Notes under the pieces: generated by a model
What the model saw: only the letters and a program-made list of their open reading frames with translations
Told to the model about the DNA's origin: nothing
The model's database searches: none
Assembly (NCBI RefSeq): GCF_014349155.1
Contig: NZ_JACSIT010000118.1
Location: forward strand, 62,001 to 126,000
Length of the DNA: 64,000 nt
Reading direction: 5' to 3'
Origin: Neolewinella lacunae
GTDB lineage: Bacteria; Bacteroidota; Bacteroidia; Chitinophagales; Saprospiraceae
Shown: positions 1-64,000 of the stretch, in pieces
How positions within the stretch are numbered: position 1 is the stretch's first letter
Layout: each line of letters starts with the position of its first letter
Program-made: the position numbers and the translations under genes

Positions 1-134
1 CCCGGATCAGTTGGGAATACCGCCCGCTTTCCTTCCTCTTCCTGGTTTTTAACGACAGCCGGGAAGACCTGGGGCTGGATCGCTTCACGCGGCAGGAGGT
101 CATCGGGAAACTCAACTGGATGCGGCAGTTCTAG
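1..134 (+). CDS. C-terminal fragment of a secreted/outer-membrane protein (possibly DUF5916 family)
   Basis: The third frame is open from the window edge to a TAG at 132-134 and gives a 43-residue tail containing SWEYRPLSFLFLVFND and ending KLNWMRQF. The alternating aromatic pattern, with tyrosine, leucine and phenylalanine before an acidic turn, resembles the last beta-strands of DUF5916/CBM9-type surface proteins of Bacteroidota. That assignment is from memory of the family only. The start lies outside the window. The 16-bp dispersed motif follows at 168, and the next gene is convergent. Confidence 0.55.
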   Translation, partial: RISWEYRPLSFLFLVFNDSREDLGLDRFTRQEVIGKLNWMRQF

Positions 135-167
135 CCCTCCCTACCCTGCTCTTTTATCCTTTTCCTG

Positions 168-183
168 GCACCTGCGACCGCGC
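168..183 (+). repeat. Dispersed motif copy 1 (GCACCTGCG-ACC-GCGC)
   Basis: Exact match to GCACCTGCG-NNN-GCGC. It lies in the 57-bp gap between two convergent gene ends, followed directly by an A-run. Confidence 0.85.
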
Positions 184-191
184 AAAAAAAA

Positions 192-1472
192 TTACGCCAA
201 AGACGTCCGGTAAGCATCCCCCAGCAACCGGTTCGCCGCCGGGTCGTCCAGGAGGCGTTCCGTCGCGGGGTCCCAGTGCAGCGGCCGTTGCAGGCGATAG
301 GCGATGTTGGCCAGCGTACAAATGCTCGCCGTGCGGTGGCCGGTTTCGGCCGGACAAATCACCGCGCTGCCCTCCTGGATGCCCCGGAAAAAATCGGCCA
401 AATGGGCGATGTTGGGGTGTATCACATCCTTGTCCTTCCAATCGGCCCGGCGGATGAGGCCCTTGACGGTGCTGTCCACGAAGCCGCGGCTGACGTCCAA
501 AGAACCCTCCGTGCCGATGAAGCGCACGGCGTTGCCCCGCCCGAAAGTGCGGTGTTCCACGCGGGTGCCGTCTTCGTAAAAGAAGGTGAGTCCCTGCTGG
601 GGATTTATTCCGCTGGGCGGGAAAAAACGGGCGGGTCCGGTGCGGTCTTTATCGAGCGCCCACTGCACGATGTCGAACATGTGCGCGCCCCAGTCGGTGA
701 CCATTCCGCCGCCGAATTCCGCAAAATCCCGCCATTTCGGCCAGATGTTTTGTTCCAGCGTAGGCGCGAGCAGGCCATTGAAGGGCCGCTGCACGGAACT
801 GCCTATCCACTGTGGCCAGTCCAGTCCGGCGGGCAATGGCTCGGCGGGCAGGTCGAACGATCGCGGCGGCGGGCCTACGCTGACGAGCACCTCTTTGACT
901 TGCCCGATTTTGCCGGCGCGGATGAGCGCCACGGCGTGCTGAAAGGTGAACTGCGAGCGTTGCATGCTCCCCGTTTGCAGGACCTTGCCGCTGCGGCGCA
1001 CGGCCTCGGCCACCGCCCTGCCCTCCTCGATGGTGTGGGCCAGGGGCTTTTCGCAGTACACGTGCAGGCCCCTGGCCAGGGCCGCCAGGCAGATGCTGGC
1101 GTGCTGGTGATCGGGCGTGGCGACGATGACCGCGTCCAGGCCGGGGTGCTCCAGCAGTTCCTGGTAGTTGCGGTAGCGTTTGATGTCGGCGGCCCCACCG
1201 GTGTCACTGCTGGCTTGCAATTTGTTTTGTTCGGCCACAAAATGCTCCAGCTTGGCGGCGTAGACGTCGCAGCCCGCCACCACCACGGCCGTATCCATTT
1301 GCGCAATCCGGCTGGCCAGTCCATTGGCCTGTTTGCCGGTGCCGATCACCCCGATCTGCAATTGCGCATTCGGGCTGTAGCCCCTAATGCCCGCCCGCGA
1401 CCACGAAGGCACCAGGGTGAGGCCCAGACTGGTCAGGGCGGCGTTTTTCAGGAATGTTCTGCGCTTGGTCAT
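192..1472 (-). CDS. Gfo/Idh/MocA-family oxidoreductase with Tat-type signal
   Basis: Predicted NAD(P)-dependent sugar or polyol oxidoreductase of 426 residues. The N-terminus MTKRRTFLKNAALTSLGLTL has the arginine pair of a Tat signal, as is common for secreted members in Bacteroidota. The Rossmann nucleotide loop is IGVIGTGKQANG (about residues 41-52), and the family EKP motif is at HVYCEKPLAH (about 137). It lies on the strand opposite the SusC/SusD operon, next to the AraC regulator, and probably belongs to the same carbohydrate locus. The substrate cannot be read from sequence. ATG start at 1472. Confidence 0.88.
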   Translation of the reverse strand: MTKRRTFLKNAALTSLGLTLVPSWSRAGIRGYSPNAQLQIGVIGTGKQANGLASRIAQMDTAVVVAGCDVYAAKLEHFVAEQNKLQASSDTGGAADIKRYRNYQELLEHPGLDAVIVATPDHQHASICLAALARGLHVYCEKPLAHTIEEGRAVAEAVRRSGKVLQTGSMQRSQFTFQHAVALIRAGKIGQVKEVLVSVGPPPRSFDLPAEPLPAGLDWPQWIGSSVQRPFNGLLAPTLEQNIWPKWRDFAEFGGGMVTDWGAHMFDIVQWALDKDRTGPARFFPPSGINPQQGLTFFYEDGTRVEHRTFGRGNAVRFIGTEGSLDVSRGFVDSTVKGLIRRADWKDKDVIHPNIAHLADFFRGIQEGSAVICPAETGHRTASICTLANIAYRLQRPLHWDPATERLLDDPAANRLLGDAYRTSLA

Positions 1473-1559
1473 TTCCGCTCGGTTTTGCTTGGGGGCTTAA
1501 GGTAGGCATTTGGGTCCATTACTGGCGGAATTTGCTTGCGGAGGGTTTGGGGACAGCGG

Positions 1560-1607
1560 GCGCGGCCGCAGGTGCTCCCCCCCGACCCCCCGAAGGGGGG
1601 AGTAGGT
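1560..1607 (-). repeat. Dispersed motif copy 2 fused to a G/C hairpin
   Basis: Bases 1560-1575 are the motif in reverse orientation with GCC in the variable triplet. They run directly into a C-tract and a perfect hairpin at 1586-1600 (CCCCCC-GAA-GGGGGG). The same composite recurs at 59380-59427. It lies downstream of the AraC gene and could act as its terminator, although no clear T-run follows. Confidence 0.75.
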
Positions 1608-1622
1608 TGGAGGAGCAATGCA

Positions 1623-2525
1623 TCAAGGCAAAGACCCCCGGTATTGCAAAGGTGAAGTGCCCACAATCCTTTTGAAAAAGCGGTTAAAATTGGAGACGTT
1701 GTTAAAGCCCGAAGCGAAGCAGATCTCACAAACGTTCATTTCCGTCTGCATCAGCAGATTGCAGGCATGACTGACGCGCAACTCGTTGATGAACTGTAGC
1801 ACCGTCTTCTGGGTGTTGGTCTTGAAGTAGCGGCAGAAGGCCTGTTCCGACATATTCGCTTGCTCAGCCACCTCACTCAGGGTGATTTTCTGCACGTAGT
1901 TGTTGCGGATGAAGTTGATCGATTCACTCAGTCGCTCCGATTTCTTCACGTTCAGCGGCTGCTGCGTGGAGGGGACGAAAAGGTTTTGCACTTCGGAGGT
2001 TTGCGCCAGGTGGGTGAGCAGGTGCAGGAGCACGATGAGCTTGTGGCTGCCGGAGGTCTTGACCAAATCCCACAGTAAATTATGCGCCACCTCTTTGGCC
2101 TGGCCGTGGAAACTCAAGCCCGACTGGGCCCGCTGGATGAGCGTTTTGATGGGCTCCATTTCGGGCAAATCGAAACCTCCCTTGATCAAATCGGGGGCAA
2201 ACTGCACCAGAATCAGTTCAGAAGAGACCTGCTCATCGCCCTGGAAGTAGCTGGGATCGCTTTGCCAGAAATGGGGAACATTGGACCCCACCAAAACCAT
2301 GTCACCACTGTAAAAGGGCAGGATGCTTTGCCCTACGAAGCGCGTCCCTTCCCCCCGTATCACGTACATGAGTTCCAGCTCGAAGTGGTGGTGCCAACGG
2401 TTGTAAAGGTGGGGCACAATCGCGTGCCGTGCCACGAAGGATTGGTTCGTCGGTTTTTGCTCCCGTTGTAGTAAAATGGACTCCTTCAATGCTTTACAGC
2501 TTGCTTTGAGAGGCCAATTTAGCAT
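1623..2525 (-). CDS. AraC-family transcriptional regulator
   Basis: A 300-residue regulator with an N-terminal cupin-like sensor region (HHHFELELMYVIRGEG at about 45-60, then a GDMVLVGSNVPHFW stretch) and a C-terminal double helix-turn-helix of AraC type (about 195-297: ITLSEVAEQANMSEQAFCRYFK, then VCEICFASGFNNVSNFNRFFK with the ending SPLQYR). It is divergent from the SusC gene across a 243-bp region holding a candidate promoter, so it probably controls the glucuronate/xylan locus. The inducer is unknown; a uronate or oligosaccharide is an inference from neighbours. ATG at 2525 is the only methionine near the domain start. Confidence 0.9.
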   Translation of the reverse strand: MLNWPLKASCKALKESILLQREQKPTNQSFVARHAIVPHLYNRWHHHFELELMYVIRGEGTRFVGQSILPFYSGDMVLVGSNVPHFWQSDPSYFQGDEQVSSELILVQFAPDLIKGGFDLPEMEPIKTLIQRAQSGLSFHGQAKEVAHNLLWDLVKTSGSHKLIVLLHLLTHLAQTSEVQNLFVPSTQQPLNVKKSERLSESINFIRNNYVQKITLSEVAEQANMSEQAFCRYFKTNTQKTVLQFINELRVSHACNLLMQTEMNVCEICFASGFNNVSNFNRFFKRIVGTSPLQYRGSLP

Positions 2526-2567
2526 TTTCAGCTAAAATAGTACCAACAATAGAGAAGAAACGCAAGA

Positions 2568-2595
2568 TTGAGGCTGCTACCACGCCATAATTTTG
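2568..2595 (+). promoter_or_regulatory. Candidate Bacteroidota promoter for the SusC operon
   Basis: TTG at 2568-2570 and TAATTTTG at 2588-2595, separated by 17 bp, fit the Bacteroidota -33 TTG and -7 TAnnTTTG pattern. They point towards the SusC gene and would leave a 5' leader of about 165 nt. The region between the divergent AraC and SusC genes is AT-richer than its surroundings. Confidence 0.5.
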
Positions 2596-2768
2596 TGCAT
2601 CGATCAAATGTTTTGAAATCCTCATCGCTTATAAAATAAAATTCCGAAAGGAGGAGGATAACTGCGGAAGCATTTGCTATTCGAAAGTACGGTACAATTT
2701 TCATGCAAAAGAGTCGCCAATATTGCTGAATGTCTTGGGAGCAATGAAGGTGGCATAAAAAGACAACT

Positions 2769-5700
2769 ATGGCGCTTGATTTTACGTCGCTTGGCAGGGG
2801 ATTGGCTCTGCTGTTTATCTTGTTTTTCACTTCAGTAGCAGTAGCCCAAACGACGCTCAGCGGTAGTGTTTTGGACACTGACCAGGAACCTTTGATTGGG
2901 GCAACGGTAACCATCAAAGGCACGGGAACGGGCACGGTGACCGACTTGAATGGCGATTTTACGCTCCAGGCCGCGGCGGATGATGTGTTGGTCATTACCT
3001 ACACCGGTTACCAGACTTTCGAACAAGTCGTGGGCAATCAAACCAACTTCGAGATTGTCCTGCAATCCAGCACTGCCGAGCTGACGGAAGTGGTTGTGGT
3101 CGGCTACGGCACCCAACGGCGGCGGGACCTCACCGGGGCAGTTGCCTCGGCCCCGCTGGAGGCCTTCCGGGAGGCACCGAATACCAATATTTTACAATCC
3201 CTCAACGGCACGGTCCCGGGCCTGGTGGTCGGCCAATCCACGGCCGCCGGCGAAGACGCCAGCATCCAGATCCGCGGACAAAACTCCATCAACGGCAATA
3301 CCGCGCCGCTCATCGTACTGGACGGCATCATCTACGCGGGCCGGATTACCGACATCAACCCGAACGATATTGCGTCGGTTGACGTCCTCAAAGATCCCAG
3401 CAGCAAAGCCATTTATGGTGCCCAGGCTGCCAACGGGGTCATCCTGATCACCAGCAAGACTGGCCGTGGTGCCCGCAAGCCAAGCATCAGCTATTCTGGC
3501 AACTACACCACGCAGAATCCCACTCAGGATCGTCGCCTCTTAAGCCGCGAAGATTACCTGCTGGCCGCTAGAGACGTCGATTACCTCAACGGCTACGTCG
3601 GCCCCGACTTCACCCAGATCAACCCCGACTGGACCCCGGAAAACGACGCCGCCTTTTTCGCCCCCATCCTCGCGGGCCTGGCCAATGGTACGGATTTTGA
3701 CTGGCTGGGGGCCACCCAGCAAAATGGGTTCATCACCGACCACAGTCTGAGCGTCAGCGGTGCCACCGACAAAACGACTTACTTCATCTCCGGCGGCTAT
3801 ACCGACCAGCAGGGCATTGTACTCAACGACAACTACAACCGCAAAACGGCGCGGGTAAACTTGAGCGTTGACGTGACCGACTGGCTGACCATCGGCACCA
3901 ACTCTTTCGGGAGTTTTGCGGACTACAGCGGCACCAGCCCCAGCATCGGTAACGTCACCAGCTTTAGTCCGCTCGCGGCCCCGCGGGATGCGGATGGAAA
4001 TTTCATCATCAATCCCCTGGGCGACAATGTTCTCAATCCCCTCCTGGCCAGCGATACCGACGACCGGGATATCCGCAATCGGCTGGTCGGGATTTTCTTC
4101 GGTGAAATTAAATTTCCCTTTATTCCTGGCCTAAGCTACCGCGTCAACTACAGCAACAATTACCGCTTCGAGACCCGGCAGAACGCTTCCGTTTACGAAG
4201 GCGGTTTGAGCGGCGCGGCGTTCAAAAACAACAACTCCACTTACGACTGGACGCTCAACAACATCCTCAACTATCAGGTGCCATTGGGGCCTAAGCATGG
4301 TCTTATCCTGACCGGCGTGCTGGAGCGACGGCGGATTTCGTTCGAAAGTACTTCGGCCCGTGGCGTAGGTTTTACGAACCTTGGCCTTTCCTTCAACGAC
4401 CTGGCCCAGGCCCGGCTCCAGTTTGTTGAGAGCAGTGCCTTCGAAGAGAGTTTCTCCAGCCAGATGTTCCGTTTGGCCTACGATTTTCAAAACCGCTACT
4501 TGTTCACCGCAACGGCCCGACGGGACGGGTTCAGTGGCTTTGCGGCCAACAACCGGTCTGCCGTCTTCCCCTCGGCCAGCATCGGCTGGGTCATCTCGGA
4601 AGAGGGCTTTATGGCCGATAACCAGCTCTTCGACTTCCTCAAGCTGCGGGTCGGCTACGGCATCAATGGCAACCTGACCAATCGCTACAGCTCCCTGGCC
4701 CGCATCCTGGCCGGCGAGGACAACCGCTACATCTTCGGCGACGGCGGGCAGACACTCAACGGGCAGGGCATCCAGAGCCTGGCCAACCCCAACCTGAAGT
4801 GGGAACGGACGGCGGGATTCAACTTCGGACTCGACTTCGCGGCCGTGGACGGACGGATCTCGGGCAACCTCGATCTCTACAACAGCAACACTACCGACCT
4901 GCTCTTCAATCTGGTCCTCCCCGGCATCACCGGCTTCACTTCCATCACCTCCAACGTCGGGGAAATCAAGAACAACGGCATCGAGCTGAATCTGAACCTG
5001 GAGGCCATCCGGAAAGACAATTTCAATTGGACGGTGGGGCTCAACGTAGCCCGCAACCGCAACGAAATTGTGAGCCTGTTGGGCTTTGACAACGACGGCG
5101 ACGGCCGCGAAGACGACCTCACCGCCAGCGGACTATTTATCGGCCAGCCGATCAATACCATCTTTGACTACCAGGTGGAAGGCATCTACCAACTCAACGA
5201 CGAAATCCCGGCGGGCTACGCACCGGGCACTTACCGCCTGCGCGACGTCAATGGCGACGGGATGATCACTCCCGATGACCGCACCGTCCTGGGTAGTTCC
5301 GACCCCGGCTTCACCCTGGGCCTGCGCAACAGCATCAGCTACGGCGATTTCACCTTCCGCTTTTTCTTCAACGCCGTCCAGGGCGGAAACGACTTTTACC
5401 TGGGCAACAACGAAGCTTTGGGGGTTTTGACCCCAGGACTGGCCCAGAGCCAGAACTGGTACGCCGACATCGACTACTGGTCTCCCAACAACCCGGGAGC
5501 CACCTACCGCCTGCCGGGAACCAATACGCCCTTCAATGGCTCGCAGTACTTCAGTCGCAGCTTCGTCCGGCTACAGGACGTGAGTTTGGCCTACAACCTG
5601 AGCAAAAGCCTCACCGAACAACTGGGCCTGAGCAGTCTCAAAGTCTTCATCGCTGGAAAGAACCTCTGGACCATTACCGACTGGGAAGGTTGGGACCCCG

Positions 5701-5774
5701 AAACCGACCAGGGGCTGAACGACAGCCGTCCGCTATTGGGCGGCTATTCCTTTGGCATCAACGTCTCTTTCTAA
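2769..5774 (+). CDS. SusC/RagA-family TonB-linked outer-membrane receptor
   Basis: A 1001-residue TonB-dependent glycan importer. Order of parts: signal peptide ending SVAVAQ (1-26), a carboxypeptidase-regulatory-like beta domain (about 27-105, LSGSVLDTDQEPLIGATV), a TonB-box-like TEVVVVGYGTQRRRDLTG (about 106-123), the plug with NSINGNTAPLIVLDGI (about 175-190) and KDPSSKAIYGAQAANGVILI, then a barrel ending in the aromatic GINVSF typical of outer-membrane proteins. Length is normal for the family. A SusD partner follows after 24 bp. Neighbouring uronate enzymes suggest a glucuronic-acid-containing glycan such as glucuronoxylan as cargo, which is inferred. Confidence 0.95.
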   Translation: MALDFTSLGRGLALLFILFFTSVAVAQTTLSGSVLDTDQEPLIGATVTIKGTGTGTVTDLNGDFTLQAAADDVLVITYTGYQTFEQVVGNQTNFEIVLQSSTAELTEVVVVGYGTQRRRDLTGAVASAPLEAFREAPNTNILQSLNGTVPGLVVGQSTAAGEDASIQIRGQNSINGNTAPLIVLDGIIYAGRITDINPNDIASVDVLKDPSSKAIYGAQAANGVILITSKTGRGARKPSISYSGNYTTQNPTQDRRLLSREDYLLAARDVDYLNGYVGPDFTQINPDWTPENDAAFFAPILAGLANGTDFDWLGATQQNGFITDHSLSVSGATDKTTYFISGGYTDQQGIVLNDNYNRKTARVNLSVDVTDWLTIGTNSFGSFADYSGTSPSIGNVTSFSPLAAPRDADGNFIINPLGDNVLNPLLASDTDDRDIRNRLVGIFFGEIKFPFIPGLSYRVNYSNNYRFETRQNASVYEGGLSGAAFKNNNSTYDWTLNNILNYQVPLGPKHGLILTGVLERRRISFESTSARGVGFTNLGLSFNDLAQARLQFVESSAFEESFSSQMFRLAYDFQNRYLFTATARRDGFSGFAANNRSAVFPSASIGWVISEEGFMADNQLFDFLKLRVGYGINGNLTNRYSSLARILAGEDNRYIFGDGGQTLNGQGIQSLANPNLKWERTAGFNFGLDFAAVDGRISGNLDLYNSNTTDLLFNLVLPGITGFTSITSNVGEIKNNGIELNLNLEAIRKDNFNWTVGLNVARNRNEIVSLLGFDNDGDGREDDLTASGLFIGQPINTIFDYQVEGIYQLNDEIPAGYAPGTYRLRDVNGDGMITPDDRTVLGSSDPGFTLGLRNSISYGDFTFRFFFNAVQGGNDFYLGNNEALGVLTPGLAQSQNWYADIDYWSPNNPGATYRLPGTNTPFNGSQYFSRSFVRLQDVSLAYNLSKSLTEQLGLSSLKVFIAGKNLWTITDWEGWDPETDQGLNDSRPLLGGYSFGINVSF

Positions 5775-5798
5775 ATCACCGCTTAAAGTCAACCAACC

Positions 5799-7496
5799 AT
5801 GCGTATCCAATCCTTTGCGCTACTGCTGCTTTGCCTGTTTGCGGGCCAGTTTTTTACCTCCTGCGACGAAGAAGCTTTTCTGGAAGAAAGACCCCTTGAC
5901 TTCTTCAGTCCGGAAAACTCTTTTGAAAACTTCGCCCAGTTTGAAGGCTCTCTTTACGATCTCTACGCGCGGGTGCGGACCACCCACTACGGCGGGTCCG
6001 ACATTTCTTATGCCCACCACTACGGTACCGACATGATGAAGGATGCGCGTCTTTCTACCGTCACGGGCCGTTTTGGCGACTATTCGAGTGCGCTCACCCC
6101 CCAGGCTGGCGTGGTGAGTTTCCACTGGGAACGCTGGTACAAAATCGTCTCCTCGGTCAATATCATCATCGGACAGCTGGATGGCTCCAGCCTGACCAGT
6201 GACGAGGCGCGGCGCATCGAAGCCGAAGCCCGCTTTTTCCGGGGCCTCGCCTACCGCTACCTCGTTTACCTTTACGGGGATGTGCCCCTGTACGTTGATG
6301 CCATTGAATCGCCGCGTACGGACTTCACCCGCGCGCCAAAGGCAGAAGTCCTGGCGCAAGTCGTGGCCGATTTCAGCTTCGCGGCCGATAACCTGCCCGG
6401 CATTACGGAAGTGCCCGACGGACGGGTACACGCCCTGGTGGCACGCCACTACCTGGCTGAGACCTATATCTCGACCGGACAGAACGACCTGGCCATCGCC
6501 GAAGCCACGCGGGTGATTGACGACCCCGCTACTGGCTTGATGACCGAACGCTTCGGCTCCCGCGTGAGCGCCTTTCCGGATGCCGACGTCTACTTCGACC
6601 TTTTCCGCCGGGGCAACCAGAACCGCAGCAGCGGAAATACGGAAGCCCTCTGGGTGGCACAGATGGAAGTGGACGTTCCCGGCGGTCAACTCGTCAGCAA
6701 CGCCGATTTTGGTACCAGCGGCAACCTCTTCGAGCGCATCCACGCGCCGGCCGTTTTCACCCTCAACGATCCAAACGGTGCTTCAGGGATGCTCTCCTGG
6801 GTAGGCGACCTCAACGGCGGCGGCCGCGGCGTTTCTTTCCTCCAGCCGACCGACTACTTTGAGAACCAGATCTGGGCCGATGATTTTGATAACGACATCC
6901 GCAACTCCCGCTTCAATTACGTGCGCGACGTCATTTACAACAACCCCGCCTCCGACTTCTTCGGGCAGAGTGCCGTCGAATTCCCCGGCTCCGTCATTCT
7001 GGGCCAAGACTGGCGCTTCTACCCCTGGCTTTCTAAGGTCACGACCCCTGAGAACCACCCCGAGGGACTTTACCAAGAGGGGCGGGCCGGCGACTTCCTG
7101 CTCAACGCCAACGCCGGAGCGACGTACACGGACCAGTACTACGTCCGCCTCGCCGAAACCTACCTCCTGCGCGCCGAGGCCCACCTGGCCGCTGGCAATG
7201 CCCAGGCGGCAGCGGATGACATCAACGTAGTCCGCGCCCGCGCCCAGGCAAGTCCCGTCAGCCCCGGTGCCGTAACCATCGATTACATCCTTGACGAGCG
7301 CGCCCGCGAACTCAGCCTGGAAGAACAGCGCCGCATCACCCTGCACCGCCTGGGCAAACTCGTGGAGCGGGTACGGCTCTACAACGACCACAACCGCGAC
7401 GAAATTCAGGATTTCCAGGGTTTATGGCCCATTCCCCTGCGGGAAATCGAGGCCAATACCACGGGAAACCTGCCCCAAAACCCTGGCTATAATTAA
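5799..7496 (+). CDS. SusD/RagB-family nutrient-binding lipoprotein
   Basis: A 565-residue surface lipoprotein forming the lid of the SusC transporter. The lipobox is FFTSC with the lipidated cysteine at 21, followed by DEEAFLEERP, the usual SusD N-terminal style. The first half has TPR-like helices (RIEAEARFFRGLAYRYLVYLYGDVP, the family hallmark, at about 137-162). The C-terminal portion carries the conserved RLAETYLLRAEAHLAAGNAQAAADDINVVRARA region and ends in WPIPLREIEAN. It starts 24 bp after SusC and is surely co-transcribed with it. Confidence 0.95.
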   Translation: MRIQSFALLLLCLFAGQFFTSCDEEAFLEERPLDFFSPENSFENFAQFEGSLYDLYARVRTTHYGGSDISYAHHYGTDMMKDARLSTVTGRFGDYSSALTPQAGVVSFHWERWYKIVSSVNIIIGQLDGSSLTSDEARRIEAEARFFRGLAYRYLVYLYGDVPLYVDAIESPRTDFTRAPKAEVLAQVVADFSFAADNLPGITEVPDGRVHALVARHYLAETYISTGQNDLAIAEATRVIDDPATGLMTERFGSRVSAFPDADVYFDLFRRGNQNRSSGNTEALWVAQMEVDVPGGQLVSNADFGTSGNLFERIHAPAVFTLNDPNGASGMLSWVGDLNGGGRGVSFLQPTDYFENQIWADDFDNDIRNSRFNYVRDVIYNNPASDFFGQSAVEFPGSVILGQDWRFYPWLSKVTTPENHPEGLYQEGRAGDFLLNANAGATYTDQYYVRLAETYLLRAEAHLAAGNAQAAADDINVVRARAQASPVSPGAVTIDYILDERARELSLEEQRRITLHRLGKLVERVRLYNDHNRDEIQDFQGLWPIPLREIEANTTGNLPQNPGYN

Positions 7497-7551
7497 TCCG
7501 TATTAAGCGCAAAAAAACATGGCTAAGCCCACGTCGCGACCCGCCCAGACC

Positions 7552-7617
7552 GACCCCGGAGGGGTCCAACCTCCATAACCCCGGATGAAGAATGCACAGT
7601 ATCAGTAATCCGGGGAT
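7552..7617 (+). repeat. 66-bp direct repeat, copy 1
   Basis: First of two closely similar 66-bp units in the gap after the SusD gene. Each starts with the palindrome GACCCCGGAGGGGTC and contains CCCCGGAT and ATCCGGGG arms that can pair across the unit. The reverse strand reads LHPGL-RLDPSGV-like peptides in both copies, but no start or conserved longer frame supports a gene. Confidence 0.8.
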
Positions 7618-7657
7618 ACAAACCATCCGTATTCCGGTGGACTCCCACAAGATCCCC

Positions 7658-7723
7658 GACCCCGGAGGGGTCCAACCTCAATAACCCCGGATGAAGGTTG
7701 CACAGCATCCGTAATCCGGGGAT
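7658..7723 (+). repeat. 66-bp direct repeat, copy 2
   Basis: Second unit of the pair, 106 bp after the first and the same length, differing at only a handful of bases. The palindromic ends are kept. With copy 1 it fills most of the 278-bp gap between the SusD and glycoside hydrolase genes and may form a pair of hairpins separating the two transcription units. Confidence 0.8.
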
Positions 7724-7774
7724 CCTCCCACAAGCCCAGCCACCACTTCAAATCAACCAATAATCAAATTCATA

Positions 7775-9223
7775 ATGTCGAATCGCCATCCATACTGGTA
7801 TCCCCTGCTCATCCTGACTTTACTTTGCACCTGCGTCAGCGCCCAACATAACGTAACTCCCTGGACGGAAGTGGCCATCGGGCTGCCCGTCGCCGGTAAA
7901 CTAAAAACGCTGACGACCCACGAAGTCAAAGGCTACCCCTGGAGCGTTGGCGGCGAGACGATGGACCGCGACTATACGATTTACGACAACTGGAAAGCCT
8001 ACGTCGAACCCCTGGGAATTACGCAGGTCCGATTGCAAAGTGGCTGGGCTAAAACCGAAAAAAAGCAAGGCCAATACGATTTTGCCTGGCTGGACCACCA
8101 CGTGCGCGACCTCGTAAAAAAAGGCGTTAAGCCCTGGATCAGCCTTTCATACGGCAACGAAATATACTCGGGTGGCGGCGGCATCCGGCTCGGGGCAGGC
8201 CTACCCAACAGTGGTACGGCCAAAGAGGGATGGAAGCGTTACGTGCGGGCCACGGTGGCGCGTTATTCCGACGTAGTGGACGTCTGGGAGGTTTGGAACG
8301 AGCCCAATAACAACTGGCGGCCCGATAATCCTGGCCACGGCAATCCACCGGAAGATTACGCTGCCTTTCTGATGATGACCAGCAAGATCATCCGCGAACT
8401 GCAACCCAAGGCCACCATCATCGGAATGGCCTCCGCCGGAATCGCCACGCAGTGGAATGCCCGGGTGCTGCGCTACCTCAAGGCCAACGACGGCCTCGAA
8501 TCCCTGGACCTCCTCTGCTATCACCCCTACAGCCTCAACCCCGATGCGGTAGACCGTGGCGTGGCCGAACTCCGCGACACCCTGCGCAAGTACAGCGACC
8601 GCATCGAGCTCTACCAGGGGGAAAACGGCGCGCCCAGCGAGTTCCGCAACACCAAAGCCCTGAGCAAGTACAACTGGACCGAACTGAGCCAGGCCAAATG
8701 GTTTTTGCGCCGCGCCATTAACGACCGCGGACAGGGCATTGGCACCAGCATTTTTTCCATCGTGGATTTGCAATACCCCGACGAAATAAACCGCAAAGGC
8801 CTGTTGCTGACCAACGACAATAAAGAAGTCGTCCGGCCAAAACATGCCTATTCCGCAGTACAAAACCTCGTCTCGCTCTTCGGGGCGGATGTGGTCCGCC
8901 GGCCCGACTTCGACTACAAGGCGGCCACTTACCACGGCGTAAAGGCTTACGCTTTTGACCGGTCCAACGCGGCGCTGGTGGCTTTTTGGTTCGGCGACAA
9001 CATTCCGTCGGACTACAACACGACGACGGCGGTGGATCTGACTTTCCGGAAAACGACCTTTAAAGATCCGGTTTGCGTTGACCTCCGCACGGGGCAGGTA
9101 TATGAAATCCCCGCCAGCCGGCACCGCGTGGAAAATCAGGATCACGTATTTTTCGGCATTCCGGTGTACGACAGTCCTACCGTGATTGCCGAACGTTCGG
9201 CTTTGCCTGGCATCCTTAAATAA
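7775..9223 (+). CDS. Secreted clan-A glycoside hydrolase (GH39-like)
   Basis: A 482-residue secreted TIM-barrel hydrolase. The signal peptide ends LCTCVSAQ (17-24). The acid/base glutamate is in WEVWNEPN (Glu176) and the probable nucleophile is in YQGENGAP (Glu283), the spacing expected of clan GH-A. After about residue 360 there is a small beta-rich tail. The closest recollected family is GH39 (beta-xylosidase and related), but GH5-like alternatives cannot be excluded. It follows SusC/SusD and precedes uxaC, so xylan side-chain or backbone processing is a reasonable inference. The signal peptide codons contain a copy of the dispersed 16-bp motif. Confidence 0.82.
   Translation: MSNRHPYWYPLLILTLLCTCVSAQHNVTPWTEVAIGLPVAGKLKTLTTHEVKGYPWSVGGETMDRDYTIYDNWKAYVEPLGITQVRLQSGWAKTEKKQGQYDFAWLDHHVRDLVKKGVKPWISLSYGNEIYSGGGGIRLGAGLPNSGTAKEGWKRYVRATVARYSDVVDVWEVWNEPNNNWRPDNPGHGNPPEDYAAFLMMTSKIIRELQPKATIIGMASAGIATQWNARVLRYLKANDGLESLDLLCYHPYSLNPDAVDRGVAELRDTLRKYSDRIELYQGENGAPSEFRNTKALSKYNWTELSQAKWFLRRAINDRGQGIGTSIFSIVDLQYPDEINRKGLLLTNDNKEVVRPKHAYSAVQNLVSLFGADVVRRPDFDYKAATYHGVKAYAFDRSNAALVAFWFGDNIPSDYNTTTAVDLTFRKTTFKDPVCVDLRTGQVYEIPASRHRVENQDHVFFGIPVYDSPTVIAERSALPGILK
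7827..7842 (+). repeat. Dispersed motif copy 3 (variable triplet TCA), in coding sequence
   Basis: GCACCTGCG-TCA-GCGC lies in the signal peptide of the glycoside hydrolase, where the overlapping codons read Cys-Thr-Cys-Val-Ser-Ala up to the predicted signal peptidase site. Confidence 0.85.
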
Positions 9224-9230
9224 CGCGCAT

Positions 9231-10667
9231 TTGCTCTCTTTCATCAACGACAATTTCCTGTTGCGGGGTGCGGTGGCCGAACGCTTGTTTCACGCCACGG
9301 CCCGGCACCTGCCCGTAGTGGATTACCACAACCACCTCGATCCGGCGGCCCTGGCGGGTGACCGTACTTTCGAGGACCTTACTGCGCTGTGGATTGCGGG
9401 GGACCCCTACAAGCACCGGGCGATGCGCATCAATGGCATCACCGAAGAACGCATTACGGGGCAGGCCAGTGCCTACGATAAGTTCCTGGCCTGGGCCGAG
9501 ACTTTTCCGCGTACCTGGGGCAACCCGCTTTACCACTGGAACTGCCTGGAACTCCAACGCGTGTTTGGGGAGGAGGAACTTCTTTCGCCCGCGACGGCGG
9601 AGGACATCTGGCGGCGGGCCAACGCGCAGCTTGGGGAACCACGGCTCTCGGCGCAGGGCATTCTCCGGGGTTTTGGGGTGGAGACGCTCTGTACTTCCGA
9701 TGACCTCTTGCAGGACCTGGGCTTTCACGGCCGGGCCACGGCGCGGGGCACCTTGACGGTGCTGCCCTCGCTGCGGGGCGACAGCATTACGGACGTGACG
9801 CGGAGTGGCTTTCCGGCCTGGCTGGCGCAGCTGGCGGCGCTCACCGGGCGGGAGATCCGTACTTTGGAGGATTACCTCGTGGCGGTTGACCTGCGCTTGG
9901 AAGAATTCGCCAGGGCGGGCGGGGTGTTGGCCGACCACGCCCTCAACTCCGGCTACCGTTTTCTGCCCTGTACCCACGAGCGGGCGGCGGAGCTTTTTGC
10001 GGGCGCGGCCGCAGGTGCAAAGCTGGGGGAAGAAGCGGGGTTAGCGATCAAGAACTACCTCATCCTGGAGCTCGCCAGCCGCTACGCCAGCCGCGACTGG
10101 GGCCTGCAACTGCACGTCGGAGCACAGCGCAAAACCAGTGCCCGCCTGCGGAGTCTGGCCGGTGACGCCGGGGGCTACGCCAGCATTGGCAGCGCCGCCG
10201 ACGTGGCCAGCATCGCTACCCTGCTCGACACCATCGAACGCGGCCAGCACGGTTTGCCAGACATCATCCTCTACACCCTCAACCCTTCCGACAATGCCGG
10301 TTTTGCCAGCCTGACCGGCTCCTTTGCGGAATCGGGGCGGCCGGGGAAAATCCAGTTTGGCCCTTCGTGGTGGTACAACGACCACCTGGACGGCATCCGG
10401 GACCAACTGCAGGCCGTGGCGGCGCACGGCCTGCTGCACCACTTCATCGGCATGACGACAGATTCGCGCAGCTTGCTGTCCTTTTCCCGCCACGAATACT
10501 TCCGCCGCATCCTCTGTAACCTCCTGGGCGAATGGGTGGACGCAGGGCGAATCCCCAACGACGAAGCCCTGCTCACCGAGGCAGTCACCAACATCGGCTA
10601 CCGCAACGCCGCCGACTGGCTCGGGCGGAAAGTTGCGGCGGCCTCCCCCACCCTCTCGTCCAACTAA
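9231..10667 (+). CDS. uxaC: Glucuronate isomerase (uronate isomerase)
   Basis: Converts D-glucuronate to D-fructuronate, the first step of uronate catabolism. The metal-dependent amidohydrolase-type barrel is recognised from VVDYHNHLDPAAL near the N-terminus, LYHWNCLELQRVFG, SGYRFLPCTHERA, KNYLILELASRYASRDWGLQLHVGAQR and the C-terminal FIGMTTDSRSLLSFSRHEYFRR. Length of about 480 is normal. No ATG fits the start. TTG at 9231, eight bases after the preceding stop, gives LLSFINDNFLL, the usual UxaC N-terminus. An earlier in-frame TTG at 9186 would overlap the hydrolase gene. A copy of the 16-bp motif lies within the gene (10003-10018) and encodes a Gly-Ala-Ala-Ala-Gly-Ala stretch. Confidence 0.93.
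   Translation: MLSFINDNFLLRGAVAERLFHATARHLPVVDYHNHLDPAALAGDRTFEDLTALWIAGDPYKHRAMRINGITEERITGQASAYDKFLAWAETFPRTWGNPLYHWNCLELQRVFGEEELLSPATAEDIWRRANAQLGEPRLSAQGILRGFGVETLCTSDDLLQDLGFHGRATARGTLTVLPSLRGDSITDVTRSGFPAWLAQLAALTGREIRTLEDYLVAVDLRLEEFARAGGVLADHALNSGYRFLPCTHERAAELFAGAAAGAKLGEEAGLAIKNYLILELASRYASRDWGLQLHVGAQRKTSARLRSLAGDAGGYASIGSAADVASIATLLDTIERGQHGLPDIILYTLNPSDNAGFASLTGSFAESGRPGKIQFGPSWWYNDHLDGIRDQLQAVAAHGLLHHFIGMTTDSRSLLSFSRHEYFRRILCNLLGEWVDAGRIPNDEALLTEAVTNIGYRNAADWLGRKVAAASPTLSSN
10003..10018 (-). repeat. Dispersed motif copy 4 (GCC), inside uxaC
   Basis: Exact reverse-orientation copy within the uxaC reading frame. The frame is kept and gains an alanine/glycine-rich loop, FAGAAAGAK. 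Confidence 0.85.
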
Positions 10668-10718
10668 ATATTGCACCCCGAAATACTTCGGGACCATCGC
10701 CTGCGTGCGCGCAAAAAA

Positions 10719-11471
10719 ATGCTAACCATGAGCGTAGAAAAATATAAAAAAGAAGTGGGCATGATGAACCTGGAACGGTTGATCGAAGCCCGCGAAGTCA
10801 TTCCGGAAGTGACTTTCCCAATCTCCGACGAAGAATTGCTGACGCGCTACGAGCAGTTGTACGCCGGAGCGATCAACGACGTCCTGCGGGAATTTGTGCT
10901 GCTGGAACAGGCCCTGCCCAACCACATCAAACCCCTGCGCGAATACCAGACGGTGGCCGGATTTGCCTTTACGGTGAAGAGTGCGCCAAGTACGCTGGTG
11001 AGCGGCGAGATGGGCTTCCGCACCCAGATGCTGGACGCCATGCACGCCAACGCCTTCGTGCTGTACGACACGAGCGGCGACGAAGAAAGCACCGGCTGGG
11101 GCGGCGTGATGACGGCCACCGCCAAAGGCAAAGGCATCCGCGCCGCCTGTATCGACGGCGGCATCCGGGATACCCACCAGATTCTGGAAGCCAATTTTCC
11201 GGTATTCTACAAATATCGCTCCAGCAACGGCAGCCTGGGCCGCTGTTTGATTACCCACTACCAGATTCCGATTAAAATCGGCAAGGTATTTATTCGTCCC
11301 GGCGATATTATCGTGGGCGACGTGGACGGCGTACTCTGCGTACCCCGGCAGGTGGCCTACGACGTACTGCTGCGCGCCGAGGAAATCAAGCGGAACGAAA
11401 AAGAAATCTTTGGCTGGGTGAAAGCCGGTGAATCGGCCCAGGATATTATGGACAAGGGCGGTTACTTCTGA
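10719..11471 (+). CDS. RraA-family protein (putative aldolase/hydratase-like)
   Basis: A 250-residue member of the RraA/MenG-like fold, recognised by the GAINDVLREF segment, GWGGVMTATAKGKGIRAACIDGGIRD (the DGGxRD motif that binds metal and substrate in pyruvate aldolases of this family), and VFIRPGDIIVGDVDGVLCVP. Family members are 4-hydroxy-4-methyl-2-oxoglutarate/oxaloacetate aldolases or RNase E regulators, and the old label of menaquinone methyltransferase is wrong for the fold. Its place inside a uronate operon suggests work on a 2-keto acid such as KDG, which is an inference. ATG at 10719 is preferred over upstream TTG; ATG 10728 is also possible. Confidence 0.85.
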   Translation: MLTMSVEKYKKEVGMMNLERLIEAREVIPEVTFPISDEELLTRYEQLYAGAINDVLREFVLLEQALPNHIKPLREYQTVAGFAFTVKSAPSTLVSGEMGFRTQMLDAMHANAFVLYDTSGDEESTGWGGVMTATAKGKGIRAACIDGGIRDTHQILEANFPVFYKYRSSNGSLGRCLITHYQIPIKIGKVFIRPGDIIVGDVDGVLCVPRQVAYDVLLRAEEIKRNEKEIFGWVKAGESAQDIMDKGGYF

Positions 11472-13135
11472 TGGGAAAACTTGCTGCGCTGGACTATATT
11501 TCGATGGGTATTTACCTCGCCTTGATGGCCGGGGTGGGTTCTTTTTTCGGCTGGTTCATAAAAGACATCAAAGGTTATTTCAGTGGGGGCAATACCATCC
11601 CCTGGGGCATCTCGGCGGTGAGCAATTTCATGGGCTCGCTGAGCACCTTTGTTTTCATCGCCTACGCCGGCATTGCCTATACCGACGGACTGGTGGGTGT
11701 CACCGTTCTCTGGGGCGCAACCCTACCCTTCCTCTTTGCCGCGCTGGTGATTGGGAAGAAATGGGTCCGCTCCCGCATCCTCACGCCGGTGGAATACCTG
11801 GAAACCCGCTTCAACAACAATATCCGGCAACTCTTCAGCTGGACGGGACTGGGCATGCGCTTTCTCGACAACATGGTGCGGCAGTACGCGATGGGGATTT
11901 TCCTGACGGCGGCAACGGACCTGGACTTTGTAACGGCCATTGTCCTTTCGGGAGCCGTTACAACGCTGTTTACCATCGTCGGGGGCGTCTGGGCGGTGGT
12001 AGTGATGGATACGCTGCAATTCATTATTCTGGTCTTCGTTTCCGTCCTGCTCGTGCCACTCTCGCTCAACGCAGCGGGCGGTTTGGGGACCTTGATGACC
12101 AAGCTGCCGGAACATTTCCACTGGTTTAACGGTCCGAAAGGGCAACCGACCTGGCTGCTGGTGTATTACCTCATGCTGCTGCTGAAATACAACGGCAACT
12201 GGGTATTTATCCAGCGCTTTTACAGTGTGAAAGACGAAGCGGCCACCCGCAAACTCGGCTTTTTATCCGCCGCCCTGCTTTTCGTTTTTCCCATCATTTT
12301 CCTGCTGCCGGCCATTGCGGCGGCCGACATCCTCCCCGGCCTGGAAGACCCCGAACAGGCCTACGTGGCGCTGGCGGTGCAGCTCTTGCCGGCGGGATTA
12401 CTGGGACTGATGATTGCGGCGATGTTTTCGGCTACGATGTCTTCTTTGAATTCGGAGTTCAACGTGATGTCGGCCGTACTGACCAACGATATTTACAAAC
12501 GCCTCATTAATCCCGACGCAACGGAAAAACAGCTCATCCTCGTGGCGCGCCTCAACATCGTCTTGGTCGGTATTATCGTCGTGGGCGGCTCCCTTTTTAT
12601 TGGTCGGCTGGGCAGTGCCTTCGAGGCCAATAAATTGCTGACGGGGCTTTTTGCCATTCCGCTGGCCATCCCGCTCGTCCTCGGTTTATTGTTCCGCAAA
12701 ACGAATGCCATTGGGGCCTTTTTCACCGTGCTGACCGGCTTCGTGGCCGGCCTGGTCTTCAACCTCAACGGAAGTTTGAGTTGGGAGATGGCGACGCTGC
12801 TGCAAATCATTGCCTGTACGGTGGTCTTCTTCCTGAGTGGTTACCTGCTGGCTTCCCCGGAGGCTTACCGCGAGCGGGTGGCGGCCTTTTTTGCCAAGAT
12901 CGATCGGCCGCTCTCCGCCGCCGAAATTGGGGAGAGCGACCCCGCTTTCACCTTTGCCCTGAGCAACCTCTTCAGCATTGCCATTTTCGCTTCGGGCGTG
13001 CTGTTCAGTGCGATGAGTCTGCCCAGTGTGAATTTGTTGAGTGGGCGGATTGCGCTATTGATTGGCCTGGTCTGTATCCTGCTTTCCGCAGCCGTAAAAT
13101 GGGGTTTCACCGGTACTTTTCGTTTCAAAAATTAA
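11471..13135 (+). CDS. Sodium:solute symporter (SSS family), probable uronate or sugar importer
   Basis: A 554-residue inner-membrane transporter of the SSS family (2.A.21) with about 13-14 hydrophobic segments. Diagnostic regions are YFSGGNTIPWGISAVSNFMGSLSTFVFIAYAG (unwound helix 1 with sodium and substrate ligands), ILTPVEYLETRFNNNIRQ, WAVVVMDTLQFIILV and MIAAMFSATMSSLNSEFNVMSAVLTNDIYKR with the sodium-site serines. The start ATG overlaps the RraA stop (TGATG), so translation is coupled. Position among uronate enzymes suggests glucuronate or small glucuronosides as substrate, by inference. Confidence 0.92.
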   Translation: MGKLAALDYISMGIYLALMAGVGSFFGWFIKDIKGYFSGGNTIPWGISAVSNFMGSLSTFVFIAYAGIAYTDGLVGVTVLWGATLPFLFAALVIGKKWVRSRILTPVEYLETRFNNNIRQLFSWTGLGMRFLDNMVRQYAMGIFLTAATDLDFVTAIVLSGAVTTLFTIVGGVWAVVVMDTLQFIILVFVSVLLVPLSLNAAGGLGTLMTKLPEHFHWFNGPKGQPTWLLVYYLMLLLKYNGNWVFIQRFYSVKDEAATRKLGFLSAALLFVFPIIFLLPAIAAADILPGLEDPEQAYVALAVQLLPAGLLGLMIAAMFSATMSSLNSEFNVMSAVLTNDIYKRLINPDATEKQLILVARLNIVLVGIIVVGGSLFIGRLGSAFEANKLLTGLFAIPLAIPLVLGLLFRKTNAIGAFFTVLTGFVAGLVFNLNGSLSWEMATLLQIIACTVVFFLSGYLLASPEAYRERVAAFFAKIDRPLSAAEIGESDPAFTFALSNLFSIAIFASGVLFSAMSLPSVNLLSGRIALLIGLVCILLSAAVKWGFTGTFRFKN

Positions 13136-13138
13136 TCG

Positions 13139-13972
13139 ATGATGGATAAAATTGCCGTCGTCACCGGAGCCGGTGGCACCCTCTGTTCGGCCATGGCCAA
13201 AGCCCTGGCTGCCCAGGGCTGGAAAGTGGCCCTGCTGGGCCGCACGCTCAGCAAACTGGAAAAAACCCACGCCGAAATTGACGCGGCCGGTGGTACGGCC
13301 ATCTGCGTTTTGGCCGACGTCAGCAGCGAAGCCGAAGTGACGGCCGCCAAGGAAGAAGTGGAAGCAAAACTCGGCGTGGCCACTTTGCTCATCAACGGCG
13401 CGGGCGGCAACCAAAGCGCGGCCCTGCCCGACACCACCGAATTCGACGCCCGCGAACTGGAGCCGGAAAACGACAGCGTCAAAGGCTTTTTCAACCTGAG
13501 CATGGAAACCTTCCGCAGCGTCATCGAAATCAATACGATGGGCACCGTCATTCCCTGTTTCGTCTTCGGTAAAGCGATGGCGGCCGAGGGGCGGGGCAAC
13601 ATCATCAATTTTGCGTCGATGACCAGCTTCCGGCCCATCACGCGGGTGGCGGCGTACGCGATGGCCAAGAACGGGATCGTCAGTTTCACGCAGTGGCTGG
13701 CGGCGTATCTGGCACCCGCCGGCATCCGCGTTAACGCCATCGCGCCTGGATTCTTTCTCAACGAGCGAAGCCGGCAGATCATGTTCCACCCCGACGGCAG
13801 CCAGACCGTGCGCGCCCAGAACATCCTGCGGCAAACGCCCCTGAAGCGCTTCGGCGAGGCGGAGGAACTGATCGGCACCATGAACTGGCTCATCAGCGAC
13901 GAAAACGCGGGCTTCGTAACGGGCATCACTGTGCCGGTAGACGGCGGATTTTTAAGTAGTCCCGGCGTATGA
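13139..13972 (+). CDS. SDR-family oxidoreductase, probable D-mannonate oxidoreductase (fructuronate reductase)
   Basis: A 277-residue short-chain dehydrogenase. The cofactor loop is VVTGAGGTLCSAMAKALA (7-24), NGAGGNQS is the NAG-like motif, and the catalytic Ser/Tyr/Lys lie in FASMTSFRPITRVAAYAMAKNGI (Ser, Tyr and Lys in the usual spacing). It lies between the symporter and uxuA, and SDRs of this kind next to uxuA replace UxuB, reducing fructuronate to mannonate. The stop overlaps the uxuA start by 4 bp (ATGA). The activity assignment rests on context. Confidence 0.88.
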   Translation: MMDKIAVVTGAGGTLCSAMAKALAAQGWKVALLGRTLSKLEKTHAEIDAAGGTAICVLADVSSEAEVTAAKEEVEAKLGVATLLINGAGGNQSAALPDTTEFDARELEPENDSVKGFFNLSMETFRSVIEINTMGTVIPCFVFGKAMAAEGRGNIINFASMTSFRPITRVAAYAMAKNGIVSFTQWLAAYLAPAGIRVNAIAPGFFLNERSRQIMFHPDGSQTVRAQNILRQTPLKRFGEAEELIGTMNWLISDENAGFVTGITVPVDGGFLSSPGV

Positions 13973-14943
13973 AACTTTCTTTCCTTTTTTTCGGGAACCA
14001 ACCCGACGAAAAATGGCCACTCTGCCAGCAAATGGGCATTAAAACCGCCATTGCCAAATTGGCTCCGGAGCTTACCGGCGACCCGGCCATCGATGACTTT
14101 GCCAGCTTCGCAAGGTCGAAGCAAATCTTCAACGACCACGGCTTTGAACTCTACGGCCTGGAGGGCGATCAATTCCCGATGCAACGCATTAAACTCGGTT
14201 TGCCGGGGCGGGAAGATGACGTGGAACGCTACTGCCGGATGCTCGAAAATATGGGCCGGCTTGGCGTGAAATTGCTGTGCTACAACTTCATGGCCACGGG
14301 CTGGTTTCGCACCCGGGTGGCCGAGCGGGAACGGGGCGACGCGCTGGTGAGCCGTTTTGTGTATACCGACGACATCGTTCAGCAACCAACGCCGTACGGC
14401 AACTTCAGCGAAGCACAAATCTGGGAGAATTACCAGTGGTTTCTGGAACGCGTTTTGCCCGCAGCGGAGGCCGCCGGGGTGACGATGGGCCTGCACCCCG
14501 ATGATCCGCCGATCAGCCCGGTCCAGGGCATTGCGCGGGTTTTTACCAGCGATGCGGCTATGGAAAGAGCGCTATCGTTTTCGGATAGTCCGGCCCACCA
14601 AATCACCTTTTGCCAGGGGACTTTTACGACCATGCAGGAAGATGTGCTGGCCATGATCAAAAAATACGGCGCGCGGCAGAAAATTGCTTTTGTGCACATC
14701 CGCGATGTGGTGGGCACGCCAGCGGATTTTCGGGAAACCTTCCACGACAATGGCCCGACGGATATGTTTGCGGCGATGAAATTGTATAAGGAAATTGGAT
14801 TTACCGGGCCGCTGCGTTCCGATCACGTTCCTACGATGGCTGGCGAAAGCAACGAACATTTTGGATACGGTATGCAGGGAAATTTATTCGGCATCGGCTA
14901 CATCAAAGGGCTGATGCACGGGGCGGGCATTGCTCCTCAGTAA
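13969..14943 (+). CDS. uxuA: Mannonate dehydratase
   Basis: Dehydrates D-mannonate to 2-keto-3-deoxygluconate. The 324-residue TIM barrel of the xylose-isomerase-like superfamily has GLHPDDPPISPVQGIARVF (metal/substrate histidine), KIAFVHIRDVVGTPADFRETFHDNG and GPLRSDHVPTM, all UxuA hallmarks. It is shorter than the E. coli enzyme (about 394 residues) but has all the conserved blocks, as in the short UxuA forms. It overlaps the SDR gene by 4 bp and is followed by the 16-bp motif and the GH115 gene. No kdgK or kdgA is visible nearby, so the lower pathway must be elsewhere. Confidence 0.94.
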   Translation: MKLSFLFFGNQPDEKWPLCQQMGIKTAIAKLAPELTGDPAIDDFASFARSKQIFNDHGFELYGLEGDQFPMQRIKLGLPGREDDVERYCRMLENMGRLGVKLLCYNFMATGWFRTRVAERERGDALVSRFVYTDDIVQQPTPYGNFSEAQIWENYQWFLERVLPAAEAAGVTMGLHPDDPPISPVQGIARVFTSDAAMERALSFSDSPAHQITFCQGTFTTMQEDVLAMIKKYGARQKIAFVHIRDVVGTPADFRETFHDNGPTDMFAAMKLYKEIGFTGPLRSDHVPTMAGESNEHFGYGMQGNLFGIGYIKGLMHGAGIAPQ

Positions 14944-14950
14944 TTACTCT

Positions 14951-14966
14951 GCACCTGCGGCCGCGC
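14951..14966 (+). repeat. Dispersed motif copy 5 (GCC), left arm of an inverted pair
   Basis: Exact copy 8 bp after the uxuA stop codon and 13 bp before the GH115 start codon. It is paired in inverted orientation with the copy at 15058. Confidence 0.88.
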
Positions 14967-14978
14967 AAAAGGAATGAT

Positions 14979-17033
14979 ATGGACTTATTAAAATTGTTGC
15001 CGCTTTTATTATTTTTCTTTACGGCCTGTACGACCAATAAAGCAGATATCGATTGGGGCGCGGACGCAGGTGCAGAAATTGTCCTGGGAGCAGGGTTGAC
15101 GGCCCCGACGCTCCTGGCGGTGGAAGACTTGCGCAGTGACCTGGAAAAAATCACGGGCGTGCGTCCGGCCCTGGCGGCCGACCCCAAAAACTGCCAGCCC
15201 TGCATCGTCATTGAGCGCGATTCCGCCCTGGCTTCCGGCTGGGAACGCTACCGCATTGAAATCGGGGCCGACCGCATTCGCATCAGCGGTGGCGACGAGC
15301 GGGGGCTGATGTTTGGCATTTATCATTTTCTCGAGCATCAATTAGAAGTGGATCCCCTCTATTTTTGGTCGGGCCGCGAACCACAACGCCGGGAACAGTT
15401 AACATTGGCGGCCATGGACTATACCAGCGAGTCGCCCGATTTTAAATACCGCGGTTGGTTCATCAACGACGAAGACCTGCTTACGGAATGGATGGACAGC
15501 GGCGGAAAACGCAATATCCGCTACCCGTTTTACGGCGACGTAGTCAACGAAAAAGCGATGGACCACGTGGTCGAAGCCGCCGTGCGCCTGCGCTTCAACC
15601 TCATCATTCCCGCCAGTTTTCTGGATATTAAAAATCCGCCGGAACGCGCCCTGCTCGACGCCGCCGCCCGCCGCGGATTATTCCTTTCCATGCACCACAT
15701 CGAGCCGCTGGGCGTCAGTGCTTTTACCTACCAAAATTACTGGAAAGCGCGCGGCGAAGAGCCCCTGTTCAGCTTCTACAGCGCCCGCGAAAAAGTGGAA
15801 ACCACCTGGCGGGAATACGCCCGGGAATGGGCGCAGTACGACAACGTCATCTGGCAGGTGGGCCTGCGGGGCATCGGCGACCGCCCCATGTGGATGGCCG
15901 ACCCCGGCACGCCACAATCGGACGCCGAGCGCGCCAGCCTCATTTCCGAGGCCATGGCCCTGCAAAAGAAAATCATCACCGAAACGACGGGCGACGAAAA
16001 TCCAATAATGACCACCACGCTCTGGGCCGAAGGCGCTTATTTTAACCAACACGGCCTGCTGCGCATCCCCCGGGGCGTCATCACGGTCTTTGCCGACAAC
16101 AACCCCGGCTGGCACTGGCAACCCGATTTTTACGCAACGGAGCGGGAACCCGGGCGGCAATACGGCGTCTACTACCACCACCAGGTATGGGGCTGGGGTC
16201 CGCACCTCGCGCAGGCCATTCCTCCCCGGCAAACGGCGCAGGTGCTGGGCGAAGCCTACACGAGTGGCGCGCACGAGTACGCCATTCTCAACGTCAGTAA
16301 CGTCCGGGAATTCCTGCCGGGCCTGGCCGCCTCATCCGATATGCTCTGGAAAATGCGCGGCTTCGACGGCGACGTTTTCCTCCGCAACTGGGCGGCGGAA
16401 AATTTCCCCTCCGCCCCCGACGCCGTGCACCGGGCATACCTGGCTTACTTCGATGGCTACGCCGGCTTCGGAGACCGCAACATGCCCGGGTTTCTGGACG
16501 GACAGACCAAACACGAAGGACAAGCGGCGCTGAAACGCATCCGCGAGATCCTCGCCAACGGCTACACCCCACCGCAAGAAAGTCCGCAGACGAACAAAAA
16601 GGCCGACCCTTTCCACGCCGCCCTGGCGGGTGCCGACCCCAAAAAAGGCCTTCCCCTGGCGGAAAAGACCGCGCGCCTGGCCACCCAGATTGCTCATTTT
16701 CAATCGGCCGATAGCCTCAGCTCCGTTATCCTCACCCAACTCGCTACCGATCAGGAACGGCAGCTGCTGAGCGACAACCTCCGGACCCACATCCAACTCC
16801 AGCTCGCGCTGGGCCACTGGCTGCACGCCCTGCTGCGCGCTGAGTTGGCCCTGCAACATGCGGACGAAAACAGCGGCAAAACCCTGCTGGCCGATGCCGT
16901 CGAAGCACTCCTGGCCGTGGAAAACATCAAAGCCGGAGCCAGCCACGGAAAGTGGCAGCACTGGTACCGGGGCGATAAGAAAATGAACCTGCCGGGCTTA
17001 CTGGAGGAGACACAGAAGCTTGTGGGGGAATGA
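14979..17033 (+). CDS. GH115-family alpha-glucuronidase (lipoprotein)
   Basis: Predicted to release (4-O-methyl-)glucuronic acid from xylan. A 684-residue lipoprotein (FFFTACTT, lipid cysteine 17). The N-terminal domain (about 30-145) has the IRISGGDERGLMFGIYHFLE block, followed by the family signature YRGWFINDEDLLTEW (about 158-172) and the barrel with MHHIEPLGVSAFTYQNYW, WQVGLRGIGDRPMWM and WGWGPHLAQ. It appears to lack the long C-terminal beta-sandwich of larger GH115 enzymes. It provides free glucuronate for uxaC and uxuA of the same operon. The ATG at 14979 has an AAGGA site a few bases upstream. Confidence 0.9.
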   Translation: MDLLKLLPLLLFFFTACTTNKADIDWGADAGAEIVLGAGLTAPTLLAVEDLRSDLEKITGVRPALAADPKNCQPCIVIERDSALASGWERYRIEIGADRIRISGGDERGLMFGIYHFLEHQLEVDPLYFWSGREPQRREQLTLAAMDYTSESPDFKYRGWFINDEDLLTEWMDSGGKRNIRYPFYGDVVNEKAMDHVVEAAVRLRFNLIIPASFLDIKNPPERALLDAAARRGLFLSMHHIEPLGVSAFTYQNYWKARGEEPLFSFYSAREKVETTWREYAREWAQYDNVIWQVGLRGIGDRPMWMADPGTPQSDAERASLISEAMALQKKIITETTGDENPIMTTTLWAEGAYFNQHGLLRIPRGVITVFADNNPGWHWQPDFYATEREPGRQYGVYYHHQVWGWGPHLAQAIPPRQTAQVLGEAYTSGAHEYAILNVSNVREFLPGLAASSDMLWKMRGFDGDVFLRNWAAENFPSAPDAVHRAYLAYFDGYAGFGDRNMPGFLDGQTKHEGQAALKRIREILANGYTPPQESPQTNKKADPFHAALAGADPKKGLPLAEKTARLATQIAHFQSADSLSSVILTQLATDQERQLLSDNLRTHIQLQLALGHWLHALLRAELALQHADENSGKTLLADAVEALLAVENIKAGASHGKWQHWYRGDKKMNLPGLLEETQKLVGE
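15058..15073 (-). repeat. Dispersed motif copy 6 (TCC), inside the GH115 N-terminus
   Basis: Reverse-orientation copy within codons for Gly-Ala-Asp-Ala-Gly-Ala, just after the lipoprotein signal. It forms an inverted pair with 14951-14966 around the start of the gene. Confidence 0.82.
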
Positions 17034-17037
17034 GCGC

Positions 17038-18312
17038 CTAGCGCTTGGCCACACTCACCCGCCAAATGATCCCCGCGTCGTCATCACAGACCAGTAAGGA
17101 GCCATCTTTTTGCTCCATTACCCCAACGGGACGGCCATAAACTTCACCCGCCTCCGCGTCGGCAATAAAGCCCGTGAGGAAATCTTCGGGGGCTTGGGGC
17201 TTACCCGCCGCGTCAAAGGGGATAAATACCACCTTGTAACCACTGAAATTGGCCCGGTTCCAGGAGCCGTGTTGACCGACGAAAGCACCGTTGCGGTACC
17301 TGGCGGGGAAGGCATCGCCGACGTAAAAGTCGAAGCCCAGCGAAGCGGTATGCGGCCCCAGCGGCACGTCGGGCACGATCGCCAGGGACACCAATTCGGT
17401 ATGGGGATCTTCTTCCCAGCGCGGATCAGGCAATTGACCGAAATAGCTGTAGGGCCACCCGTAAAAACCGTTTTCCTGCACGCTCGTGGCGTAGTCGGGC
17501 ACCAGATTATCGCCCAGTTTATCGCGTTCGTTCACGGCCGTCCAGAGCTCCCCGGTGATGGGGTTCCAGTCCATCCCCACGGGATTGCGCAGGCCCGTGG
17601 CGAAGTTGCGTTTGCCGCTGCCGTCGGGGTTGATTTCGATGATGGTGGCGCGGTCCTCCTCCTTATCCATCCCATTTTCGCCGACGTTGCTGCCGCTGCC
17701 CACGGACACGTAAATTTTGCGGTCGTCCTTGCTGGCCAGCAGGTTGCGCGTCCAGTGGTTGTTGTAACCCTGGGGCGGAGTGGCCAAAATTTGCTCCGCC
17801 TTGGCGGGGTCGAGCGACTCCTGCCCCACCGTGTAAGGATAGCGGTAAGTAGCGTCGGTATTGGCCACGTAAAAATAGCCGTCGAGGATGAGCATCCCGA
17901 AGGGCTGCTTGAGGTCGGCCAGAAACACTTTGCGCAAATCGGGCCTGCCGTCGCCGTCCGTATCGCGGAGTAAAGTGATTTGATTGGCGCTGTTGCGGGT
18001 GTCGCTTTCTACGGCAAAAACGTCGCCGTTTTCGGCCTGGTAGGTCGAGCGGGGGTGCTGCAAATCGTCGGCAAAACGCTCCACGCGGAAGCCGGCGGGG
18101 GCCTGGGGCGTGCGGTCGGCGGGCCAGTCGATCACCTTACTTTGCTTCACCGCCGAAGGCGTAGTGTAGGGCGAAGGGATCACCAGCGGCCCGATGGCGG
18201 TCTCTACCGTATCGGCCGATTGTACGGCGAGTTCATTTTTGCGTTCGGTGGGCACTTTGGGGGCGCAGGCGGCCAGGGTCACGGCCAGCAGGAGGTAACA
18301 TAGCTTTTTCAT
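17038..18312 (-). CDS. PQQ-dependent sugar dehydrogenase-like (L-sorbosone dehydrogenase family) lipoprotein
   Basis: A 424-residue periplasmic six-bladed beta-propeller. Start ATG at 18312 gives MKKLCYLLLAVTLAACAPK, with lipid cysteine 16. Family features are the repeated blades with VERFADDLQHPRS, DTDGDGRPDLRKVFL, NNHWTRNLLASKDDRKIYVSVGSGSNVGENG, GLRNPVGMDWNPITGELWTAVNERD and HGSWNRANFSGYKVVFIPF. It oxidises aldoses or sorbosone in the quinoprotein family, but the substrate here is unknown. It is convergent with GH115, only 4 bp apart, so it is probably not part of that operon. Confidence 0.88.
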   Translation of the reverse strand: MKKLCYLLLAVTLAACAPKVPTERKNELAVQSADTVETAIGPLVIPSPYTTPSAVKQSKVIDWPADRTPQAPAGFRVERFADDLQHPRSTYQAENGDVFAVESDTRNSANQITLLRDTDGDGRPDLRKVFLADLKQPFGMLILDGYFYVANTDATYRYPYTVGQESLDPAKAEQILATPPQGYNNHWTRNLLASKDDRKIYVSVGSGSNVGENGMDKEEDRATIIEINPDGSGKRNFATGLRNPVGMDWNPITGELWTAVNERDKLGDNLVPDYATSVQENGFYGWPYSYFGQLPDPRWEEDPHTELVSLAIVPDVPLGPHTASLGFDFYVGDAFPARYRNGAFVGQHGSWNRANFSGYKVVFIPFDAAGKPQAPEDFLTGFIADAEAGEVYGRPVGVMEQKDGSLLVCDDDAGIIWRVSVAKR

Positions 18313-18339
18313 ATTGCTAAAATTCGTCCCGCTGGGCAA

Positions 18340-18526
18340 ATGTTTGGTGGGGAGGGGGGATTTGGGGGGATTGGGGCGCGGGCGCAGGTGCTGGGGAGGA
18401 CGGGAGAGCGATGTAGGGTGACTCGGCGGAGTTGACTCGTCCTGATATAGGTTGACAGTTTAAAATCCCTGACTTTTGAGGAGTTGACATAGGTTGGTTC
18501 GACCTGGTGAGCGTACCGCACTCTTA
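18340..18526. other. Intergenic trailer of the CRISPR array with short direct repeats
   Basis: No gene seen. GGAGTTGAC occurs at 18428-18436 and 18480-18488, and ATAGGTTG at 18447-18454 and 18489-18496, so two different short words are each repeated once. This resembles multiple protein-binding sites at the end of an insertion sequence, but no transposase or terminal inverted repeat is present. Confidence 0.45.
18376..18391 (-). repeat. Dispersed motif copy 7 (CCC)
   Basis: Reverse-orientation copy 64 bp upstream of the PQQ dehydrogenase start codon, within a G-rich stretch. Confidence 0.82.
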
Positions 18527-18555
18527 GTGTTAATTCCCGTAGGATCAATTAAAAG
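18527..18555 (-). repeat. Decayed terminal CRISPR repeat
   Basis: Matches the repeat at 25 of 29 positions, with changes near both ends and one in the middle. It is spaced one normal unit (65 bp) from the first intact repeat, so the 36-bp spacer between them (18556-18591) is the oldest. Decay of the last repeat is usual at the trailer end. Confidence 0.9.
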
Positions 18556-21500
18556 AATCGAAAAAGTGAAGTGGGCGCTGCATGGCCTATCGTTTCAATT
18601 CCCGAAGGATCAATTCAAAGCTCCATGAACCAACGCATCCAGCTGGTGCAGATCACGTTTCAATTCCCGAAAGATCAATTCAAAGCACAGCAAAGATTTG
18701 CGGAGCGATAACGGGAACAGAGTTTCAATTCCCGAAGGATCAATTCAAAGCAAAAAATACGCTAAGGGGCGAAACAAGTACCCTCGTTTCAATTCCCGAA
18801 GGATCAATTCAACGGGCTTTCGCCCGGTTATGCCGAAAGGAATTTTCCGGGTTTCAATTCCCGAAGGATCAATTCAAAGATCCTGCTGCATAAGGACATG
18901 ACGTGTTTTGGGTTCGTTTCAATTCCCGAAGGATCAATTCAAAGAGTGCGGACGCATGGTTTTTGAGCCATATTCGCCAAGTTTCAATTCCCGAAGGATC
19001 AATTCAAAGCCTTGGCGGGGCCCTGGCGACTTCCGCGCAGTTCAGTTTCAATTCCCGAAGGATCAATTCAAAGCCCCAAGCAGATCATTGAAGCCACTTG
19101 GGATTTCGGGTTTCAATTCCCGAAGGATCAATTCAAAATGTAGGGATAGATGGCGCTTTTGGTGCTTTGCTGGTTTCAATTCCCGAAGGATCAATTCAAA
19201 GCAGGTGCGCCACACTGATCGATACCGCCCGAAACATGTTTCAATTCCCGAAGGATCAATTCAAAGTTTGTCCTTTTTCCGCTCCTCGCTCAACCCAGAG
19301 TTTCAATTCCCGAAGGATCAATTCAAAGCGTTATTGTCGCCGGGGTTGAGAGGTTGGAAAACCTGTTTCAATTCCCGAAGGATCAATTCAAAGTATCACC
19401 CCCAACACTCCATGGTGGGGGCAAATCATGTTTCAATTCCCGAAGGATCAATTCAAAGCTCTGTTTCTGCTGACTCTGCGCGTGAAAATCTCGTTTCAAT
19501 TCCCGAAGGATCAATTCAAAGCGAGCCACCGTACACCAAATTTGGATTTAGACCTGGTTTCAATTCCCGAAGGATCAATTCAAAGGCGTTAACGACTTCA
19601 TTGCCAACCTGTCCAAAATCCGTTTCAATTCCCGAAGGATCAATTCAAAGCCAGGCGGGCCGGGTTTGGTACAACACGCCTCCGGAGTTTCAATTCCCGA
19701 AGGATCAATTCAAAGGACCCAAATAGTACTGGATTCAATACAGTCTATTTTGTTTCAATTCCCGAAGGATCAATTCAAAGCGAAGGTGTAGGCGATATTC
19801 CGCAGGGAAACATGGCGTTTCAATTCCCGAAGGATCAATTCAAAGTTTGTCGGTAATAGCGAGGCATTGCTATTTTAAATTGTTTCAATTCCCGAAGGAT
19901 CAATTCAAAGCCTGATCGAGCGCCTGATCGAGATGTATACTAACCCGTTTCAATTCCCGAAGGATCAATTCAAAGTCCGCCGGGTTGGTACGAGCCAGTT
20001 CTCTGCCGCCAGTTTCAATTCCCGAAGGATCAATTCAAAGCCTTTGCGCTGAGAAAAAGGGTAGTGGTTCGCTTAGTTTCAATTCCCGAAGGATCAATTC
20101 AAAGGCGACTTTATTTCAGGCGTGAAGGCTGCCGTTCACGTTTCAATTCCCGAAGGATCAATTCAAAGACACCACCTACGCCCCGGTCTTTTCCACCTAC
20201 CAGAGTTTCAATTCCCGAAGGATCAATTCAAAGCAAAGGCATTTGCCACGGTCAGGACGGTACTGGCTAGTTTCAATTCCCGAAGGATCAATTCAAAGGA
20301 TGGGGCCGGCGGGGCCTTGCGGTCCGGTTGCTCCGTTTCAATTCCCGAAGGATCAATTCAAAGATTGTTGGGCCATTTGCCAACATTCACCCCCCACTTG
20401 GTTTCAATTCCCGAAGGATCAATTCAAAGAAGAAAGGGGAGTTTACATCTTCTCCAGCTCACGCGTTTCAATTCCCGAAGGATCAATTCAAAGGAGCGCC
20501 TGGCCACTCAAAACACCATCAACAGCGTGTTTCAATTCCCGAAGGATCAATTCAAAGTAGAGCTTCAAAAAAGCGGCTAAATATCCCGTGGCGCAGTTTC
20601 AATTCCCGAAGGATCAATTCAAAGGCGTTTTTGCCTAGGTAGGCTCGGAGCTTGTCGCGTTGTTTCAATTCCCGAAGGATCAATTCAAAGAAACTCGGGG
20701 GTACCGGGTATAAGTCGGGATAAATAAGTTTCAATTCCCGAAGGATCAATTCAAAGCACTGGGTGGACTGGTTTTGCCACAAGTGACCTTAGTTTCAATT
20801 CCCGAAGGATCAATTCAAAGGGCGTTGCGGGGGTGGGGGTGGGGGTACCTTGGCCGTGTTTCAATTCCCGAAGGATCAATTCAAAGTACCAGCCGTTGCC
20901 CAGACGGGGTTCGACGATCAGGGTTTCAATTCCCGAAGGATCAATTCAAAGCGTCTACTTCGTCTGGCTCGACCTGGACCAAGACGCGTTTCAATTCCCG
21001 AAGGATCAATTCAAAGTCTCCGCCTTGCGCTCCTTTGCGGTCTGCTCCCGGAGTTTCAATTCCCGAAGGATCAATTCAAAGCCCGAGGGTAGCCCGATCA
21101 GCAGGCACCCGTTCGGTTTCAATTCCCGAAGGATCAATTCAAAGAAAGGCGCAGCGGCGGTATTCTCGCAAACCTTCGCGTTTCAATTCCCGAAGGATCA
21201 ATTCAAAGCCCGAGGGTAGCCCGATCAGCAGGCACCCGTTCGGTTTCAATTCCCGAAGGATCAATTCAAAGTTGTTGGATCCATTGATGACGGACATCAT
21301 CACGCGCGTTTCAATTCCCGAAGGATCAATTCAAAGAGCCAAAACCTCCCGCACTTACCAAATTTCACGTGGGTTTCAATTCCCGAAGGATCAATTCAAA
21401 GAGGGAGTTCCAGCTGACGGAAGCAGAGGTAAGGTTCGTTTCAATTCCCGAAGGATCAATTCAAAGCCCAACGTTTCGGACATTATCTTCCAGATGGACA

Positions 21501-24500
21501 GGTTTCAATTCCCGAAGGATCAATTCAAAGGCCTTCGAGGAGACGGACGCGAAGGCGCGTTTCTTGTTTCAATTCCCGAAGGATCAATTCAAAGACAGCG
21601 CAGGCGACTTGACTATGATCCCCACACGAAGTTTCAATTCCCGAAGGATCAATTCAAAGTCTGCCTGACTACATACCCCGCCGAAGCGATCATCAGTTTC
21701 AATTCCCGAAGGATCAATTCAAAGACCGCTTGGGCCGCATTATGAACACGCACCTGACCAGTTTCAATTCCCGAAGGATCAATTCAAAGGAGGGGTATTA
21801 CCGCGTGGAGGTCGAAACGATCACGTTTCAATTCCCGAAGGATCAATTCAAAGTCGTAAGTTTTCTGAGCGAGGCAGAAAGGACCTTAGTTTCAATTCCC
21901 GAAGGATCAATTCAAAGGCGCGACGTCGGGCGGCTTGTTCCGGCGTTTCCGGGTTTCAATTCCCGAAGGATCAATTCAAAGCTAGATTGTATTTATGGCC
22001 TCCGTAGATATTCCCTAGTTTCAATTCCCGAAGGATCAATTCAAAGAAGATTGCACGCTATTATATTTGCGGCGTACTTAAGTTTCAATTCCCGAAGGAT
22101 CAATTCAAAGTGGAAGAGTCGAGTTCCTCCGCTACTTTAACGAGGGTTTCAATTCCCGAAGGATCAATTCAAAGCCCTAACCAGTGTACGTACAAGGATG
22201 GGGACACCATGTTTCAATTCCCGAAGGATCAATTCAAAGCCTGAAGTTTCGCAACATGACCATCAACCACGAAAGTTTCAATTCCCGAAGGATCAATTCA
22301 AAGCGTAAACGGCTCCTCATTCTCAACGCACAACTCCAGGTTTCAATTCCCGAAGGATCAATTCAAAGACTAATTTACCGCTTGGGTGCAACAGGCAGCA
22401 TTTCGTTTCAATTCCCGAAGGATCAATTCAAAGTATCACCCCCAACACTCCATGGTGGGGGCAAATCATGTTTCAATTCCCGAAGGATCAATTCAAAGGC
22501 CCGGAGGCCGGACTTAATGACAGCGCGAATGAAGTTTCAATTCCCGAAGGATCAATTCAAAGCGTAGAGGCGGAAGTTTGTACCGTTAATTACTCCAGGT
22601 TTCAATTCCCGAAGGATCAATTCAAAGTCACGCTACATCCTTATCAATCTTACCCGCACCGCGTTTCAATTCCCGAAGGATCAATTCAAAGTTTGGCTTT
22701 ACTGATGAGAATGAACTACAGATGCATGTTTCAATTCCCGAAGGATCAATTCAAAGCTGCTGGCTGAAAAGGACTGGTCCGGACGAAAAAAGGTTTCAAT
22801 TCCCGAAGGATCAATTCAAAGAAAAAATCCACCAAGAAAACCACCACGAAGAAAGCGTTTCAATTCCCGAAGGATCAATTCAAAGCTCCCGGCGAATGGA
22901 ACATGTTGGGGCAGCCCGCATGTTTCAATTCCCGAAGGATCAATTCAAAGCAGAAAGGAGACGAAGTACTCATTCCTCTTGGCGAGTTTCAATTCCCGAA
23001 GGATCAATTCAAAGATACCCGCTTTTGGCTGGAAGAATTGGCCGACACCAGTTTCAATTCCCGAAGGATCAATTCAAAGCCGCACCCGCCGGCCAGTCGC
23101 GCCGCGCAAATCCCGTTTCAATTCCCGAAGGATCAATTCAAAGACGAAGCGCTGGCCAGCCCTTATCCCAACCCCGTGAGTTTCAATTCCCGAAGGATCA
23201 ATTCAAAGATGCTTAAACATCACCGTGCGAACCCCAACGACTTGGTTTCAATTCCCGAAGGATCAATTCAAAGCAGCCATGTTACCTTAGGGAATATCTC
23301 CCACGCCTTGTTTCAATTCCCGAAGGATCAATTCAAAGAGCGAAGGCGAAGACGGGGGTCGACCCAGCGCCGAGTTTCAATTCCCGAAGGATCAATTCAA
23401 AGTTCCTCGATGAGTACTCCAACCAGATCAGCTTCAAGGTTTCAATTCCCGAAGGATCAATTCAAAGGGCAAGGCCTTTTCCCTGACCTGCATTTCCTAC
23501 GACGTTTCAATTCCCGAAGGATCAATTCAAAGCACAGATCAATTTTGCGGGGCAGGTGGCACCACCACGTTTCAATTCCCGAAGGATCAATTCAAAGTGC
23601 GGCTCCTCGGCCAGCTCCCCGAAGACGAAACCCGTTTCAATTCCCGAAGGATCAATTCAAAGCAGTGATTAAATATGATCAACAAAATCACCCTCATGTT
23701 TCAATTCCCGAAGGATCAATTCAAAGGACCACAACGTACCCTGTCGTAGTGCTGGTCAATACGTTTCAATTCCCGAAGGATCAATTCAAAGCCTGTGCAG
23801 AGCTTCGATGGGGGCTTCCTGATTGCGGTTTCAATTCCCGAAGGATCAATTCAAAGGCGGGTCGCAATCTGAAACGGTGGTGCAGTATTCTTGTTTCAAT
23901 TCCCGAAGGATCAATTCAAAGGGGAAAGCGGTGAGGTCCATGCTGCGGACGGTGTGTTTCAATTCCCGAAGGATCAATTCAAAGTTGCGCATCCCAAAAG
24001 AGAACGTGCAGCACTACCGTTTCAATTCCCGAAGGATCAATTCAAAGCTGGGATATTTACGTAATCAGTCACGAGATCGCCCAGTTTCAATTCCCGAAGG
24101 ATCAATTCAAAGCAATATCCCTGCCCTTGCCAAGGGTGGTATCACGAGTTTCAATTCCCGAAGGATCAATTCAAAGCGCCGGGCAGCAGGCAAAGCCGGT
24201 CGGGAAACCCGAGTTTCAATTCCCGAAGGATCAATTCAAAGGGGCCTCTACCACCCCAGCCCCGCACCGTTTTTAGGGTTTCAATTCCCGAAGGATCAAT
24301 TCAAAGGCGCCGCGCAAATCCCCGGTGTTAAACGTGCTGGCATGTTTCAATTCCCGAAGGATCAATTCAAAGGCCGCCCCTTGGCAGTTAAATCAATATC
24401 AATGTTAAGTTTCAATTCCCGAAGGATCAATTCAAAGAACCCTCCGCACGATGTACTCCGGTACGATCGTGAAGTTTCAATTCCCGAAGGATCAATTCAA

Positions 24501-27153
24501 AGGCCCAAAGGGGCCATCGTCACTGCTTCCGGATTCAGTTTCAATTCCCGAAGGATCAATTCAAAGCTGACCTGCATTTCCTTCGACCGGAAGAAAGACA
24601 CGTTTCAATTCCCGAAGGATCAATTCAAAGCTACGCGCCAGCTCTCGAAGTACTTTTCGAGGTCGTGTTTCAATTCCCGAAGGATCAATTCAAAGGAACA
24701 AGCCCACGTCGGTGCCGTCATTCAAGTTGAAGTTTCAATTCCCGAAGGATCAATTCAAAGATGCCGTCGTGCTTCCAGCGAATCTGGGGCATGGTGTTTC
24801 AATTCCCGAAGGATCAATTCAAAGGTAGGGGAATCGCTTCCACCTCCTACAACCCCAGCAGTTTCAATTCCCGAAGGATCAATTCAAAGCGTCCTTAATT
24901 TCTTGGAGATTCGTGATCATTTATGGTTTCAATTCCCGAAGGATCAATTCAAAGACGAACCGCTGCAGTTTTCACTACTCCGCTGTAAGGTTTCAATTCC
25001 CGAAGGATCAATTCAAAGCCAAACGGCATGGTGTGGCACTGATCAAGTTCGGAAGTTTCAATTCCCGAAGGATCAATTCAAAGTGGGGCCCTCGCTGGGG
25101 AAGGCCAAAAAGAAAGGCCAGTTTCAATTCCCGAAGGATCAATTCAAAGCTCCGGGCAGTCCATTGTGTACGATGCAAAAGTTTAAGTTTCAATTCCCGA
25201 AGGATCAATTCAAAGGGTCGAGCCTCCAGATAGCGACTGGAGCAGCGTAGTGTTTCAATTCCCGAAGGATCAATTCAAAGGGTTTTCGTGGAAGGACACC
25301 ACCTTGCCGTTCACGTGTTTCAATTCCCGAAGGATCAATTCAAAGCATGTCCATCACCGAAACCAAGCGATTCATATTCCTGTTTCAATTCCCGAAGGAT
25401 CAATTCAAAGCATGTCCATCACCGAAACCAAGCGATTCATATTCCTGTTTCAATTCCCGAAGGATCAATTCAAAGCCGAAATCTTCCTGCACCTGTTCCT
25501 CCCAACTCATGTTTCAATTCCCGAAGGATCAATTCAAAGGGATCACCTTCCTCACGTCTACGCCAAGGATCACGTGTTTCAATTCCCGAAGGATCAATTC
25601 AAAGGTGCGCGTAGTATCGTACCATCACTACGCGGGCAAAGTTTCAATTCCCGAAGGATCAATTCAAAGTCGCGTGGTAGTCGGTGGCGGATACTCCGAA
25701 CAGCAGTTTCAATTCCCGAAGGATCAATTCAAAGCCAGCTTCTTCGTATTCAGCAGGTCGTCGATGGTAGGTTTCAATTCCCGAAGGATCAATTCAAAGA
25801 TTGTGGGCCTGTTGTCGCTCATCTCCCTGATCGTCGTTTCAATTCCCGAAGGATCAATTCAAAGGCTTTTCTACCAGAAGTCATTCATCGACCGTGCCAT
25901 GTTTCAATTCCCGAAGGATCAATTCAAAGTTATGCAGAAGCGGGGGGAATTCTTCGACGACATCGTTTCAATTCCCGAAGGATCAATTCAAAGGATGTCT
26001 AGTTCGTCATCCTCTACCCAAGCGGGCAGTTTCAATTCCCGAAGGATCAATTCAAAGACCGTTTACTGTTTCCTCCCGGTAGCAATGCACGTCGTTTCAA
26101 TTCCCGAAGGATCAATTCAAAGAGCAACGTCTGATAATCGCCCGTCCCCGATTCCAGGGTTTCAATTCCCGAAGGATCAATTCAAAGGGTGTCGCTGCCG
26201 ATCCTTGCCATTGGTGGTGCGGGTTTCAATTCCCGAAGGATCAATTCAAAGTCGTGATGCTCGTTCTTCGTGTCAATCATCACGACAGTTTCAATTCCCG
26301 AAGGATCAATTCAAAGCTGAAATCTCTTCGATCCATCCAAAGATCTTTACAGTTTCAATTCCCGAAGGATCAATTCAAAGTTCCGGGCGGGCTGGACCAA
26401 GACGATGTCGTTATAGTTTCAATTCCCGAAGGATCAATTCAAAGATGACTGGAGGGCCTCAGTATTGACGCTCATGTGTTGTTTCAATTCCCGAAGGATC
26501 AATTCAAAGCTGCGGGAAGGTGGAGTAGATGTAGAACATCTCCAGTTTCAATTCCCGAAGGATCAATTCAAAGCGCCAAGCAGGCGGTTGCAGAACTTGC
26601 CGAAGTAGGTTTCAATTCCCGAAGGATCAATTCAAAGCGTTGACTCGGCCATTGAAGAAGTCCGTGGATTGGGTTTCAATTCCCGAAGGATCAATTCAAA
26701 GCGGCACGCCCACAGCCCCGTCCAGCTTTCGCCGGTAGTTTCAATTCCCGAAGGATCAATTCAAAGCGGCCTGGTCTCCTGCGTCCTCAAGTGCGGCAAA
26801 TAGTTTCAATTCCCGAAGGATCAATTCAAAGCTTCGCCGCTCCAGTCTTCGCCCGGATCAGCATAGAGTTTCAATTCCCGAAGGATCAATTCAAAGCTGA
26901 CCAAGTGCCGTAACTGCGATGGCATGGGCAGTTTCAATTCCCGAAGGATCAATTCAAAGAAAACTCAGCAGCGCAGTGTCCCTCTTTGCCCTTTAGTTTC
27001 AATTCCCGAAGGATCAATTCAAAGCGATGTGCGGCGCGCGCCGCCACTCGCGGGCCCGGAGTTTCAATTCCCGAAGGATCAATTCAAAGGGTGCCCGCCC
27101 AGCCGTAGGGGTCTTCCTTGCCGCGTTTCAATTCCCGAAGGATCAATTCAAAG
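18527..27153 (-). CRISPR. Type I-B CRISPR array: 133 intact repeats plus one decayed distal repeat
   Basis: The repeat is 29 bp. On the plus strand it begins GTTTCAATTCCCGAAGG and ends AATTCAAAG. The crRNA sense is the minus strand, because there the repeat ends ATTGAAAC, the classic 8-nt 5' handle of type I-B/III crRNAs. I counted 133 repeats starting at 18592 through 27125, with spacers of 33-38 bp, and a decayed repeat at 18527-18555. Repeat variants cluster at the left end (18657, 18786 and 19110 units each have one substitution), marking that end as old and the right end as leader-proximal. Three spacers are duplicated. The array is read from the promoter at 27159-27189. Confidence 0.98.
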
Positions 27154-27351
27154 AGCACCAAATTTACCACCTAAACCCGCATAAACAAAGGCCCCCTACC
27201 CCACATTTTGCCTGTATTTTGCGTCGGTCGGCAGTAAGGGGATTTGGCAGGTAGATCGACGACTGACACAAGCTGTTCATAATCAGCAAATTAGCAATTA
27301 GTCGCTCCCTGACTCAATCAATCAGGGGCAGCGCAGGAGCCTCACCGACGA
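27154..27351 (-). promoter_or_regulatory. CRISPR leader region
   Basis: The 198 bp between the newest repeat and the cas2 stop codon carries no gene. It is the AT-richer flank expected of a leader and holds the promoter at 27159-27189. New spacers would enter at 27154. No other clear motif was recognised, although CCTGTATTTTGCGTCGGTC (about 27211-27229) may be of interest as an integration-factor site. Confidence 0.8.
27159..27189 (-). promoter_or_regulatory. Array promoter: TTTG, 19 bp, TAAATTTG
   Basis: On the minus strand a -33 TTTG (27189-27186) is followed after 19 bp by TAAATTTG (27166-27159), a perfect TAnnTTTG. Transcription would begin about 6-7 nt further on, at the boundary of the first repeat (27153), so pre-crRNA would have almost no leader RNA. 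Confidence 0.75.
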
Positions 27352-27615
27352 CTAGAGGAACTGGTCAATTTCCTGCTTTTCCCTGCCAATGATCCTTCGC
27401 TCCACCCGGTGAACGTGGGTGTTGGTGAAAATGATCAAGCTATCATAGCTCAAATCCATGATCTTCTCGGCTTCGATCTCTAATTCCCGTAGACCTACGG
27501 CCGTCAATTCCCCTTCAAACACAGAATTCTGGATCCAATGCAAATGTTGGCGACAGAGACGGAGCATTTTTCCAGTCCGCTCTGCGGCGACATCGTAAAC
27601 AGCGATAACGTACAT
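27352..27615 (-). CDS. cas2: CRISPR-associated endonuclease Cas2
   Basis: An 87-residue ferredoxin-like subunit of the Cas1-Cas2 integrase. It opens with MYVIAVYDV, carrying the conserved aspartate at residue 8 at the end of the first beta-strand, then a basic helix and the strand QNSVFEGELT. Length is typical. It is the last gene of the cas operon, followed by the leader and array. ATG at 27615. An 80-bp gap with a copy of the 16-bp motif separates it from cas1. Confidence 0.96.
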   Translation of the reverse strand: MYVIAVYDVAAERTGKMLRLCRQHLHWIQNSVFEGELTAVGLRELEIEAEKIMDLSYDSLIIFTNTHVHRVERRIIGREKQEIDQFL

Positions 27616-27644
27616 AATTTCCTTGCTTGGTTAGAATAAATATT

Positions 27645-27660
27645 GCACCTGCGGTCGCGC
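27645..27660 (+). repeat. Dispersed motif copy 8 (GTC), between cas2 and cas1
   Basis: GCACCTGCG-GTC-GCGC in the 80-bp cas1-cas2 gap, followed by A/T runs. Confidence 0.85.
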
Positions 27661-27695
27661 CGCAAAAATCAAAAAAATACGATCCCTTTTTAAGA

Positions 27696-28703
27696 TTACC
27701 ACCAGGCATGAAAAGGCTCGTAGCGTTCCTCCAGCTTCATGACGTATTTGGCGATTTTGTAGCATTCCAGGCGCAGGAGATGCCGGTAGGTGACCCGCCG
27801 ATTAAGCTTGCGGTGCTGAATACCGTCTTTTAGTTTTTCTTCCCAAGCAGCCACGAAAGCTTTTCGTCCTCGCTCGGAAAGAAAACAGGCATTATCCACC
27901 AGATCAAAATCTTTCGGCCCGAGTTCACGCTTGTTGCACATTCGAAATAGTAAACGGTCTACCAGCAAAGGTTTAAAAATTTCGCTTACGTCCAAGGCAA
28001 GGCTGTAGCGCCGCACTCCTGGTTCATGTAAAAAACTGATCGTTGGGTTTAACTGGCTGTTATAAATGGCATCCAAACACACGGAATAACACAGAGAATT
28101 TCCAAAGCTTACCAGTGCGTTCAGTTCATTAGTCGGCGGTCTTTTACTACGGCCCTCCCAGGCGTATCCTGGGACAATGATGGGGAAAGCCTCGTAATAT
28201 AATTGACGACAATTTCCCTCAATACCCATCAGCTCGGGAATATCGGCAGCGGTGCCGATCAGCAGGCGGAGCGCTCCCAATTTTTCAATCAAGTATTCCA
28301 GTTCTTTTCCCCGGCCTTGGTAGTACTTTAAATTTTTGAGCATATTAAAAGTAGCACCTTCTACGAACCCGGCGGCGAGGTGGAGCCGGCGTTTGCTCAA
28401 GCGGTAAGCATTCGTTTGGTTCACGAGCATCTGTCCAGCGAGCAGATGCTCACGGGGGCTAAACGTACCCGTATAGTGCTCATAATAATCAAAAAAATGT
28501 ACCGGAATATGCTTGCGGCCCAGAAAATTATATAACGCACTGTTTGCGTCAACACTACCAAAAATATAGAGTGCACTGACGCCCTCCACTGGTAGAAAAC
28601 GGGGCTTTTGATCTTCTTCAGTACCCGTAGGTTCAAATTTCAGGGTATTATCCTGACGGCTCATCCGGCCGGGATTAAACAGGTAATAGGCACGTTTCAT
28701 CAT
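27696..28703 (-). CDS. cas1: CRISPR-associated integrase Cas1
   Basis: Metal-dependent integrase inserting new spacers. About 335 residues, from ATG at 28703 (an adjacent ATG at 28700 is equally possible). The reading frame extends further upstream without family similarity. Catalytic residues are visible: Glu in GIEGNCRQLYYE, His in SFLHEPGVRRYSL and Asp in SLALDVSEIFKP. The N-terminal beta domain starts YYLFNPGRMSRQDNTL, typical of type I-B Cas1. The gap to cas4 is 126 bp and carries another motif copy. Confidence 0.97.
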   Translation of the reverse strand: MMKRAYYLFNPGRMSRQDNTLKFEPTGTEEDQKPRFLPVEGVSALYIFGSVDANSALYNFLGRKHIPVHFFDYYEHYTGTFSPREHLLAGQMLVNQTNAYRLSKRRLHLAAGFVEGATFNMLKNLKYYQGRGKELEYLIEKLGALRLLIGTAADIPELMGIEGNCRQLYYEAFPIIVPGYAWEGRSKRPPTNELNALVSFGNSLCYSVCLDAIYNSQLNPTISFLHEPGVRRYSLALDVSEIFKPLLVDRLLFRMCNKRELGPKDFDLVDNACFLSERGRKAFVAAWEEKLKDGIQHRKLNRRVTYRHLLRLECYKIAKYVMKLEERYEPFHAWW

Positions 28704-28769
28704 TGCTGGTTTTGAGACCCGGAAGCAACCCCCAATCCTCCACTTTTCGTATAAGCGAGCAGGATGCGG

Positions 28770-28785
28770 GCGCTTTCGCAGGTGC
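28770..28785 (-). repeat. Dispersed motif copy 9 (AAA), between cas1 and cas4
   Basis: Reverse-orientation copy with AAA as the variable triplet, in the 126-bp cas1-cas4 gap. Confidence 0.75.
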
Positions 28786-28829
28786 AAAGCAAAGATGAGG
28801 AGCAAGGTGGGGGGAGATCCCCTACAGCA

Positions 28830-29333
28830 TCAAACAAAGCAGAAATCGTGAAACGCGCATTCTCCGCAGTACGATTTTTTCACCAGCGGTGGACATTCAT
28901 CCAACCCCACAATCCTAGCAATTTCTGCCTCCCAGCCCGGGATGGTAACGGACCGGTCAGCCTCAGTAAGTGCCACTTCTAGGGTCCTCCGCTGGGCGGG
29001 GTATTCCAGCAAGCCCGTTGCCCCGGCCACGCCCCGCCGCTCCAGCGCGTACAGGTAGTACTTGAGCTGGGCAACGTGGGCGTGTTCGAGTTTGGGGCTC
29101 TTCTTGGTTTCCTTAACCACCTTGGCTAGTGGATCAAAATGGTCGATCTTCAGAGTGTCGCACACCAATTGGCTCCACTTTTTCGCGCGGCGCTGGTAGG
29201 TGGCCCGGTCGAGCAGTTTGCCAGCCGCAACGTCTACTGAGTTGTCCTCCATCCGAATTTGACGGTGGTGCAGCCAAAGTTTGCGGTGGCAGAGGAGTAG
29301 GTAGGTTAGGTGGGAAGCGGTGTAAGTCATCAT
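28830..29333 (-). CDS. cas4: CRISPR-associated exonuclease Cas4
   Basis: RecB-like nuclease that trims prespacers and selects PAMs, 167 residues. The nuclease core is TLKIDHFDPLAKVVKETKKS (Asp, Glu and Lys), then HVAQLKYYLYAL (the QxxxY motif). The iron-sulphur cysteines are one near the N-terminus (LLLCHRK) and the C-terminal CGECAFHDFC. The start ATG at 29333 overlaps the cas3 stop (ATGA), so the two are translationally coupled. The upstream in-frame ATG at 29354 would lie inside cas3. Confidence 0.96.
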   Translation of the reverse strand: MMTYTASHLTYLLLCHRKLWLHHRQIRMEDNSVDVAAGKLLDRATYQRRAKKWSQLVCDTLKIDHFDPLAKVVKETKKSPKLEHAHVAQLKYYLYALERRGVAGATGLLEYPAQRRTLEVALTEADRSVTIPGWEAEIARIVGLDECPPLVKKSYCGECAFHDFCFV

Positions 29334-31804
29334 AGCAAGTGGTTTGCTTTCCAATCATAGCCATATAGGCTCAGTAAACCCATCTTTTTATCGTAAGCTC
29401 CTTCGCATGCATAATAAACCTCAGCGGATTTTTCACGTCCTTTCGCTCCGACCAGCACTGTGGTCAACTTAATAGAGGGCCCTTCCCCGTCTTTCTTCCT
29501 GAGTTCACTACGAATTTTATAAACAGGGCAGGAGACACCGTGGGCGAGGGCGTACTTTTGAAATTCATTATAGTTTGTAAACCTTGATTCAGGAGCCTGA
29601 ATCAGCACAGTTAGCTGATCACTGATGTTACGCGACTGCCAAGTATTCGTTTTAGTATCCTCATCATTATTTCCAGCAGCCCCAACTAACAACCAATTAT
29701 CCTTGATTAATTCGCGGTAATACAATTGATTTTCTATCGTTGCTTCACTGAATTTCATACCATTCTGGTACAATCTGTTTGTATGCTCGACTAGATTCTC
29801 TGGCGTCAAACGATAATCGTCTGCTTTTTCTATTAAGACTTTGATCTCGGCAAGGGTTTTGGCGTAGGCCGCTATTGGTCGGTACACGGTTCGCTTGCTA
29901 GTATCGGATTTTGTGTCCACCTCAACATATGGCCAGGCGTAAGCTTCTCCTTTATCATCAATTGGCTCCACAACGGCAACTGTCGCGTTCACCTCTGATG
30001 CATTGTCTACAGAGAAGCGAGCTAAACGACCGATCCTTTGTGCTAAACGATCCCACGGGCAACAATCGGTGAGCATCAGCTTAGAACTAATGTTGATGCT
30101 CATTTCACCGATCTGGGTCATGATAACTATGCCGCTGGCCCGACCATCAGCGTGGGCTTTTTTACCCAAGTTGGCTTCCAACTCTTCTTCAATGCGTTTT
30201 TTATCTGGTTCGGTGAAGCGACTGTGGTAGATCGTCAATGGGGTTTCTCCCACTAGTGGTTCGAGGAATTCGTAATAGGACAGTGCGCGAGCAACAGTAT
30301 TCGCATAAATTATTCCCTGTCCGGCGGTCAACATTTCCTTGAGGAATTCAGCGGTATCTTCCGGTTTGGCAGACGTACCGAGATAGCGCATTTTTTTACG
30401 AACATTTTCCGATCCCGGTTGCGCCGTTTCCCGAATGAGGTCTTTTACCCGGTAGAGCGACCGCGCGGAATTGGGAACGGTAGCGCTCATGATCAGCGTT
30501 GGAACTTTCAGAATATCCAGTACGTCAAGCAGCGTCTGGATGTTGGCTTGGACGAATTCATCGTAAAAGTCTGTCTCGTCGAAAACCACGCAACTGTTAG
30601 CCAGGAAAAAGAACGTAGAGAAGTGTTGCTCACGCGTTCCAGTCAGGCAAGCTAGCAGGTGATCGATTGTGCAGACCGTTACTGGCGTCGCGAGGTAGCG
30701 CGCCAGTTTTTGGCGTTCTACCTCTTTGCTACCCCAGCTATCATCTCCATTATCGCCATAAAGATTGAAAAAAGCACTACTATGGTAGAGACCTACTTGC
30801 GGTTCATCTTCACCTTCAGTTCCGCCACCGATTAGATCAGGAATTTGCTCCCGCACAGCCTCCCGCAGGGCATTCGACGTGAATCGGGTGGGCATGGCAA
30901 TTACCAATCGGTCAGCTCGCGGAGTTTGGGTTAAGATCTGCCGCTCTGCCCACAACAAACAGGCATAGGTTTTGCCGCTACCCGTCGGCGCACGCAGGAT
31001 GGTTCGCTGCGCCTCGGCGAACTTTACGGCAGCATCCTGTACAGGACGAAGGTTGACGTCTACCCCGAATCCTTTGGGACCGGTAAAGGGGATCAGCGGC
31101 ACCATTCCTTCGTCGCCCATCCCTTCCCAGCGACTGGCGCGGGTATCGGCCAGTTGTAAAAGAGAGCGAACGGCGGCATATCGATAACGGCGGAGGACCA
31201 GCTTATCGAAAGACTCTCGTTCCGCGGCCTTGTTGCTGCTCCCTCTAAACTGTTTGTAGAATTTGTAATATGGTCCTACTTCCAATCCTGAGCCGTCGGT
31301 ACCGTCCATTCGCCAACGCTTTTCTACATATTCTCCCTTAGCCAGTTTACCATGATGGGCAGCTATGGCAGCAACAACTGGTCCGGGTGTTTTCGGACGG
31401 TGTTGAGCGAGGAAATCCAAGGAGGAAAACTCGTGGCGAACACCGGCACAAAAAAGATTGGGAGCTGTTGCTTTTCCTGCTCGCCTTAACTCTTCTTCGT
31501 AGCGATGATGCAGTTCACGGTCCACTTGTTCGGTGGCGAAACCATGCCTGCGTAGCCAGGTATGGTACAGAGCTACATCCTTTGCACAAGCTTCCCTCCA
31601 ACGATCGCTGAATCCTTTACCATAGTCGTGGTATTCTTCTGCGGTAGTGCAAAAATCGTCAAGATCTTCTCCTGTAAGCTGCTTGTACTTATTCGTCCAG
31701 AATGGAAACTGCTTGCGTAGCATTGCGCCTTGCTGCTTTACGTTGTCCGTGTGCTGCCGCAAGGTCAGCCCGCTGGGCTTACCGTATTTAGGCATAGTTC
31801 CCAT
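29330..31804 (-). CDS. cas3: CRISPR-associated helicase-nuclease Cas3
   Basis: Degrades target DNA after Cascade binding; 824 residues. The N-terminal HD nuclease has LRQHTDN (His about 18), EYHDYGKG (His-Asp) and AAHHGKLAKG. The superfamily 2 helicase has Walker A ILRAPTGSGKTYA, motif II VVFDETDFYD, motif III MSATVP, then IIYANTVARALSYYEFL and the motif VI region QRIGRLAR. Motif II reads DETD rather than the DExH usual in Cas3. ATG at 31804, one base after the cas7 stop; ATG 31795 is an alternative. Confidence 0.96.
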   Translation of the reverse strand: MGTMPKYGKPSGLTLRQHTDNVKQQGAMLRKQFPFWTNKYKQLTGEDLDDFCTTAEEYHDYGKGFSDRWREACAKDVALYHTWLRRHGFATEQVDRELHHRYEEELRRAGKATAPNLFCAGVRHEFSSLDFLAQHRPKTPGPVVAAIAAHHGKLAKGEYVEKRWRMDGTDGSGLEVGPYYKFYKQFRGSSNKAAERESFDKLVLRRYRYAAVRSLLQLADTRASRWEGMGDEGMVPLIPFTGPKGFGVDVNLRPVQDAAVKFAEAQRTILRAPTGSGKTYACLLWAERQILTQTPRADRLVIAMPTRFTSNALREAVREQIPDLIGGGTEGEDEPQVGLYHSSAFFNLYGDNGDDSWGSKEVERQKLARYLATPVTVCTIDHLLACLTGTREQHFSTFFFLANSCVVFDETDFYDEFVQANIQTLLDVLDILKVPTLIMSATVPNSARSLYRVKDLIRETAQPGSENVRKKMRYLGTSAKPEDTAEFLKEMLTAGQGIIYANTVARALSYYEFLEPLVGETPLTIYHSRFTEPDKKRIEEELEANLGKKAHADGRASGIVIMTQIGEMSINISSKLMLTDCCPWDRLAQRIGRLARFSVDNASEVNATVAVVEPIDDKGEAYAWPYVEVDTKSDTSKRTVYRPIAAYAKTLAEIKVLIEKADDYRLTPENLVEHTNRLYQNGMKFSEATIENQLYYRELIKDNWLLVGAAGNNDEDTKTNTWQSRNISDQLTVLIQAPESRFTNYNEFQKYALAHGVSCPVYKIRSELRKKDGEGPSIKLTTVLVGAKGREKSAEVYYACEGAYDKKMGLLSLYGYDWKANHLL

Positions 31805-31805
31805 C

Positions 31806-32693
31806 TTAGGCGAATTCAGGACGGTAAAGTTTACCGTCCTTCAGCGCGTCAAGTGCGGCAGTATAAGCTTGATAGACGGATCTTCCATTTCCATCATTGT
31901 CATCACCCAGAAAATAGGTAGCTCCCCGAGCCTCGAGTTCCGCCAGGATGCGCTGTTGGCGGGTCTCATCACTGCTGAAATATTGCATGGCCTTACGGCT
32001 CATGCCAGGATCCAGTACGATCAGTACGCGGTGCGGTTCGCCTGTGACAGCGTTACGGGCCTGATTAGCGTAATCCACCATCGAGCGTGTGGCATCCAGA
32101 AACAAACGAATCCGGCGGGCGTGCTCCGCATCATCGATTTTACGTACATAGTTGGTTGCTACGTGTGCTTCCCCTTCGTAAGTGAAAGTCTTCACGGCAC
32201 CTACAGCCCCGATGTCGAGGTGAAAGTTCATTACCATCTCATCTTTTTCGGAGAACTCGTTAAGAGCTAGTGCCTGCTTTTTCTCAGCGTCCTTACCGGA
32301 CATTTTTAGGCGCACCAAAAGATCTTGACCAACCTTACTTTCCTGCAAAGAGACTGCGGGTGTGGCCGAGAGCGGTGCGGTCCGTCGGCCGGAATAATCT
32401 CCGAGGTTGGTGTCCAGAAAACCGCCCAGGTCACTGCGAAGATCCGTTTCGATTTTGGTGGAAATCCCGTCTCCATTGCTTACGTAAGTTTCTCCCCGCT
32501 CGGGATCGCTTTCGTTGAGCCGTTCGATGGCAGAAAACAGGACGTGGCGCTGCATTTGCCCACTCACGTAGACTTTGCCGTCGGGGGTGCGCTTCACGCT
32601 GCTTGCGTTCCCGAGTAGTTTTTCACCTCGGTTAGCGGCATGGTTTTCCAGGGTAGCCACGGTAGTGACCAAAATGCTTTTTACGGTAATCAT
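31806..32693 (-). CDS. cas7: Cascade backbone protein Cas7 (Cst2/DevR family)
   Basis: A 295-residue crRNA-binding RAMP protein. It resembles the Cst2/DevR branch by the segments NHAANRGEKLLGN, YVSGQMQRHVLFSAIERLN, HLDIGAVGAVKTFTYEG and the C-terminal LRxRRI-like EHARRIRLFLDATRSMVDYANQARN. DevR-type Cas7 marks type I-B. It lies between cas8 and cas3; the 96-bp gap to cas8 contains a motif copy and a decayed partner that can pair as a hairpin. Confidence 0.93.
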   Translation of the reverse strand: MITVKSILVTTVATLENHAANRGEKLLGNASSVKRTPDGKVYVSGQMQRHVLFSAIERLNESDPERGETYVSNGDGISTKIETDLRSDLGGFLDTNLGDYSGRRTAPLSATPAVSLQESKVGQDLLVRLKMSGKDAEKKQALALNEFSEKDEMVMNFHLDIGAVGAVKTFTYEGEAHVATNYVRKIDDAEHARRIRLFLDATRSMVDYANQARNAVTGEPHRVLIVLDPGMSRKAMQYFSSDETRQQRILAELEARGATYFLGDDNDGNGRSVYQAYTAALDALKDGKLYRPEFA

Positions 32694-32789
32694 ATAGTTA
32701 TTAAGTTATTGCACACCGGCCGCCGTTTCCAGTAGATATTTAGGCGCGTACGCAGGTGCAAGGGTTAAGTTAAAGCAGTGAAGGGAATT
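32694..32789 (-). repeat. cas8-cas7 gap with an imperfect inverted pair of the dispersed motif
   Basis: Bases 32744-32759 are a motif copy (triplet TAC, reverse orientation), with TTGCAC/GTGCAA-type ends. A decayed opposite copy begins TTGCACACCGGCCGCCG at about 32708. Together they can form a hairpin with a loop of about 20 nt in the middle of the Cascade operon. Confidence 0.75.
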
Positions 32790-34349
32790 TTAATCGATGG
32801 AAAAGCCAACGGATTCGAGTGTGTCGGTGTCGGTAGTAGTTTCTGCAAATTCTTTTTTCTTGCCTTGGTTGAGGCGCATAAAGGCGATCAACAGGTCTTG
32901 AGCGACTTTATAATCTACTTCTCCGGTAAGAACCGCTTTCATGAAAGGGGCTGACTTCGGGCTAAGGTCATAGCTGGTCATCCGCCCAATCAGCGTACTT
33001 ACTTGACTGAGCAACTGGCTGCCACCTTTGGCACTCCGAATGTTGCCCTCCAAGCTGGATAGCACGCGAGATTTGTACTCGGAAATGTTACGCTCAGTAA
33101 CTCCTTTGTCACTGGAATACTTGTCCTTTGCAGCTTTGTAGGCTGCACTATTTAGTGACTTGCCCATTGCCATGGCGGAGTCGACAACTTCTTTGGAAAT
33201 CTCTTGCATTAGAAAGTATTTATGGATGAGGGGAAGGAAGGTGACAGGATAATTAGCCCTAACGGACAGGAAACCTCTGAGAGAGGCGGGGTCAAAACGG
33301 CGCAGCCAGCGGTCGAGGTTGCGTTTGAGGTGTTCCCAATGTGGGGATTTGTACTTCTTGGCTGAATCCACGCCTACCAGTTCGATTTTCCAGACTTCGT
33401 TCAGGGCGCGATACAACTCGCCGTTAGCTGTTATTTCGGTTAGATGGGTGCCGAATTGCTGTTGTCCGTTGTAGTCGTAGCCAATAATCATCATTGGCCG
33501 GCCGGCAAGAATATCTACCAAACTAACTATCTCCTCCTTGTCTACTTCCTCACCCTGAACAATCAGTCCACTGAATGCGGCCAATAGTTGCAGAATCCCA
33601 AAATTGACGTTGTTTAGTGCATTCCGAAAATTGCCTCGATAAATAGGTGGTCTGCCTATGTATTTCTTCTTTTCCGGATCGTATCTGCCGACGTAGGCAT
33701 CCGCCAAATCTTTCTGGATACGGCTGAGTGATTTCAAGTAATCCAGTAACGGATACCCACCTGTAATCGGGCTGCTAAACGGAATGTCTGGAATTAACCC
33801 AATGTTGGTAAAAGTATCGTAGTCTAACGCTGCGGCTTTGTTTGCCGTCGCGGCACCTACAGCAGTGTAGGCGGCAGCCAACAACTCATCTTTGGGATCA
33901 CTCATCGATTTGGTACCAGCATTGATCTTTGAAGTCTGCGGAGAAAAGGAGCGTTTCAACTGATAACTTTTGTCTAGCCCCCCTTTCAGCGCTTTTTGCA
34001 AAGCCTTGAACTCCTGTACCATCATCCCTGAATTATTGGACGTCAGCACGTGTGGTGCTAAGAAAAATCCATTAGCGGCGTTTTGCCCACTCTTGCTCCC
34101 TGGGGCCAGGCGATCAATTTGGTTAAATAAGGAATAGGTAACAGTATCAGCAGCTACGCCTTCGGTGCGGGCTTCAAGCAAAAAACCAAACTGAACCTTA
34201 GTAAGGGCTTCGCCCGCTAGTTCTGCCAGTGCCGTATCGTGTAGTTCGGGCATAGCCTGCATATTGTCAATTCTACTGCGCCAATCATGAATAGCGGCGG
34301 CCAGCCCGTACCTAGGCAACGGGTGCCAGTTATTAAATCTATCTTCCAT
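32790..34349 (-). CDS. cas8: Cascade large subunit, Cas8-like (type I-B)
   Basis: A 519-residue protein placed between cas5 and cas7, where the large PAM-recognising Cascade subunit is expected. I recognise no zinc-finger pair. Segments such as LGFLLEARTEG-like FGFLLEARTEGVAAD, HVLTSNNSGMMVQEFKALQKAL and NVNFGILQLLAAFSGLIVQGEE are predicted helical. The identity comes from position, size and the otherwise complete set of type I-B genes rather than from clear motifs. ATG at 34349 overlaps the cas5 end by 11 bp; a TTG at 34358 is possible. Confidence 0.78.
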   Translation of the reverse strand: MEDRFNNWHPLPRYGLAAAIHDWRSRIDNMQAMPELHDTALAELAGEALTKVQFGFLLEARTEGVAADTVTYSLFNQIDRLAPGSKSGQNAANGFFLAPHVLTSNNSGMMVQEFKALQKALKGGLDKSYQLKRSFSPQTSKINAGTKSMSDPKDELLAAAYTAVGAATANKAAALDYDTFTNIGLIPDIPFSSPITGGYPLLDYLKSLSRIQKDLADAYVGRYDPEKKKYIGRPPIYRGNFRNALNNVNFGILQLLAAFSGLIVQGEEVDKEEIVSLVDILAGRPMMIIGYDYNGQQQFGTHLTEITANGELYRALNEVWKIELVGVDSAKKYKSPHWEHLKRNLDRWLRRFDPASLRGFLSVRANYPVTFLPLIHKYFLMQEISKEVVDSAMAMGKSLNSAAYKAAKDKYSSDKGVTERNISEYKSRVLSSLEGNIRSAKGGSQLLSQVSTLIGRMTSYDLSPKSAPFMKAVLTGEVDYKVAQDLLIAFMRLNQGKKKEFAETTTDTDTLESVGFSID

Positions 34350-35157
34350 CTTCAGCAAGTTTAATGCTTACCCAGCCTTCGCTTGTACCAAGGTAAGTCG
34401 GTGCGGTAGGTGTGGCTATCGCCTGGATAAGTAATTGATATGAGGATTCAGTGGCTTTGAAAGGCATCCGATAGGCGCTAGTAGGAACGACGAATCCGCG
34501 TTTTTTCGGGCTAACATAGTATTGCGGGTAACCCTTTTGGACGGTCTTCAAATGTACGTTTCCCACTCGTAGATGATAAATTTCTTCGAGCTCTGTTTGC
34601 TTAAACTTCTCTCCTTCTCCAACTGTAATCTTACTGTCACCTGCACTCCTAGATTGACGAAGCGCTGTAATCAATCCTTCCAAACGGTAATCGTAAATCC
34701 TACTCCCCCCATAACCTGAAAGCCCTTGATCTTTTAAATGCATCGACCACAAATCATCATAAGTCATTGCTTCTGTTGGATCGTCTGCCTCGGATATCTC
34801 AAGGTGGTACTGAAGAAGGCTAAAGTAGTTAGTCAGTGCTACCTTGGTAGGCTTTCCTTGTAACCAAGGGTGATCTGCGAAAGCATTATTTTTTCGGTTT
34901 TGCTTTTTTGCTGTCTTTGCGAGACCCTTGAGTATCTCTTTACGAAGATCTGGAACAAAATGCCAGCCCAAGGCATTTTCGATCATTCCATACACCATAT
35001 GTACCGGTGGCTTTAGCGCCGTACGAAAATAGGTTCCTGGCTGTGAAGCTACCATCGAAAGCGGTGCTAGTGCGGTTATTTCAAGTATGCCCTCCACCGT
35101 TAGCTCCGGCGGTTCAAGGTAAAAACTAAGGTCTAATTGTTCCATTGTACTGATCAT
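34339..35157 (-). CDS. cas5: Cascade subunit Cas5
   Basis: A 272-residue RAMP protein that caps the crRNA 5' handle. The family N-terminal pattern is present as ALAPLSMVASQPGTYFRTALKPPVHMVYGMIENALGWH, equivalent to the proline-rich KPPSPTT-GLLGAALG block of Cas5. The C-terminal portion with SPKKRGFVVPTSAYRMPFKATESSYQLLIQAI fits a beta-rich domain. It overlaps cas6 by 4 bp (ATGA) and cas8 by 11 bp, a tightly coupled cas6-cas5-cas8 block. Confidence 0.88.
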   Translation of the reverse strand: MISTMEQLDLSFYLEPPELTVEGILEITALAPLSMVASQPGTYFRTALKPPVHMVYGMIENALGWHFVPDLRKEILKGLAKTAKKQNRKNNAFADHPWLQGKPTKVALTNYFSLLQYHLEISEADDPTEAMTYDDLWSMHLKDQGLSGYGGSRIYDYRLEGLITALRQSRSAGDSKITVGEGEKFKQTELEEIYHLRVGNVHLKTVQKGYPQYYVSPKKRGFVVPTSAYRMPFKATESSYQLLIQAIATPTAPTYLGTSEGWVSIKLAEDGR

Positions 35158-35813
35158 TTTATAGCTCCAAACCCAATTCCCGTACTATTCCCAATGCCCA
35201 CGTTCCAAGCGAATGCCAGGCAGTGCGGATCGCCTTCTGCGATGACGGGACAGAGCGAACCTTTGTTTTTGATGCCTCGGTAGGTCGCCATCTTCACGCG
35301 TGCCTTATCGTAGTCACGGTCGAAACGGAGGGATAGGCGGCCTTCCACTCCCGCATGGGCCATCTTGGCGTGCATTGTCTCAGTCATGTAGTCATCCGCC
35401 TCCTTATCGGTGTGGTAGAAAAACTGCTGGGTGCCATCGGCCACCTTTCGCTTGATCAGCACAGGACTCTGCATCATAAAGCGTGCAGTTTCGCCGAAAA
35501 CAGGTTCCCGTTGGGGCATGATGCTTTTCACCCTCATCCCCCAGTTGATCTCGGTGTCGGTCTGAAGGCCTTCGATCAAATCTGCCAGCAGGCCGTCATT
35601 GGCTGCACTTACGTGAAAAGAAGTGCCGTGAGGGAAACTCAAAGCCCCACTGCGCACCTCTCCCCTACCTAGCCAGGAAACGGAGTAAAGGGAGATGCTG
35701 TCGTGCTCGGCGTTCTCACCCAGCCAGCCGTGCAACCGCCCAACCAATTTGTGTTGGTAGTCAAAGGGCACCAGCCTGGTAAAATTTGGAGTTGTGAAGA
35801 AGGTAATGCGCAT
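35154..35813 (-). CDS. cas6: crRNA-processing endoribonuclease Cas6
   Basis: A 219-residue RAMP endonuclease that cuts pre-crRNA in the repeat to leave the ATTGAAAC handle. The C-terminal glycine-rich loop GIGNSTGIGFGAIK is the hallmark. The N-terminal KLVGRLHGWLG offers the expected catalytic histidine near residue 28. SLYSVSWLGRGEVRSGALSFPHG is the usual first ferredoxin-like domain. First Cascade-related gene after the WYL regulator, with a 117-bp gap between them. Confidence 0.92.
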   Translation of the reverse strand: MRITFFTTPNFTRLVPFDYQHKLVGRLHGWLGENAEHDSISLYSVSWLGRGEVRSGALSFPHGTSFHVSAANDGLLADLIEGLQTDTEINWGMRVKSIMPQREPVFGETARFMMQSPVLIKRKVADGTQQFFYHTDKEADDYMTETMHAKMAHAGVEGRLSLRFDRDYDKARVKMATYRGIKNKGSLCPVIAEGDPHCLAFAWNVGIGNSTGIGFGAIK

Positions 35814-35930
35814 GGGCTTGAATTGATGGCGTAAAGGTCATATGCCCCCTGGGGGAGAATCCCCTCCGGGGTTGAGGTTTTCTGAATTTTGTGGTAGATA
35901 CTTGCCAATGAGGCACTAGCATCCACCACC
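35814..35930 (-). other. Gap between the WYL regulator and cas6
   Basis: 117 bp without a gene. It holds a G/C palindromic stretch (CCCCTGGGGG and CCCCTCCGGGG) that could form a hairpin between the regulator and the cas operon. No confident TAnnTTTG promoter for cas6 was found. Confidence 0.4.
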
Positions 35931-36848
35931 TTACTCGGCACTAGAGTACCGTGCTAGAAGGTCTTTGGCATCTGCCACTATTAGATCTCTTAAGCCGTCC
36001 GGGGAATGAATTGTCACGTCTTCCCAATTAGCCATGATGAATTGTCGCAACCCAATGTACTTATGGTTCACCCTGCCTGAAAACTGGTAAGTGTTCTCTT
36101 CCATGCCTTTGCGGACGCAGAGCCGGGCGTGGGGATTCCGCTCGATGAGGTCGTTGTAGGCACTCACTTTGAGGGTGAGATCTACCAGAACCGTGCGCTT
36201 ATCGACAATACTAAAGGCATCGCTTGGGTGATGGGAGTGCTGAGATTCGTACATCCAAGGCTCATTCAGCACCGTAACCCGATCCATGCGGCTGAGCATG
36301 AAGTGGGCGGTTCGCAACTTTTCGGTATCGTAAGCCCGGATCATACCATTCTCTGGTTCCAGCCCAAAAACCTCCACTTTGCGGTCCCGCTCGTTGTTGC
36401 TGCTGCGGCTGCGGTAGTTGACCAAAAGCACCCGCCGCTTTTCCCGGATGGCTTCCTCCAGGCAGTTGATTTTCTCCAGTTCCGGTCGGCGCAGCGCCTC
36501 AAGCCCGAGCGATTGGAAGTCCAGCAGGCTATCAATCTTGTTGGCAAGTTGCATCGCCTCAGCGGTAGGTAGCTTTCCCAGGGCGTCCCGAATCCTCGCC
36601 TTATCGGCTTCATTCAAGGGCGAGAGGTAACCCAACTCTTTGAATCCTGTGGTGGGCAGTACATAGTAGCGATTGTGATTATCGTGTTCTACCTGAATAC
36701 CCGCCGCCCGAATATGATTCAAATGATCCCGCACACTGGAGCGGTCTTCCAGGCCCACGAAAGCACCGAGTTGCTTACTGGTCAATCGCTTTGGCGCGGC
36801 CAAAAGCTTGAGCAAGATCCGGAGGGTTTTTGTACTGGGGGAATCCAT
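35931..36848 (-). CDS. WYL-domain transcriptional regulator of the cas locus
   Basis: A 305-residue regulator. The N-terminal winged helix-turn-helix (about 1-70) contains RLTSKQLGAFVGLEDRSSVRDHLNHIRAAGIQVEH. A WYL domain follows (about 125-215: IREKRRVLLVNYRS, KVEVFGLEPENGMIRAYDTEK, FMLSRMDRVTVL), then a C-terminal WCX-like part with VNHKYIGLRQFIMANWEDVTIHSPDGLRDLIV. WYL regulators sense nucleic acids or nucleotides and often control CRISPR-Cas. It is encoded just upstream of and in line with cas6. Whether it represses or activates is unknown. Confidence 0.88.
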   Translation of the reverse strand: MDSPSTKTLRILLKLLAAPKRLTSKQLGAFVGLEDRSSVRDHLNHIRAAGIQVEHDNHNRYYVLPTTGFKELGYLSPLNEADKARIRDALGKLPTAEAMQLANKIDSLLDFQSLGLEALRRPELEKINCLEEAIREKRRVLLVNYRSRSSNNERDRKVEVFGLEPENGMIRAYDTEKLRTAHFMLSRMDRVTVLNEPWMYESQHSHHPSDAFSIVDKRTVLVDLTLKVSAYNDLIERNPHARLCVRKGMEENTYQFSGRVNHKYIGLRQFIMANWEDVTIHSPDGLRDLIVADAKDLLARYSSAE

Positions 36849-37097
36849 TGTTTCAGTTTAGGTGAAAAGTTGATGGGTAGGTATAGGTAGGCAGCTCGAG
36901 CTTCACTCAATATTGGAAAGGCAGCAGGTAGGTAGCGTAAAGCTCGAAAAAGAAAAGGAATAGGCTTAGGGAACTCACTGGAGCAAGAACGGCTATTGCA
37001 TCTTGCTATGGTGAGTCCGCATTTTTCACAGGCGCAAGTTAAAACAATTTTCCAAAGTTACAAGCGCTAAGAATTTGGCGAGTCGGATAATTTACCC
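36849..37097 (-). promoter_or_regulatory. Upstream region of the WYL-cas operon
   Basis: 249 bp without a gene. On the minus strand TAACTTTG at 37060-37053 matches TAnnTTTG but no matching -33 TTTG was found at the right distance, and it would leave a leader of about 200 nt. It is the only candidate start for the cas operon seen here. Confidence 0.35.
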
Positions 37098-37673
37098 CTA
37101 CCCCACCACCCCCGCCCCCACCAAGCCCCCCAAACACCGCCGGGTCATTTCCACGTCTGTTCCTGCGTGGTGTGCGCCGGAAAAACCTTCCCCCAAAAGC
37201 TTTTTGTGCAATTCTTCCAGGGTAGGCCATTTGTAACCGTAGGGACCGGGTAAGCGACAAAAATCTACGGACGATTTCATGGTGCAGATCATTTTCTTCT
37301 TCCCAAAGGGTGGCTTCCGTCCCGCGCGCAGGTATTCGCTACCGAGTACCTTATGATCAAAATCGAGGTTATGGGCCACCAGCACGTCCGCCTGGACTAT
37401 TGCGGCGGTAAATTGGTCGAGTACTTCCAGTAAAGGCTTTCCCTCCCGCAGCGAACGCTGCTGGGTGATGCCGTGCATTTTGGCTGCCGCAGCGCTGATC
37501 GGCACTTTCGTCTGGATAATGAAGCATTCTGCCGCCAGGGTATTCATTTCCCCGTCCACCAACTGCCAGGCGAGTTGGACAATGGAGGGCCAGTTGCCAA
37601 TATCCTTCATCGGTGCTTTCCAGGATTTCGGCAGGCCGGTAGTTTCCGTATCGAAAATTAGGTAGGTGGGCAT
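37098..37673 (-). CDS. DEDDh 3'-5' exonuclease (DnaQ/epsilon-like)
   Basis: A 191-residue single-domain exonuclease. The ExoI motif is LIFDTETTGLP (Asp8, Glu10), ExoII is LVAHNLDFDHKVL and ExoIII is HHAGTDVEMTRRC with the catalytic histidine and aspartate. KMHGITQQ is the usual linker. There is no polymerase or GIY-YIG fusion. It has the same orientation as the cas operon, 249 bp upstream of the WYL gene. DnaQ-like exonucleases can trim prespacers in other CRISPR systems, but a housekeeping repair role is equally possible. Confidence 0.92.
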   Translation of the reverse strand: MPTYLIFDTETTGLPKSWKAPMKDIGNWPSIVQLAWQLVDGEMNTLAAECFIIQTKVPISAAAAKMHGITQQRSLREGKPLLEVLDQFTAAIVQADVLVAHNLDFDHKVLGSEYLRAGRKPPFGKKKMICTMKSSVDFCRLPGPYGYKWPTLEELHKKLLGEGFSGAHHAGTDVEMTRRCLGGLVGAGVVG

Positions 37674-37815
37674 GAGCTGATCTTTCCAGCCGTAATATTA
37701 GCGCTTTTTTATTTCCGAGGCCATTGGGTGTGGCCCCCCTGCCTTTCCCGCAATAATATGCGCTTGCCCCTCCCTCGCTCCCCCCCCTTTGGGGGTTGGG
37801 GGGCCAACTCCCCCT

Positions 37816-37831
37816 GCACCTGCGGCCGCGC
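37816..37831 (+). repeat. Dispersed motif copy 11 (GCC), left arm
   Basis: Exact copy. With 37887-37902 it forms an 18-bp perfect inverted repeat. Confidence 0.92.
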
Positions 37832-37886
37832 CCAGATTTGCGGTCCCACCCGCACGGCCGCGCTTCAAACGGGCACAAGCAAAAGG

Positions 37887-37902
37887 GCGCGGCCGCAGGT
37901 GC
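37887..37902 (-). repeat. Dispersed motif copy 12 (GCC), right arm
   Basis: Exact reverse-complement partner of 37816-37831. Confidence 0.92.
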
Positions 37903-38151
37903 AACCCAAAAACGAAGGAGCAAGGCAAGGCCCACGCCAGCCTGCCCTGCTTCGTCACCCAAAAAAGCAGGTATTTCTACGTGTTTTCCCCCGTAGCCCC
38001 CCGGAAACGAGCGGCCGGGAGTACAAAAGCCAAAAGTTGTAAACTACTTTACGGCACGCAAAGCCGCCGCCCGCTCAGGGAGGACTTTGCCTTTCGTCAG
38101 CACTTTTCGCGGCTTCCCTTCTGGAAGCGCCAGCACCCATAAATAAAAGTC

Positions 38152-40005
38152 ATGAAAAAGTACATTTTTTTCGCCTCCTGCGTGGGGCTGTTTTTCATTG
38201 CCTGCAACGTAAGTACGGCCCTCGTAATGCCCAAAGACGTAAAATACGTGAAGGAGGTGGGGGAAGTACCCGAAAGGCTATCGCTGGAACAAAACTGGCC
38301 GGATTCCATCAAAGAAAAATTCTGGTTTACCCCCCAGGGCGCGGAGGTACTGCCCTACGCCTGGTTTACCTGGCTGGAGCAGGCGGATAGCGAAGAACTT
38401 TTCCGGAGTGCGGAGCATATGTCCGACCTGGGTTATTTGCCCATGAAGACGTCTAAATTTAATCCTTCCGGATTGCCCATCGGCTTTGTCATGACGCGGC
38501 AGAATTCCGCCGAAGGGGCCATGGTGGGCTTTACCTGCGCCGCCTGCCATACCAACCAACTGGATTACGATGGCAATAAATACTTAATCGATGGAGCCCC
38601 GACCCTGGCGAATTTCGTCGGCTTTTTTGAGGAATTAATCCTGGCGATGAACGCAACCCACCGCGACGATAAAAAATTCCAGCGCTTTGCCCAGAATGTC
38701 CTTGGCAGCAATTATTCGGTACAGTCCGCAAAAAAGCTGCGCAGCGACCTACTCCAACAAGCCACCGCTTCCGGGCAGCGCCAAATCGTTAACGCTTTAC
38801 CCGAACATTATCCCAAAGATTTTACCAGTTACGGCCGGCTCGATGCATTTACCAATATTGAAAATGCGGGTACGGCATTCGGCCTTAATATGCTGAGCAA
38901 CCGCAACGCGGCCATTGCCCCGGTATCTTATCCCTTCCTGTGGGGTACGCACCAGTCGGACGTAGTCCAGTGGAACTGCTCGGCACCGAATACGCCAGTG
39001 GTGGGCCCGCTGGTGCGCAACACCGGCCAGGTGGTGGGCGTTTTTGGTGGCCTGGAAATCGAAAGAGCGGGCTGGCTGGCGCGGCTGCTGGGTAAAAAAA
39101 TAAAGTACTCTTCCACCATCGATTTTCACGGATTGGGAGCCCTCGAATTGTACGTCAAAAACCTGCGTTCACCGCGCTGGGAAGACGCCAATTTCCCGGC
39201 CATCAACCTGGATTTGGCCGCAGCGGGCGAGCCCCTGTTTAAAAGGGAATGCGCAAGGTGCCATCAGGTGATCAAGCCAGCCGACGAAGGCAAAAAATAC
39301 GTCTCCGCCCGCACGCCGCTCGATTCCCTGGGCACCGACCCGATAACCGCCTGGGCGGCCGAGCACCACATGGGCGCTACGGGAATTTTGAAAGGAACCA
39401 AGGCCGAAATTTTGGTCGGCGAACGTTTTCGCGATAGTGCACAGTCCATCCAGATTCCCGTCAACGGCGTCGTAGGCCTGGTACTCAAAAATCCGGTTAA
39501 AGCGCTCTCCGCAGCCGCCATCACCGGCGAAAAGGGCACCGAGACCAAGTCGTGGCGAAAGCAAGTTAAGCACCACGAAGACATCCGGGATTCCATCGTC
39601 GAGCACCGTTTTGACCAGCACGGCTTCATGGAATTACAACTCGTGGACACGGCAGAGCCCGACGACTTCACCCAAACGGATAAAAACCTTGACGGGCTGG
39701 TTTACAAAGGCCGGCCGCTGAACGGCATCTGGGCCACTGCGCCCTACCTCCACAACGGTTCGGTACCAACGCTCTGGGATTTGATGACCCCGCCTAAGCA
39801 GCGCCCGACGGAATTTTGGGTGGGCAGCCGGGAGTTCGACCCCGTGAAAGTAGGCTTCCGCACCGACGAAGGGAAAAACCTCTTCCGGGTCAACGACAAA
39901 AACGGCAGAGTCATGGAAGGCAATTCCAACCTGGGCCACAACTTCGGTACCCACCTGACGGAAAGAGAACGCCGCGCCATTGTGGAATACATGAAAACGT
40001 TATAA
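38152..40005 (+). CDS. Di-heme cytochrome c peroxidase-like lipoprotein (RoxA-like)
   Basis: A 617-residue periplasmic di-heme protein. Lipobox FIAC (cysteine 18). Two c-type heme sites are CAACH (129-133) and CARCH (366-370). GIWATAPYLHNGSVPTLWDLM near the C-terminus is typical of the di-heme peroxidase/RoxA-type family. The long insert between the hemes fits RoxA/RoxB-like oxygenases better than classical bacterial peroxidases of about 350 residues. A catalase-like gene follows after 19 bp; the pair may handle peroxide or lipid/hydrocarbon oxidation, which is inference. Confidence 0.88.
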   Translation: MKKYIFFASCVGLFFIACNVSTALVMPKDVKYVKEVGEVPERLSLEQNWPDSIKEKFWFTPQGAEVLPYAWFTWLEQADSEELFRSAEHMSDLGYLPMKTSKFNPSGLPIGFVMTRQNSAEGAMVGFTCAACHTNQLDYDGNKYLIDGAPTLANFVGFFEELILAMNATHRDDKKFQRFAQNVLGSNYSVQSAKKLRSDLLQQATASGQRQIVNALPEHYPKDFTSYGRLDAFTNIENAGTAFGLNMLSNRNAAIAPVSYPFLWGTHQSDVVQWNCSAPNTPVVGPLVRNTGQVVGVFGGLEIERAGWLARLLGKKIKYSSTIDFHGLGALELYVKNLRSPRWEDANFPAINLDLAAAGEPLFKRECARCHQVIKPADEGKKYVSARTPLDSLGTDPITAWAAEHHMGATGILKGTKAEILVGERFRDSAQSIQIPVNGVVGLVLKNPVKALSAAAITGEKGTETKSWRKQVKHHEDIRDSIVEHRFDQHGFMELQLVDTAEPDDFTQTDKNLDGLVYKGRPLNGIWATAPYLHNGSVPTLWDLMTPPKQRPTEFWVGSREFDPVKVGFRTDEGKNLFRVNDKNGRVMEGNSNLGHNFGTHLTERERRAIVEYMKTL

Positions 40006-40024
40006 AGAAATAACCTACTTCAAA

Positions 40025-41113
40025 ATGCATATTTATTCCCTCATTTTCACCCTGCTGCTGATGGGCCTGGGGGGCGGCGTGGCCGCCCAGCGGATAGTCC
40101 CACTAATGGCCACCGAATACCCCCCGCCGGGGGAAGGGGCGGCCACCCAGAAAATCATCGGCCTGCTCAAGGAACGGCTGGAAAAAGATTTCCCCGCCCC
40201 GGAGCGCACCCTGCGCGACGCCCACCCGAAGCAGCACGGATTGGTGAAGGCAGAATTTACCGTCAGCGAACACATCCCGGCGGAATACCGGGTGGGCGTA
40301 TTTGCCGAGCCCCGGACTTTCCACGCCTGGATCCGCTATTCCAATTTATCGGGACAAAAAAAGCCGGACATTGCCAAAGATTCGCGGGGGATGGCCATCA
40401 AGCTGATGGGCGTGGAGGGCGAAAAAATATTGCCCGAGCAGGCCGCTGCAACGACCCAGGATTTCGTTTTCATGAGCACCCAGATTTTTGTGACCAAAGA
40501 CGTGAAGACCTTTGGCAAATTATTGAAATCCATCAACGGAGGAAAATTGAGTGCGGGAGCCTTTTTCCTCACCCACCTGGGCCTGTTAAAACTCTTTGCC
40601 TCGGTAAATATCCAGGTGGCGGATATGTTTGACGTGGAGTGGGGCTCCACCACGCCCTATTTGCTGGGCGACCGGGCGGTGAAGTACGCCGTCTTACCCC
40701 AAACGCCCAGCGGTGCCACGCTGCCCACCGGGACGCCCTCCGACAATTACCTCCGCGAACGAATGGTGCAGACCCTTAAAGACGGTGCGGTGTACCTTGA
40801 TTTCTACATTCAAGTCCAGACCGACGCCGAGCTGATGCCGATCGAAGATCCCCGTGTGGAATGGAGCCAGGACCTTTCCCCCTTCGTCAAGGTGGCCACC
40901 ATCAAGGTCCTCCAGCAAACTTTTGACACGCCGGCGCAGCAGTTGTACGGCGACCAACTCTCCTTCACCCCCTGGCACGCGCTGCCCGTGCACCGGCCCA
41001 TGGGCGGGCTCAACCGGGGCCGCCGGGCGATCTACGATACGATGTCGAAGTTTCGCCACACCAGAAATGGTGAGGTTTCACAGGAGCCGACGGATTGGAA
41101 GACTTTTGAGTGA
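40025..41113 (+). CDS. Secreted catalase-like heme protein
   Basis: A 362-residue protein with signal peptide ending GVAAQ and a minimal catalase core. Visible blocks are HGLVKAEFTV, TFHAWIRYSNLSGQKKPDIAKDSRGMAIKLMG (the region around the catalytic His in catalases, here modified), TTQDFVFMSTQIF and the C-terminal SFTPWHALPVHRPMGGLNRGRRAIYDTMSKFRH with the proximal-ligand-like tail. Such catalase-related proteins commonly neighbour di-heme cytochromes. True catalase activity is not certain, as members include peroxygenase or lipid hydroperoxide enzymes. Confidence 0.85.
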   Translation: MHIYSLIFTLLLMGLGGGVAAQRIVPLMATEYPPPGEGAATQKIIGLLKERLEKDFPAPERTLRDAHPKQHGLVKAEFTVSEHIPAEYRVGVFAEPRTFHAWIRYSNLSGQKKPDIAKDSRGMAIKLMGVEGEKILPEQAAATTQDFVFMSTQIFVTKDVKTFGKLLKSINGGKLSAGAFFLTHLGLLKLFASVNIQVADMFDVEWGSTTPYLLGDRAVKYAVLPQTPSGATLPTGTPSDNYLRERMVQTLKDGAVYLDFYIQVQTDAELMPIEDPRVEWSQDLSPFVKVATIKVLQQTFDTPAQQLYGDQLSFTPWHALPVHRPMGGLNRGRRAIYDTMSKFRHTRNGEVSQEPTDWKTFE

Positions 41114-41222
41114 GGGGAGGAGGAAGATAGTGTTGGGAAGGTAGTGTTGGGCTTTAGGCCGACCATAGGCCGTAAGGCCAGCCTCGGCGGCGGATCGGGC
41201 TAAAGCCGCGACAATACCATAA

Positions 41223-43220
41223 ATGACCCCAACACCTTACCTTCACGGAAAAGAAACTACTGGCACCGTGCAGCACGCCTCCGTCCCCACTCTGCTCCTC
41301 ATCCTCTTCCTTTGCACCTGCGGCCGCGCCCAGGAAAGCCTGACCAATGATTTCAGCTATTTTCCCGCCATGGCGGCTTCGGCGGCCAACCTGGATTACC
41401 TGACCAGCAATGGCAAAATCGGGCCAGTGGACGCGCTGGTCGCCAGCCTGACCAGCACGGAGGACCTCCGCCCTACCCCACCCGATTACCTGCGCATTGG
41501 CGATACCCTGCTGCCCCTGGCGGGTGGCACCACGGCCGTTCACCTGACCGGCAACGACGGCCGCGACTGGGTCACGATCCACACGCTGAGCCCCGACGAC
41601 GCTAAGCCCCGGCGGACAATGTGGAACGCCATCGGCACCTACACGGGCACCCAGTACGATCATGCCTGTTTTTACCTGAAGCTGGAAAAAGGGCAGCCGC
41701 ACAGCCTGCAAGCCACGGCCCTGTTTGGGTCGACCGTTCTTTCCCTGGGCCGCACTTTCCCCATTTCGCTGGCCCAGTACAACGAGTTGCCCAACGCAGC
41801 GCAACGGGCCGTGTACCAGGAGGCGGTGACGACCCTGGAGCGCCGCATTTTGGCCCTCGCCGAGCACCTCCTGCCAGCGGAGCAACTGCTCTACCTGGCA
41901 CGGCCATCCAGCCCAATGACCGCCGCGGAACGCACCTTCGGGCTGGTGCAGTTCTGGACAGAAGTAAAGTACAACTTCGCCTATTTCGATCAGGTTCCTG
42001 CGCTGAACTGGGACGCCGCCCTGCTGGAATACCTGCCTCTGGCGGCAGCGGAGCAGACTAATGCTGCCTATTTCCGCCTGCTGGAACGCTTCTGCGCCCT
42101 GCTGCAAGATGGCCACACCAACGTCTATCCGCCGCCCTACCTGCGCAGCTACTACGACCGTCCGCAGCTGAAAATCGAGCTCGTGGAAGGGCAGCCCGTG
42201 GTGGTCAATCACGCCGTCGGGTTGGGCCAGACCGTTCCCCTCGGTGCCCGCATTACCGCCGTGGAGGGCCGCAGCGTGGAAGCGCACCTGGAGGAAAACA
42301 TCTATCCTTATATATCCATCGGCAGCCCGGAAATCCGCCGGCGCTGGGGTGCCCACGACGTGTTGAAGGGGCCATCCGGCACCAATGTCACCTTCACTTT
42401 TCAAACCGTGGAGGGCGGGGAAAAGACCGTCACCCTACCCCGCAACCGCGACAAAAACTGGATTACCTGGGCCGTTGACGAACCGCAGCGCCCCCTGACG
42501 GCCTTCACCGTACTGGAGGGCGGCATTGGCCACCTGACCCTGAATTCCTTTGGCGACGAAAATGCGGCGACGGAGTTTCTGACCTATTGGCCCGAGATTC
42601 GAAAGTGCCGCGGACTGGTCATTGATTTGCGCTACAACGGGGGTGGCAACTCCGATGTCGGCTACGCGGTGCTCAAGCATTTCACCGGCCAGCCGGTCTT
42701 AACGTCTGCCTGGCGGACGCGGGAAATGCGGTCGGCCAACCGCGCCTGGGGGCAGTTTATGGCCGGCGAAGACCCCGCCAACCTGAGCGAAGACGACGCG
42801 CGCAACGTGGCGATGTACCGGGGCGATTACTGGTTTTTGGGCGCTCCCGATACGATCTGGCCGGCGGCGGATGCCCTGGCCTCCCTGCCCGTGGCCGTGC
42901 TCGTGAGCAATTACACGGCCTCCGCAGCGGAAGATTTTTTGGTCGCCGCCGATGCCCTGCCGAATTTTACTTTCGTGGGCGAGGCGAGCTTTGGCAGCAC
43001 GGGGCAGCCCATCCAGCTCCGCCTGCCGGGCGGCGGCAGCGCCCGCGTGTGCACTAAGCGCGACACCTACCCCGACGGCCGCGTTTTCGTCGGCCCCGGC
43101 GTGCAGGTGGACGTTCCCGTCCGCCCCACCATCGCGGAGTATCTGGCGAAAAAAGATGTGGTTTTGGAGCGGGCCTTACAGGGAATAAAGGGGGAAAGGA
43201 ATAAAGGGGGAAGGGAGTAA
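41223..43220 (+). CDS. S41-family (C-terminal processing-like) serine peptidase, secreted
   Basis: 665 residues from ATG 41223; a GTG at 41268 would place the signal peptide PTLLLILFLCTCGRAQ nearer the start. An N-terminal helical/beta region precedes a PDZ-like segment (about 320-390, GLGQTVPLGARITAVEGRSVEAHLEENIYPY). The S41 catalytic domain has GLVIDLRYNGGGNSDVGY, VLVSNYTASAAEDFLVAAD (catalytic serine in the SAAEDF turn) and VGEASFGSTGQPI. It probably trims periplasmic or surface proteins. The signal peptide codons contain the 16-bp motif, and another copy in opposite orientation follows the stop codon. Confidence 0.9.
   Translation: MTPTPYLHGKETTGTVQHASVPTLLLILFLCTCGRAQESLTNDFSYFPAMAASAANLDYLTSNGKIGPVDALVASLTSTEDLRPTPPDYLRIGDTLLPLAGGTTAVHLTGNDGRDWVTIHTLSPDDAKPRRTMWNAIGTYTGTQYDHACFYLKLEKGQPHSLQATALFGSTVLSLGRTFPISLAQYNELPNAAQRAVYQEAVTTLERRILALAEHLLPAEQLLYLARPSSPMTAAERTFGLVQFWTEVKYNFAYFDQVPALNWDAALLEYLPLAAAEQTNAAYFRLLERFCALLQDGHTNVYPPPYLRSYYDRPQLKIELVEGQPVVVNHAVGLGQTVPLGARITAVEGRSVEAHLEENIYPYISIGSPEIRRRWGAHDVLKGPSGTNVTFTFQTVEGGEKTVTLPRNRDKNWITWAVDEPQRPLTAFTVLEGGIGHLTLNSFGDENAATEFLTYWPEIRKCRGLVIDLRYNGGGNSDVGYAVLKHFTGQPVLTSAWRTREMRSANRAWGQFMAGEDPANLSEDDARNVAMYRGDYWFLGAPDTIWPAADALASLPVAVLVSNYTASAAEDFLVAADALPNFTFVGEASFGSTGQPIQLRLPGGGSARVCTKRDTYPDGRVFVGPGVQVDVPVRPTIAEYLAKKDVVLERALQGIKGERNKGGRE
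41314..41329 (+). repeat. Dispersed motif copy 13 (GCC), in signal peptide codons
   Basis: Exact copy encoding Cys-Thr-Cys-Gly-Arg-Ala ahead of the signal peptidase site of the S41 peptidase. Confidence 0.9.
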
Positions 43221-43229
43221 GGGCTAAGG

Positions 43230-43245
43230 GCGCGGCCGCAGGTGC
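43230..43245 (-). repeat. Dispersed motif copy 14 (GCC)
   Basis: Exact reverse-orientation copy 10 bp after the S41 peptidase stop codon. With 41314-41329 it brackets the gene in inverted orientation. Confidence 0.9.
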
Positions 43246-43320
43246 GAGGGAGGGGGATGAGGAGCAGAGGCGGTCAGGCCCACTGTAAAGCTGGTGATAT
43301 TAGCAGAAACTCTCCTTTTC

Positions 43321-44391
43321 TCAATGCACGGAAACGCCCTTGAATTCTACGTTGTAGTATCCAGATTCTGAGTCCCAGCAATGCATTGCAAATGCCGCGA
43401 TGCTGTTTATCCGCTGTTGTACCTGACTGAATCGAAAGGTAAGACGCACATTATAATTAGCGATAAGTGTTTTTTCAACTCTATAACTAGTACTTGATTT
43501 ATCGCCCAGGACGATTTCGGCCGGAAGATACTCGTTTTGGTTCTCTGCAGCGAAAATCCGGGTACCGTTTTCTAAATAAATGGTTAGATTGACATCCTTA
43601 GTGCGTGGCGTAACCTGTAGTACACACTCCATATTTTGCCCCGATTGGGCGCAGGACATCAATTCAAACACCATACTATTGTTTCGCCACGTAGCTATGC
43701 TGCCCCGGCTGCTGACGTCCGTCATAGTGGTTCTTCCACCGGTTCCTGTAATTGGGGGAGATATTGACTGAACCTGCGGGGTAGAACCAATTAAATCGTT
43801 AATTTTCGTAGTCTTAATGAACCTGGCGCGGGACATAGCCTTTACGCTCTTGTCTTTATCTACGGCTTGGAAGGTGACCAGTATTTCGTCGCCCTCATCC
43901 ACAATGGTGCCACCTACGAAGTGTTTTACTTTGGCCAAGGGATTGGAGCTTTTGGTTAGCAAGAGTAATCCTCCCAAAGCTGCCGCTGCGCCGCCCACCA
44001 GCCAGGGGTCTACTTTTCCATCACCAGAATTACTATTAGCGTTATTGGCTGTATTGTTACTATTTACTGGGGTAGAACCGTTGGCAGCACGTCTTTGCTG
44101 ATCAGCCGCTATTTCGTTCATTGCCAGGTCAAAATCATCGTTGGACATCACTTCAAAGTCAGTTCCGCTTTGCAAAAAAGCGTAGGCTAACTCATCGGCA
44201 AAGTACTTACCGAGAACGGTATTAGGGTTACCGTTAAAGCTGAGTCGCACCAAAGCCACCTTCTTGGCCCTATCGCGGGAGAGTTGTGTCTTGAGTTCCT
44301 GGGCAACCTGGCGCATGGCCTGTGCTTCGCTTTGGGCAATCGTGGGATCGGTCAGCAACAGAAACGTGATAAAGGGGAGTAAGAATTTCAT
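43321..44391 (-). CDS. Secreted protein with FlgO/CsgG-like N-terminus and cysteine-paired C-terminal domain
   Basis: 356 residues from ATG 44391 (signal peptide ending DPTIAQ). The N-terminal part (about 20-95: KKVALVRLSFNGNPNTVLGKYFADELAYAFL, FEVMSNDDFDLAMNEI) looks like the FlgO/CsgG fold that builds a prompt list of outer-membrane assembly factors. A low-complexity Asn/Ser linker and a hydrophobic segment (PWLVGGAAAALGGLLLL) follow. The C-terminal domain carries FELMSCAQSGQNMECVLQVTP, which aligns by eye with the next gene upstream. It starts 7 bp after that gene. Function unknown. Confidence 0.75.
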   Translation of the reverse strand: MKFLLPFITFLLLTDPTIAQSEAQAMRQVAQELKTQLSRDRAKKVALVRLSFNGNPNTVLGKYFADELAYAFLQSGTDFEVMSNDDFDLAMNEIAADQQRRAANGSTPVNSNNTANNANSNSGDGKVDPWLVGGAAAALGGLLLLTKSSNPLAKVKHFVGGTIVDEGDEILVTFQAVDKDKSVKAMSRARFIKTTKINDLIGSTPQVQSISPPITGTGGRTTMTDVSSRGSIATWRNNSMVFELMSCAQSGQNMECVLQVTPRTKDVNLTIYLENGTRIFAAENQNEYLPAEIVLGDKSSTSYRVEKTLIANYNVRLTFRFSQVQQRINSIAAFAMHCWDSESGYYNVEFKGVSVH

Positions 44392-44398
44392 GTGATGC

Positions 44399-45334
44399 TT
44401 ATTTAAAATGGATGTTATTAAGGTGATAGTCAAACTCATAAATCGAGTAAGTCTTGCCGCGCAAGGTGAGGGTGGCCCCGTTGGTAAAGCGTCCAGGAAA
44501 TTGTACTAAAGCTTTATACGGACGTCCGGCAACCAAGGGCGCGCTCAGCTGATAGGTACTTTGACGTCCATCCAGATATATTCCTACTGGCCCTACCCTG
44601 CGATTGCCCTGGCTCAGGTAGGTTCCTTCGCCAAACAGGATGAGCGTCTCGTTACGTCCCGAACTGGACACCGTGAATGTACAATTGACCCCTCCGCTGG
44701 CATGGGCACAATCATCCAACTGGATTTGAATCGGTCCGGACTTAAACACTTCGTAAGCACCGCTGCTAGCCACTTGGGGCGGGCTTCCCCCAGAGCCGGT
44801 GGGAGCTGCTTTTGCCTTTGTCCCTGTGTATTTCCCATCAATGGACGGGACCCGCGTGAGGTAACCACGGCACAATGCGCCGATGGTTTGCTTCTCCAAC
44901 AGGCAATACTTAAAGTAAATGCGGTAGTGATCTGCTTGCTGGTAAATCTTTCCGTATACAATGGCTGAAATACCGGTCATCCGCCCCAACCGGATGACGG
45001 TGTTATCGTCCAGTAAACCATTAGCCCCAAGGTCTACTTCGTCCATCAGCTTTTGAAAATGACTGCGGTCTACGATGGTGAAGGGTTCGGCCGATGTGCT
45101 AAGGGCGTAACTTATCTCATCTGCCAAAAGGGAGCCCAATTGGACGGCATTTCCGTCAGCATCCAAAATGTCTCCGATGGCGATGTTGTGTCCAGTCAAT
45201 GACGATTTAGCCACTGCGGCGATTTCCTCGGCAATAATTTTCACCTCCCGATCAAAAACGGACTGGCCCGCTAGGAAGAGGGGGGCTGCTAAAAGCAAAA
45301 GCATACCAAGGTTGCGTGTTTTTCCTATCGACAT
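44399..45334 (-). CDS. Secreted FlgO/CsgG-like protein, paralogue of the downstream gene
   Basis: 311 residues with a signal peptide ending FLAGQ. The N-terminal FlgO/CsgG-like unit is clear: LGSLLADEISYALSTSAEPFTIVDRSHFQKLMDE, then LGRMTGISAIVYGKIYQQADHYRIYFKYCLLE. After a Gly/Ser/Pro linker comes the same two-cysteine domain as the neighbour (IQLDDCAHASGGVNCTFTVSS). Such proteins help move or assemble envelope components. It overlaps the upstream gene by 10 bp, so the three genes form one operon. Confidence 0.78.
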   Translation of the reverse strand: MSIGKTRNLGMLLLLAAPLFLAGQSVFDREVKIIAEEIAAVAKSSLTGHNIAIGDILDADGNAVQLGSLLADEISYALSTSAEPFTIVDRSHFQKLMDEVDLGANGLLDDNTVIRLGRMTGISAIVYGKIYQQADHYRIYFKYCLLEKQTIGALCRGYLTRVPSIDGKYTGTKAKAAPTGSGGSPPQVASSGAYEVFKSGPIQIQLDDCAHASGGVNCTFTVSSSGRNETLILFGEGTYLSQGNRRVGPVGIYLDGRQSTYQLSAPLVAGRPYKALVQFPGRFTNGATLTLRGKTYSIYEFDYHLNNIHFK

Positions 45335-46380
45335 AGATGAAGGGGCAGTTGTGCAAACTCGTTGCTTCCTAAAAGTTTTTCGGTGTAATCTTGCATGGCC
45401 AGCGTAGCATCGCCCGCCGGACCTGCACCTGATTTACTGATGTTAACGGTGAAGTATTCTTCGGAAGACAAGACCAGTAAGCCAATTTCGGTGTTACCCG
45501 ATACTACATTAAAAGCGCGTCCTTCCATCGTTTTGGAGCTTGTCTCCAGGTTGGAACGTACCGTGCAGATACATTTCAATTGATCCGTGGGCAGAATTCT
45601 ACCGATCGTTCCCGCATCTCCCTGCCAGAGTTTAGCGCTATGCTTTGCAATGAATGCGGAAGAAAGTAAACTGTTGCTGACGGCAAAACCTTTCCGGCCA
45701 AGGTGCATACTTATCGACCCAGATAAACCTACATCCTTCCCTGAGTACCCCTGTAAAGAAATGTTATAGTGCTTTGAACTGGTCAGCCAGTTTGTTGCTG
45801 CATTTTTTTCAACCGGGGCATCGCTTGGGCTGGGGGCAATTCTAGCCTTATCGGTTCTAGTTTCGGGAGAAACCACTGTTTTTTCCGGTTTTGGCTCTGT
45901 GGGCTGTTTCGTATGCCCCCCACTGCCGTCAACGAGTGCGTAAATTTTCTTTTTGAACTCTTCGATAATTATTTCTCTTCGTGCTTCTTTTTCTTCTTCA
46001 GATAGAATTTTACTCTGGCAATATAGTCTTTCGAAGGTGCAGGCTACCCCCCGTAGAAGATTAGCTTTTTGGGTAATCTCGGGATCGGCAACGAGAATTT
46101 CCCGAACCACCTTATCGAGATGATTCTCATCAACCTTGACTCTGGTGTGTCCACTTCCTTCTGCGTCAATGATCTGTTGCACTTTAGCAGTCAACTTCCC
46201 TTCTATTCCAGTATCCAATTCCTTGCTCCAGTCCATGCCTTTTTCCATGCGGACTTGATCATAGAACTCGTCCACAATACAGACTGTGCAAGGTACCTCT
46301 TCAGGAGTAGGTGGCTCTAGCCATTGAAAATAGGCCAGCAAGGCTACCGAAATTAAGAGCAATAGTGCCAGGTATTTCAT
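45325..46380 (-). CDS. Membrane-anchored protein of unknown function, first gene of the FlgO-like operon
   Basis: 351 residues from ATG 46380. A single N-terminal hydrophobic segment (KYLALLLLISVALLAYFQW) with no cleavage-like site suggests an anchor or uncleaved signal. A charged helical region follows (about 40-150, including VACTFERLYCQSKILSEEEKEARREIIIEEFKKKIYAL), then a Pro/Glu/Lys linker, then a C-terminal domain of about 130 residues ending in SKSGAGPAGDATLAMQDYTEKLL. The family is not recognised. The 10-bp overlap with the next gene ties it to the two FlgO-like proteins. Confidence 0.7.
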   Translation of the reverse strand: MKYLALLLLISVALLAYFQWLEPPTPEEVPCTVCIVDEFYDQVRMEKGMDWSKELDTGIEGKLTAKVQQIIDAEGSGHTRVKVDENHLDKVVREILVADPEITQKANLLRGVACTFERLYCQSKILSEEEKEARREIIIEEFKKKIYALVDGSGGHTKQPTEPKPEKTVVSPETRTDKARIAPSPSDAPVEKNAATNWLTSSKHYNISLQGYSGKDVGLSGSISMHLGRKGFAVSNSLLSSAFIAKHSAKLWQGDAGTIGRILPTDQLKCICTVRSNLETSSKTMEGRAFNVVSGNTEIGLLVLSSEEYFTVNISKSGAGPAGDATLAMQDYTEKLLGSNEFAQLPLHLCR

Positions 46381-46528
46381 CAGATGGAGGGAAGGTCGAA
46401 CAATGTTACGACACAAGCTTGATTGTACATAACAGTTAAACACTTATATCAAAAAAGTTGCAGTGAAACAGATTCAATACTGCTCTTGTCGCGGGAGCTC
46501 CCTCCCCAGCTCTTCATCCCTATCCCCG

Positions 46529-46544
46529 GCACCTGCGGCCGCGC
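46529..46544 (+). repeat. Dispersed motif copy 15 (GCC)
   Basis: Exact copy in the 225-bp divergent gap, 61 bp before the pirin start codon. Confidence 0.9.
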
Positions 46545-46605
46545 CCACCTATCGCAACCTAACCCGCACCCGCGCGTTTAATGTATCTACATCAATTTTC
46601 TACCC

Positions 46606-47604
46606 ATGCCCAACCAAGTCCTGTCCACCTTCCCGCTGGGGATGCCCTGGCAAACCTTCGATCCTTTCCTGTTTTCGGTGCACCACCTCGACCGCTTCCC
46701 GGCGGGCAACGAAGCGCTGGGGCCCGCCGAGGGTACGGCCGGACGCCGCCTGGGCCAGGACTTTGGCGGCAAGGACGGCTGGAATATGTACCACGGCCAA
46801 ACCGTGCCCGGCTTCCCCTACCACCCCCACAAGGGCTTTGAGACCATCACCGTCGTGGAACGGGGCTTTGCCGACCACACCGATTCTCTGGGAGCCACCG
46901 GACGTTTTGGCGGCGGTGACGTACAGTGGATGACCGCCGGCAAGGGCGTGCTGCACTCCGAAATGTTCCCCTTGCTCAATCCCGAAGGCGACAACACCAT
47001 GGAGCTCTTCCAGATCTGGCTCAACCTGCCCCGCGCCAACAAGCTCGTGCCCCCCAACTACCAGATGCTGTGGGCCGAAGATATTCCCATCGCCCGTTTT
47101 CCTGGCGTGGAAGTCAAAGTGATCGCAGGCGAAGTGGACGGGCATGCCGCCCCCGCGCCTCCTCCGCATTCCTGGGCCGCCGACCCCAACAACCACCTGG
47201 CCGTTTGGCTGCTCCGCCTCAACGCTGGTGCGGAATGGACCCTGCCCGCCGCGCCGGCCGACCTGAACCGTACCCTCTATTTCTTTCGCGGCGAACAACT
47301 CAGCGTCGCCGGGCAGGCCATCAGCCCCTACCACGGAGTCCGCGTAGCCAGCGATGCCGCCCTGCCATTGGTGGCGGGAGACACCGAAGTTTCGCTCCTG
47401 CTGCTGCAGGCACGTCCTATCGGCGAGCCGGTAGCACAGCATGGTCCGTTCGTCATGAACACCCAGGAAGAAATTGCCCTGGCCTTCGCCGAATACCGCA
47501 AGACCCAGTTCGGCGGCTGGCCCTGGCCCAGCGAGGAATACGTTCACCCCCGTGAGAAAGGACGCTTTGCGCTTTACCCCGACGGGCGTGAAGAGGTGCG
47601 CTAG
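46606..47604 (+). CDS. Pirin-family protein
   Basis: A 332-residue bicupin. The metal site is built from YHPHKGFETITVVERG (two histidines) and the later VLHSEMF (His and Glu); GDVQWMTAGKGVLHSEM is the family signature. Pirins act as quercetinases or redox-linked co-regulators, but the substrate is unknown. A proline/alanine insert (HAAPAPPPHSW) between the cupins makes it longer than the usual 230-300 residues. ATG at 46606. A MITE-like element lies immediately downstream. Confidence 0.92.
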   Translation: MPNQVLSTFPLGMPWQTFDPFLFSVHHLDRFPAGNEALGPAEGTAGRRLGQDFGGKDGWNMYHGQTVPGFPYHPHKGFETITVVERGFADHTDSLGATGRFGGGDVQWMTAGKGVLHSEMFPLLNPEGDNTMELFQIWLNLPRANKLVPPNYQMLWAEDIPIARFPGVEVKVIAGEVDGHAAPAPPPHSWAADPNNHLAVWLLRLNAGAEWTLPAAPADLNRTLYFFRGEQLSVAGQAISPYHGVRVASDAALPLVAGDTEVSLLLLQARPIGEPVAQHGPFVMNTQEEIALAFAEYRKTQFGGWPWPSEEYVHPREKGRFALYPDGREEVR

Positions 47605-47615
47605 GCTACTACGGA

Positions 47616-47834
47616 TAGGCTGTTTAATTAGCTAGGCCGCAGCCGTCCTCACTTTGGTCCATTCGTTGGGGGCTCAACCCCAGATCAACCGGGGGAGGCT
47701 CAAGCGCTTACCAGGTCGAGACCCTCTGGGTCGTAGGAGAATACGCCACTGTGCCTAGCTCGATCGACCCAGAGGGTCTCAACCTAGGCAGTCTAACGCG
47801 CGTACGGGCTCACCCCAATTAATTAGACAGCCTA
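47616..47834 (+). mobile_element. MITE-like element, copy A (219 bp)
   Basis: Begins TAGGCTGTTTAATTA and ends TTAATTAGACAGCCTA, terminal inverted repeats with one mismatch over 15 bp. Inside is a perfect 16-bp stem: GAGACCCTCTGGGTCG at 47718-47733 and its complement at 47765-47780. It codes for nothing. Flanking 10-mers (CTACTACGGA and CCACTAAAAC) match only partly, so the target duplication has decayed or is absent. The element ends 3 bp beyond the stop codon of the small membrane protein. Confidence 0.82.
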
Positions 47835-47837
47835 CCA

Positions 47838-48209
47838 CTAAAACACCTCCATCAGCGAAACGCCACCGAAACAGAGGGATACCCCCACGAGCAACACCAG
47901 CCCCATGGCCAGGAAGTAAGCCTTGGCTTTTTGCTTGTTGTCGAGCACTTGCGGCTGCCGTTGGTCGTCGAGAATTTCCGGATCGCCCGGCTTAATTCCG
48001 GGCGTTGGCCTGTGGGTCAGGCGCATGACGATGCCAATCAAAAACAACACCACCACCTCGGCAATTATGGCGCACATCATCAGGAGCATGTACCCCAGGC
48101 CAGCGTAATTATTCGATCCTTGGTTCCCATAGTCGGCTGCATAGCTAAGGATGGTGAGCACTAGGAAAATCCCGAGGGAGATGTAAATAACTTTACTTTG
48201 GTAGCTCAT
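47838..48209 (-). CDS. Small membrane protein (three transmembrane segments)
   Basis: 123 residues from ATG 48209, with three hydrophobic segments (VIYISLGIFLVLTILSYAA, MLLMMCAIIAEVVVLFLIGIVM, AYFLAMGLVLLVGVSLCFGGV). A charged loop (RPTPGIKPGDPEILDDQRQPQ) lies between the last two. Family not recognised. The start overlaps the radical SAM stop by 4 bp (ATGA), so it belongs to that operon and may be a membrane partner of the lipid-modification genes. Confidence 0.75.
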   Translation of the reverse strand: MSYQSKVIYISLGIFLVLTILSYAADYGNQGSNNYAGLGYMLLMMCAIIAEVVVLFLIGIVMRLTHRPTPGIKPGDPEILDDQRQPQVLDNKQKAKAYFLAMGLVLLVGVSLCFGGVSLMEVF

Positions 48210-49630
48210 AGTGAAGGGGATTGTGAAAAGGAAGGAATTTGGGCACGGATGCTGGCCAGGTTGGCCCGCTGGACCGCCGATCGATAAAACATATTCATCG
48301 TCTCGAAGGGGATGATGTGCCCATTCGGTTCGACGATGTGGACACAACTCTTTTTTACGGAACGGACGTCAAAATCGTAGGCATCCATGAAGTGCATGAT
48401 GATGATGCGGAAGAGGTTTCCGTAGCCGAGGCTGGGCGCACTCACCGGCGGCAGGCAGCACATCAGCTGGTGGAAATTTTCCTGGGCCGTATCTACGCTG
48501 CAACCGGTGCTGAACAGATCAAGGACGTGGCGGTGCAGGTCTTCCTGCTGCTCATAAACAATGGTGTTGGGGCGGCTGGTATCGAGCAGGGCGGCGGGGT
48601 TGATGTAGCGGGTAAGGGGGAATACCTGCCCGTCCAGCTTCAGGAGGTAGCCCATCGTGAGCGCATCGGGGTTGCAGGGAACGGGAATGAGGTCGTTGGG
48701 CTGCAACAGCGGCGTTTGGTCGAGGATGCGCTGGCGGACTTCCGTGGGCGTCAGGCGATCCGTTGCCGGATTGAAATTGTCGGTTCGGCCCGCCACCTGG
48801 GTGGGCTGAAAGGTCACGCCCCGCACGCAGGGTTCCTCCAGGGCGTAGCGGATGATCTCGCCCAGCTCGTCTTCGTTTTGGCCTCGTTGGAGGGTGCAGA
48901 CCAGGGTGGTAGACAGGTCTACGGCATTCAGCCGGGCCAGTGCGCGCTCCCTGACCCGCGTCAGGTCTTGCCCCCGCATACTCATCAGCACAGACGGACG
49001 AAAGCTGTCGAATTGCAAATAGACCTCAAAGTCGGGCAGGTAGGTGGCCAGGCGCTCGGCAAAGCCGGGGTCGTTGGCAATGCGCAGCCCGTTGGTGTTC
49101 AGCATCAGGTGCTTAATGGGGCGGGCTTTGGCCATGTCCATGATGGCCCAGAAGTCGGGGTGGATGGTCGGTTCTCCGCCGCTGATCTGGACGACGTCGG
49201 GCTCTCCTTCGCTGGCTACGATGGCGTCGAGCATCCGCTCCACTTCGGCCAGCGTCCGGTGCGACCCGTGGGTAGGGGAACTCTCGGCGTAGCACGTCGG
49301 GCAACTCAGGTTGCAACGGTCGGTAATTTCCAGGACGGTCAGGCAGCTGTGTTGCTCGTGGTCAGCGCAGAGGCCGCAGTCGAAGGGGCATCCCCATTGC
49401 ACCGGCGTATGAAAGCGGTTGGGGTATTCCGAGGCTTTGTTGTAGTTGCGGATTTGCTTGTAGTATTCGACGTCGGTAGCAATCATCACCCGCTGCAGGC
49501 CGTGTTCCGGGCAGCGCTTACGCATCCATACTTTGTCGTCTTCGAACACGATCTTGGCTTCTACCCGGCGCAGGCAGTGCGGACAAAGACTGAGCGTGAA
49601 GTCGTAGTAAGTGTAGCGACCAGCGGGCAT
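48206..49630 (-). CDS. Radical SAM enzyme resembling tetraether-lipid synthase (Tes/MJ0619-like)
   Basis: 474 residues from ATG 49630. The N-terminus has a rubredoxin-like cysteine set (LCPHC and RKRCPEHG), then WGCPFDCGLCADHEQHSC, and the radical SAM motif CNLSCPTCYAE (CxxxCxxC), followed by ISGGEPTIHPDF and NTNGLRIA. This arrangement of extra cysteines before the SAM cluster is that of the Tes/MJ0619 family, which joins lipid tails between C-H carbons. FDSFRPSVLMSMRGQDL and the late cysteines support it. Operon partners are an Lgt-like protein and a small membrane protein. A role in lipid cross-linking or modification is inference. Confidence 0.82.
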   Translation of the reverse strand: MPAGRYTYYDFTLSLCPHCLRRVEAKIVFEDDKVWMRKRCPEHGLQRVMIATDVEYYKQIRNYNKASEYPNRFHTPVQWGCPFDCGLCADHEQHSCLTVLEITDRCNLSCPTCYAESSPTHGSHRTLAEVERMLDAIVASEGEPDVVQISGGEPTIHPDFWAIMDMAKARPIKHLMLNTNGLRIANDPGFAERLATYLPDFEVYLQFDSFRPSVLMSMRGQDLTRVRERALARLNAVDLSTTLVCTLQRGQNEDELGEIIRYALEEPCVRGVTFQPTQVAGRTDNFNPATDRLTPTEVRQRILDQTPLLQPNDLIPVPCNPDALTMGYLLKLDGQVFPLTRYINPAALLDTSRPNTIVYEQQEDLHRHVLDLFSTGCSVDTAQENFHQLMCCLPPVSAPSLGYGNLFRIIIMHFMDAYDFDVRSVKKSCVHIVEPNGHIIPFETMNMFYRSAVQRANLASIRAQIPSFSQSPSL

Positions 49631-49686
49631 AAGCAGGGATTTACCCAACAAGGTAATTCTCCGGACGGAAAACCAAGCAACATTCT

Positions 49687-50412
49687 TTATCCGTTCCGCT
49701 CGTCAATCACGTACCACAGCAGGCCCAGCAGACAGGCCCACTGGATGGGGGCTAACCCGAGCCAGGAATTTCCCGGTTGCCAAAAGCCAATCACCAGGCG
49801 GTAGCCGAGGTAGCTAGTCATAAAAAGCATAAACAAGCGCCCGGAGCGCAGGGGCCAGTGGCGTTGGACGATCCAGAGCCCCAGGCCGCACAAAAGCAAA
49901 AAGACGATCTCGTAGAGGGCCGTCGGGTGCCGCAGGATGCCGTCCCCCAAATCCATCCCCACCCAGGAGGTGGTTGGCAGCCCGTAGGTCGCTTCCCCTA
50001 CCCCCATCAGAAAACATCCCACCCGCCCGATGACCATGGCCAGGAGCAAAGGGTACACGTACAGATCACCCGAGCGCTGCCGGATACCCAGCCAGCGTTT
50101 GGCAATTTCCACGGCGGCCAGGCCACCGAGCAGTCCGCCCACTATCGTCTTGGCCCGGAAGTAGTACTGCCAGCCCAACTCGCCACCGCCCGCGAAAAAC
50201 CGCGCCGGATCTTCCAGTCCCCCCAGCAATCGCGAACCGAATAGCGCCCCGAAAATGGCGGCAATCAATAAGCTCAGCCGCTGCGCGTCGGTCAGGGGAT
50301 CGTGGCGACCGGCCCGCAGGCGCTGGTACAGGCCATACCCCAGGCTTATCCCGACGGTCTCGAGGATGAGGTGCAGCAGCGCCGCATTGGGGACGGGAAA
50401 AAGGGAAAGCAT
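49687..50412 (-). CDS. Lgt-like (prolipoprotein diacylglyceryl transferase family) membrane protein
   Basis: 241 residues from ATG 50412, with about seven hydrophobic segments. Lgt-like blocks are FGALFGSRLLGGLE, YYFRAKTIVGGLLGGLAAVEIAKR (the Gly-Gly-rich turn), AMVIGRVGCFLMGVGEATYGLPTTSW and GILRHPTALYEIVF (compare HPTQLYE in Lgt). Some canonical Lgt residues differ, such as GRVGCFL for GRIGNFI, so it is likely a family side branch rather than the housekeeping enzyme. It sits between an SDR and the radical SAM gene. Confidence 0.82.
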   Translation of the reverse strand: MLSLFPVPNAALLHLILETVGISLGYGLYQRLRAGRHDPLTDAQRLSLLIAAIFGALFGSRLLGGLEDPARFFAGGGELGWQYYFRAKTIVGGLLGGLAAVEIAKRWLGIRQRSGDLYVYPLLLAMVIGRVGCFLMGVGEATYGLPTTSWVGMDLGDGILRHPTALYEIVFLLLCGLGLWIVQRHWPLRSGRLFMLFMTSYLGYRLVIGFWQPGNSWLGLAPIQWACLLGLLWYVIDERNG

Positions 50413-50430
50413 CAGCACCAGGATGCAGCA

Positions 50431-51198
50431 CTAGCGCAAGTAGCTGGCCCCGTTAAAATCCAGCACCGCCCCGGTGGTGAATTTTGCCTCGGGAGTGGCC
50501 AGGTAGAGAATGGCCCGCGCCACTTCGACCACCGTAGCCACGCGGTTGAGGGGGCTTTGGGCTTTGACGGCCTCACCCGCCGCGCCCTGCAGGTGGGGGC
50601 GGGCCATGGCCGTCTCAATAAATCCCGGAGCAATGGCGTGGACCGTAATGTGGTCTCCGCCCACGGCCTGGGCCAGCGACTGGGAGAGGGCGTGGAGACC
50701 CGCTTTGGCGGCACCGTAGCCGACCTGCCCCGCTTCGCCCCGGAAGGCACCGCGGCTGCCGACATTGATGATGGCCCCACTCCCCTGCCGGCGCATGTGC
50801 TGGATGGCCGTGTAGGCCGTGGCGGCCGGGCCAACGAGATTCGTCTGGATCGTTTCGTTAAAGGTCTTCAGCCATTCGTCGAAGGGCATGCTGCCATCGA
50901 CGGGGTGCGGACGAAAAACGCCGGCGTTGTTGACCAGCACGTCGAGCCGGCCCAGTTTCATTACCGCACTGTCTACCAGCAGGCGGGCGGCGTTGGGGTC
51001 CGTCAGGTTGGCCTGCAAGAGGCAGTGCCCGGCACCGGGGAGGCTGGCCAGCACCTCTTTGGCCCCTTCCAGGTCGCGGTGGTAATGAACGCACACCCGG
51101 GCCCCCGCCTCGGCGAACAAACGGGCAGTCGCCGCACCAACCCCTTTGCTGCTGCCCGTGACGAGTACCGTCTTTTTACTGAAATCAATTGTTACCAT
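50431..51198 (-). CDS. SDR-family oxidoreductase (FabG-like)
   Basis: 255 residues. Cofactor loop VLVTGSSKGVGAATA (11-25), NNAGVF, and catalytic Ser/Tyr/Lys in NVGSRGAFRGEAGQVGYGAAKAGL; C-terminal IAPGFIETAMARP. A 3-oxoacyl-ACP-reductase-like fold with no clear substrate. It is the first gene of the minus-strand operon, 18 bp before the Lgt-like gene, which suggests a fatty acyl or lipid substrate, but that is inference. Confidence 0.9.
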   Translation of the reverse strand: MVTIDFSKKTVLVTGSSKGVGAATARLFAEAGARVCVHYHRDLEGAKEVLASLPGAGHCLLQANLTDPNAARLLVDSAVMKLGRLDVLVNNAGVFRPHPVDGSMPFDEWLKTFNETIQTNLVGPAATAYTAIQHMRRQGSGAIINVGSRGAFRGEAGQVGYGAAKAGLHALSQSLAQAVGGDHITVHAIAPGFIETAMARPHLQGAAGEAVKAQSPLNRVATVVEVARAILYLATPEAKFTTGAVLDFNGASYLR

Positions 51199-51389
51199 GT
51201 CACAAATGTAGCCGTCTTAAGCCTGCTCCGAAAACTTTTCTTGGTAACGGCAGCAGTTCGCTCCTCCACCGGTGGTCCGTTAAATTCAACGGATCACCAA
51301 CGTCTTTGTATACTATTTGTCCGGGGCCAGCGTATTTACCCCCAGACGCCGGGCCGGTGGGCCCTACCGACTAATTTCCAGTAATCCCC

Positions 51390-52343
51390 ATGAAGTACAT
51401 CCTTTTCACCCTCCTCTGTTGCCTACCCTTTTTGCTGCCGGGCCAGTCTGGCAAGCTGAAACCTGCCGACCTCGAGCGCCTGGTCGCCGCCGAAGCAGAA
51501 CTCCGGTCGCTCGCCTACGTCATGGCCACCGACAGCAGTGAAGAAAAGCGCTATACCGCTTGCAAAGCCCTCATCACCGGCCTGGTGGAGGCCCTTAAGA
51601 CGCCCAACAGCTACCAGTACGATTTCCCCAACCTGGAAGGCGTAAAAATTCTGGCCGACCCCAACAACAGCTTCCGCCTGTTTACCTGGGAATTATTCAT
51701 CAACAGCGATGAGTACCGGCACTTCGGCGCCGTCCAGCGCAACCGCAAGGAACTGGACCTGACCCCGCTCATTGACCGCGGCGACGCCCTGCGCGAAAAC
51801 CCCGAAAACGTTCAGTTGCCCGCCGACCGCTGGCTGGGCTACGTGGCTTACAACATTATGCCCGGGGGGACTTACGCGGGCCAGGACTACTACTTCGTCT
51901 TCGGTTACGACCGCTACGAGACCTACCGCCGCCGCAAAGTGCTCGACGTCCTTTCGTTTAACGCCGCCGGCAAGCCCGTCTTTGGCCTGCCCGTCTTCGT
52001 TACCTATACGCCCGAAGGACTTTTGCTGGCCGATCGGCAACGGCTCATCCTCGAGTACGCCGCCGAATCCACCGTGACGCTGCGCTTCGACCCCGACCTG
52101 GGCAACGTCGTCTACGAAAACCTCATCCTCGTCCCCGGCGGTAACAACGAAGGCCCCGTATTTTTGCCCGACGGCAGCTACCACGCTCTGGAGTACGGCG
52201 AAGACGGGCGCTGGACGGAAGTAGACAAAATCTTTACCCACACCTACGAAGAAGCCCCCAGAGAGGCCGCTAAGGCTCCCGGGGGGCTCGATATTCTGGG
52301 GCGTCCCACCGGTGGTGGCGGCAGCGTCCCGAAGAAGAATTAG
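51390..52343 (+). CDS. Secreted protein of unknown function
   Basis: 317 residues with signal peptide ending LLPGQ. No family motif recognised with certainty. Sequence such as DFPNLEGVKILADPNNSFRLFTWELFINSDEYRHFGAVQRN and DRWLGYVAYNIMPGGTYAGQDYYFVFGYDRYETYRRRKVLDVLSF is shared, from memory, with conserved secreted proteins of Bacteroidota. The C-terminus is rich in glycine and proline. It stands alone, divergent from the SDR operon. Confidence 0.75.
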   Translation: MKYILFTLLCCLPFLLPGQSGKLKPADLERLVAAEAELRSLAYVMATDSSEEKRYTACKALITGLVEALKTPNSYQYDFPNLEGVKILADPNNSFRLFTWELFINSDEYRHFGAVQRNRKELDLTPLIDRGDALRENPENVQLPADRWLGYVAYNIMPGGTYAGQDYYFVFGYDRYETYRRRKVLDVLSFNAAGKPVFGLPVFVTYTPEGLLLADRQRLILEYAAESTVTLRFDPDLGNVVYENLILVPGGNNEGPVFLPDGSYHALEYGEDGRWTEVDKIFTHTYEEAPREAAKAPGGLDILGRPTGGGGSVPKKN

Positions 52344-52358
52344 GGTAACGGAGGCTGC

Positions 52359-52994
52359 CTATTTGCTGGCGGCCGTTACGGGAAAGGAGATGATCAGGTC
52401 ATCCCAGCTGATCTTAATGCTGGAGTCGTCAATGGCGAAGTGCATCCGCTCGGCCTTCTCGGGGGCGGGCATGCTGTTGCCGGAAACCCGCACTGCGTCG
52501 GCAGCCTCGTCGTAGTCGTAAGCCCCCCACTGGTCAGCTACCGTGTTGAAGATGACCGTCCACTTGTCCTTGGCTGCGGGCAGCGTGAAGAGGGAGTAAG
52601 TGCCGGCGGCCAGCTTCTGGCCTTCGGTGCCCACCATGACGTCGTTGGCGAAGGTGATGCGCGTAGCCTCGTTGGCGCCCGTACGCCAGACCTGCTCGTA
52701 GGGGATGAGGTCGCCGAAAATCGTCCGGCCCTTAACGGCGGGGCTGCCGTAGTTGATCTTCAGGGGTACACCGGCAATTTCTCCGGAAAGCTCGATGCGG
52801 GGACTGACCAGCGAGCCATCGACCACCTTGAGTTCGTAGCCCAGGTCGCCGGAGGGAATCAGGTCCGCAGCATCGGGGGCTGCCTGGGTGGTGTCCGTAG
52901 TGGCTGGGGGGGTAGTGTTGCCATTGTTGGTGTTGGTCTGGCAAGCAGTGGCCAGCAAAAGACAAAAAGCAGGAAAAATAAGTTTCTTATACAT
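52359..52994 (-). CDS. DUF2911-family lipoprotein, copy 1
   Basis: 211 residues from ATG 52994, with lipobox ATAC (MYKKLIFPAFCLLLATAC). A Thr/Asn/Pro-rich tether precedes the DUF2911 domain: VPLKINYGSPAVKGRTIFGDLIPYEQVWRTGANEATRITF and GTYSLFTLPAAKDKWTVIFNT. Function unknown. The next minus-strand gene upstream encodes a paralogue with the same core motifs, so this is a tandem duplication. Confidence 0.88.
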   Translation of the reverse strand: MYKKLIFPAFCLLLATACQTNTNNGNTTPPATTDTTQAAPDAADLIPSGDLGYELKVVDGSLVSPRIELSGEIAGVPLKINYGSPAVKGRTIFGDLIPYEQVWRTGANEATRITFANDVMVGTEGQKLAAGTYSLFTLPAAKDKWTVIFNTVADQWGAYDYDEAADAVRVSGNSMPAPEKAERMHFAIDDSSIKISWDDLIISFPVTAASK

Positions 52995-53252
52995 TGGTAC
53001 GGAGTTGGTTTTTGGCAGTAACACCTAAGCGAAACAAAGGTCAACCGAAACAAAGCATTTTTCTGCAAACGACCGAAAATGCCCGCCCAATACCCGCCCT
53101 TGGTCGAGACGCTGTGCGTCGAATCCTCCTCGCCCCCCGCCAATTCACGCCCCTTACACGCTCCACCCACCCGGCCCAAAACACTGCGCGCCGAATGCCA
53201 TCTGGCACCCGGCGCGCGAGCTTTTTACCTTGATTGGAAACGAAATGGCGGA
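52995..53252. other. Gap between the two DUF2911 genes
   Basis: 258 bp without a gene. A strong hairpin at 53186-53217 (GCGCGCCG ... CGGCGCGC with inner TGCCA/TGGCA) is followed by CTTTTT on the plus strand and by TTTT within a few bases on the minus strand. It is a likely terminator for the downstream end of the 53253-53891 gene. Confidence 0.55.
53186..53217 (-). terminator. Bidirectional-type hairpin terminator after DUF2911 copy 2
   Basis: 8-bp outer stem GCGCGCCG/CGGCGCGC with an inner TGCCA/TGGCA stem. On the minus strand it lies about 35 bp after the stop of the upstream DUF2911 gene and is followed by GTGTTTTG. Confidence 0.6.
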
Positions 53253-53891
53253 TTACATGCCGGCAGGAGCAACGGGAATGGCCACTACTCGGTCGGCCCA
53301 CATCAATTTGATGGTAGCCTCGTCGAGTCCGAAGGCCATCCGCTCAGCCGGTGCGTCGGCGGCCATGGCCTGGGCAGAAACCCGTGCGGCGTCGGCCGTT
53401 TGGTCGTAGCCATTGGAACCCCACTGTTCGGCAGTCTTGTTGAAGATTACCGTCCACTCTCCCTGCTCGGCGGGGATGGTGAACAGGGAGTAGGTGCCGG
53501 CGGGCAGGGCTTGCTTATCCGCGCCCACCATGACGTCGCTGCCGAAGGTGATGCGCGTGGCTTCGTTGGCCCCGGTGCGCCATACTTCGCCGTAGGGAAC
53601 CAGGGTGCCGAAAATGGCGCGGCCATTCACGGCGGGGCTGCCGTAGTTGATGGTTACGGGCGCGCCGCCAACGGTGCCGGTAAGCTCCATGCGGTGGCTG
53701 GGAATCGAGTCGTTGAGGACCTTGACTTCGTAGTTCTGGCTGGAGTTGGCCATGGCCTGGGCAGCGGCGATGCTGTCGGCCCGCAGGCTGTCCGCCAGAG
53801 CTTGTGCCGCTTCGGCGTCGGCGTTGTTATCGGGCCCGCAGGAAGTAACCAGGGCCAGGCAAAAGATGGAAAAGAGGAGTTGCTTAAACAT
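53253..53891 (-). CDS. DUF2911-family lipoprotein, copy 2
   Basis: 212 residues from ATG 53891, lipobox VTSC (cysteine 18). An alanine-rich helical tether (AQALADSLRADSIAAAQAMA) leads into the DUF2911 domain with APVTINYGSPAVNGRAIFGTLVPYGEVWRTGANEATRITF and GTYSLFTIPAEQGEWTVIFNK. Core motifs are nearly identical to copy 1, while the tethers differ completely, so the paralogues diverged mainly outside the domain. Confidence 0.88.
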   Translation of the reverse strand: MFKQLLFSIFCLALVTSCGPDNNADAEAAQALADSLRADSIAAAQAMANSSQNYEVKVLNDSIPSHRMELTGTVGGAPVTINYGSPAVNGRAIFGTLVPYGEVWRTGANEATRITFGSDVMVGADKQALPAGTYSLFTIPAEQGEWTVIFNKTAEQWGSNGYDQTADAARVSAQAMAADAPAERMAFGLDEATIKLMWADRVVAIPVAPAGM

Positions 53892-54039
53892 TGCTAATGA
53901 GTTGATTAATTGGATATACACCAATTTGCCGCAAATGTCACACTAAGTTGCTGATTTTTATTGCGAAGGGGCCTAAAACACCCCCTTTTCCGCCGTTTTT
54001 GCCCCACCAGGAGTTTTTTTTGCACATCAACTTCCTCGG

Positions 54040-54055
54040 GCGCGGCCGCAGGTGC
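54040..54055 (-). repeat. Dispersed motif copy 16 (GCC)
   Basis: Exact reverse-orientation copy, left member of an inverted pair. Confidence 0.9.
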
Positions 54056-54148
54056 GGAGGAGAGATTAGGGAGCGGTGGACGTCCAACTCCAAAGTCGGT
54101 GAATTCACCTTCGTTCCTGTCCACACTTTGCTCCTTGTTCGTCACCTG

Positions 54149-54164
54149 GCACCTGCGACCGCGC
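54149..54164 (+). repeat. Dispersed motif copy 17 (ACC)
   Basis: GCACCTGCG-ACC-GCGC, right member of the pair, 79 bp before the GTPase start codon. Confidence 0.88.
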
Positions 54165-54242
54165 CCCCCTGGCCCGCTGCGGTGCCGCAAAGACGAGATT
54201 GTGGCGTAGTTTTACCCGACTAAGATCACCCGCCGTACGCTT

Positions 54243-55955
54243 ATGTCTCAACTCATCAACGCCAACCTCCAAGCCCGCCGCGCACGCCTGGAGGAAATCA
54301 TCAAAAACCTGCACGAACTGACGGTACGGATCGGGCACGAAGACATGGCAAAGACGGTGAGCGAGCTGCGCAACCGCATCTTCGAGCCCTTCATGTTCGT
54401 CATTGTCGGGGAGGTGAAAGCCGGGAAATCCAGCTTCATCAATGCCCTGCTGGCTACTGGCGAGGAGATCGCCAAAGCCGCCCCGCAACCTATGACGGAC
54501 ACCATCCAGCAAATCATTTACGGCGAGGAACGGCGGGAAATTACCGTTAATCCCTACCTGAAAAAGATCTTCCTGCCCGTCGAAATCCTCCGCGAAATCG
54601 CCATCGTAGACACGCCCGGCACCAACACCATCGTGGAGCACCACCAGGAGATCACCGAGCAATTCATCCCCGCCAGCGACCTGATCGTCTTTGTTTTCGA
54701 GGCCAAAAACCCTTACCGGCAGTCGGCCTGGGACTTTTTCAAATACATCCACGCCGACTGGCGCAAAAAGGCCATTTTTGTTCTACAACAAAAAGACCTC
54801 GCCAGCGCTAATGAACTGGCCGTCAACCTACAGGGCGTAGCGGATAAAGCCAGCACGGAAGGCATTGAAAACCCCGAAGTTTTTGCCGTCAGCGCCAAAG
54901 CCGAACAGGAGGGAGACCCCGCCTCGGGCTTCGTCGCCCTCCGTGACTACATTGCCAGCAACATCACCGGCGGACGCGCCCCGGCCCTGAAACTCAACAA
55001 CAGCGTCGTCACCGCCCAGACGATCAACGAGCGGATTGCCGCCGGACTGGAGTTGCGCCGTGATCAATTTGCCGCCGATACCCGCTTCCGCGAAGACATC
55101 CAAACCACCCTCAGCGACCAGGTGGCGCAGAGCAACAAGCAGGTCGATCTGATGGTAGAAAACCTGCTGATGAGCTACGACAAAATCACGGGCGAAAAAC
55201 TGGCCGAACTCCGCGACGGCCTCAGTATGATTGGGCTCCTGCGCCGCAGCCTGGCCTCCACCTTCGGCAGCACCCCCGACGCAAAGACCTGGCTGGGCGA
55301 CCTCGCCGCCGGCCTCGAAGAAGAACTCAACTCCCGCCTCCGCGCCCGCCTGAACGAAAATGTGGTGGACCTGGCCGAAAGCATCCAGCAGATGGTTAAG
55401 GTCATTGACCTGAAAATCCGGACCAGCCAGACCATCCTCAGCAACGACCATGAGTTGTTCAGTGACATCGCCGAGCGCCGGGAAAATGTCTTGCGCGATC
55501 TTCAGGACCAGTTCAACCGCTTCGTTTCAAATACCGAGAGCTTTACGGACAAAGACCTGTTTGCCGACCGCGAAAACCTGGCCCCCAACCTGGCGGCCGG
55601 CAGCGGCATGGCGGCCCTCGGGGTGATCCTGATGGCCCTCTCTACCCTACCCGTCCTCGACGTCACAGGCGGGGTACTGACCACCGTCGGGGTGCTCTTC
55701 GCCGGCTTCAGCACCCGCGGCAAACGCAAGCGCATCGTCGAGGGATTCGCCACCGAAACCCAGGCCGGCCGGCAGCGCCTGGCTACCGAACTGGACGACA
55801 AACTCAAGTCCTACATCACCACCCTGCGCCATCGCATCGAAGCCAACTTCAGCCGCTTCGATGAAATGTTGGGCCGGGAGGAAAAGAACCTGGCCATCCT
55901 GGAAGGGATGCACGCTGAGATATCTAAAGATTTGGAGGAAATGCTGGCGGAGTAA
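54243..55955 (+). CDS. Dynamin-like GTPase
   Basis: 570 residues. G1 is GEVKAGKSSF (56-65), G3 DTPG (123-126), and QQKD serves as the G4-like motif. The helical middle region (about 260-450) is followed by two hydrophobic segments (about 455-490, AALGVILMALSTLPVLDVTGGVLTTVGVLFAGF), which would insert into membrane as in bacterial dynamin-like proteins, and a C-terminal coiled coil. It is expected to act in membrane remodelling or repair. It stands alone with no second DLP gene next to it, although many bacterial DLPs occur in pairs. Confidence 0.9.
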   Translation: MSQLINANLQARRARLEEIIKNLHELTVRIGHEDMAKTVSELRNRIFEPFMFVIVGEVKAGKSSFINALLATGEEIAKAAPQPMTDTIQQIIYGEERREITVNPYLKKIFLPVEILREIAIVDTPGTNTIVEHHQEITEQFIPASDLIVFVFEAKNPYRQSAWDFFKYIHADWRKKAIFVLQQKDLASANELAVNLQGVADKASTEGIENPEVFAVSAKAEQEGDPASGFVALRDYIASNITGGRAPALKLNNSVVTAQTINERIAAGLELRRDQFAADTRFREDIQTTLSDQVAQSNKQVDLMVENLLMSYDKITGEKLAELRDGLSMIGLLRRSLASTFGSTPDAKTWLGDLAAGLEEELNSRLRARLNENVVDLAESIQQMVKVIDLKIRTSQTILSNDHELFSDIAERRENVLRDLQDQFNRFVSNTESFTDKDLFADRENLAPNLAAGSGMAALGVILMALSTLPVLDVTGGVLTTVGVLFAGFSTRGKRKRIVEGFATETQAGRQRLATELDDKLKSYITTLRHRIEANFSRFDEMLGREEKNLAILEGMHAEISKDLEEMLAE

Positions 55956-56416
55956 TGGTTGAGCCGCTGTGCGGTGAAGGGGGGCGACGTTTCACGTCTC
56001 CTTTTTTGAACCACTAAGAATAGGCTGTCTAATTAGCTGGGCCGCAGCCGTACTCAATTTGGCCCGTTCGTTGGGGGCTCAACCCCAGATCAACCGGGGG
56101 AGGCTCAAGCGCTTAATAGGTCGAGACCCTCTGGGTCGTAGGAGAATACGCCACTGTGCTTAGTTGGATCGACCCAGAGGGTCTCAACCTAGGCAGGCCC
56201 CTAAAGCGCGTACGGGTTAAACCCATTAGATTAGACACCCTACCACTAAGAACACTAAGAGGAACTAAGATTTGGGACGGACGTGAAACGTCTCCCCCTC
56301 ACAAACTCCAGGCAACTCCATGCCGCATGAAATACTGCGAAGCAAACTCCATGGGCTAAAACCAGCCGGACCAGAGGTCCGGATTCGATCAAAAACTCCA
56401 GGGGCTAAATGACCCC
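55956..56416. other. Intergenic region containing MITE copy B and a split inverted repeat
   Basis: 461 bp without a gene. Outside the MITE (56021-56242), GACGTTTCACGTC at 55986-55998 and its complement at 56280-56292 form a 13-bp inverted repeat, and CACTAAG-type words repeat on the right side. The MITE seems to have entered an older palindromic repeat. Confidence 0.7.
56021..56242 (+). mobile_element. MITE-like element, copy B (222 bp) with 10-bp target duplication
   Basis: Starts TAGGCTGTCTAATTAGCT and ends TTAGACACCCTA. It is flanked by a perfect 10-bp direct repeat CCACTAAGAA (56011-56020 and 56243-56252). The 16-bp internal stem is at 56123-56138 and 56170-56185. Sequence is closely similar to copies A and C. 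No open reading frame, so it needs a transposase from elsewhere. Confidence 0.88.
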
Positions 56417-57013
56417 CTAGCTCAGCTTGTTGGTGATCAGCTTCAGGAATTCATTGCGCGTCCGCTCCGCTTTAAAGGCCCCGGTGAAGGCGGAGGTGGT
56501 CGTAACCGAGGTTTGCTTCTGCACCCCGCGCATCATCATGCACATGTGGCGGGCTTCGATCACGACGGCCACACCCAGGGGATTGAGGGTATTGTGGATG
56601 GAGTGGAGGATCTGGTCCGTCAGCCGTTCCTGTACCTGCAGGCGGCGGGAAAAGACGTCAATGACGCGGGGGATCTTGCTGAGGCCGACGATGTAGCCAT
56701 TAGGGATGTAGGCCACGTGGGCCTTGCCGAAAAAGGGCAGGAGGTGGTGTTCGCAGAGGCTGTAAAGTTCGATGTCTTTTACGATCACCATTTCCGAGTA
56801 ATCCTCGGCAAACATGGCACCGCGCAGGATGGCCTCAGCGTCTTGGTCGTATCCCTGGGTGAGGAACTGCATGGCCTTGGCTGCGCGGTCGGGGGTTTTC
56901 AGTAATCCTTCGCGGGTGGGGTCTTCACCGAGGCTGGTGATGATGTGGTGAAAGTCCTGGGAAAGGCCTTCGGTGATTGCGGGGTCGTAATGCTGTTGCG
57001 TGCTAAATGCCAT
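56417..57013 (-). CDS. folE: GTP cyclohydrolase I
   Basis: Converts GTP to 7,8-dihydroneopterin triphosphate, for folate or queuosine/pterin synthesis. 198 residues from ATG 57013. Zinc and active-site motifs are [43 protein letters not shown] and [21 protein letters not shown]. It lies 6 bp after the 6-pyruvoyl-tetrahydropterin synthase-like gene in the same operon. Confidence 0.97.
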
Positions 57014-57019
57014 CAATGG

Positions 57020-57445
57020 TTATCTTCCGTTGGGGCCGTAGTATTCGGCGTAAATGTTCTCCGTTTCCTGGAGGCGAATACTATACAGCCGGGCACCGGA
57101 TTGGTTTACGCGGGCCTCAATCCGTTCCCAGAAGATGCGGGAGATATTCTCCGTGGTGGGCTGCAGATCGGCGGGGAACCAGTCTACGTCGAGGTTAAAG
57201 TTGGCGTGGTCTACGTCATCGATAATCTCCTCTTTAACAATGGTGGAGAGCGCTTTGGCATCCATAACGAAGCCCGTGACGGGGTCGGGCTCTCCGGCCA
57301 CGGTTACGAATAGCTGGTAATTATGGCCGTGCCAGTTGGGGTTGGAACACTTACCAAAAGTGGCGTAATTTTTTTCCCGGCTCCACTCGGGAACGGTCAG
57401 TTTGTGGGCGGCATTGAAGGTCTCGCGACGGGTGAGGTACAACAT
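57020..57445 (-). CDS. queD: 6-pyruvoyl-tetrahydropterin synthase / QueD-like
   Basis: 141 residues from ATG 57445. Zinc histidines lie in FNAAHKL and NWHGHNYQL, the catalytic cysteine in ATFGKCSNPNWHGH, and the late DHANFNLD and TTENISRIFWERIE blocks match the family. It uses the FolE product, most likely to make 6-carboxytetrahydropterin for queuosine, though a tetrahydropterin role cannot be excluded. It is translated just ahead of folE. Confidence 0.92.
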   Translation of the reverse strand: MLYLTRRETFNAAHKLTVPEWSREKNYATFGKCSNPNWHGHNYQLFVTVAGEPDPVTGFVMDAKALSTIVKEEIIDDVDHANFNLDVDWFPADLQPTTENISRIFWERIEARVNQSGARLYSIRLQETENIYAEYYGPNGR

Positions 57446-57517
57446 GGCGCAAAAGTACGGCGGTGGACGGGAAAATGTTCCTTCCACCCTCCGTTCCAGG
57501 CTTTTTTGACACGGTCC

Positions 57518-58267
57518 TTAATCCATCCGAATGTTGGTATTCTCGATCCGGGAAAGTTCGAGCAATTTATCCGCTGCGTACAGTTCGGCCAGCTCACCCA
57601 CGGGGGTGTCAGCGGCTTCGGGTTGGTAGTTGATGTAGTCTTGTACCAGCTTCCCGCCAATCCGTCGCTCGTTGGTGGCCGCGCGGAAGCGTACGCCGCC
57701 GCCGTTGACGGTGAAGCTGTAGGCGAGGTAGTCCAGCTTGCCTTCCCCGGCGTGGAAGTAATAATAGTACACATCGTCGTGGTCTACCCCACCCCCTTCG
57801 GCGGCGAAGGTGACGCGCAAGACGTCGTAAGGCTTTTCCTTAATGCTTTGCTGGCCGAGGTATTCCTTCTGCACCGCCGGATCGTTGAGGCCGTAGGGCA
57901 ACATGAAAAAGTAGCGGACGGAATTAACGGCTTCGGTATAGGCGGCCTTTTGCTTTTCCGTCAGGGCCACTTCGCGGTCGCCCACCAGGCGCAGGATGCC
58001 GTCGTTGGTCACCAGATCGGTGGTATCGCTCCAGGTCCGGGCGTAGGCGTATACCCCACCCTGCTGCCGGATGGTGTACTGCTTTTCCCGAAAGACGAAG
58101 CTGACGTCGGCATCGGCGTAGTAATCGCCGTAGTGGTGGGCGATGGCGCGACCGACGATGGAGTCGGCCGGTGACTGGCCTGCCGGCTGGGCCTCCGCTG
58201 CGGCGGGAGGGTTGGGGCTGCAGGAACACAGGGCAAGCCCGCAGGCGAGGGAGAGGAGGTAATACAT
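57518..58267 (-). CDS. DUF6503-like lipoprotein
   Basis: 249 residues, lipobox LCSC (cysteine 16). YYADADVSFVFREKQYTIRQQGGVYAYARTW and NSVRYFFMLPYGLNDPAVQKEYLG, together with HDDVYYYYFHAGEGKLDYLAYSF, fit a beta-rich envelope domain that I recall as the DUF6503 family of Bacteroidota. Function unknown. It is separated from queD by 72 bp in the same direction. Confidence 0.75.
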   Translation of the reverse strand: MYYLLSLACGLALCSCSPNPPAAAEAQPAGQSPADSIVGRAIAHHYGDYYADADVSFVFREKQYTIRQQGGVYAYARTWSDTTDLVTNDGILRLVGDREVALTEKQKAAYTEAVNSVRYFFMLPYGLNDPAVQKEYLGQQSIKEKPYDVLRVTFAAEGGGVDHDDVYYYYFHAGEGKLDYLAYSFTVNGGGVRFRAATNERRIGGKLVQDYINYQPEAADTPVGELAELYAADKLLELSRIENTNIRMD

Positions 58268-58432
58268 CGTTGCAAAGGTAGCAAACGGCGGCTTGGGGGT
58301 TCCGCTTCATCCCGGCCAAGTGTCGGGCAAAGGCACACTGGGGAAGTAGCCGTGCAGAACACAAAGGGACTTTTCCCTTTCCGAACTCGTCTTATCTTAC
58401 CCGCCATTCAACACGAAAAAAACCATCGATCC

Positions 58433-59365
58433 ATGCAACGCCGAACCGCCGCCAAATTAGCCGCTGGCCTTCCCCTCGCTTTCTCTTCGCTAGCGGCTTC
58501 CGCTGCATCCCAAACGCCTCCGGGACTATCGCCTGCGGCTGCGCCCGCGAAATTCAAGCTCGCCTTTGCGCCCCACGACGGGATGTTCCGCCACCACGCC
58601 GGCGAGAACATCCTCGACCAGATCAACTGGGCGGCCGACCAGGGTTTTACCGCCTGGGAAGACAACGGTTTCCCCAACCGGGAGCAAAGTGAGCAGACCA
58701 AAATCGGCGAACTGCTGGCCAGGCGGGGCATGACCATGGGCGTTTTTGTGGCCAATAAGATCAATTGGACGGCCCCTACGCTCACCCTCGGAGCTGGCGA
58801 GCACCGCGACGCCTTCCTGGCCGACATCCGCAACGCCGTCGAGGCCGCCAAGCGCTGCAACGCCCGCTGGATGACCGTCGTGCCCGGCTTCGTCAACCTC
58901 CGCCTGGAGCCGATGTACCAGTTTGCCAACGTGATGGAAAGCCTTAAACAGGCCAGCGGCATTCTGGAGCCCCACGGCCTGGTGATGGTGCTCGAACCCC
59001 TCAATTACCGCGATCACCCCGGGCTTTTCCTCAACAAGGCGGCCCAGGCTTTTGCCATCTGTAAGGGCGTCGGCAGCCCCGCCTGCAAGATTCTTTTCGA
59101 CATCTACCACCAGCAAATTCACGAGGGCAACCTCATCCCCAACATCGACGCGGCCTGGGACGAAATCGCCTATTTCCAGATCGGCGATAACCCCGGCCGC
59201 AAGGAGCCCGGCACCGGCGAAATCAACTACGCCAAGGTCCTTTCCCACATCCACGCCAAGGGCTTCACCGGCGTCTACGGCATGGAACACGGCAACAGCA
59301 TGGACGGAAAAGAAGGGGAAATGAAGGTGCTCGAAGCCTACCGCACGGTAGATGTAAAGGCCTGA
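58433..59365 (+). CDS. Hydroxypyruvate isomerase-like TIM-barrel protein with Tat-like signal
   Basis: 310 residues from ATG 58433, which begins MQRRTAAKLAAGLPLAFSSL with an Arg-Arg pair. The xylose-isomerase-like barrel has LAFAPHDGMFRHHAG, VLEPLNYRDHPG (metal glutamate), ILFDIYHQQIHEGNL and QIGDNPGRKEPGTGEINY, as in hydroxypyruvate isomerase (Hyi) family proteins, followed by GVYGMEHGNS. The export signal is unusual for the E. coli enzyme but common for secreted sugar isomerase/epimerase-like proteins in Bacteroidota. Confidence 0.88.
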   Translation: MQRRTAAKLAAGLPLAFSSLAASAASQTPPGLSPAAAPAKFKLAFAPHDGMFRHHAGENILDQINWAADQGFTAWEDNGFPNREQSEQTKIGELLARRGMTMGVFVANKINWTAPTLTLGAGEHRDAFLADIRNAVEAAKRCNARWMTVVPGFVNLRLEPMYQFANVMESLKQASGILEPHGLVMVLEPLNYRDHPGLFLNKAAQAFAICKGVGSPACKILFDIYHQQIHEGNLIPNIDAAWDEIAYFQIGDNPGRKEPGTGEINYAKVLSHIHAKGFTGVYGMEHGNSMDGKEGEMKVLEAYRTVDVKA

Positions 59366-59379
59366 TAATAATACTTTGG

Positions 59380-59427
59380 GCGCGGCCGCAGGTGCTCCCC
59401 CCCGCCCCCCCGAAGGGGGGAGAAGGG
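59380..59427 (-). repeat. Dispersed motif copy 18 (GCC) fused to a G/C hairpin
   Basis: Motif at 59380-59395, then a C-tract and a hairpin CCCCCC-GAA-GGGGGG at 59406-59420. It is nearly identical to the composite at 1560-1607 and lies 14 bp after the isomerase-like gene, so a terminator role is possible. Confidence 0.8.
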
Positions 59428-59448
59428 ACAAGGAGCAAGGCCCAGACC

Positions 59449-59907
59449 TAGGCAGTCTAATTAGCTAGGCCGCAGCCATACTCAATTTGGCCCGTTCGTT
59501 ATTGGCTCAACCCCAGATCAACCGGGGGAGGCTCAAGCGCTTAATAGGTCGAGACCCTCTGGGTCGTAGGAGAATACGCCACTGTGTATAGTTAGATCGA
59601 CCCAGAGGGTCTCAACCTAGGCAGGCCCCTAAAGCGCGTACGGGTTAAACCTAGGCTGTTCCCTTTACTTACTTTTTGTTACTACCAATTTTAGCTTCTC
59701 TTTCAAGAATGTCGAGACGAGCTTAGAGCCTCAAAAATGCTTAGTGTAACTTAAAAAGAATGGTGCTTGGGTCATCCCTCTCCGTTGGACGCGTTTTCTG
59801 GGGTAGGGGCCCCAGAAATAAGCCGAGGGAGAGGGCAAAAAGAGTAACGTACAATCATATTCAAACGGAACAGCCTAGGGTTAAACCCATCAGATTAGAC
59901 ACCCTAG
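59449..59907 (+). mobile_element. MITE-like element, copy C, interrupted by a second element
   Basis: Starts TAGGCAGTCTAATTAGCT and ends TTAGACACCCTA, flanked by a perfect 10-bp direct repeat GGCCCAGACC (59439-59448 and 59908-59917). The internal stem is at 59551-59566 and 59598-59613. Relative to copy B it is split near its right end by a 228-bp insertion at 59651-59878. Removing the insertion and one target repeat restores a full-length copy. Confidence 0.88.
59651..59878 (+). mobile_element. Second MITE-like element nested in copy C (228 bp)
   Basis: Terminal inverted repeats CTAGGCTGTTCC and GGAACAGCCTAG are perfect over 12 bp. The direct repeat GGGTTAAAC (9 bp) borders both sides. The interior holds a long imperfect hairpin (CCCTCTCCG ... 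CGAGGGAGAGGG with GGGGCCCC at the tip) and no gene. Its ends share TAGGCTGT with the host element, so one transposase may move both. Confidence 0.87.
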
Positions 59908-59963
59908 GCCCAGACCCGGAGGGTCGCCCAGTATAGCGAGGGGATTCTATGCCCTCGTTTTCA

Positions 59964-62850
59964 TCAGCGGTTGTCAAACAACTGCCCTCCGTCGTAGCGG
60001 TTTTGGTTGACGGGCAGGTTGATGAAGTCGAGGGTGCCGGGTTTGACGGCGATGGAAAAGGAGTAAAAATTCCGCTGCGGCGCCCAGCTGAAGCGCATCT
60101 CCCAGCAGTGGAGATCACGCACGAAACTGAGGAAGGGATAGGTGATGCGCCTGCTGGTAAAGTCGTAGCCAATCTGCCCGATGTTCACGCTCCAGTTGTT
60201 GGTCAGCTGCAAGGCCCCGCGCAGTTCGATGGAGTTGGCCAGCTGGGAAAAGCGGGGCCGGCCGCGGTCGTCGACGTCGGGGGCTTCGGTATCGAACTCC
60301 CGCTGAAAGCGAAAGCGGAAGGTGTGCTGGATGCTGAATCGCTCGAAGAGGCTCAGCAGGTCGGTTTCTTCAAAAAGGGTGGTTTCTTCCTCGCGGCGTT
60401 TGCGGCGTTCTTCCTCGATGTCGGTCACTACTTCCTCTTCCGCGCCCTGGAATAGCTGGCGGATTTTGCTGACGGTGAGGTTGGTCGTGATGCTGCTCTC
60501 AAAGCGGGTCAGGGAAAGCGGAAAGCGGCCTTCGGAGAGGTTGGAAATTTCTACCCGGCGGAACTGGTTGCGAACGGGATCGTACTGCGTAGCGTAGGGA
60601 TCAAAGGTGGCTCCGATATTGACCCGGGTCAGTCCCTTGAAAAACTGGGTGCCGCCGGTAAGGTTTACGGGACTCCATTTTAAGCTATCGAGGGTAAAGT
60701 CGTAGCTGCCCGAAATGCCGATGTTTTCGAAGAGCTTGATGTTTTGGCTCGTGCTGTCTTTGGCGTTCCAGATCTTCGCTTCGAAGAGGTTGGTGATGCT
60801 GTAGCTCAGTCCAAGGTTGCGTTTGCCGGGGGAAGGAGCACCGAAGATCTGGTTGGCGAAGGGCGAAAGCAGGCGGGTGGGGTCACCGTTGAGGGGATCG
60901 ATTTCGTCTTCGCGGAGAAAATAGGGCTCACCGCTGATGTAGTCCTCGGCGTCGATGTAATTGGGGTTATAGCCGATGCTGACGTTGGGCTTCATTACGT
61001 GGCGGAGGCCCTGGAGGCCGAGGAGGCCTTTCTTGCGGAAGCGCACCTTGCCGAAGAGTTGGGTACTGACGTTGACCGCAGCGCTGAAAGTCCGGAAACT
61101 TGCCACCCCGGGATTGAGGCTGCTGATGATTTCGCCGAGGCTGGTGATGGTGATGACTTCCTCGCCGGTGATGGGGTCGATGAGGGTATCGCGCTGCACG
61201 TTGCCATCGAGGTTGTAGGCCCGGGTTTTGCCGTAGTAAACTTCGCCGTAGTTGATGCTGGGGCTGACGTTGAAGTACTTCAGCACGTTGAGGCTGAGGG
61301 CGGAGTTGATGTCGTGGCGGAAGCCGTACTCTCCGGCGTCCAGCGTCGCCTGGGTGAAAAAGGTGGAGTCGGGCGCCTCAAACTCCGTCCGCAGGGCATT
61401 TTTGTAGCGGAAGGAGAGTTTCTTCCACCAGGCGGACTGCTTACCGGGCAGTTCGCGCAGGGGGTAGATCGTTTGGGTCTGGAAGGTGGCGTCGGGAAAA
61501 TTGACGGTGATGATCCGCGACTGGTTATTCTGGCTGTGGTTGAGGCCGGCGGTGAGGGTACTCTTGAGCTTGGGGAAGTTCTTGGTCAGGTTCATGCTCG
61601 ACCGGATGGTATTCTGGCTGGCGACCTCGAAAGAGTTGATGAAGCGCTGGTCGACGATATTGGTCTGGAAGTTGAGCGAGCCGCCGAAGTTGAAGGTGGG
61701 GTGCGCGGCGCGGTCCTGGCGGTGGCTCCACTGGATGGAGATGCCCTTGTCAAAGAACTCGTTGAGTTCGCGGTCTTCGCGGCGCAGGTTTTTGAAGCTG
61801 GCGTTGAAGCTGCCCGTGTACTTGTAGCGCCGGACGTAGCGGAGATTGGTATTCAGGGAGTAGGTGCCGCGCAGGAAGTAGTCGGCCGTCGCTTGCAGGT
61901 TGACGTGCTCACCGATGGGGAAAAACCAGCCGACGCCCTGGAGGCCGTAGCCCCACTGGGGACTGTACTGGTAGTCGGAAGGAAAGAGCAAACCGGTGCT
62001 CCGACCGCTTTTGAGGGGGAAGAAGCCGAAGGGCAGCCAGAGAGGCGTCGGTACGCCCATGATTTCGAGGTTGCTGGGGCCAATGACGGCCAGGCGGTTG
62101 GGGATGACCTTGGCCCGTTGGGTGCGGATGCCGAAGTGGGGGTGCTCCGCCGAGCAGGTGGTGAAGATGGCTCCCTGGGTGTAGATGACGTCGGCGCGGA
62201 CCGTGTCGTTCACCTGCACGGCGCCGCTGACGAACTTTGACTTGCCGCCACGCACGAAAATATCGTCCTGGGTCGTGGTGGTGCCGTAGACGATGCCCTT
62301 GCGGGTTTTGAAGTTGTAGCGCATCTCCCTGGCGGTAAAACTCTGGCCGCCGTCGCTGAACTCCGGCGCACCGGCGGGCCGGCCCAGGCTATCGGGCAGG
62401 GGTTCAGCGTAGACTAAGTTCGTGCCGTAGTTGAGGATGATGTGGTTGGCCTTGAGGTTGATGGTCTGGTAGGTCACCTCGGCGGCTCCGTAGAGGTGGA
62501 TTTCCTGGAGAACGAAGTCGACCGTCATACTGTCTTCAGCGGCGTAGGTGACTGGGGCGGTCAGGGAGTCTGCCGACATCACGAAATCGGCCGTGCTGCC
62601 CGCGAAGGCCTTGGTGGGGACGATGGTATCGATCCGGGCGCTGTCCAGCAATTGCAACGGCGGGAGGGTATCCTGGAAGGGCGCGTGATGGCTGGTGTGG
62701 ACGTTCCCTGCTCCCCATACCTGCCCTGGCACCTGCGCCAGCGCCCAAAAAAGGAGGGCGCGCAGTAAAAAAAGTCGCTTAAAATGGCAAAAAGGAGCAG
62801 CGGCAGGCGAAAAGAGCCGCCTAAACCGTTGAAAAATGCTATATATTTGC
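59964..62850 (-). CDS. lptD: LPS-assembly protein LptD-like outer-membrane protein
   Basis: About 960 residues. A signal-like stretch (RLFLLRALLFWALAQVPGQ) precedes an OstA-like N-terminal domain (about residues 100-250: FVLQEIHLYGAAEVTYQTINLKANHIILNYGTNLVYA, and FTAREMRYNFKTRKGIVYGTTT). The long barrel has GVPTPLWLPFGFFPLKSGRSTGLLFPSDYQYSPQWGYGLQG, the LptD hallmark. It places lipopolysaccharide in the outer leaflet. The start is unclear: no ATG is in frame before the signal peptide, and the frame runs up to GTG 62921 inside the divergent amidase gene. I place it near 62850. A copy of the 16-bp motif is in the signal peptide codons. Confidence 0.88.
62729..62744 (+). repeat. Dispersed motif copy 19 (CCA), within lptD N-terminal codons
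   Basis: GCACCTGCG-CCA-GCGC on the plus strand. On the lptD (minus) strand the codons read Ala-Leu-Ala-Gln-Val-Pro at the predicted signal peptidase region. Confidence 0.82.
62842..62849 (+). promoter_or_regulatory. Candidate -7 box (TATATTTG) for the amidase gene
   Basis: TATATTTG matches TAnnTTTG and lies 47 bp before the amidase ATG. No good -33 TTG is seen 17-21 bp upstream, so this is weak. Confidence 0.4.
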
Positions 62851-62896
62851 CCAGCACCCCCCCCACCTGCACCGGCTGGGACTTGAGTAAACACTG

Positions 62897-64000
62897 ATGA
62901 TACCAAATAAGAAACTGACACTATTTCTGTTCCTGTTTTCGCTCGCGAGCCTTTCCTTAATGACGACCAACAGCCTGCTGGCGTCGCTCGGGGAAGCCCG
63001 CTTTAACGTATCCTTAATGGAAGGGGCGCGCAAAAGTACGCCGCTGCCCGCGAACGGGGTACAAAAGGTGGTCATCGACGCCGGTCACGGTGGCAAGGAC
63101 CCCGGCGGTATGGGCGGCAAAAGCCAGGAAAAGCACATTGCCCTCAACATTGCCCATCTGTTGGCGATGGGTATCCGGATGAACTTTCCCGACGTGGAGG
63201 TCATCATGACCCGCAAGGACGATACCTTCATCCCCCTCCACGAGCGGGCCGCCATCGCTAACCGCGCGGGAGCCGACCTCTTCATCAGCATCCACGCCAA
63301 CATCATGCCGGGCAGTTCCGCGACGGCCGGGACGGAAACCTTCGTCATGGGCCAGCACGTAGCCAAGCACAACCTCGACGTAGCCAAGCGCGAAAACGCC
63401 GCCATCCTGCTGGAAGACAACGTGGAGGCCAACTACGGCTACGATCCCAACAGCGACGAGGGCCACATCATGATGAGTATGTTTCAGCACGCCTTTCTGG
63501 AGCGGAGCATCCAGTTTGCCGACCTCGTGGAGCGGGAGTTCGCCAGCGCGGGCCGCAAAAGCCGGGGCGTGAAGCAGGCGGGATTTGTGGTCCTGAAAGA
63601 AACCACCATGCCGAGCGTGCTGGTCGAAACCGGCTTCATGAGCAACCCCGCCGAAGAAAGCTTTTTGTTGAGCGACGCCGGACAGCAGAAGCTGGCCAAT
63701 GCCCTGCTCAAGGCCTTTGCCGCCTACTACAAAAGTATGGGTGGCAAACACGAAGTGGTGATGGACAAGGTAAACCCGGCTCCGTCACCCGCCCCCGCCG
63801 TGCAACAAGCGGTGGCCACCCCGGTCAACTTCCAATGGAACGCCCCTTCAACCGCGCCGCCGCCGCCGCCGACTACGGCTCCCGCCACCAAGGCCCCGCT
63901 CAACAGCGTTTTCGGGCGGGAACTGTCCCTTTCCGATCTGCCGGCTGCCGGCCAGCGGCAGTGGACGGCCAAGGGCGTCTCCGCCACCCCCATCCAGTAC
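62897..64000 (+). CDS. N-acetylmuramoyl-L-alanine amidase (AmiC-like), truncated by window end
   Basis: The frame from ATG 62897 is open to the window end (368 codons, no stop). A signal peptide (LTLFLFLFSLASLSL) precedes the Amidase_3 domain: VVIDAGHGGKDPGG (zinc histidine), TRKDDTFIPLHERAAIANRAGADLFISIHAN and ETTMPSVLVETGFMSNPAEE (catalytic glutamate). A Pro/Ala-rich linker (PAPSPAPAVQQ) follows from about residue 293, probably leading to a C-terminal SPOR or similar domain outside the window. It cleaves peptidoglycan stem peptides during division. Divergent from lptD. Confidence 0.94.
   Translation, partial: MIPNKKLTLFLFLFSLASLSLMTTNSLLASLGEARFNVSLMEGARKSTPLPANGVQKVVIDAGHGGKDPGGMGGKSQEKHIALNIAHLLAMGIRMNFPDVEVIMTRKDDTFIPLHERAAIANRAGADLFISIHANIMPGSSATAGTETFVMGQHVAKHNLDVAKRENAAILLEDNVEANYGYDPNSDEGHIMMSMFQHAFLERSIQFADLVEREFASAGRKSRGVKQAGFVVLKETTMPSVLVETGFMSNPAEESFLLSDAGQQKLANALLKAFAAYYKSMGGKHEVVMDKVNPAPSPAPAVQQAVATPVNFQWNAPSTAPPPPPTTAPATKAPLNSVFGRELSLSDLPAAGQRQWTAKGVSATPIQY

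Follow-up and report, generated by a model that had tools for sequence, protein, structure and literature searches.

What role could a short, interrupted word play when it recurs, letter for letter, every few kilobases along a bacterial genome? The question is raised by a 64,000-nucleotide stretch of Neolewinella lacunae DNA (hereafter the window), in which a preliminary description, made from the letters alone, had noticed the bipartite motif GCACCTGCG-NNN-GCGC and offered several readings of it. The uptake-like signal among them is, as a putative role, best supported by copy counts, dialects, placement and orientation, while the mobile REP-like unit among them did not hold up.

A bipartite motif in the window and across the genome

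The motif itself is as it had been reported: all 19 sites match exactly and span 168 to 62744, the variable triplet is GCC in 10 of the 19 and otherwise agrees with the earlier list, and nearly every GCACCTGCG in the window (19 of 20) belongs to a site, the sole exception lying at 16237-16245 on the minus strand. No match occurred in 100 dinucleotide shuffles of the window. Intergenic copies stand at 168-183 (plus strand, ACC), at 1560-1575 and 59380-59395 (both minus, GCC), the latter two preceded by a G/C hairpin and a TTGCTCC module, at 43230-43245 (minus, GCC) between convergent genes, at 46529-46544 (plus, GCC) between divergent genes and at 18376-18391 (minus, CCC) close to the edge of a CRISPR array. 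Motif copies are also present among the cas genes, one in the interval from the CRISPR array to cas1 (27645-27660, plus, GTC), one with cas4 and cas1 gene calls on either side (28770-28785, minus, AAA) and one with cas8-like and cas7 gene calls on either side (32744-32759, minus, TAC). Two in-gene copies code for signal-peptide-like ends, CTCVSA-Q at 7827-7842 (plus, TCA) and CTCGRA-Q in an S41 peptidase gene at 41314-41329 (plus, GCC), and another lies within an opposite-strand gene (GAAAGA) at 10003-10018 (minus, GCC). Convergent neighbours are found at 14951-14966 (plus, GCC, intergenic) and 15058-15073 (minus, TCC, near the start of an opposite-strand GH115-like gene, GADAGA), and again at 37816-37831 (plus, GCC) and 37887-37902 (minus, GCC), a pair predicted to form a long stem (z –5.42). 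The copies at 54040-54055 (minus, GCC) and 54149-54164 (plus, ACC) are divergent. The last copy, at 62729-62744 (plus, CCA), overlaps the called 5' end of lptD.

Over the whole genome we counted 1286 exact copies (636 and 650 by strand), where third- and fifth-order Markov models fitted to 461 kb of sequence predict 0.65–1.53; the reversed pattern gave 0 copies. The excess thus survives comparison with a Markov background (1286 against about 1), and the motif is found genome-wide rather than in this region alone, the two points on which its significance had been made to depend. Spacing averages about 4.5 kb over the genome; within the sampled stretches the mean is 3.4 kb, with a CV of 0.79. 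The motif also extends beyond the version first noticed, continuing with two bases, mostly CC, and then an A-rich segment; on the upstream side T is favored directly before the motif and C at –4. A polar upstream module, TGCTCC, occurs in the 60 nt preceding 40 of the 119 copies and downstream of 6, where about 3 are expected, and 20 of the 27 hairpins in a G/C-type family directly precede the motif. Sites with one mismatch are scarce in this genome (exact to one-mismatch, 119:6), and the motif is much less sharp in G002 (180:93). The excerpted data on aligned Neisseria regions give a DUS/DUS-1 ratio of about 2.4, which is not like for like with 119:6 (PMC2397512).

Most sites had been described as lying no more than tens of bases from the start or end of a gene. 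In our own gene calls over 461 kb, genes take up 84% of the sequence and yet 80 of the 119 copies fall between them, which bears out part of this statement; the other 39 lie in genes, and among the 119 there is no preference for gene starts, gene ends or strand. Of the 39 copies in coding sequence, 8 encode signal-peptide-like ends and 9 encode Ala/Pro words. A shortage of sites in foreign DNA did not emerge clearly: density was 2.97 per 10 kb in bins rich in GC and 1.76 in those poor in GC, a weak trend only, and copies are present among the cas genes.

Species dialects and the orientation of neighbors

The pattern of the window, which we call dialect A, is abundant in one genus only, by inference Neolewinella: at least one copy is present in 20 of 21 genus genomes, and 3 of 19 other genomes hold 1–4 copies. 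In related species the layout recurs in other versions, dialects B (CACCTGCGNNCCCGCC), C (ACCTGCGCNCCGCCGC) and D (GCTACTTTGN1-2AGYC), with hundreds to more than 1000 strand-balanced copies. Dialect B occurs 406 times in G011 and 381 times in G005, C occurs 392 times in G001, which has no A, and D occurs 1189 times in G010, which has 4 A. On a tree built from two proteins, A is the leading dialect throughout the window's clade (11 genomes), B or C leads in 7 of 9 genomes of the sister clade, and D leads in G010. In two sister-clade genomes (G012 and G016) the dialects are mixed and their counts low, A being slightly the most frequent, and another genome of that clade, G004, has few copies of any of the four patterns (11 A, 46 B, 27 C, 0 D). 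The dialects largely track phylogeny. A B or C copy lies near the same end of lptD in 7 of 9 sister-clade species. A repeat of G006, GCGACCAAA, was rejected as a further dialect, 11 of its 12 matches belonging to a single tandem array, and no clear dialect appeared in the small samples (7–20 kb each) from other genera of the same family (G021–G023).

Neighboring copies are oriented in a characteristic way. Close pairs, within 300 bp, are all inverted (14/14 in the window's genome, 15/15 in G002), and neighbors pointing the same way are rare below 3 kb: 3 of 48 in the window's genome, 7 of 94 in G002 with a looser pattern and 1 of 33 for dialect D in G010, G017 being too sparse for this count. 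The bias decays to random past about 6 kb. With the bare 9-mer in an 80-kb sample of G010, there was no orientation rule above 300 bp (9 of 20 same-way). The short-range avoidance of same-way neighbors is a new observation. Deletion between direct repeats was considered as its cause; homology-driven deletion would be a weak one, because dialect D, which has about 13 fixed bases, obeys the rule just as strictly.

Origin of the copies and competing explanations

DNA alignment of stretches of the window's genome with those of relatives gave 64 matches, none covering at least 250 columns across a motif site, and codon alignments were therefore used. At a conserved FAPAAAP peptide, 6 of 19 species' orthologues spell the exact motif by synonymous codons, those of G007, G013 and G019 are one mismatch away and other codons are used elsewhere, with no indels at this position across the 19; the window's genome is without the motif at its APAAAP position. 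Of 10 in-gene positions aligned with G002, 7 show the motif free of gaps (a gap abuts it in 2 of these), and in 3 a gap falls inside the motif or the motif is absent in an insertion. The suggestion that the layout was selected by a protein and did not arise by plain duplication agrees with both the indel-free FAPAAAP origin and the 7 gap-free positions.

Such origins weigh on the idea of a REP- or MITE-type mobile unit copied by a transposase. The four inverted pairs tested fold strongly (z –5.4 to –9.8), G/C hairpins directly precede the motif, Y1 transposases are found in 20 of 21 genus genomes and 3 of the 10 aligned coding positions show gaps, all of which speak for a mobile unit. REP/BIME elements are likewise dispersed, mostly intergenic and in inverted pairs, but each unit is a folding imperfect palindrome and the RAYT (Y1) gene is flanked by units. 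Here, all eight single copies tested fold no better than shuffles (z –0.93 to +0.65), so that the motif is not a REP; Y1 transposases are few, an exact A copy occurs at 4 of the 20 Y1 loci examined among the matches listed (1.8–3.3 kb, A only counted), and the window's genome has two Y1 genes, with no copy at the one examined. Most aligned coding copies, moreover, did not come from insertion, and the synonymous FAPAAAP spelling is free of indels. On folding, alignment and transposase evidence we rejected a REP/MITE origin, which we regard as highly improbable. A transcription terminator or regulatory element is more improbable again, to the point of being scarcely credible: inverted pairs can form stems, some of them between convergent genes, but most copies are single, 39 of 119 lie in genes, and a promoter or terminator role was rejected for the lack of any tie to gene ends or strand.

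A protein that organizes or segregates the chromosome, binding half-sites every few kilobases with opposed neighbors, for example as loop or domain anchors, would account for the bipartite layout, the genome-wide spread and its spacing, the alternating orientation of neighbors and the sharp conservation within one genome. We nevertheless consider it unlikely, since site sets of hundreds to more than 1000 differ between species of one genus, and some species (such as G004) have few copies of any pattern. An essential structural site is hard to replace, whereas for a self-reinforcing tag such wholesale turnover is natural. The HIP1 word of cyanobacteria, also very abundant, short and of debated role, offers another model, in which a mutational, repair or methylase-linked process favors a word without any uptake. 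HIP1 is an abundant octamer, GCGATCGC, which the excerpted account ties to methyltransferases (PMC4390886). The Neolewinella motif resembles it in being GC-rich, in excess and nearly exact, but by composition it is no such palindromic octamer: it is longer, oriented and non-palindromic, with a variable middle, a polar upstream module and an orientation rule at kilobase range, and dialects D and A have few bases in common. A HIP1-like origin is thus very improbable.

A putative self-DNA tag and the uptake machinery

On the sequence evidence, the motif is probably an uptake-sequence-like tag of self DNA, read directionally and with species dialects. Much of what is expected of the uptake words DUS and USS is present: a clade-bound excess on both strands genome-wide, dialects following phylogeny (mixed in G012 and G016), inverted pairs with predicted stems, intergenic and permissive coding placement, and origin by substitution or homologous replacement rather than element insertion (FAPAAAP; 7/10 gap-free, 3/10 gapped). 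The USS of Pasteurellaceae has a core plus flanking modules, as does the Neolewinella motif. In the passages considered here, uptake words belong to Neisseriaceae and Pasteurellaceae, two families whose uptake is pilus-based. The DUS shares with our motif its high copy number, strong conservation, intergenic and permissive coding placement and phylogeny-congruent dialects (PMC3630211, PMC2397512), as well as inverted close pairs (PMC3630211), and the USS its many dispersed copies and opposed close pairs, at a spacing of about 1 kb in H. influenzae as against about 4.5 kb here (PMC7811141). The Neolewinella motif differs from the DUS in being unrelated in sequence and phylum, bipartite with a variable middle and a polar upstream module, in its putative uptake role being read here from sequence, and in its kilobase-scale orientation exclusion, measured here in Neolewinella genomes alone.

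We infer that the function is uptake, that a receptor reads direction and that about 3–6 kb is the length of an imported stretch. A natural-transformation receptor would bind the bipartite word and start DNA import in one direction; word-bearing DNA would be imported and recombined more often, so that the word accumulates, uptake drive and selection would keep it exact, and the 3–6 kb orientation range would mirror the stretch imported.

The machinery of such uptake would depart from that of the known systems. ComEC is found in 21 of 21 genus genomes and a ComEA-type HHH_3 domain in 20 of 21; both prove little, because they also match most control genomes (10 and 11 of 14, respectively). Matches to T2SSE, the pilus-motor family, cover 24–84 of 370 positions (best E 1.3e-5) and barely pass in 11 of 21 genomes (24.9–25.5 against the curated cut-off of 24.9 bits), with no fragment reaching this cut-off in the window's genome. 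Most lie within ORFs of about 890–1070 aa that probably encode P-loop proteins of another kind, UvrA for example. The type IV pilus machine (PilB/PilT) expected of DUS and USS systems was therefore represented by partial matches around or below the cut-off, neither it nor a receptor was found in Neolewinella, and the motif is not filed with the pilus-based uptake families; any uptake machine here would be unlike those of Neisseria and Haemophilus. Riemerella, of the same phylum, Bacteroidota, is naturally transformable, its competence involving ComEC and DprA together with an HHH protein and with envelope proteins that have no known relatives in competence, and uptake words figure as background only in the excerpts of these reports (PMC7965970, PMC8459023). 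R. columbina favors its own DNA, and weak pilus-part homologues are listed in Flavobacterium johnsoniae (PMC7965970), so that Bacteroidota may yet have a pilus. In a search confined to open PubMed Central papers, we found no report of the motif or of transformation in Neolewinella. More tentatively, at somewhat short of an even chance, Bacteroidota may have a sequence-specific import of their own, without a type IV pilus, in which a directional receptor reads a bipartite word, dialects isolate species and the 3–6 kb exclusion reflects the DNA length taken up per event.

If confirmed, uptake-type self-recognition tags would be new for this bacterial branch. Because the orientation rule can be measured, it is open to an immediate check in the genomes of Neisseria and Haemophilus. 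If Neolewinella represents a third, separate lineage with uptake words, sequence-tagged bacterial sex would be seen to evolve repeatedly, the word would serve as bait for a Bacteroidota DNA receptor, and these bacteria could become easier to transform.

A polar word spread through the genome

The 19 positions at which the preliminary description placed the motif (nine fixed bases, NNN and GCGC) all proved exact, and 100 dinucleotide shuffles gave 0 sites. The window lies within a 142.5-kb contig (C100) of a 5.8-Mb draft genome that carries 1286 exact copies (636 and 650 on the two strands), compared with 0.65 to 1.53 expected per genome under order-3 and order-5 Markov models, whether or not the sites were masked; the backwards-read pattern has 0 copies in this genome. 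Because copies occur genome-wide in this excess, the two challenges posed in that description, a count no higher than a Markov model and confinement to this region, leave the motif standing.

In 119 copies from 461 kb of the genome, window included, the middle triplet is biased to G-C-C, upstream position -4 is enriched in C and position -1 in T, and the core is followed by CC and then an A-rich stretch. TGCTCC lies within 60 nt upstream of 40/119 copies versus 6 downstream (about 3 expected), so that the element is polar. Copies are very uniform, with 119 exact versus 6 one-mismatch sites over the 13 fixed bases; the compared genome G002 has 180 exact versus 93 one-mismatch sites, the mismatches falling mostly at two positions. 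Folding of single copies did not go beyond shuffles (8 tested, z -0.93 to +0.65), and inverted pairs fold: the four examined give stems of at least 17-19 bp, with z between -5.4 and -9.8. A G/C-rich hairpin family, CTCCCCCCTTCGGGGGG..GGGGGGA, has 27 members in the 461 kb, including window 1560-1600 and 59380-59430; 20 of the 27 abut the 5' end of the motif core, which gives the family the look of a separate element joined to the motif. Two words enriched in the G002 and G005 stretches L042-L056, GCAACCTGCAACC and GCAACCCCTGCAAC, are similar to the motif's left half.

By a simple purpose-written gene finder (345 genes, 84% coding), 80/119 copies are intergenic and 39 lie within genes, with no bias to gene start, gene end or strand. 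Coding copies encode signal-peptide-like ends (8/39, e.g. LLCTCVSAQ), Ala/Pro words (9/39, e.g. APAAAP), LHLR or RHLR (4/39) and STCGRA (1/39), and 17/39 are on the opposite strand (e.g. ARPQVQ or GAAAGA). The window also holds a CRISPR array (18603-27136, minus strand; 133 repeat copies spaced mostly 64-65 bp), with 0 motif copies inside, and an adjoining cas set (27.7-36.8 kb) best matched by the models for cas1, cas4, cas3, cas7, cas8, cas5 and cas6 (I-B or PGING type), plus a WYL regulator.

Dialects within the genus and the origin of copies

The 19-base form TGCACCTGCGNNNGCGCCC occurs in at least 110 stretches of named genomes; among the 80 matches listed, 56 are in Neolewinella, Lewinella or Saprospiraceae/Bacteroidia records and 24 are lone matches in unrelated, mostly GC-rich bacteria. 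These matches make Neolewinella the probable genus of the window. The motif is near-absent outside the genus (3/19 genomes, 1-4 copies each), and species of the genus poor in the window's form carry their own versions: dialect B, CACCTGCGNNCCCGCC (406 copies in G011, 381 in G005, 200 in G017); dialect C, ACCTGCGCNCCGCCGC (392 in G001, which has 0 of the window's form); and dialect D, GCTACTTTGN1-2AGYC (1189 in G010, alongside 4 of the window's form). All three are strand-balanced, with 0 to 3 copies of reversed controls per genome. The tail of dialect D has two lengths within G010 stretches L063-L066, GCTACTTTG-NN-AGYC and GCTACTTTG-N-AGYC, which shows a spacer that tolerates a one-base change in length. 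A tandem array of an unrelated 30-31 bp unit was seen in G006 (L068, 15159-15464).

On a tree built from LptD and a second protein, rooted on G010 by choice, with a support of 0.07 at one sister-clade node and incomplete data for G009, G011 and G018, the window's form leads in 11/11 genomes of its clade, dialect B or C leads in 7/9 genomes of the sister clade, and dialect D marks G010. The two other sister-clade genomes, G012 and G016, carry three forms at similar low numbers, the window's form slightly ahead. At lptD, 7/9 sister-clade species have a B or C copy beyond the 5' end of the alignment, no more than about 100 bp away; the window has the copy at 62729-62744 (+) in this place.

Alignment of genes shared with G002 covered 10 distinct in-gene positions (12 rows, two positions being seen from both sides), one further in-gene site falling outside it. 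The motif is gap-free at 7/10, a gap abutting it in 2 of those 7; the other 3, of which 2 are in Ala/Pro-rich linkers, have either a gap inside the motif or an insertion that contains it. The peptide FAPAAAP provides the clearest example: it is identical in 15/19 orthologues (two further rows were dropped as distant paralogues) and is spelled as the exact motif in six species (G002, G003, G005, G014, G015 and G018) and with one mismatch in G007, G013 and G019, while the codons differ in the window's genome and in the sister clade. There are no indels among the 19 orthologues. The motif at this peptide reflects a DNA-level preference acting via synonymous sites and is not an inserted element.

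An orientation rule and candidate uptake function

Close pairs (≤300 bp) are always inverted, 14/14 in the window's genome and 15/15 in G002. Same-way neighbours in the window's genome number 0/13 below 300 bp, 1/19 at 0.3-1.5 kb, 2/16 at 1.5-3 kb, 14/41 at 3-6 kb and 10/23 at 6-12 kb; a looser pattern in G002 (261 sites) gives 0/29, 1/31, 6/34, 27/73 and 37/73 in the same bins and 7/16 beyond, and the exact pattern (180 sites) 3/43 below 3 kb. Dialect D on G010 contig C1 (87 sites) gives 1/33 below 3 kb and 23/53 above. Same-way neighbours are thus scarce within about 3 kb in all three genomes, unrelated dialects included, although counting the bare 9-mer in an 80-kb G010 sample gave 9/20 same-way beyond 300 bp. 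G017, which carries dialect B, has a single pair below 3 kb and 0/7 same-way at 3-6 kb. We know of no report of a kilobase-range orientation rule for the DNA uptake sequence (DUS) of Neisseriaceae or the uptake signal sequence (USS) of Pasteurellaceae.

Directional transport during DNA uptake has reportedly been seen in H. influenzae. Were a receptor to bind the word and begin import in one direction, a second same-way word inside one imported stretch would add nothing and an opposite-facing word would; the orientation rule fits a receptor of this kind. The main surviving rival is that the motif is an oriented site organising the chromosome. The excess of copies, where they are placed, their origin without indels, the dialects and the inverted pairs make up in combination the signature of uptake words, as described for DUS (PMC2397512, PMC3630211).

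One difference from DUS and USS lies in their defining pilus motor: matches to that family are only partial, barely above the cut-off in 11/21 genomes of the genus and below it in the window's genome, so the putative import machine has to be of another kind than the textbook one. For a second defining trait, rarity in acquired DNA, no clear depletion was seen, with 2.97 sites per 10 kb in GC-rich bins and 1.76 in GC-poor ones. Proteins of the ComEC and HHH_3 families do occur, but both are widespread. The Riemerella model has DNA taken up via other envelope proteins (PMC8459023). As a system, the motif would work like DUS and USS, and we regard it as a candidate uptake word.
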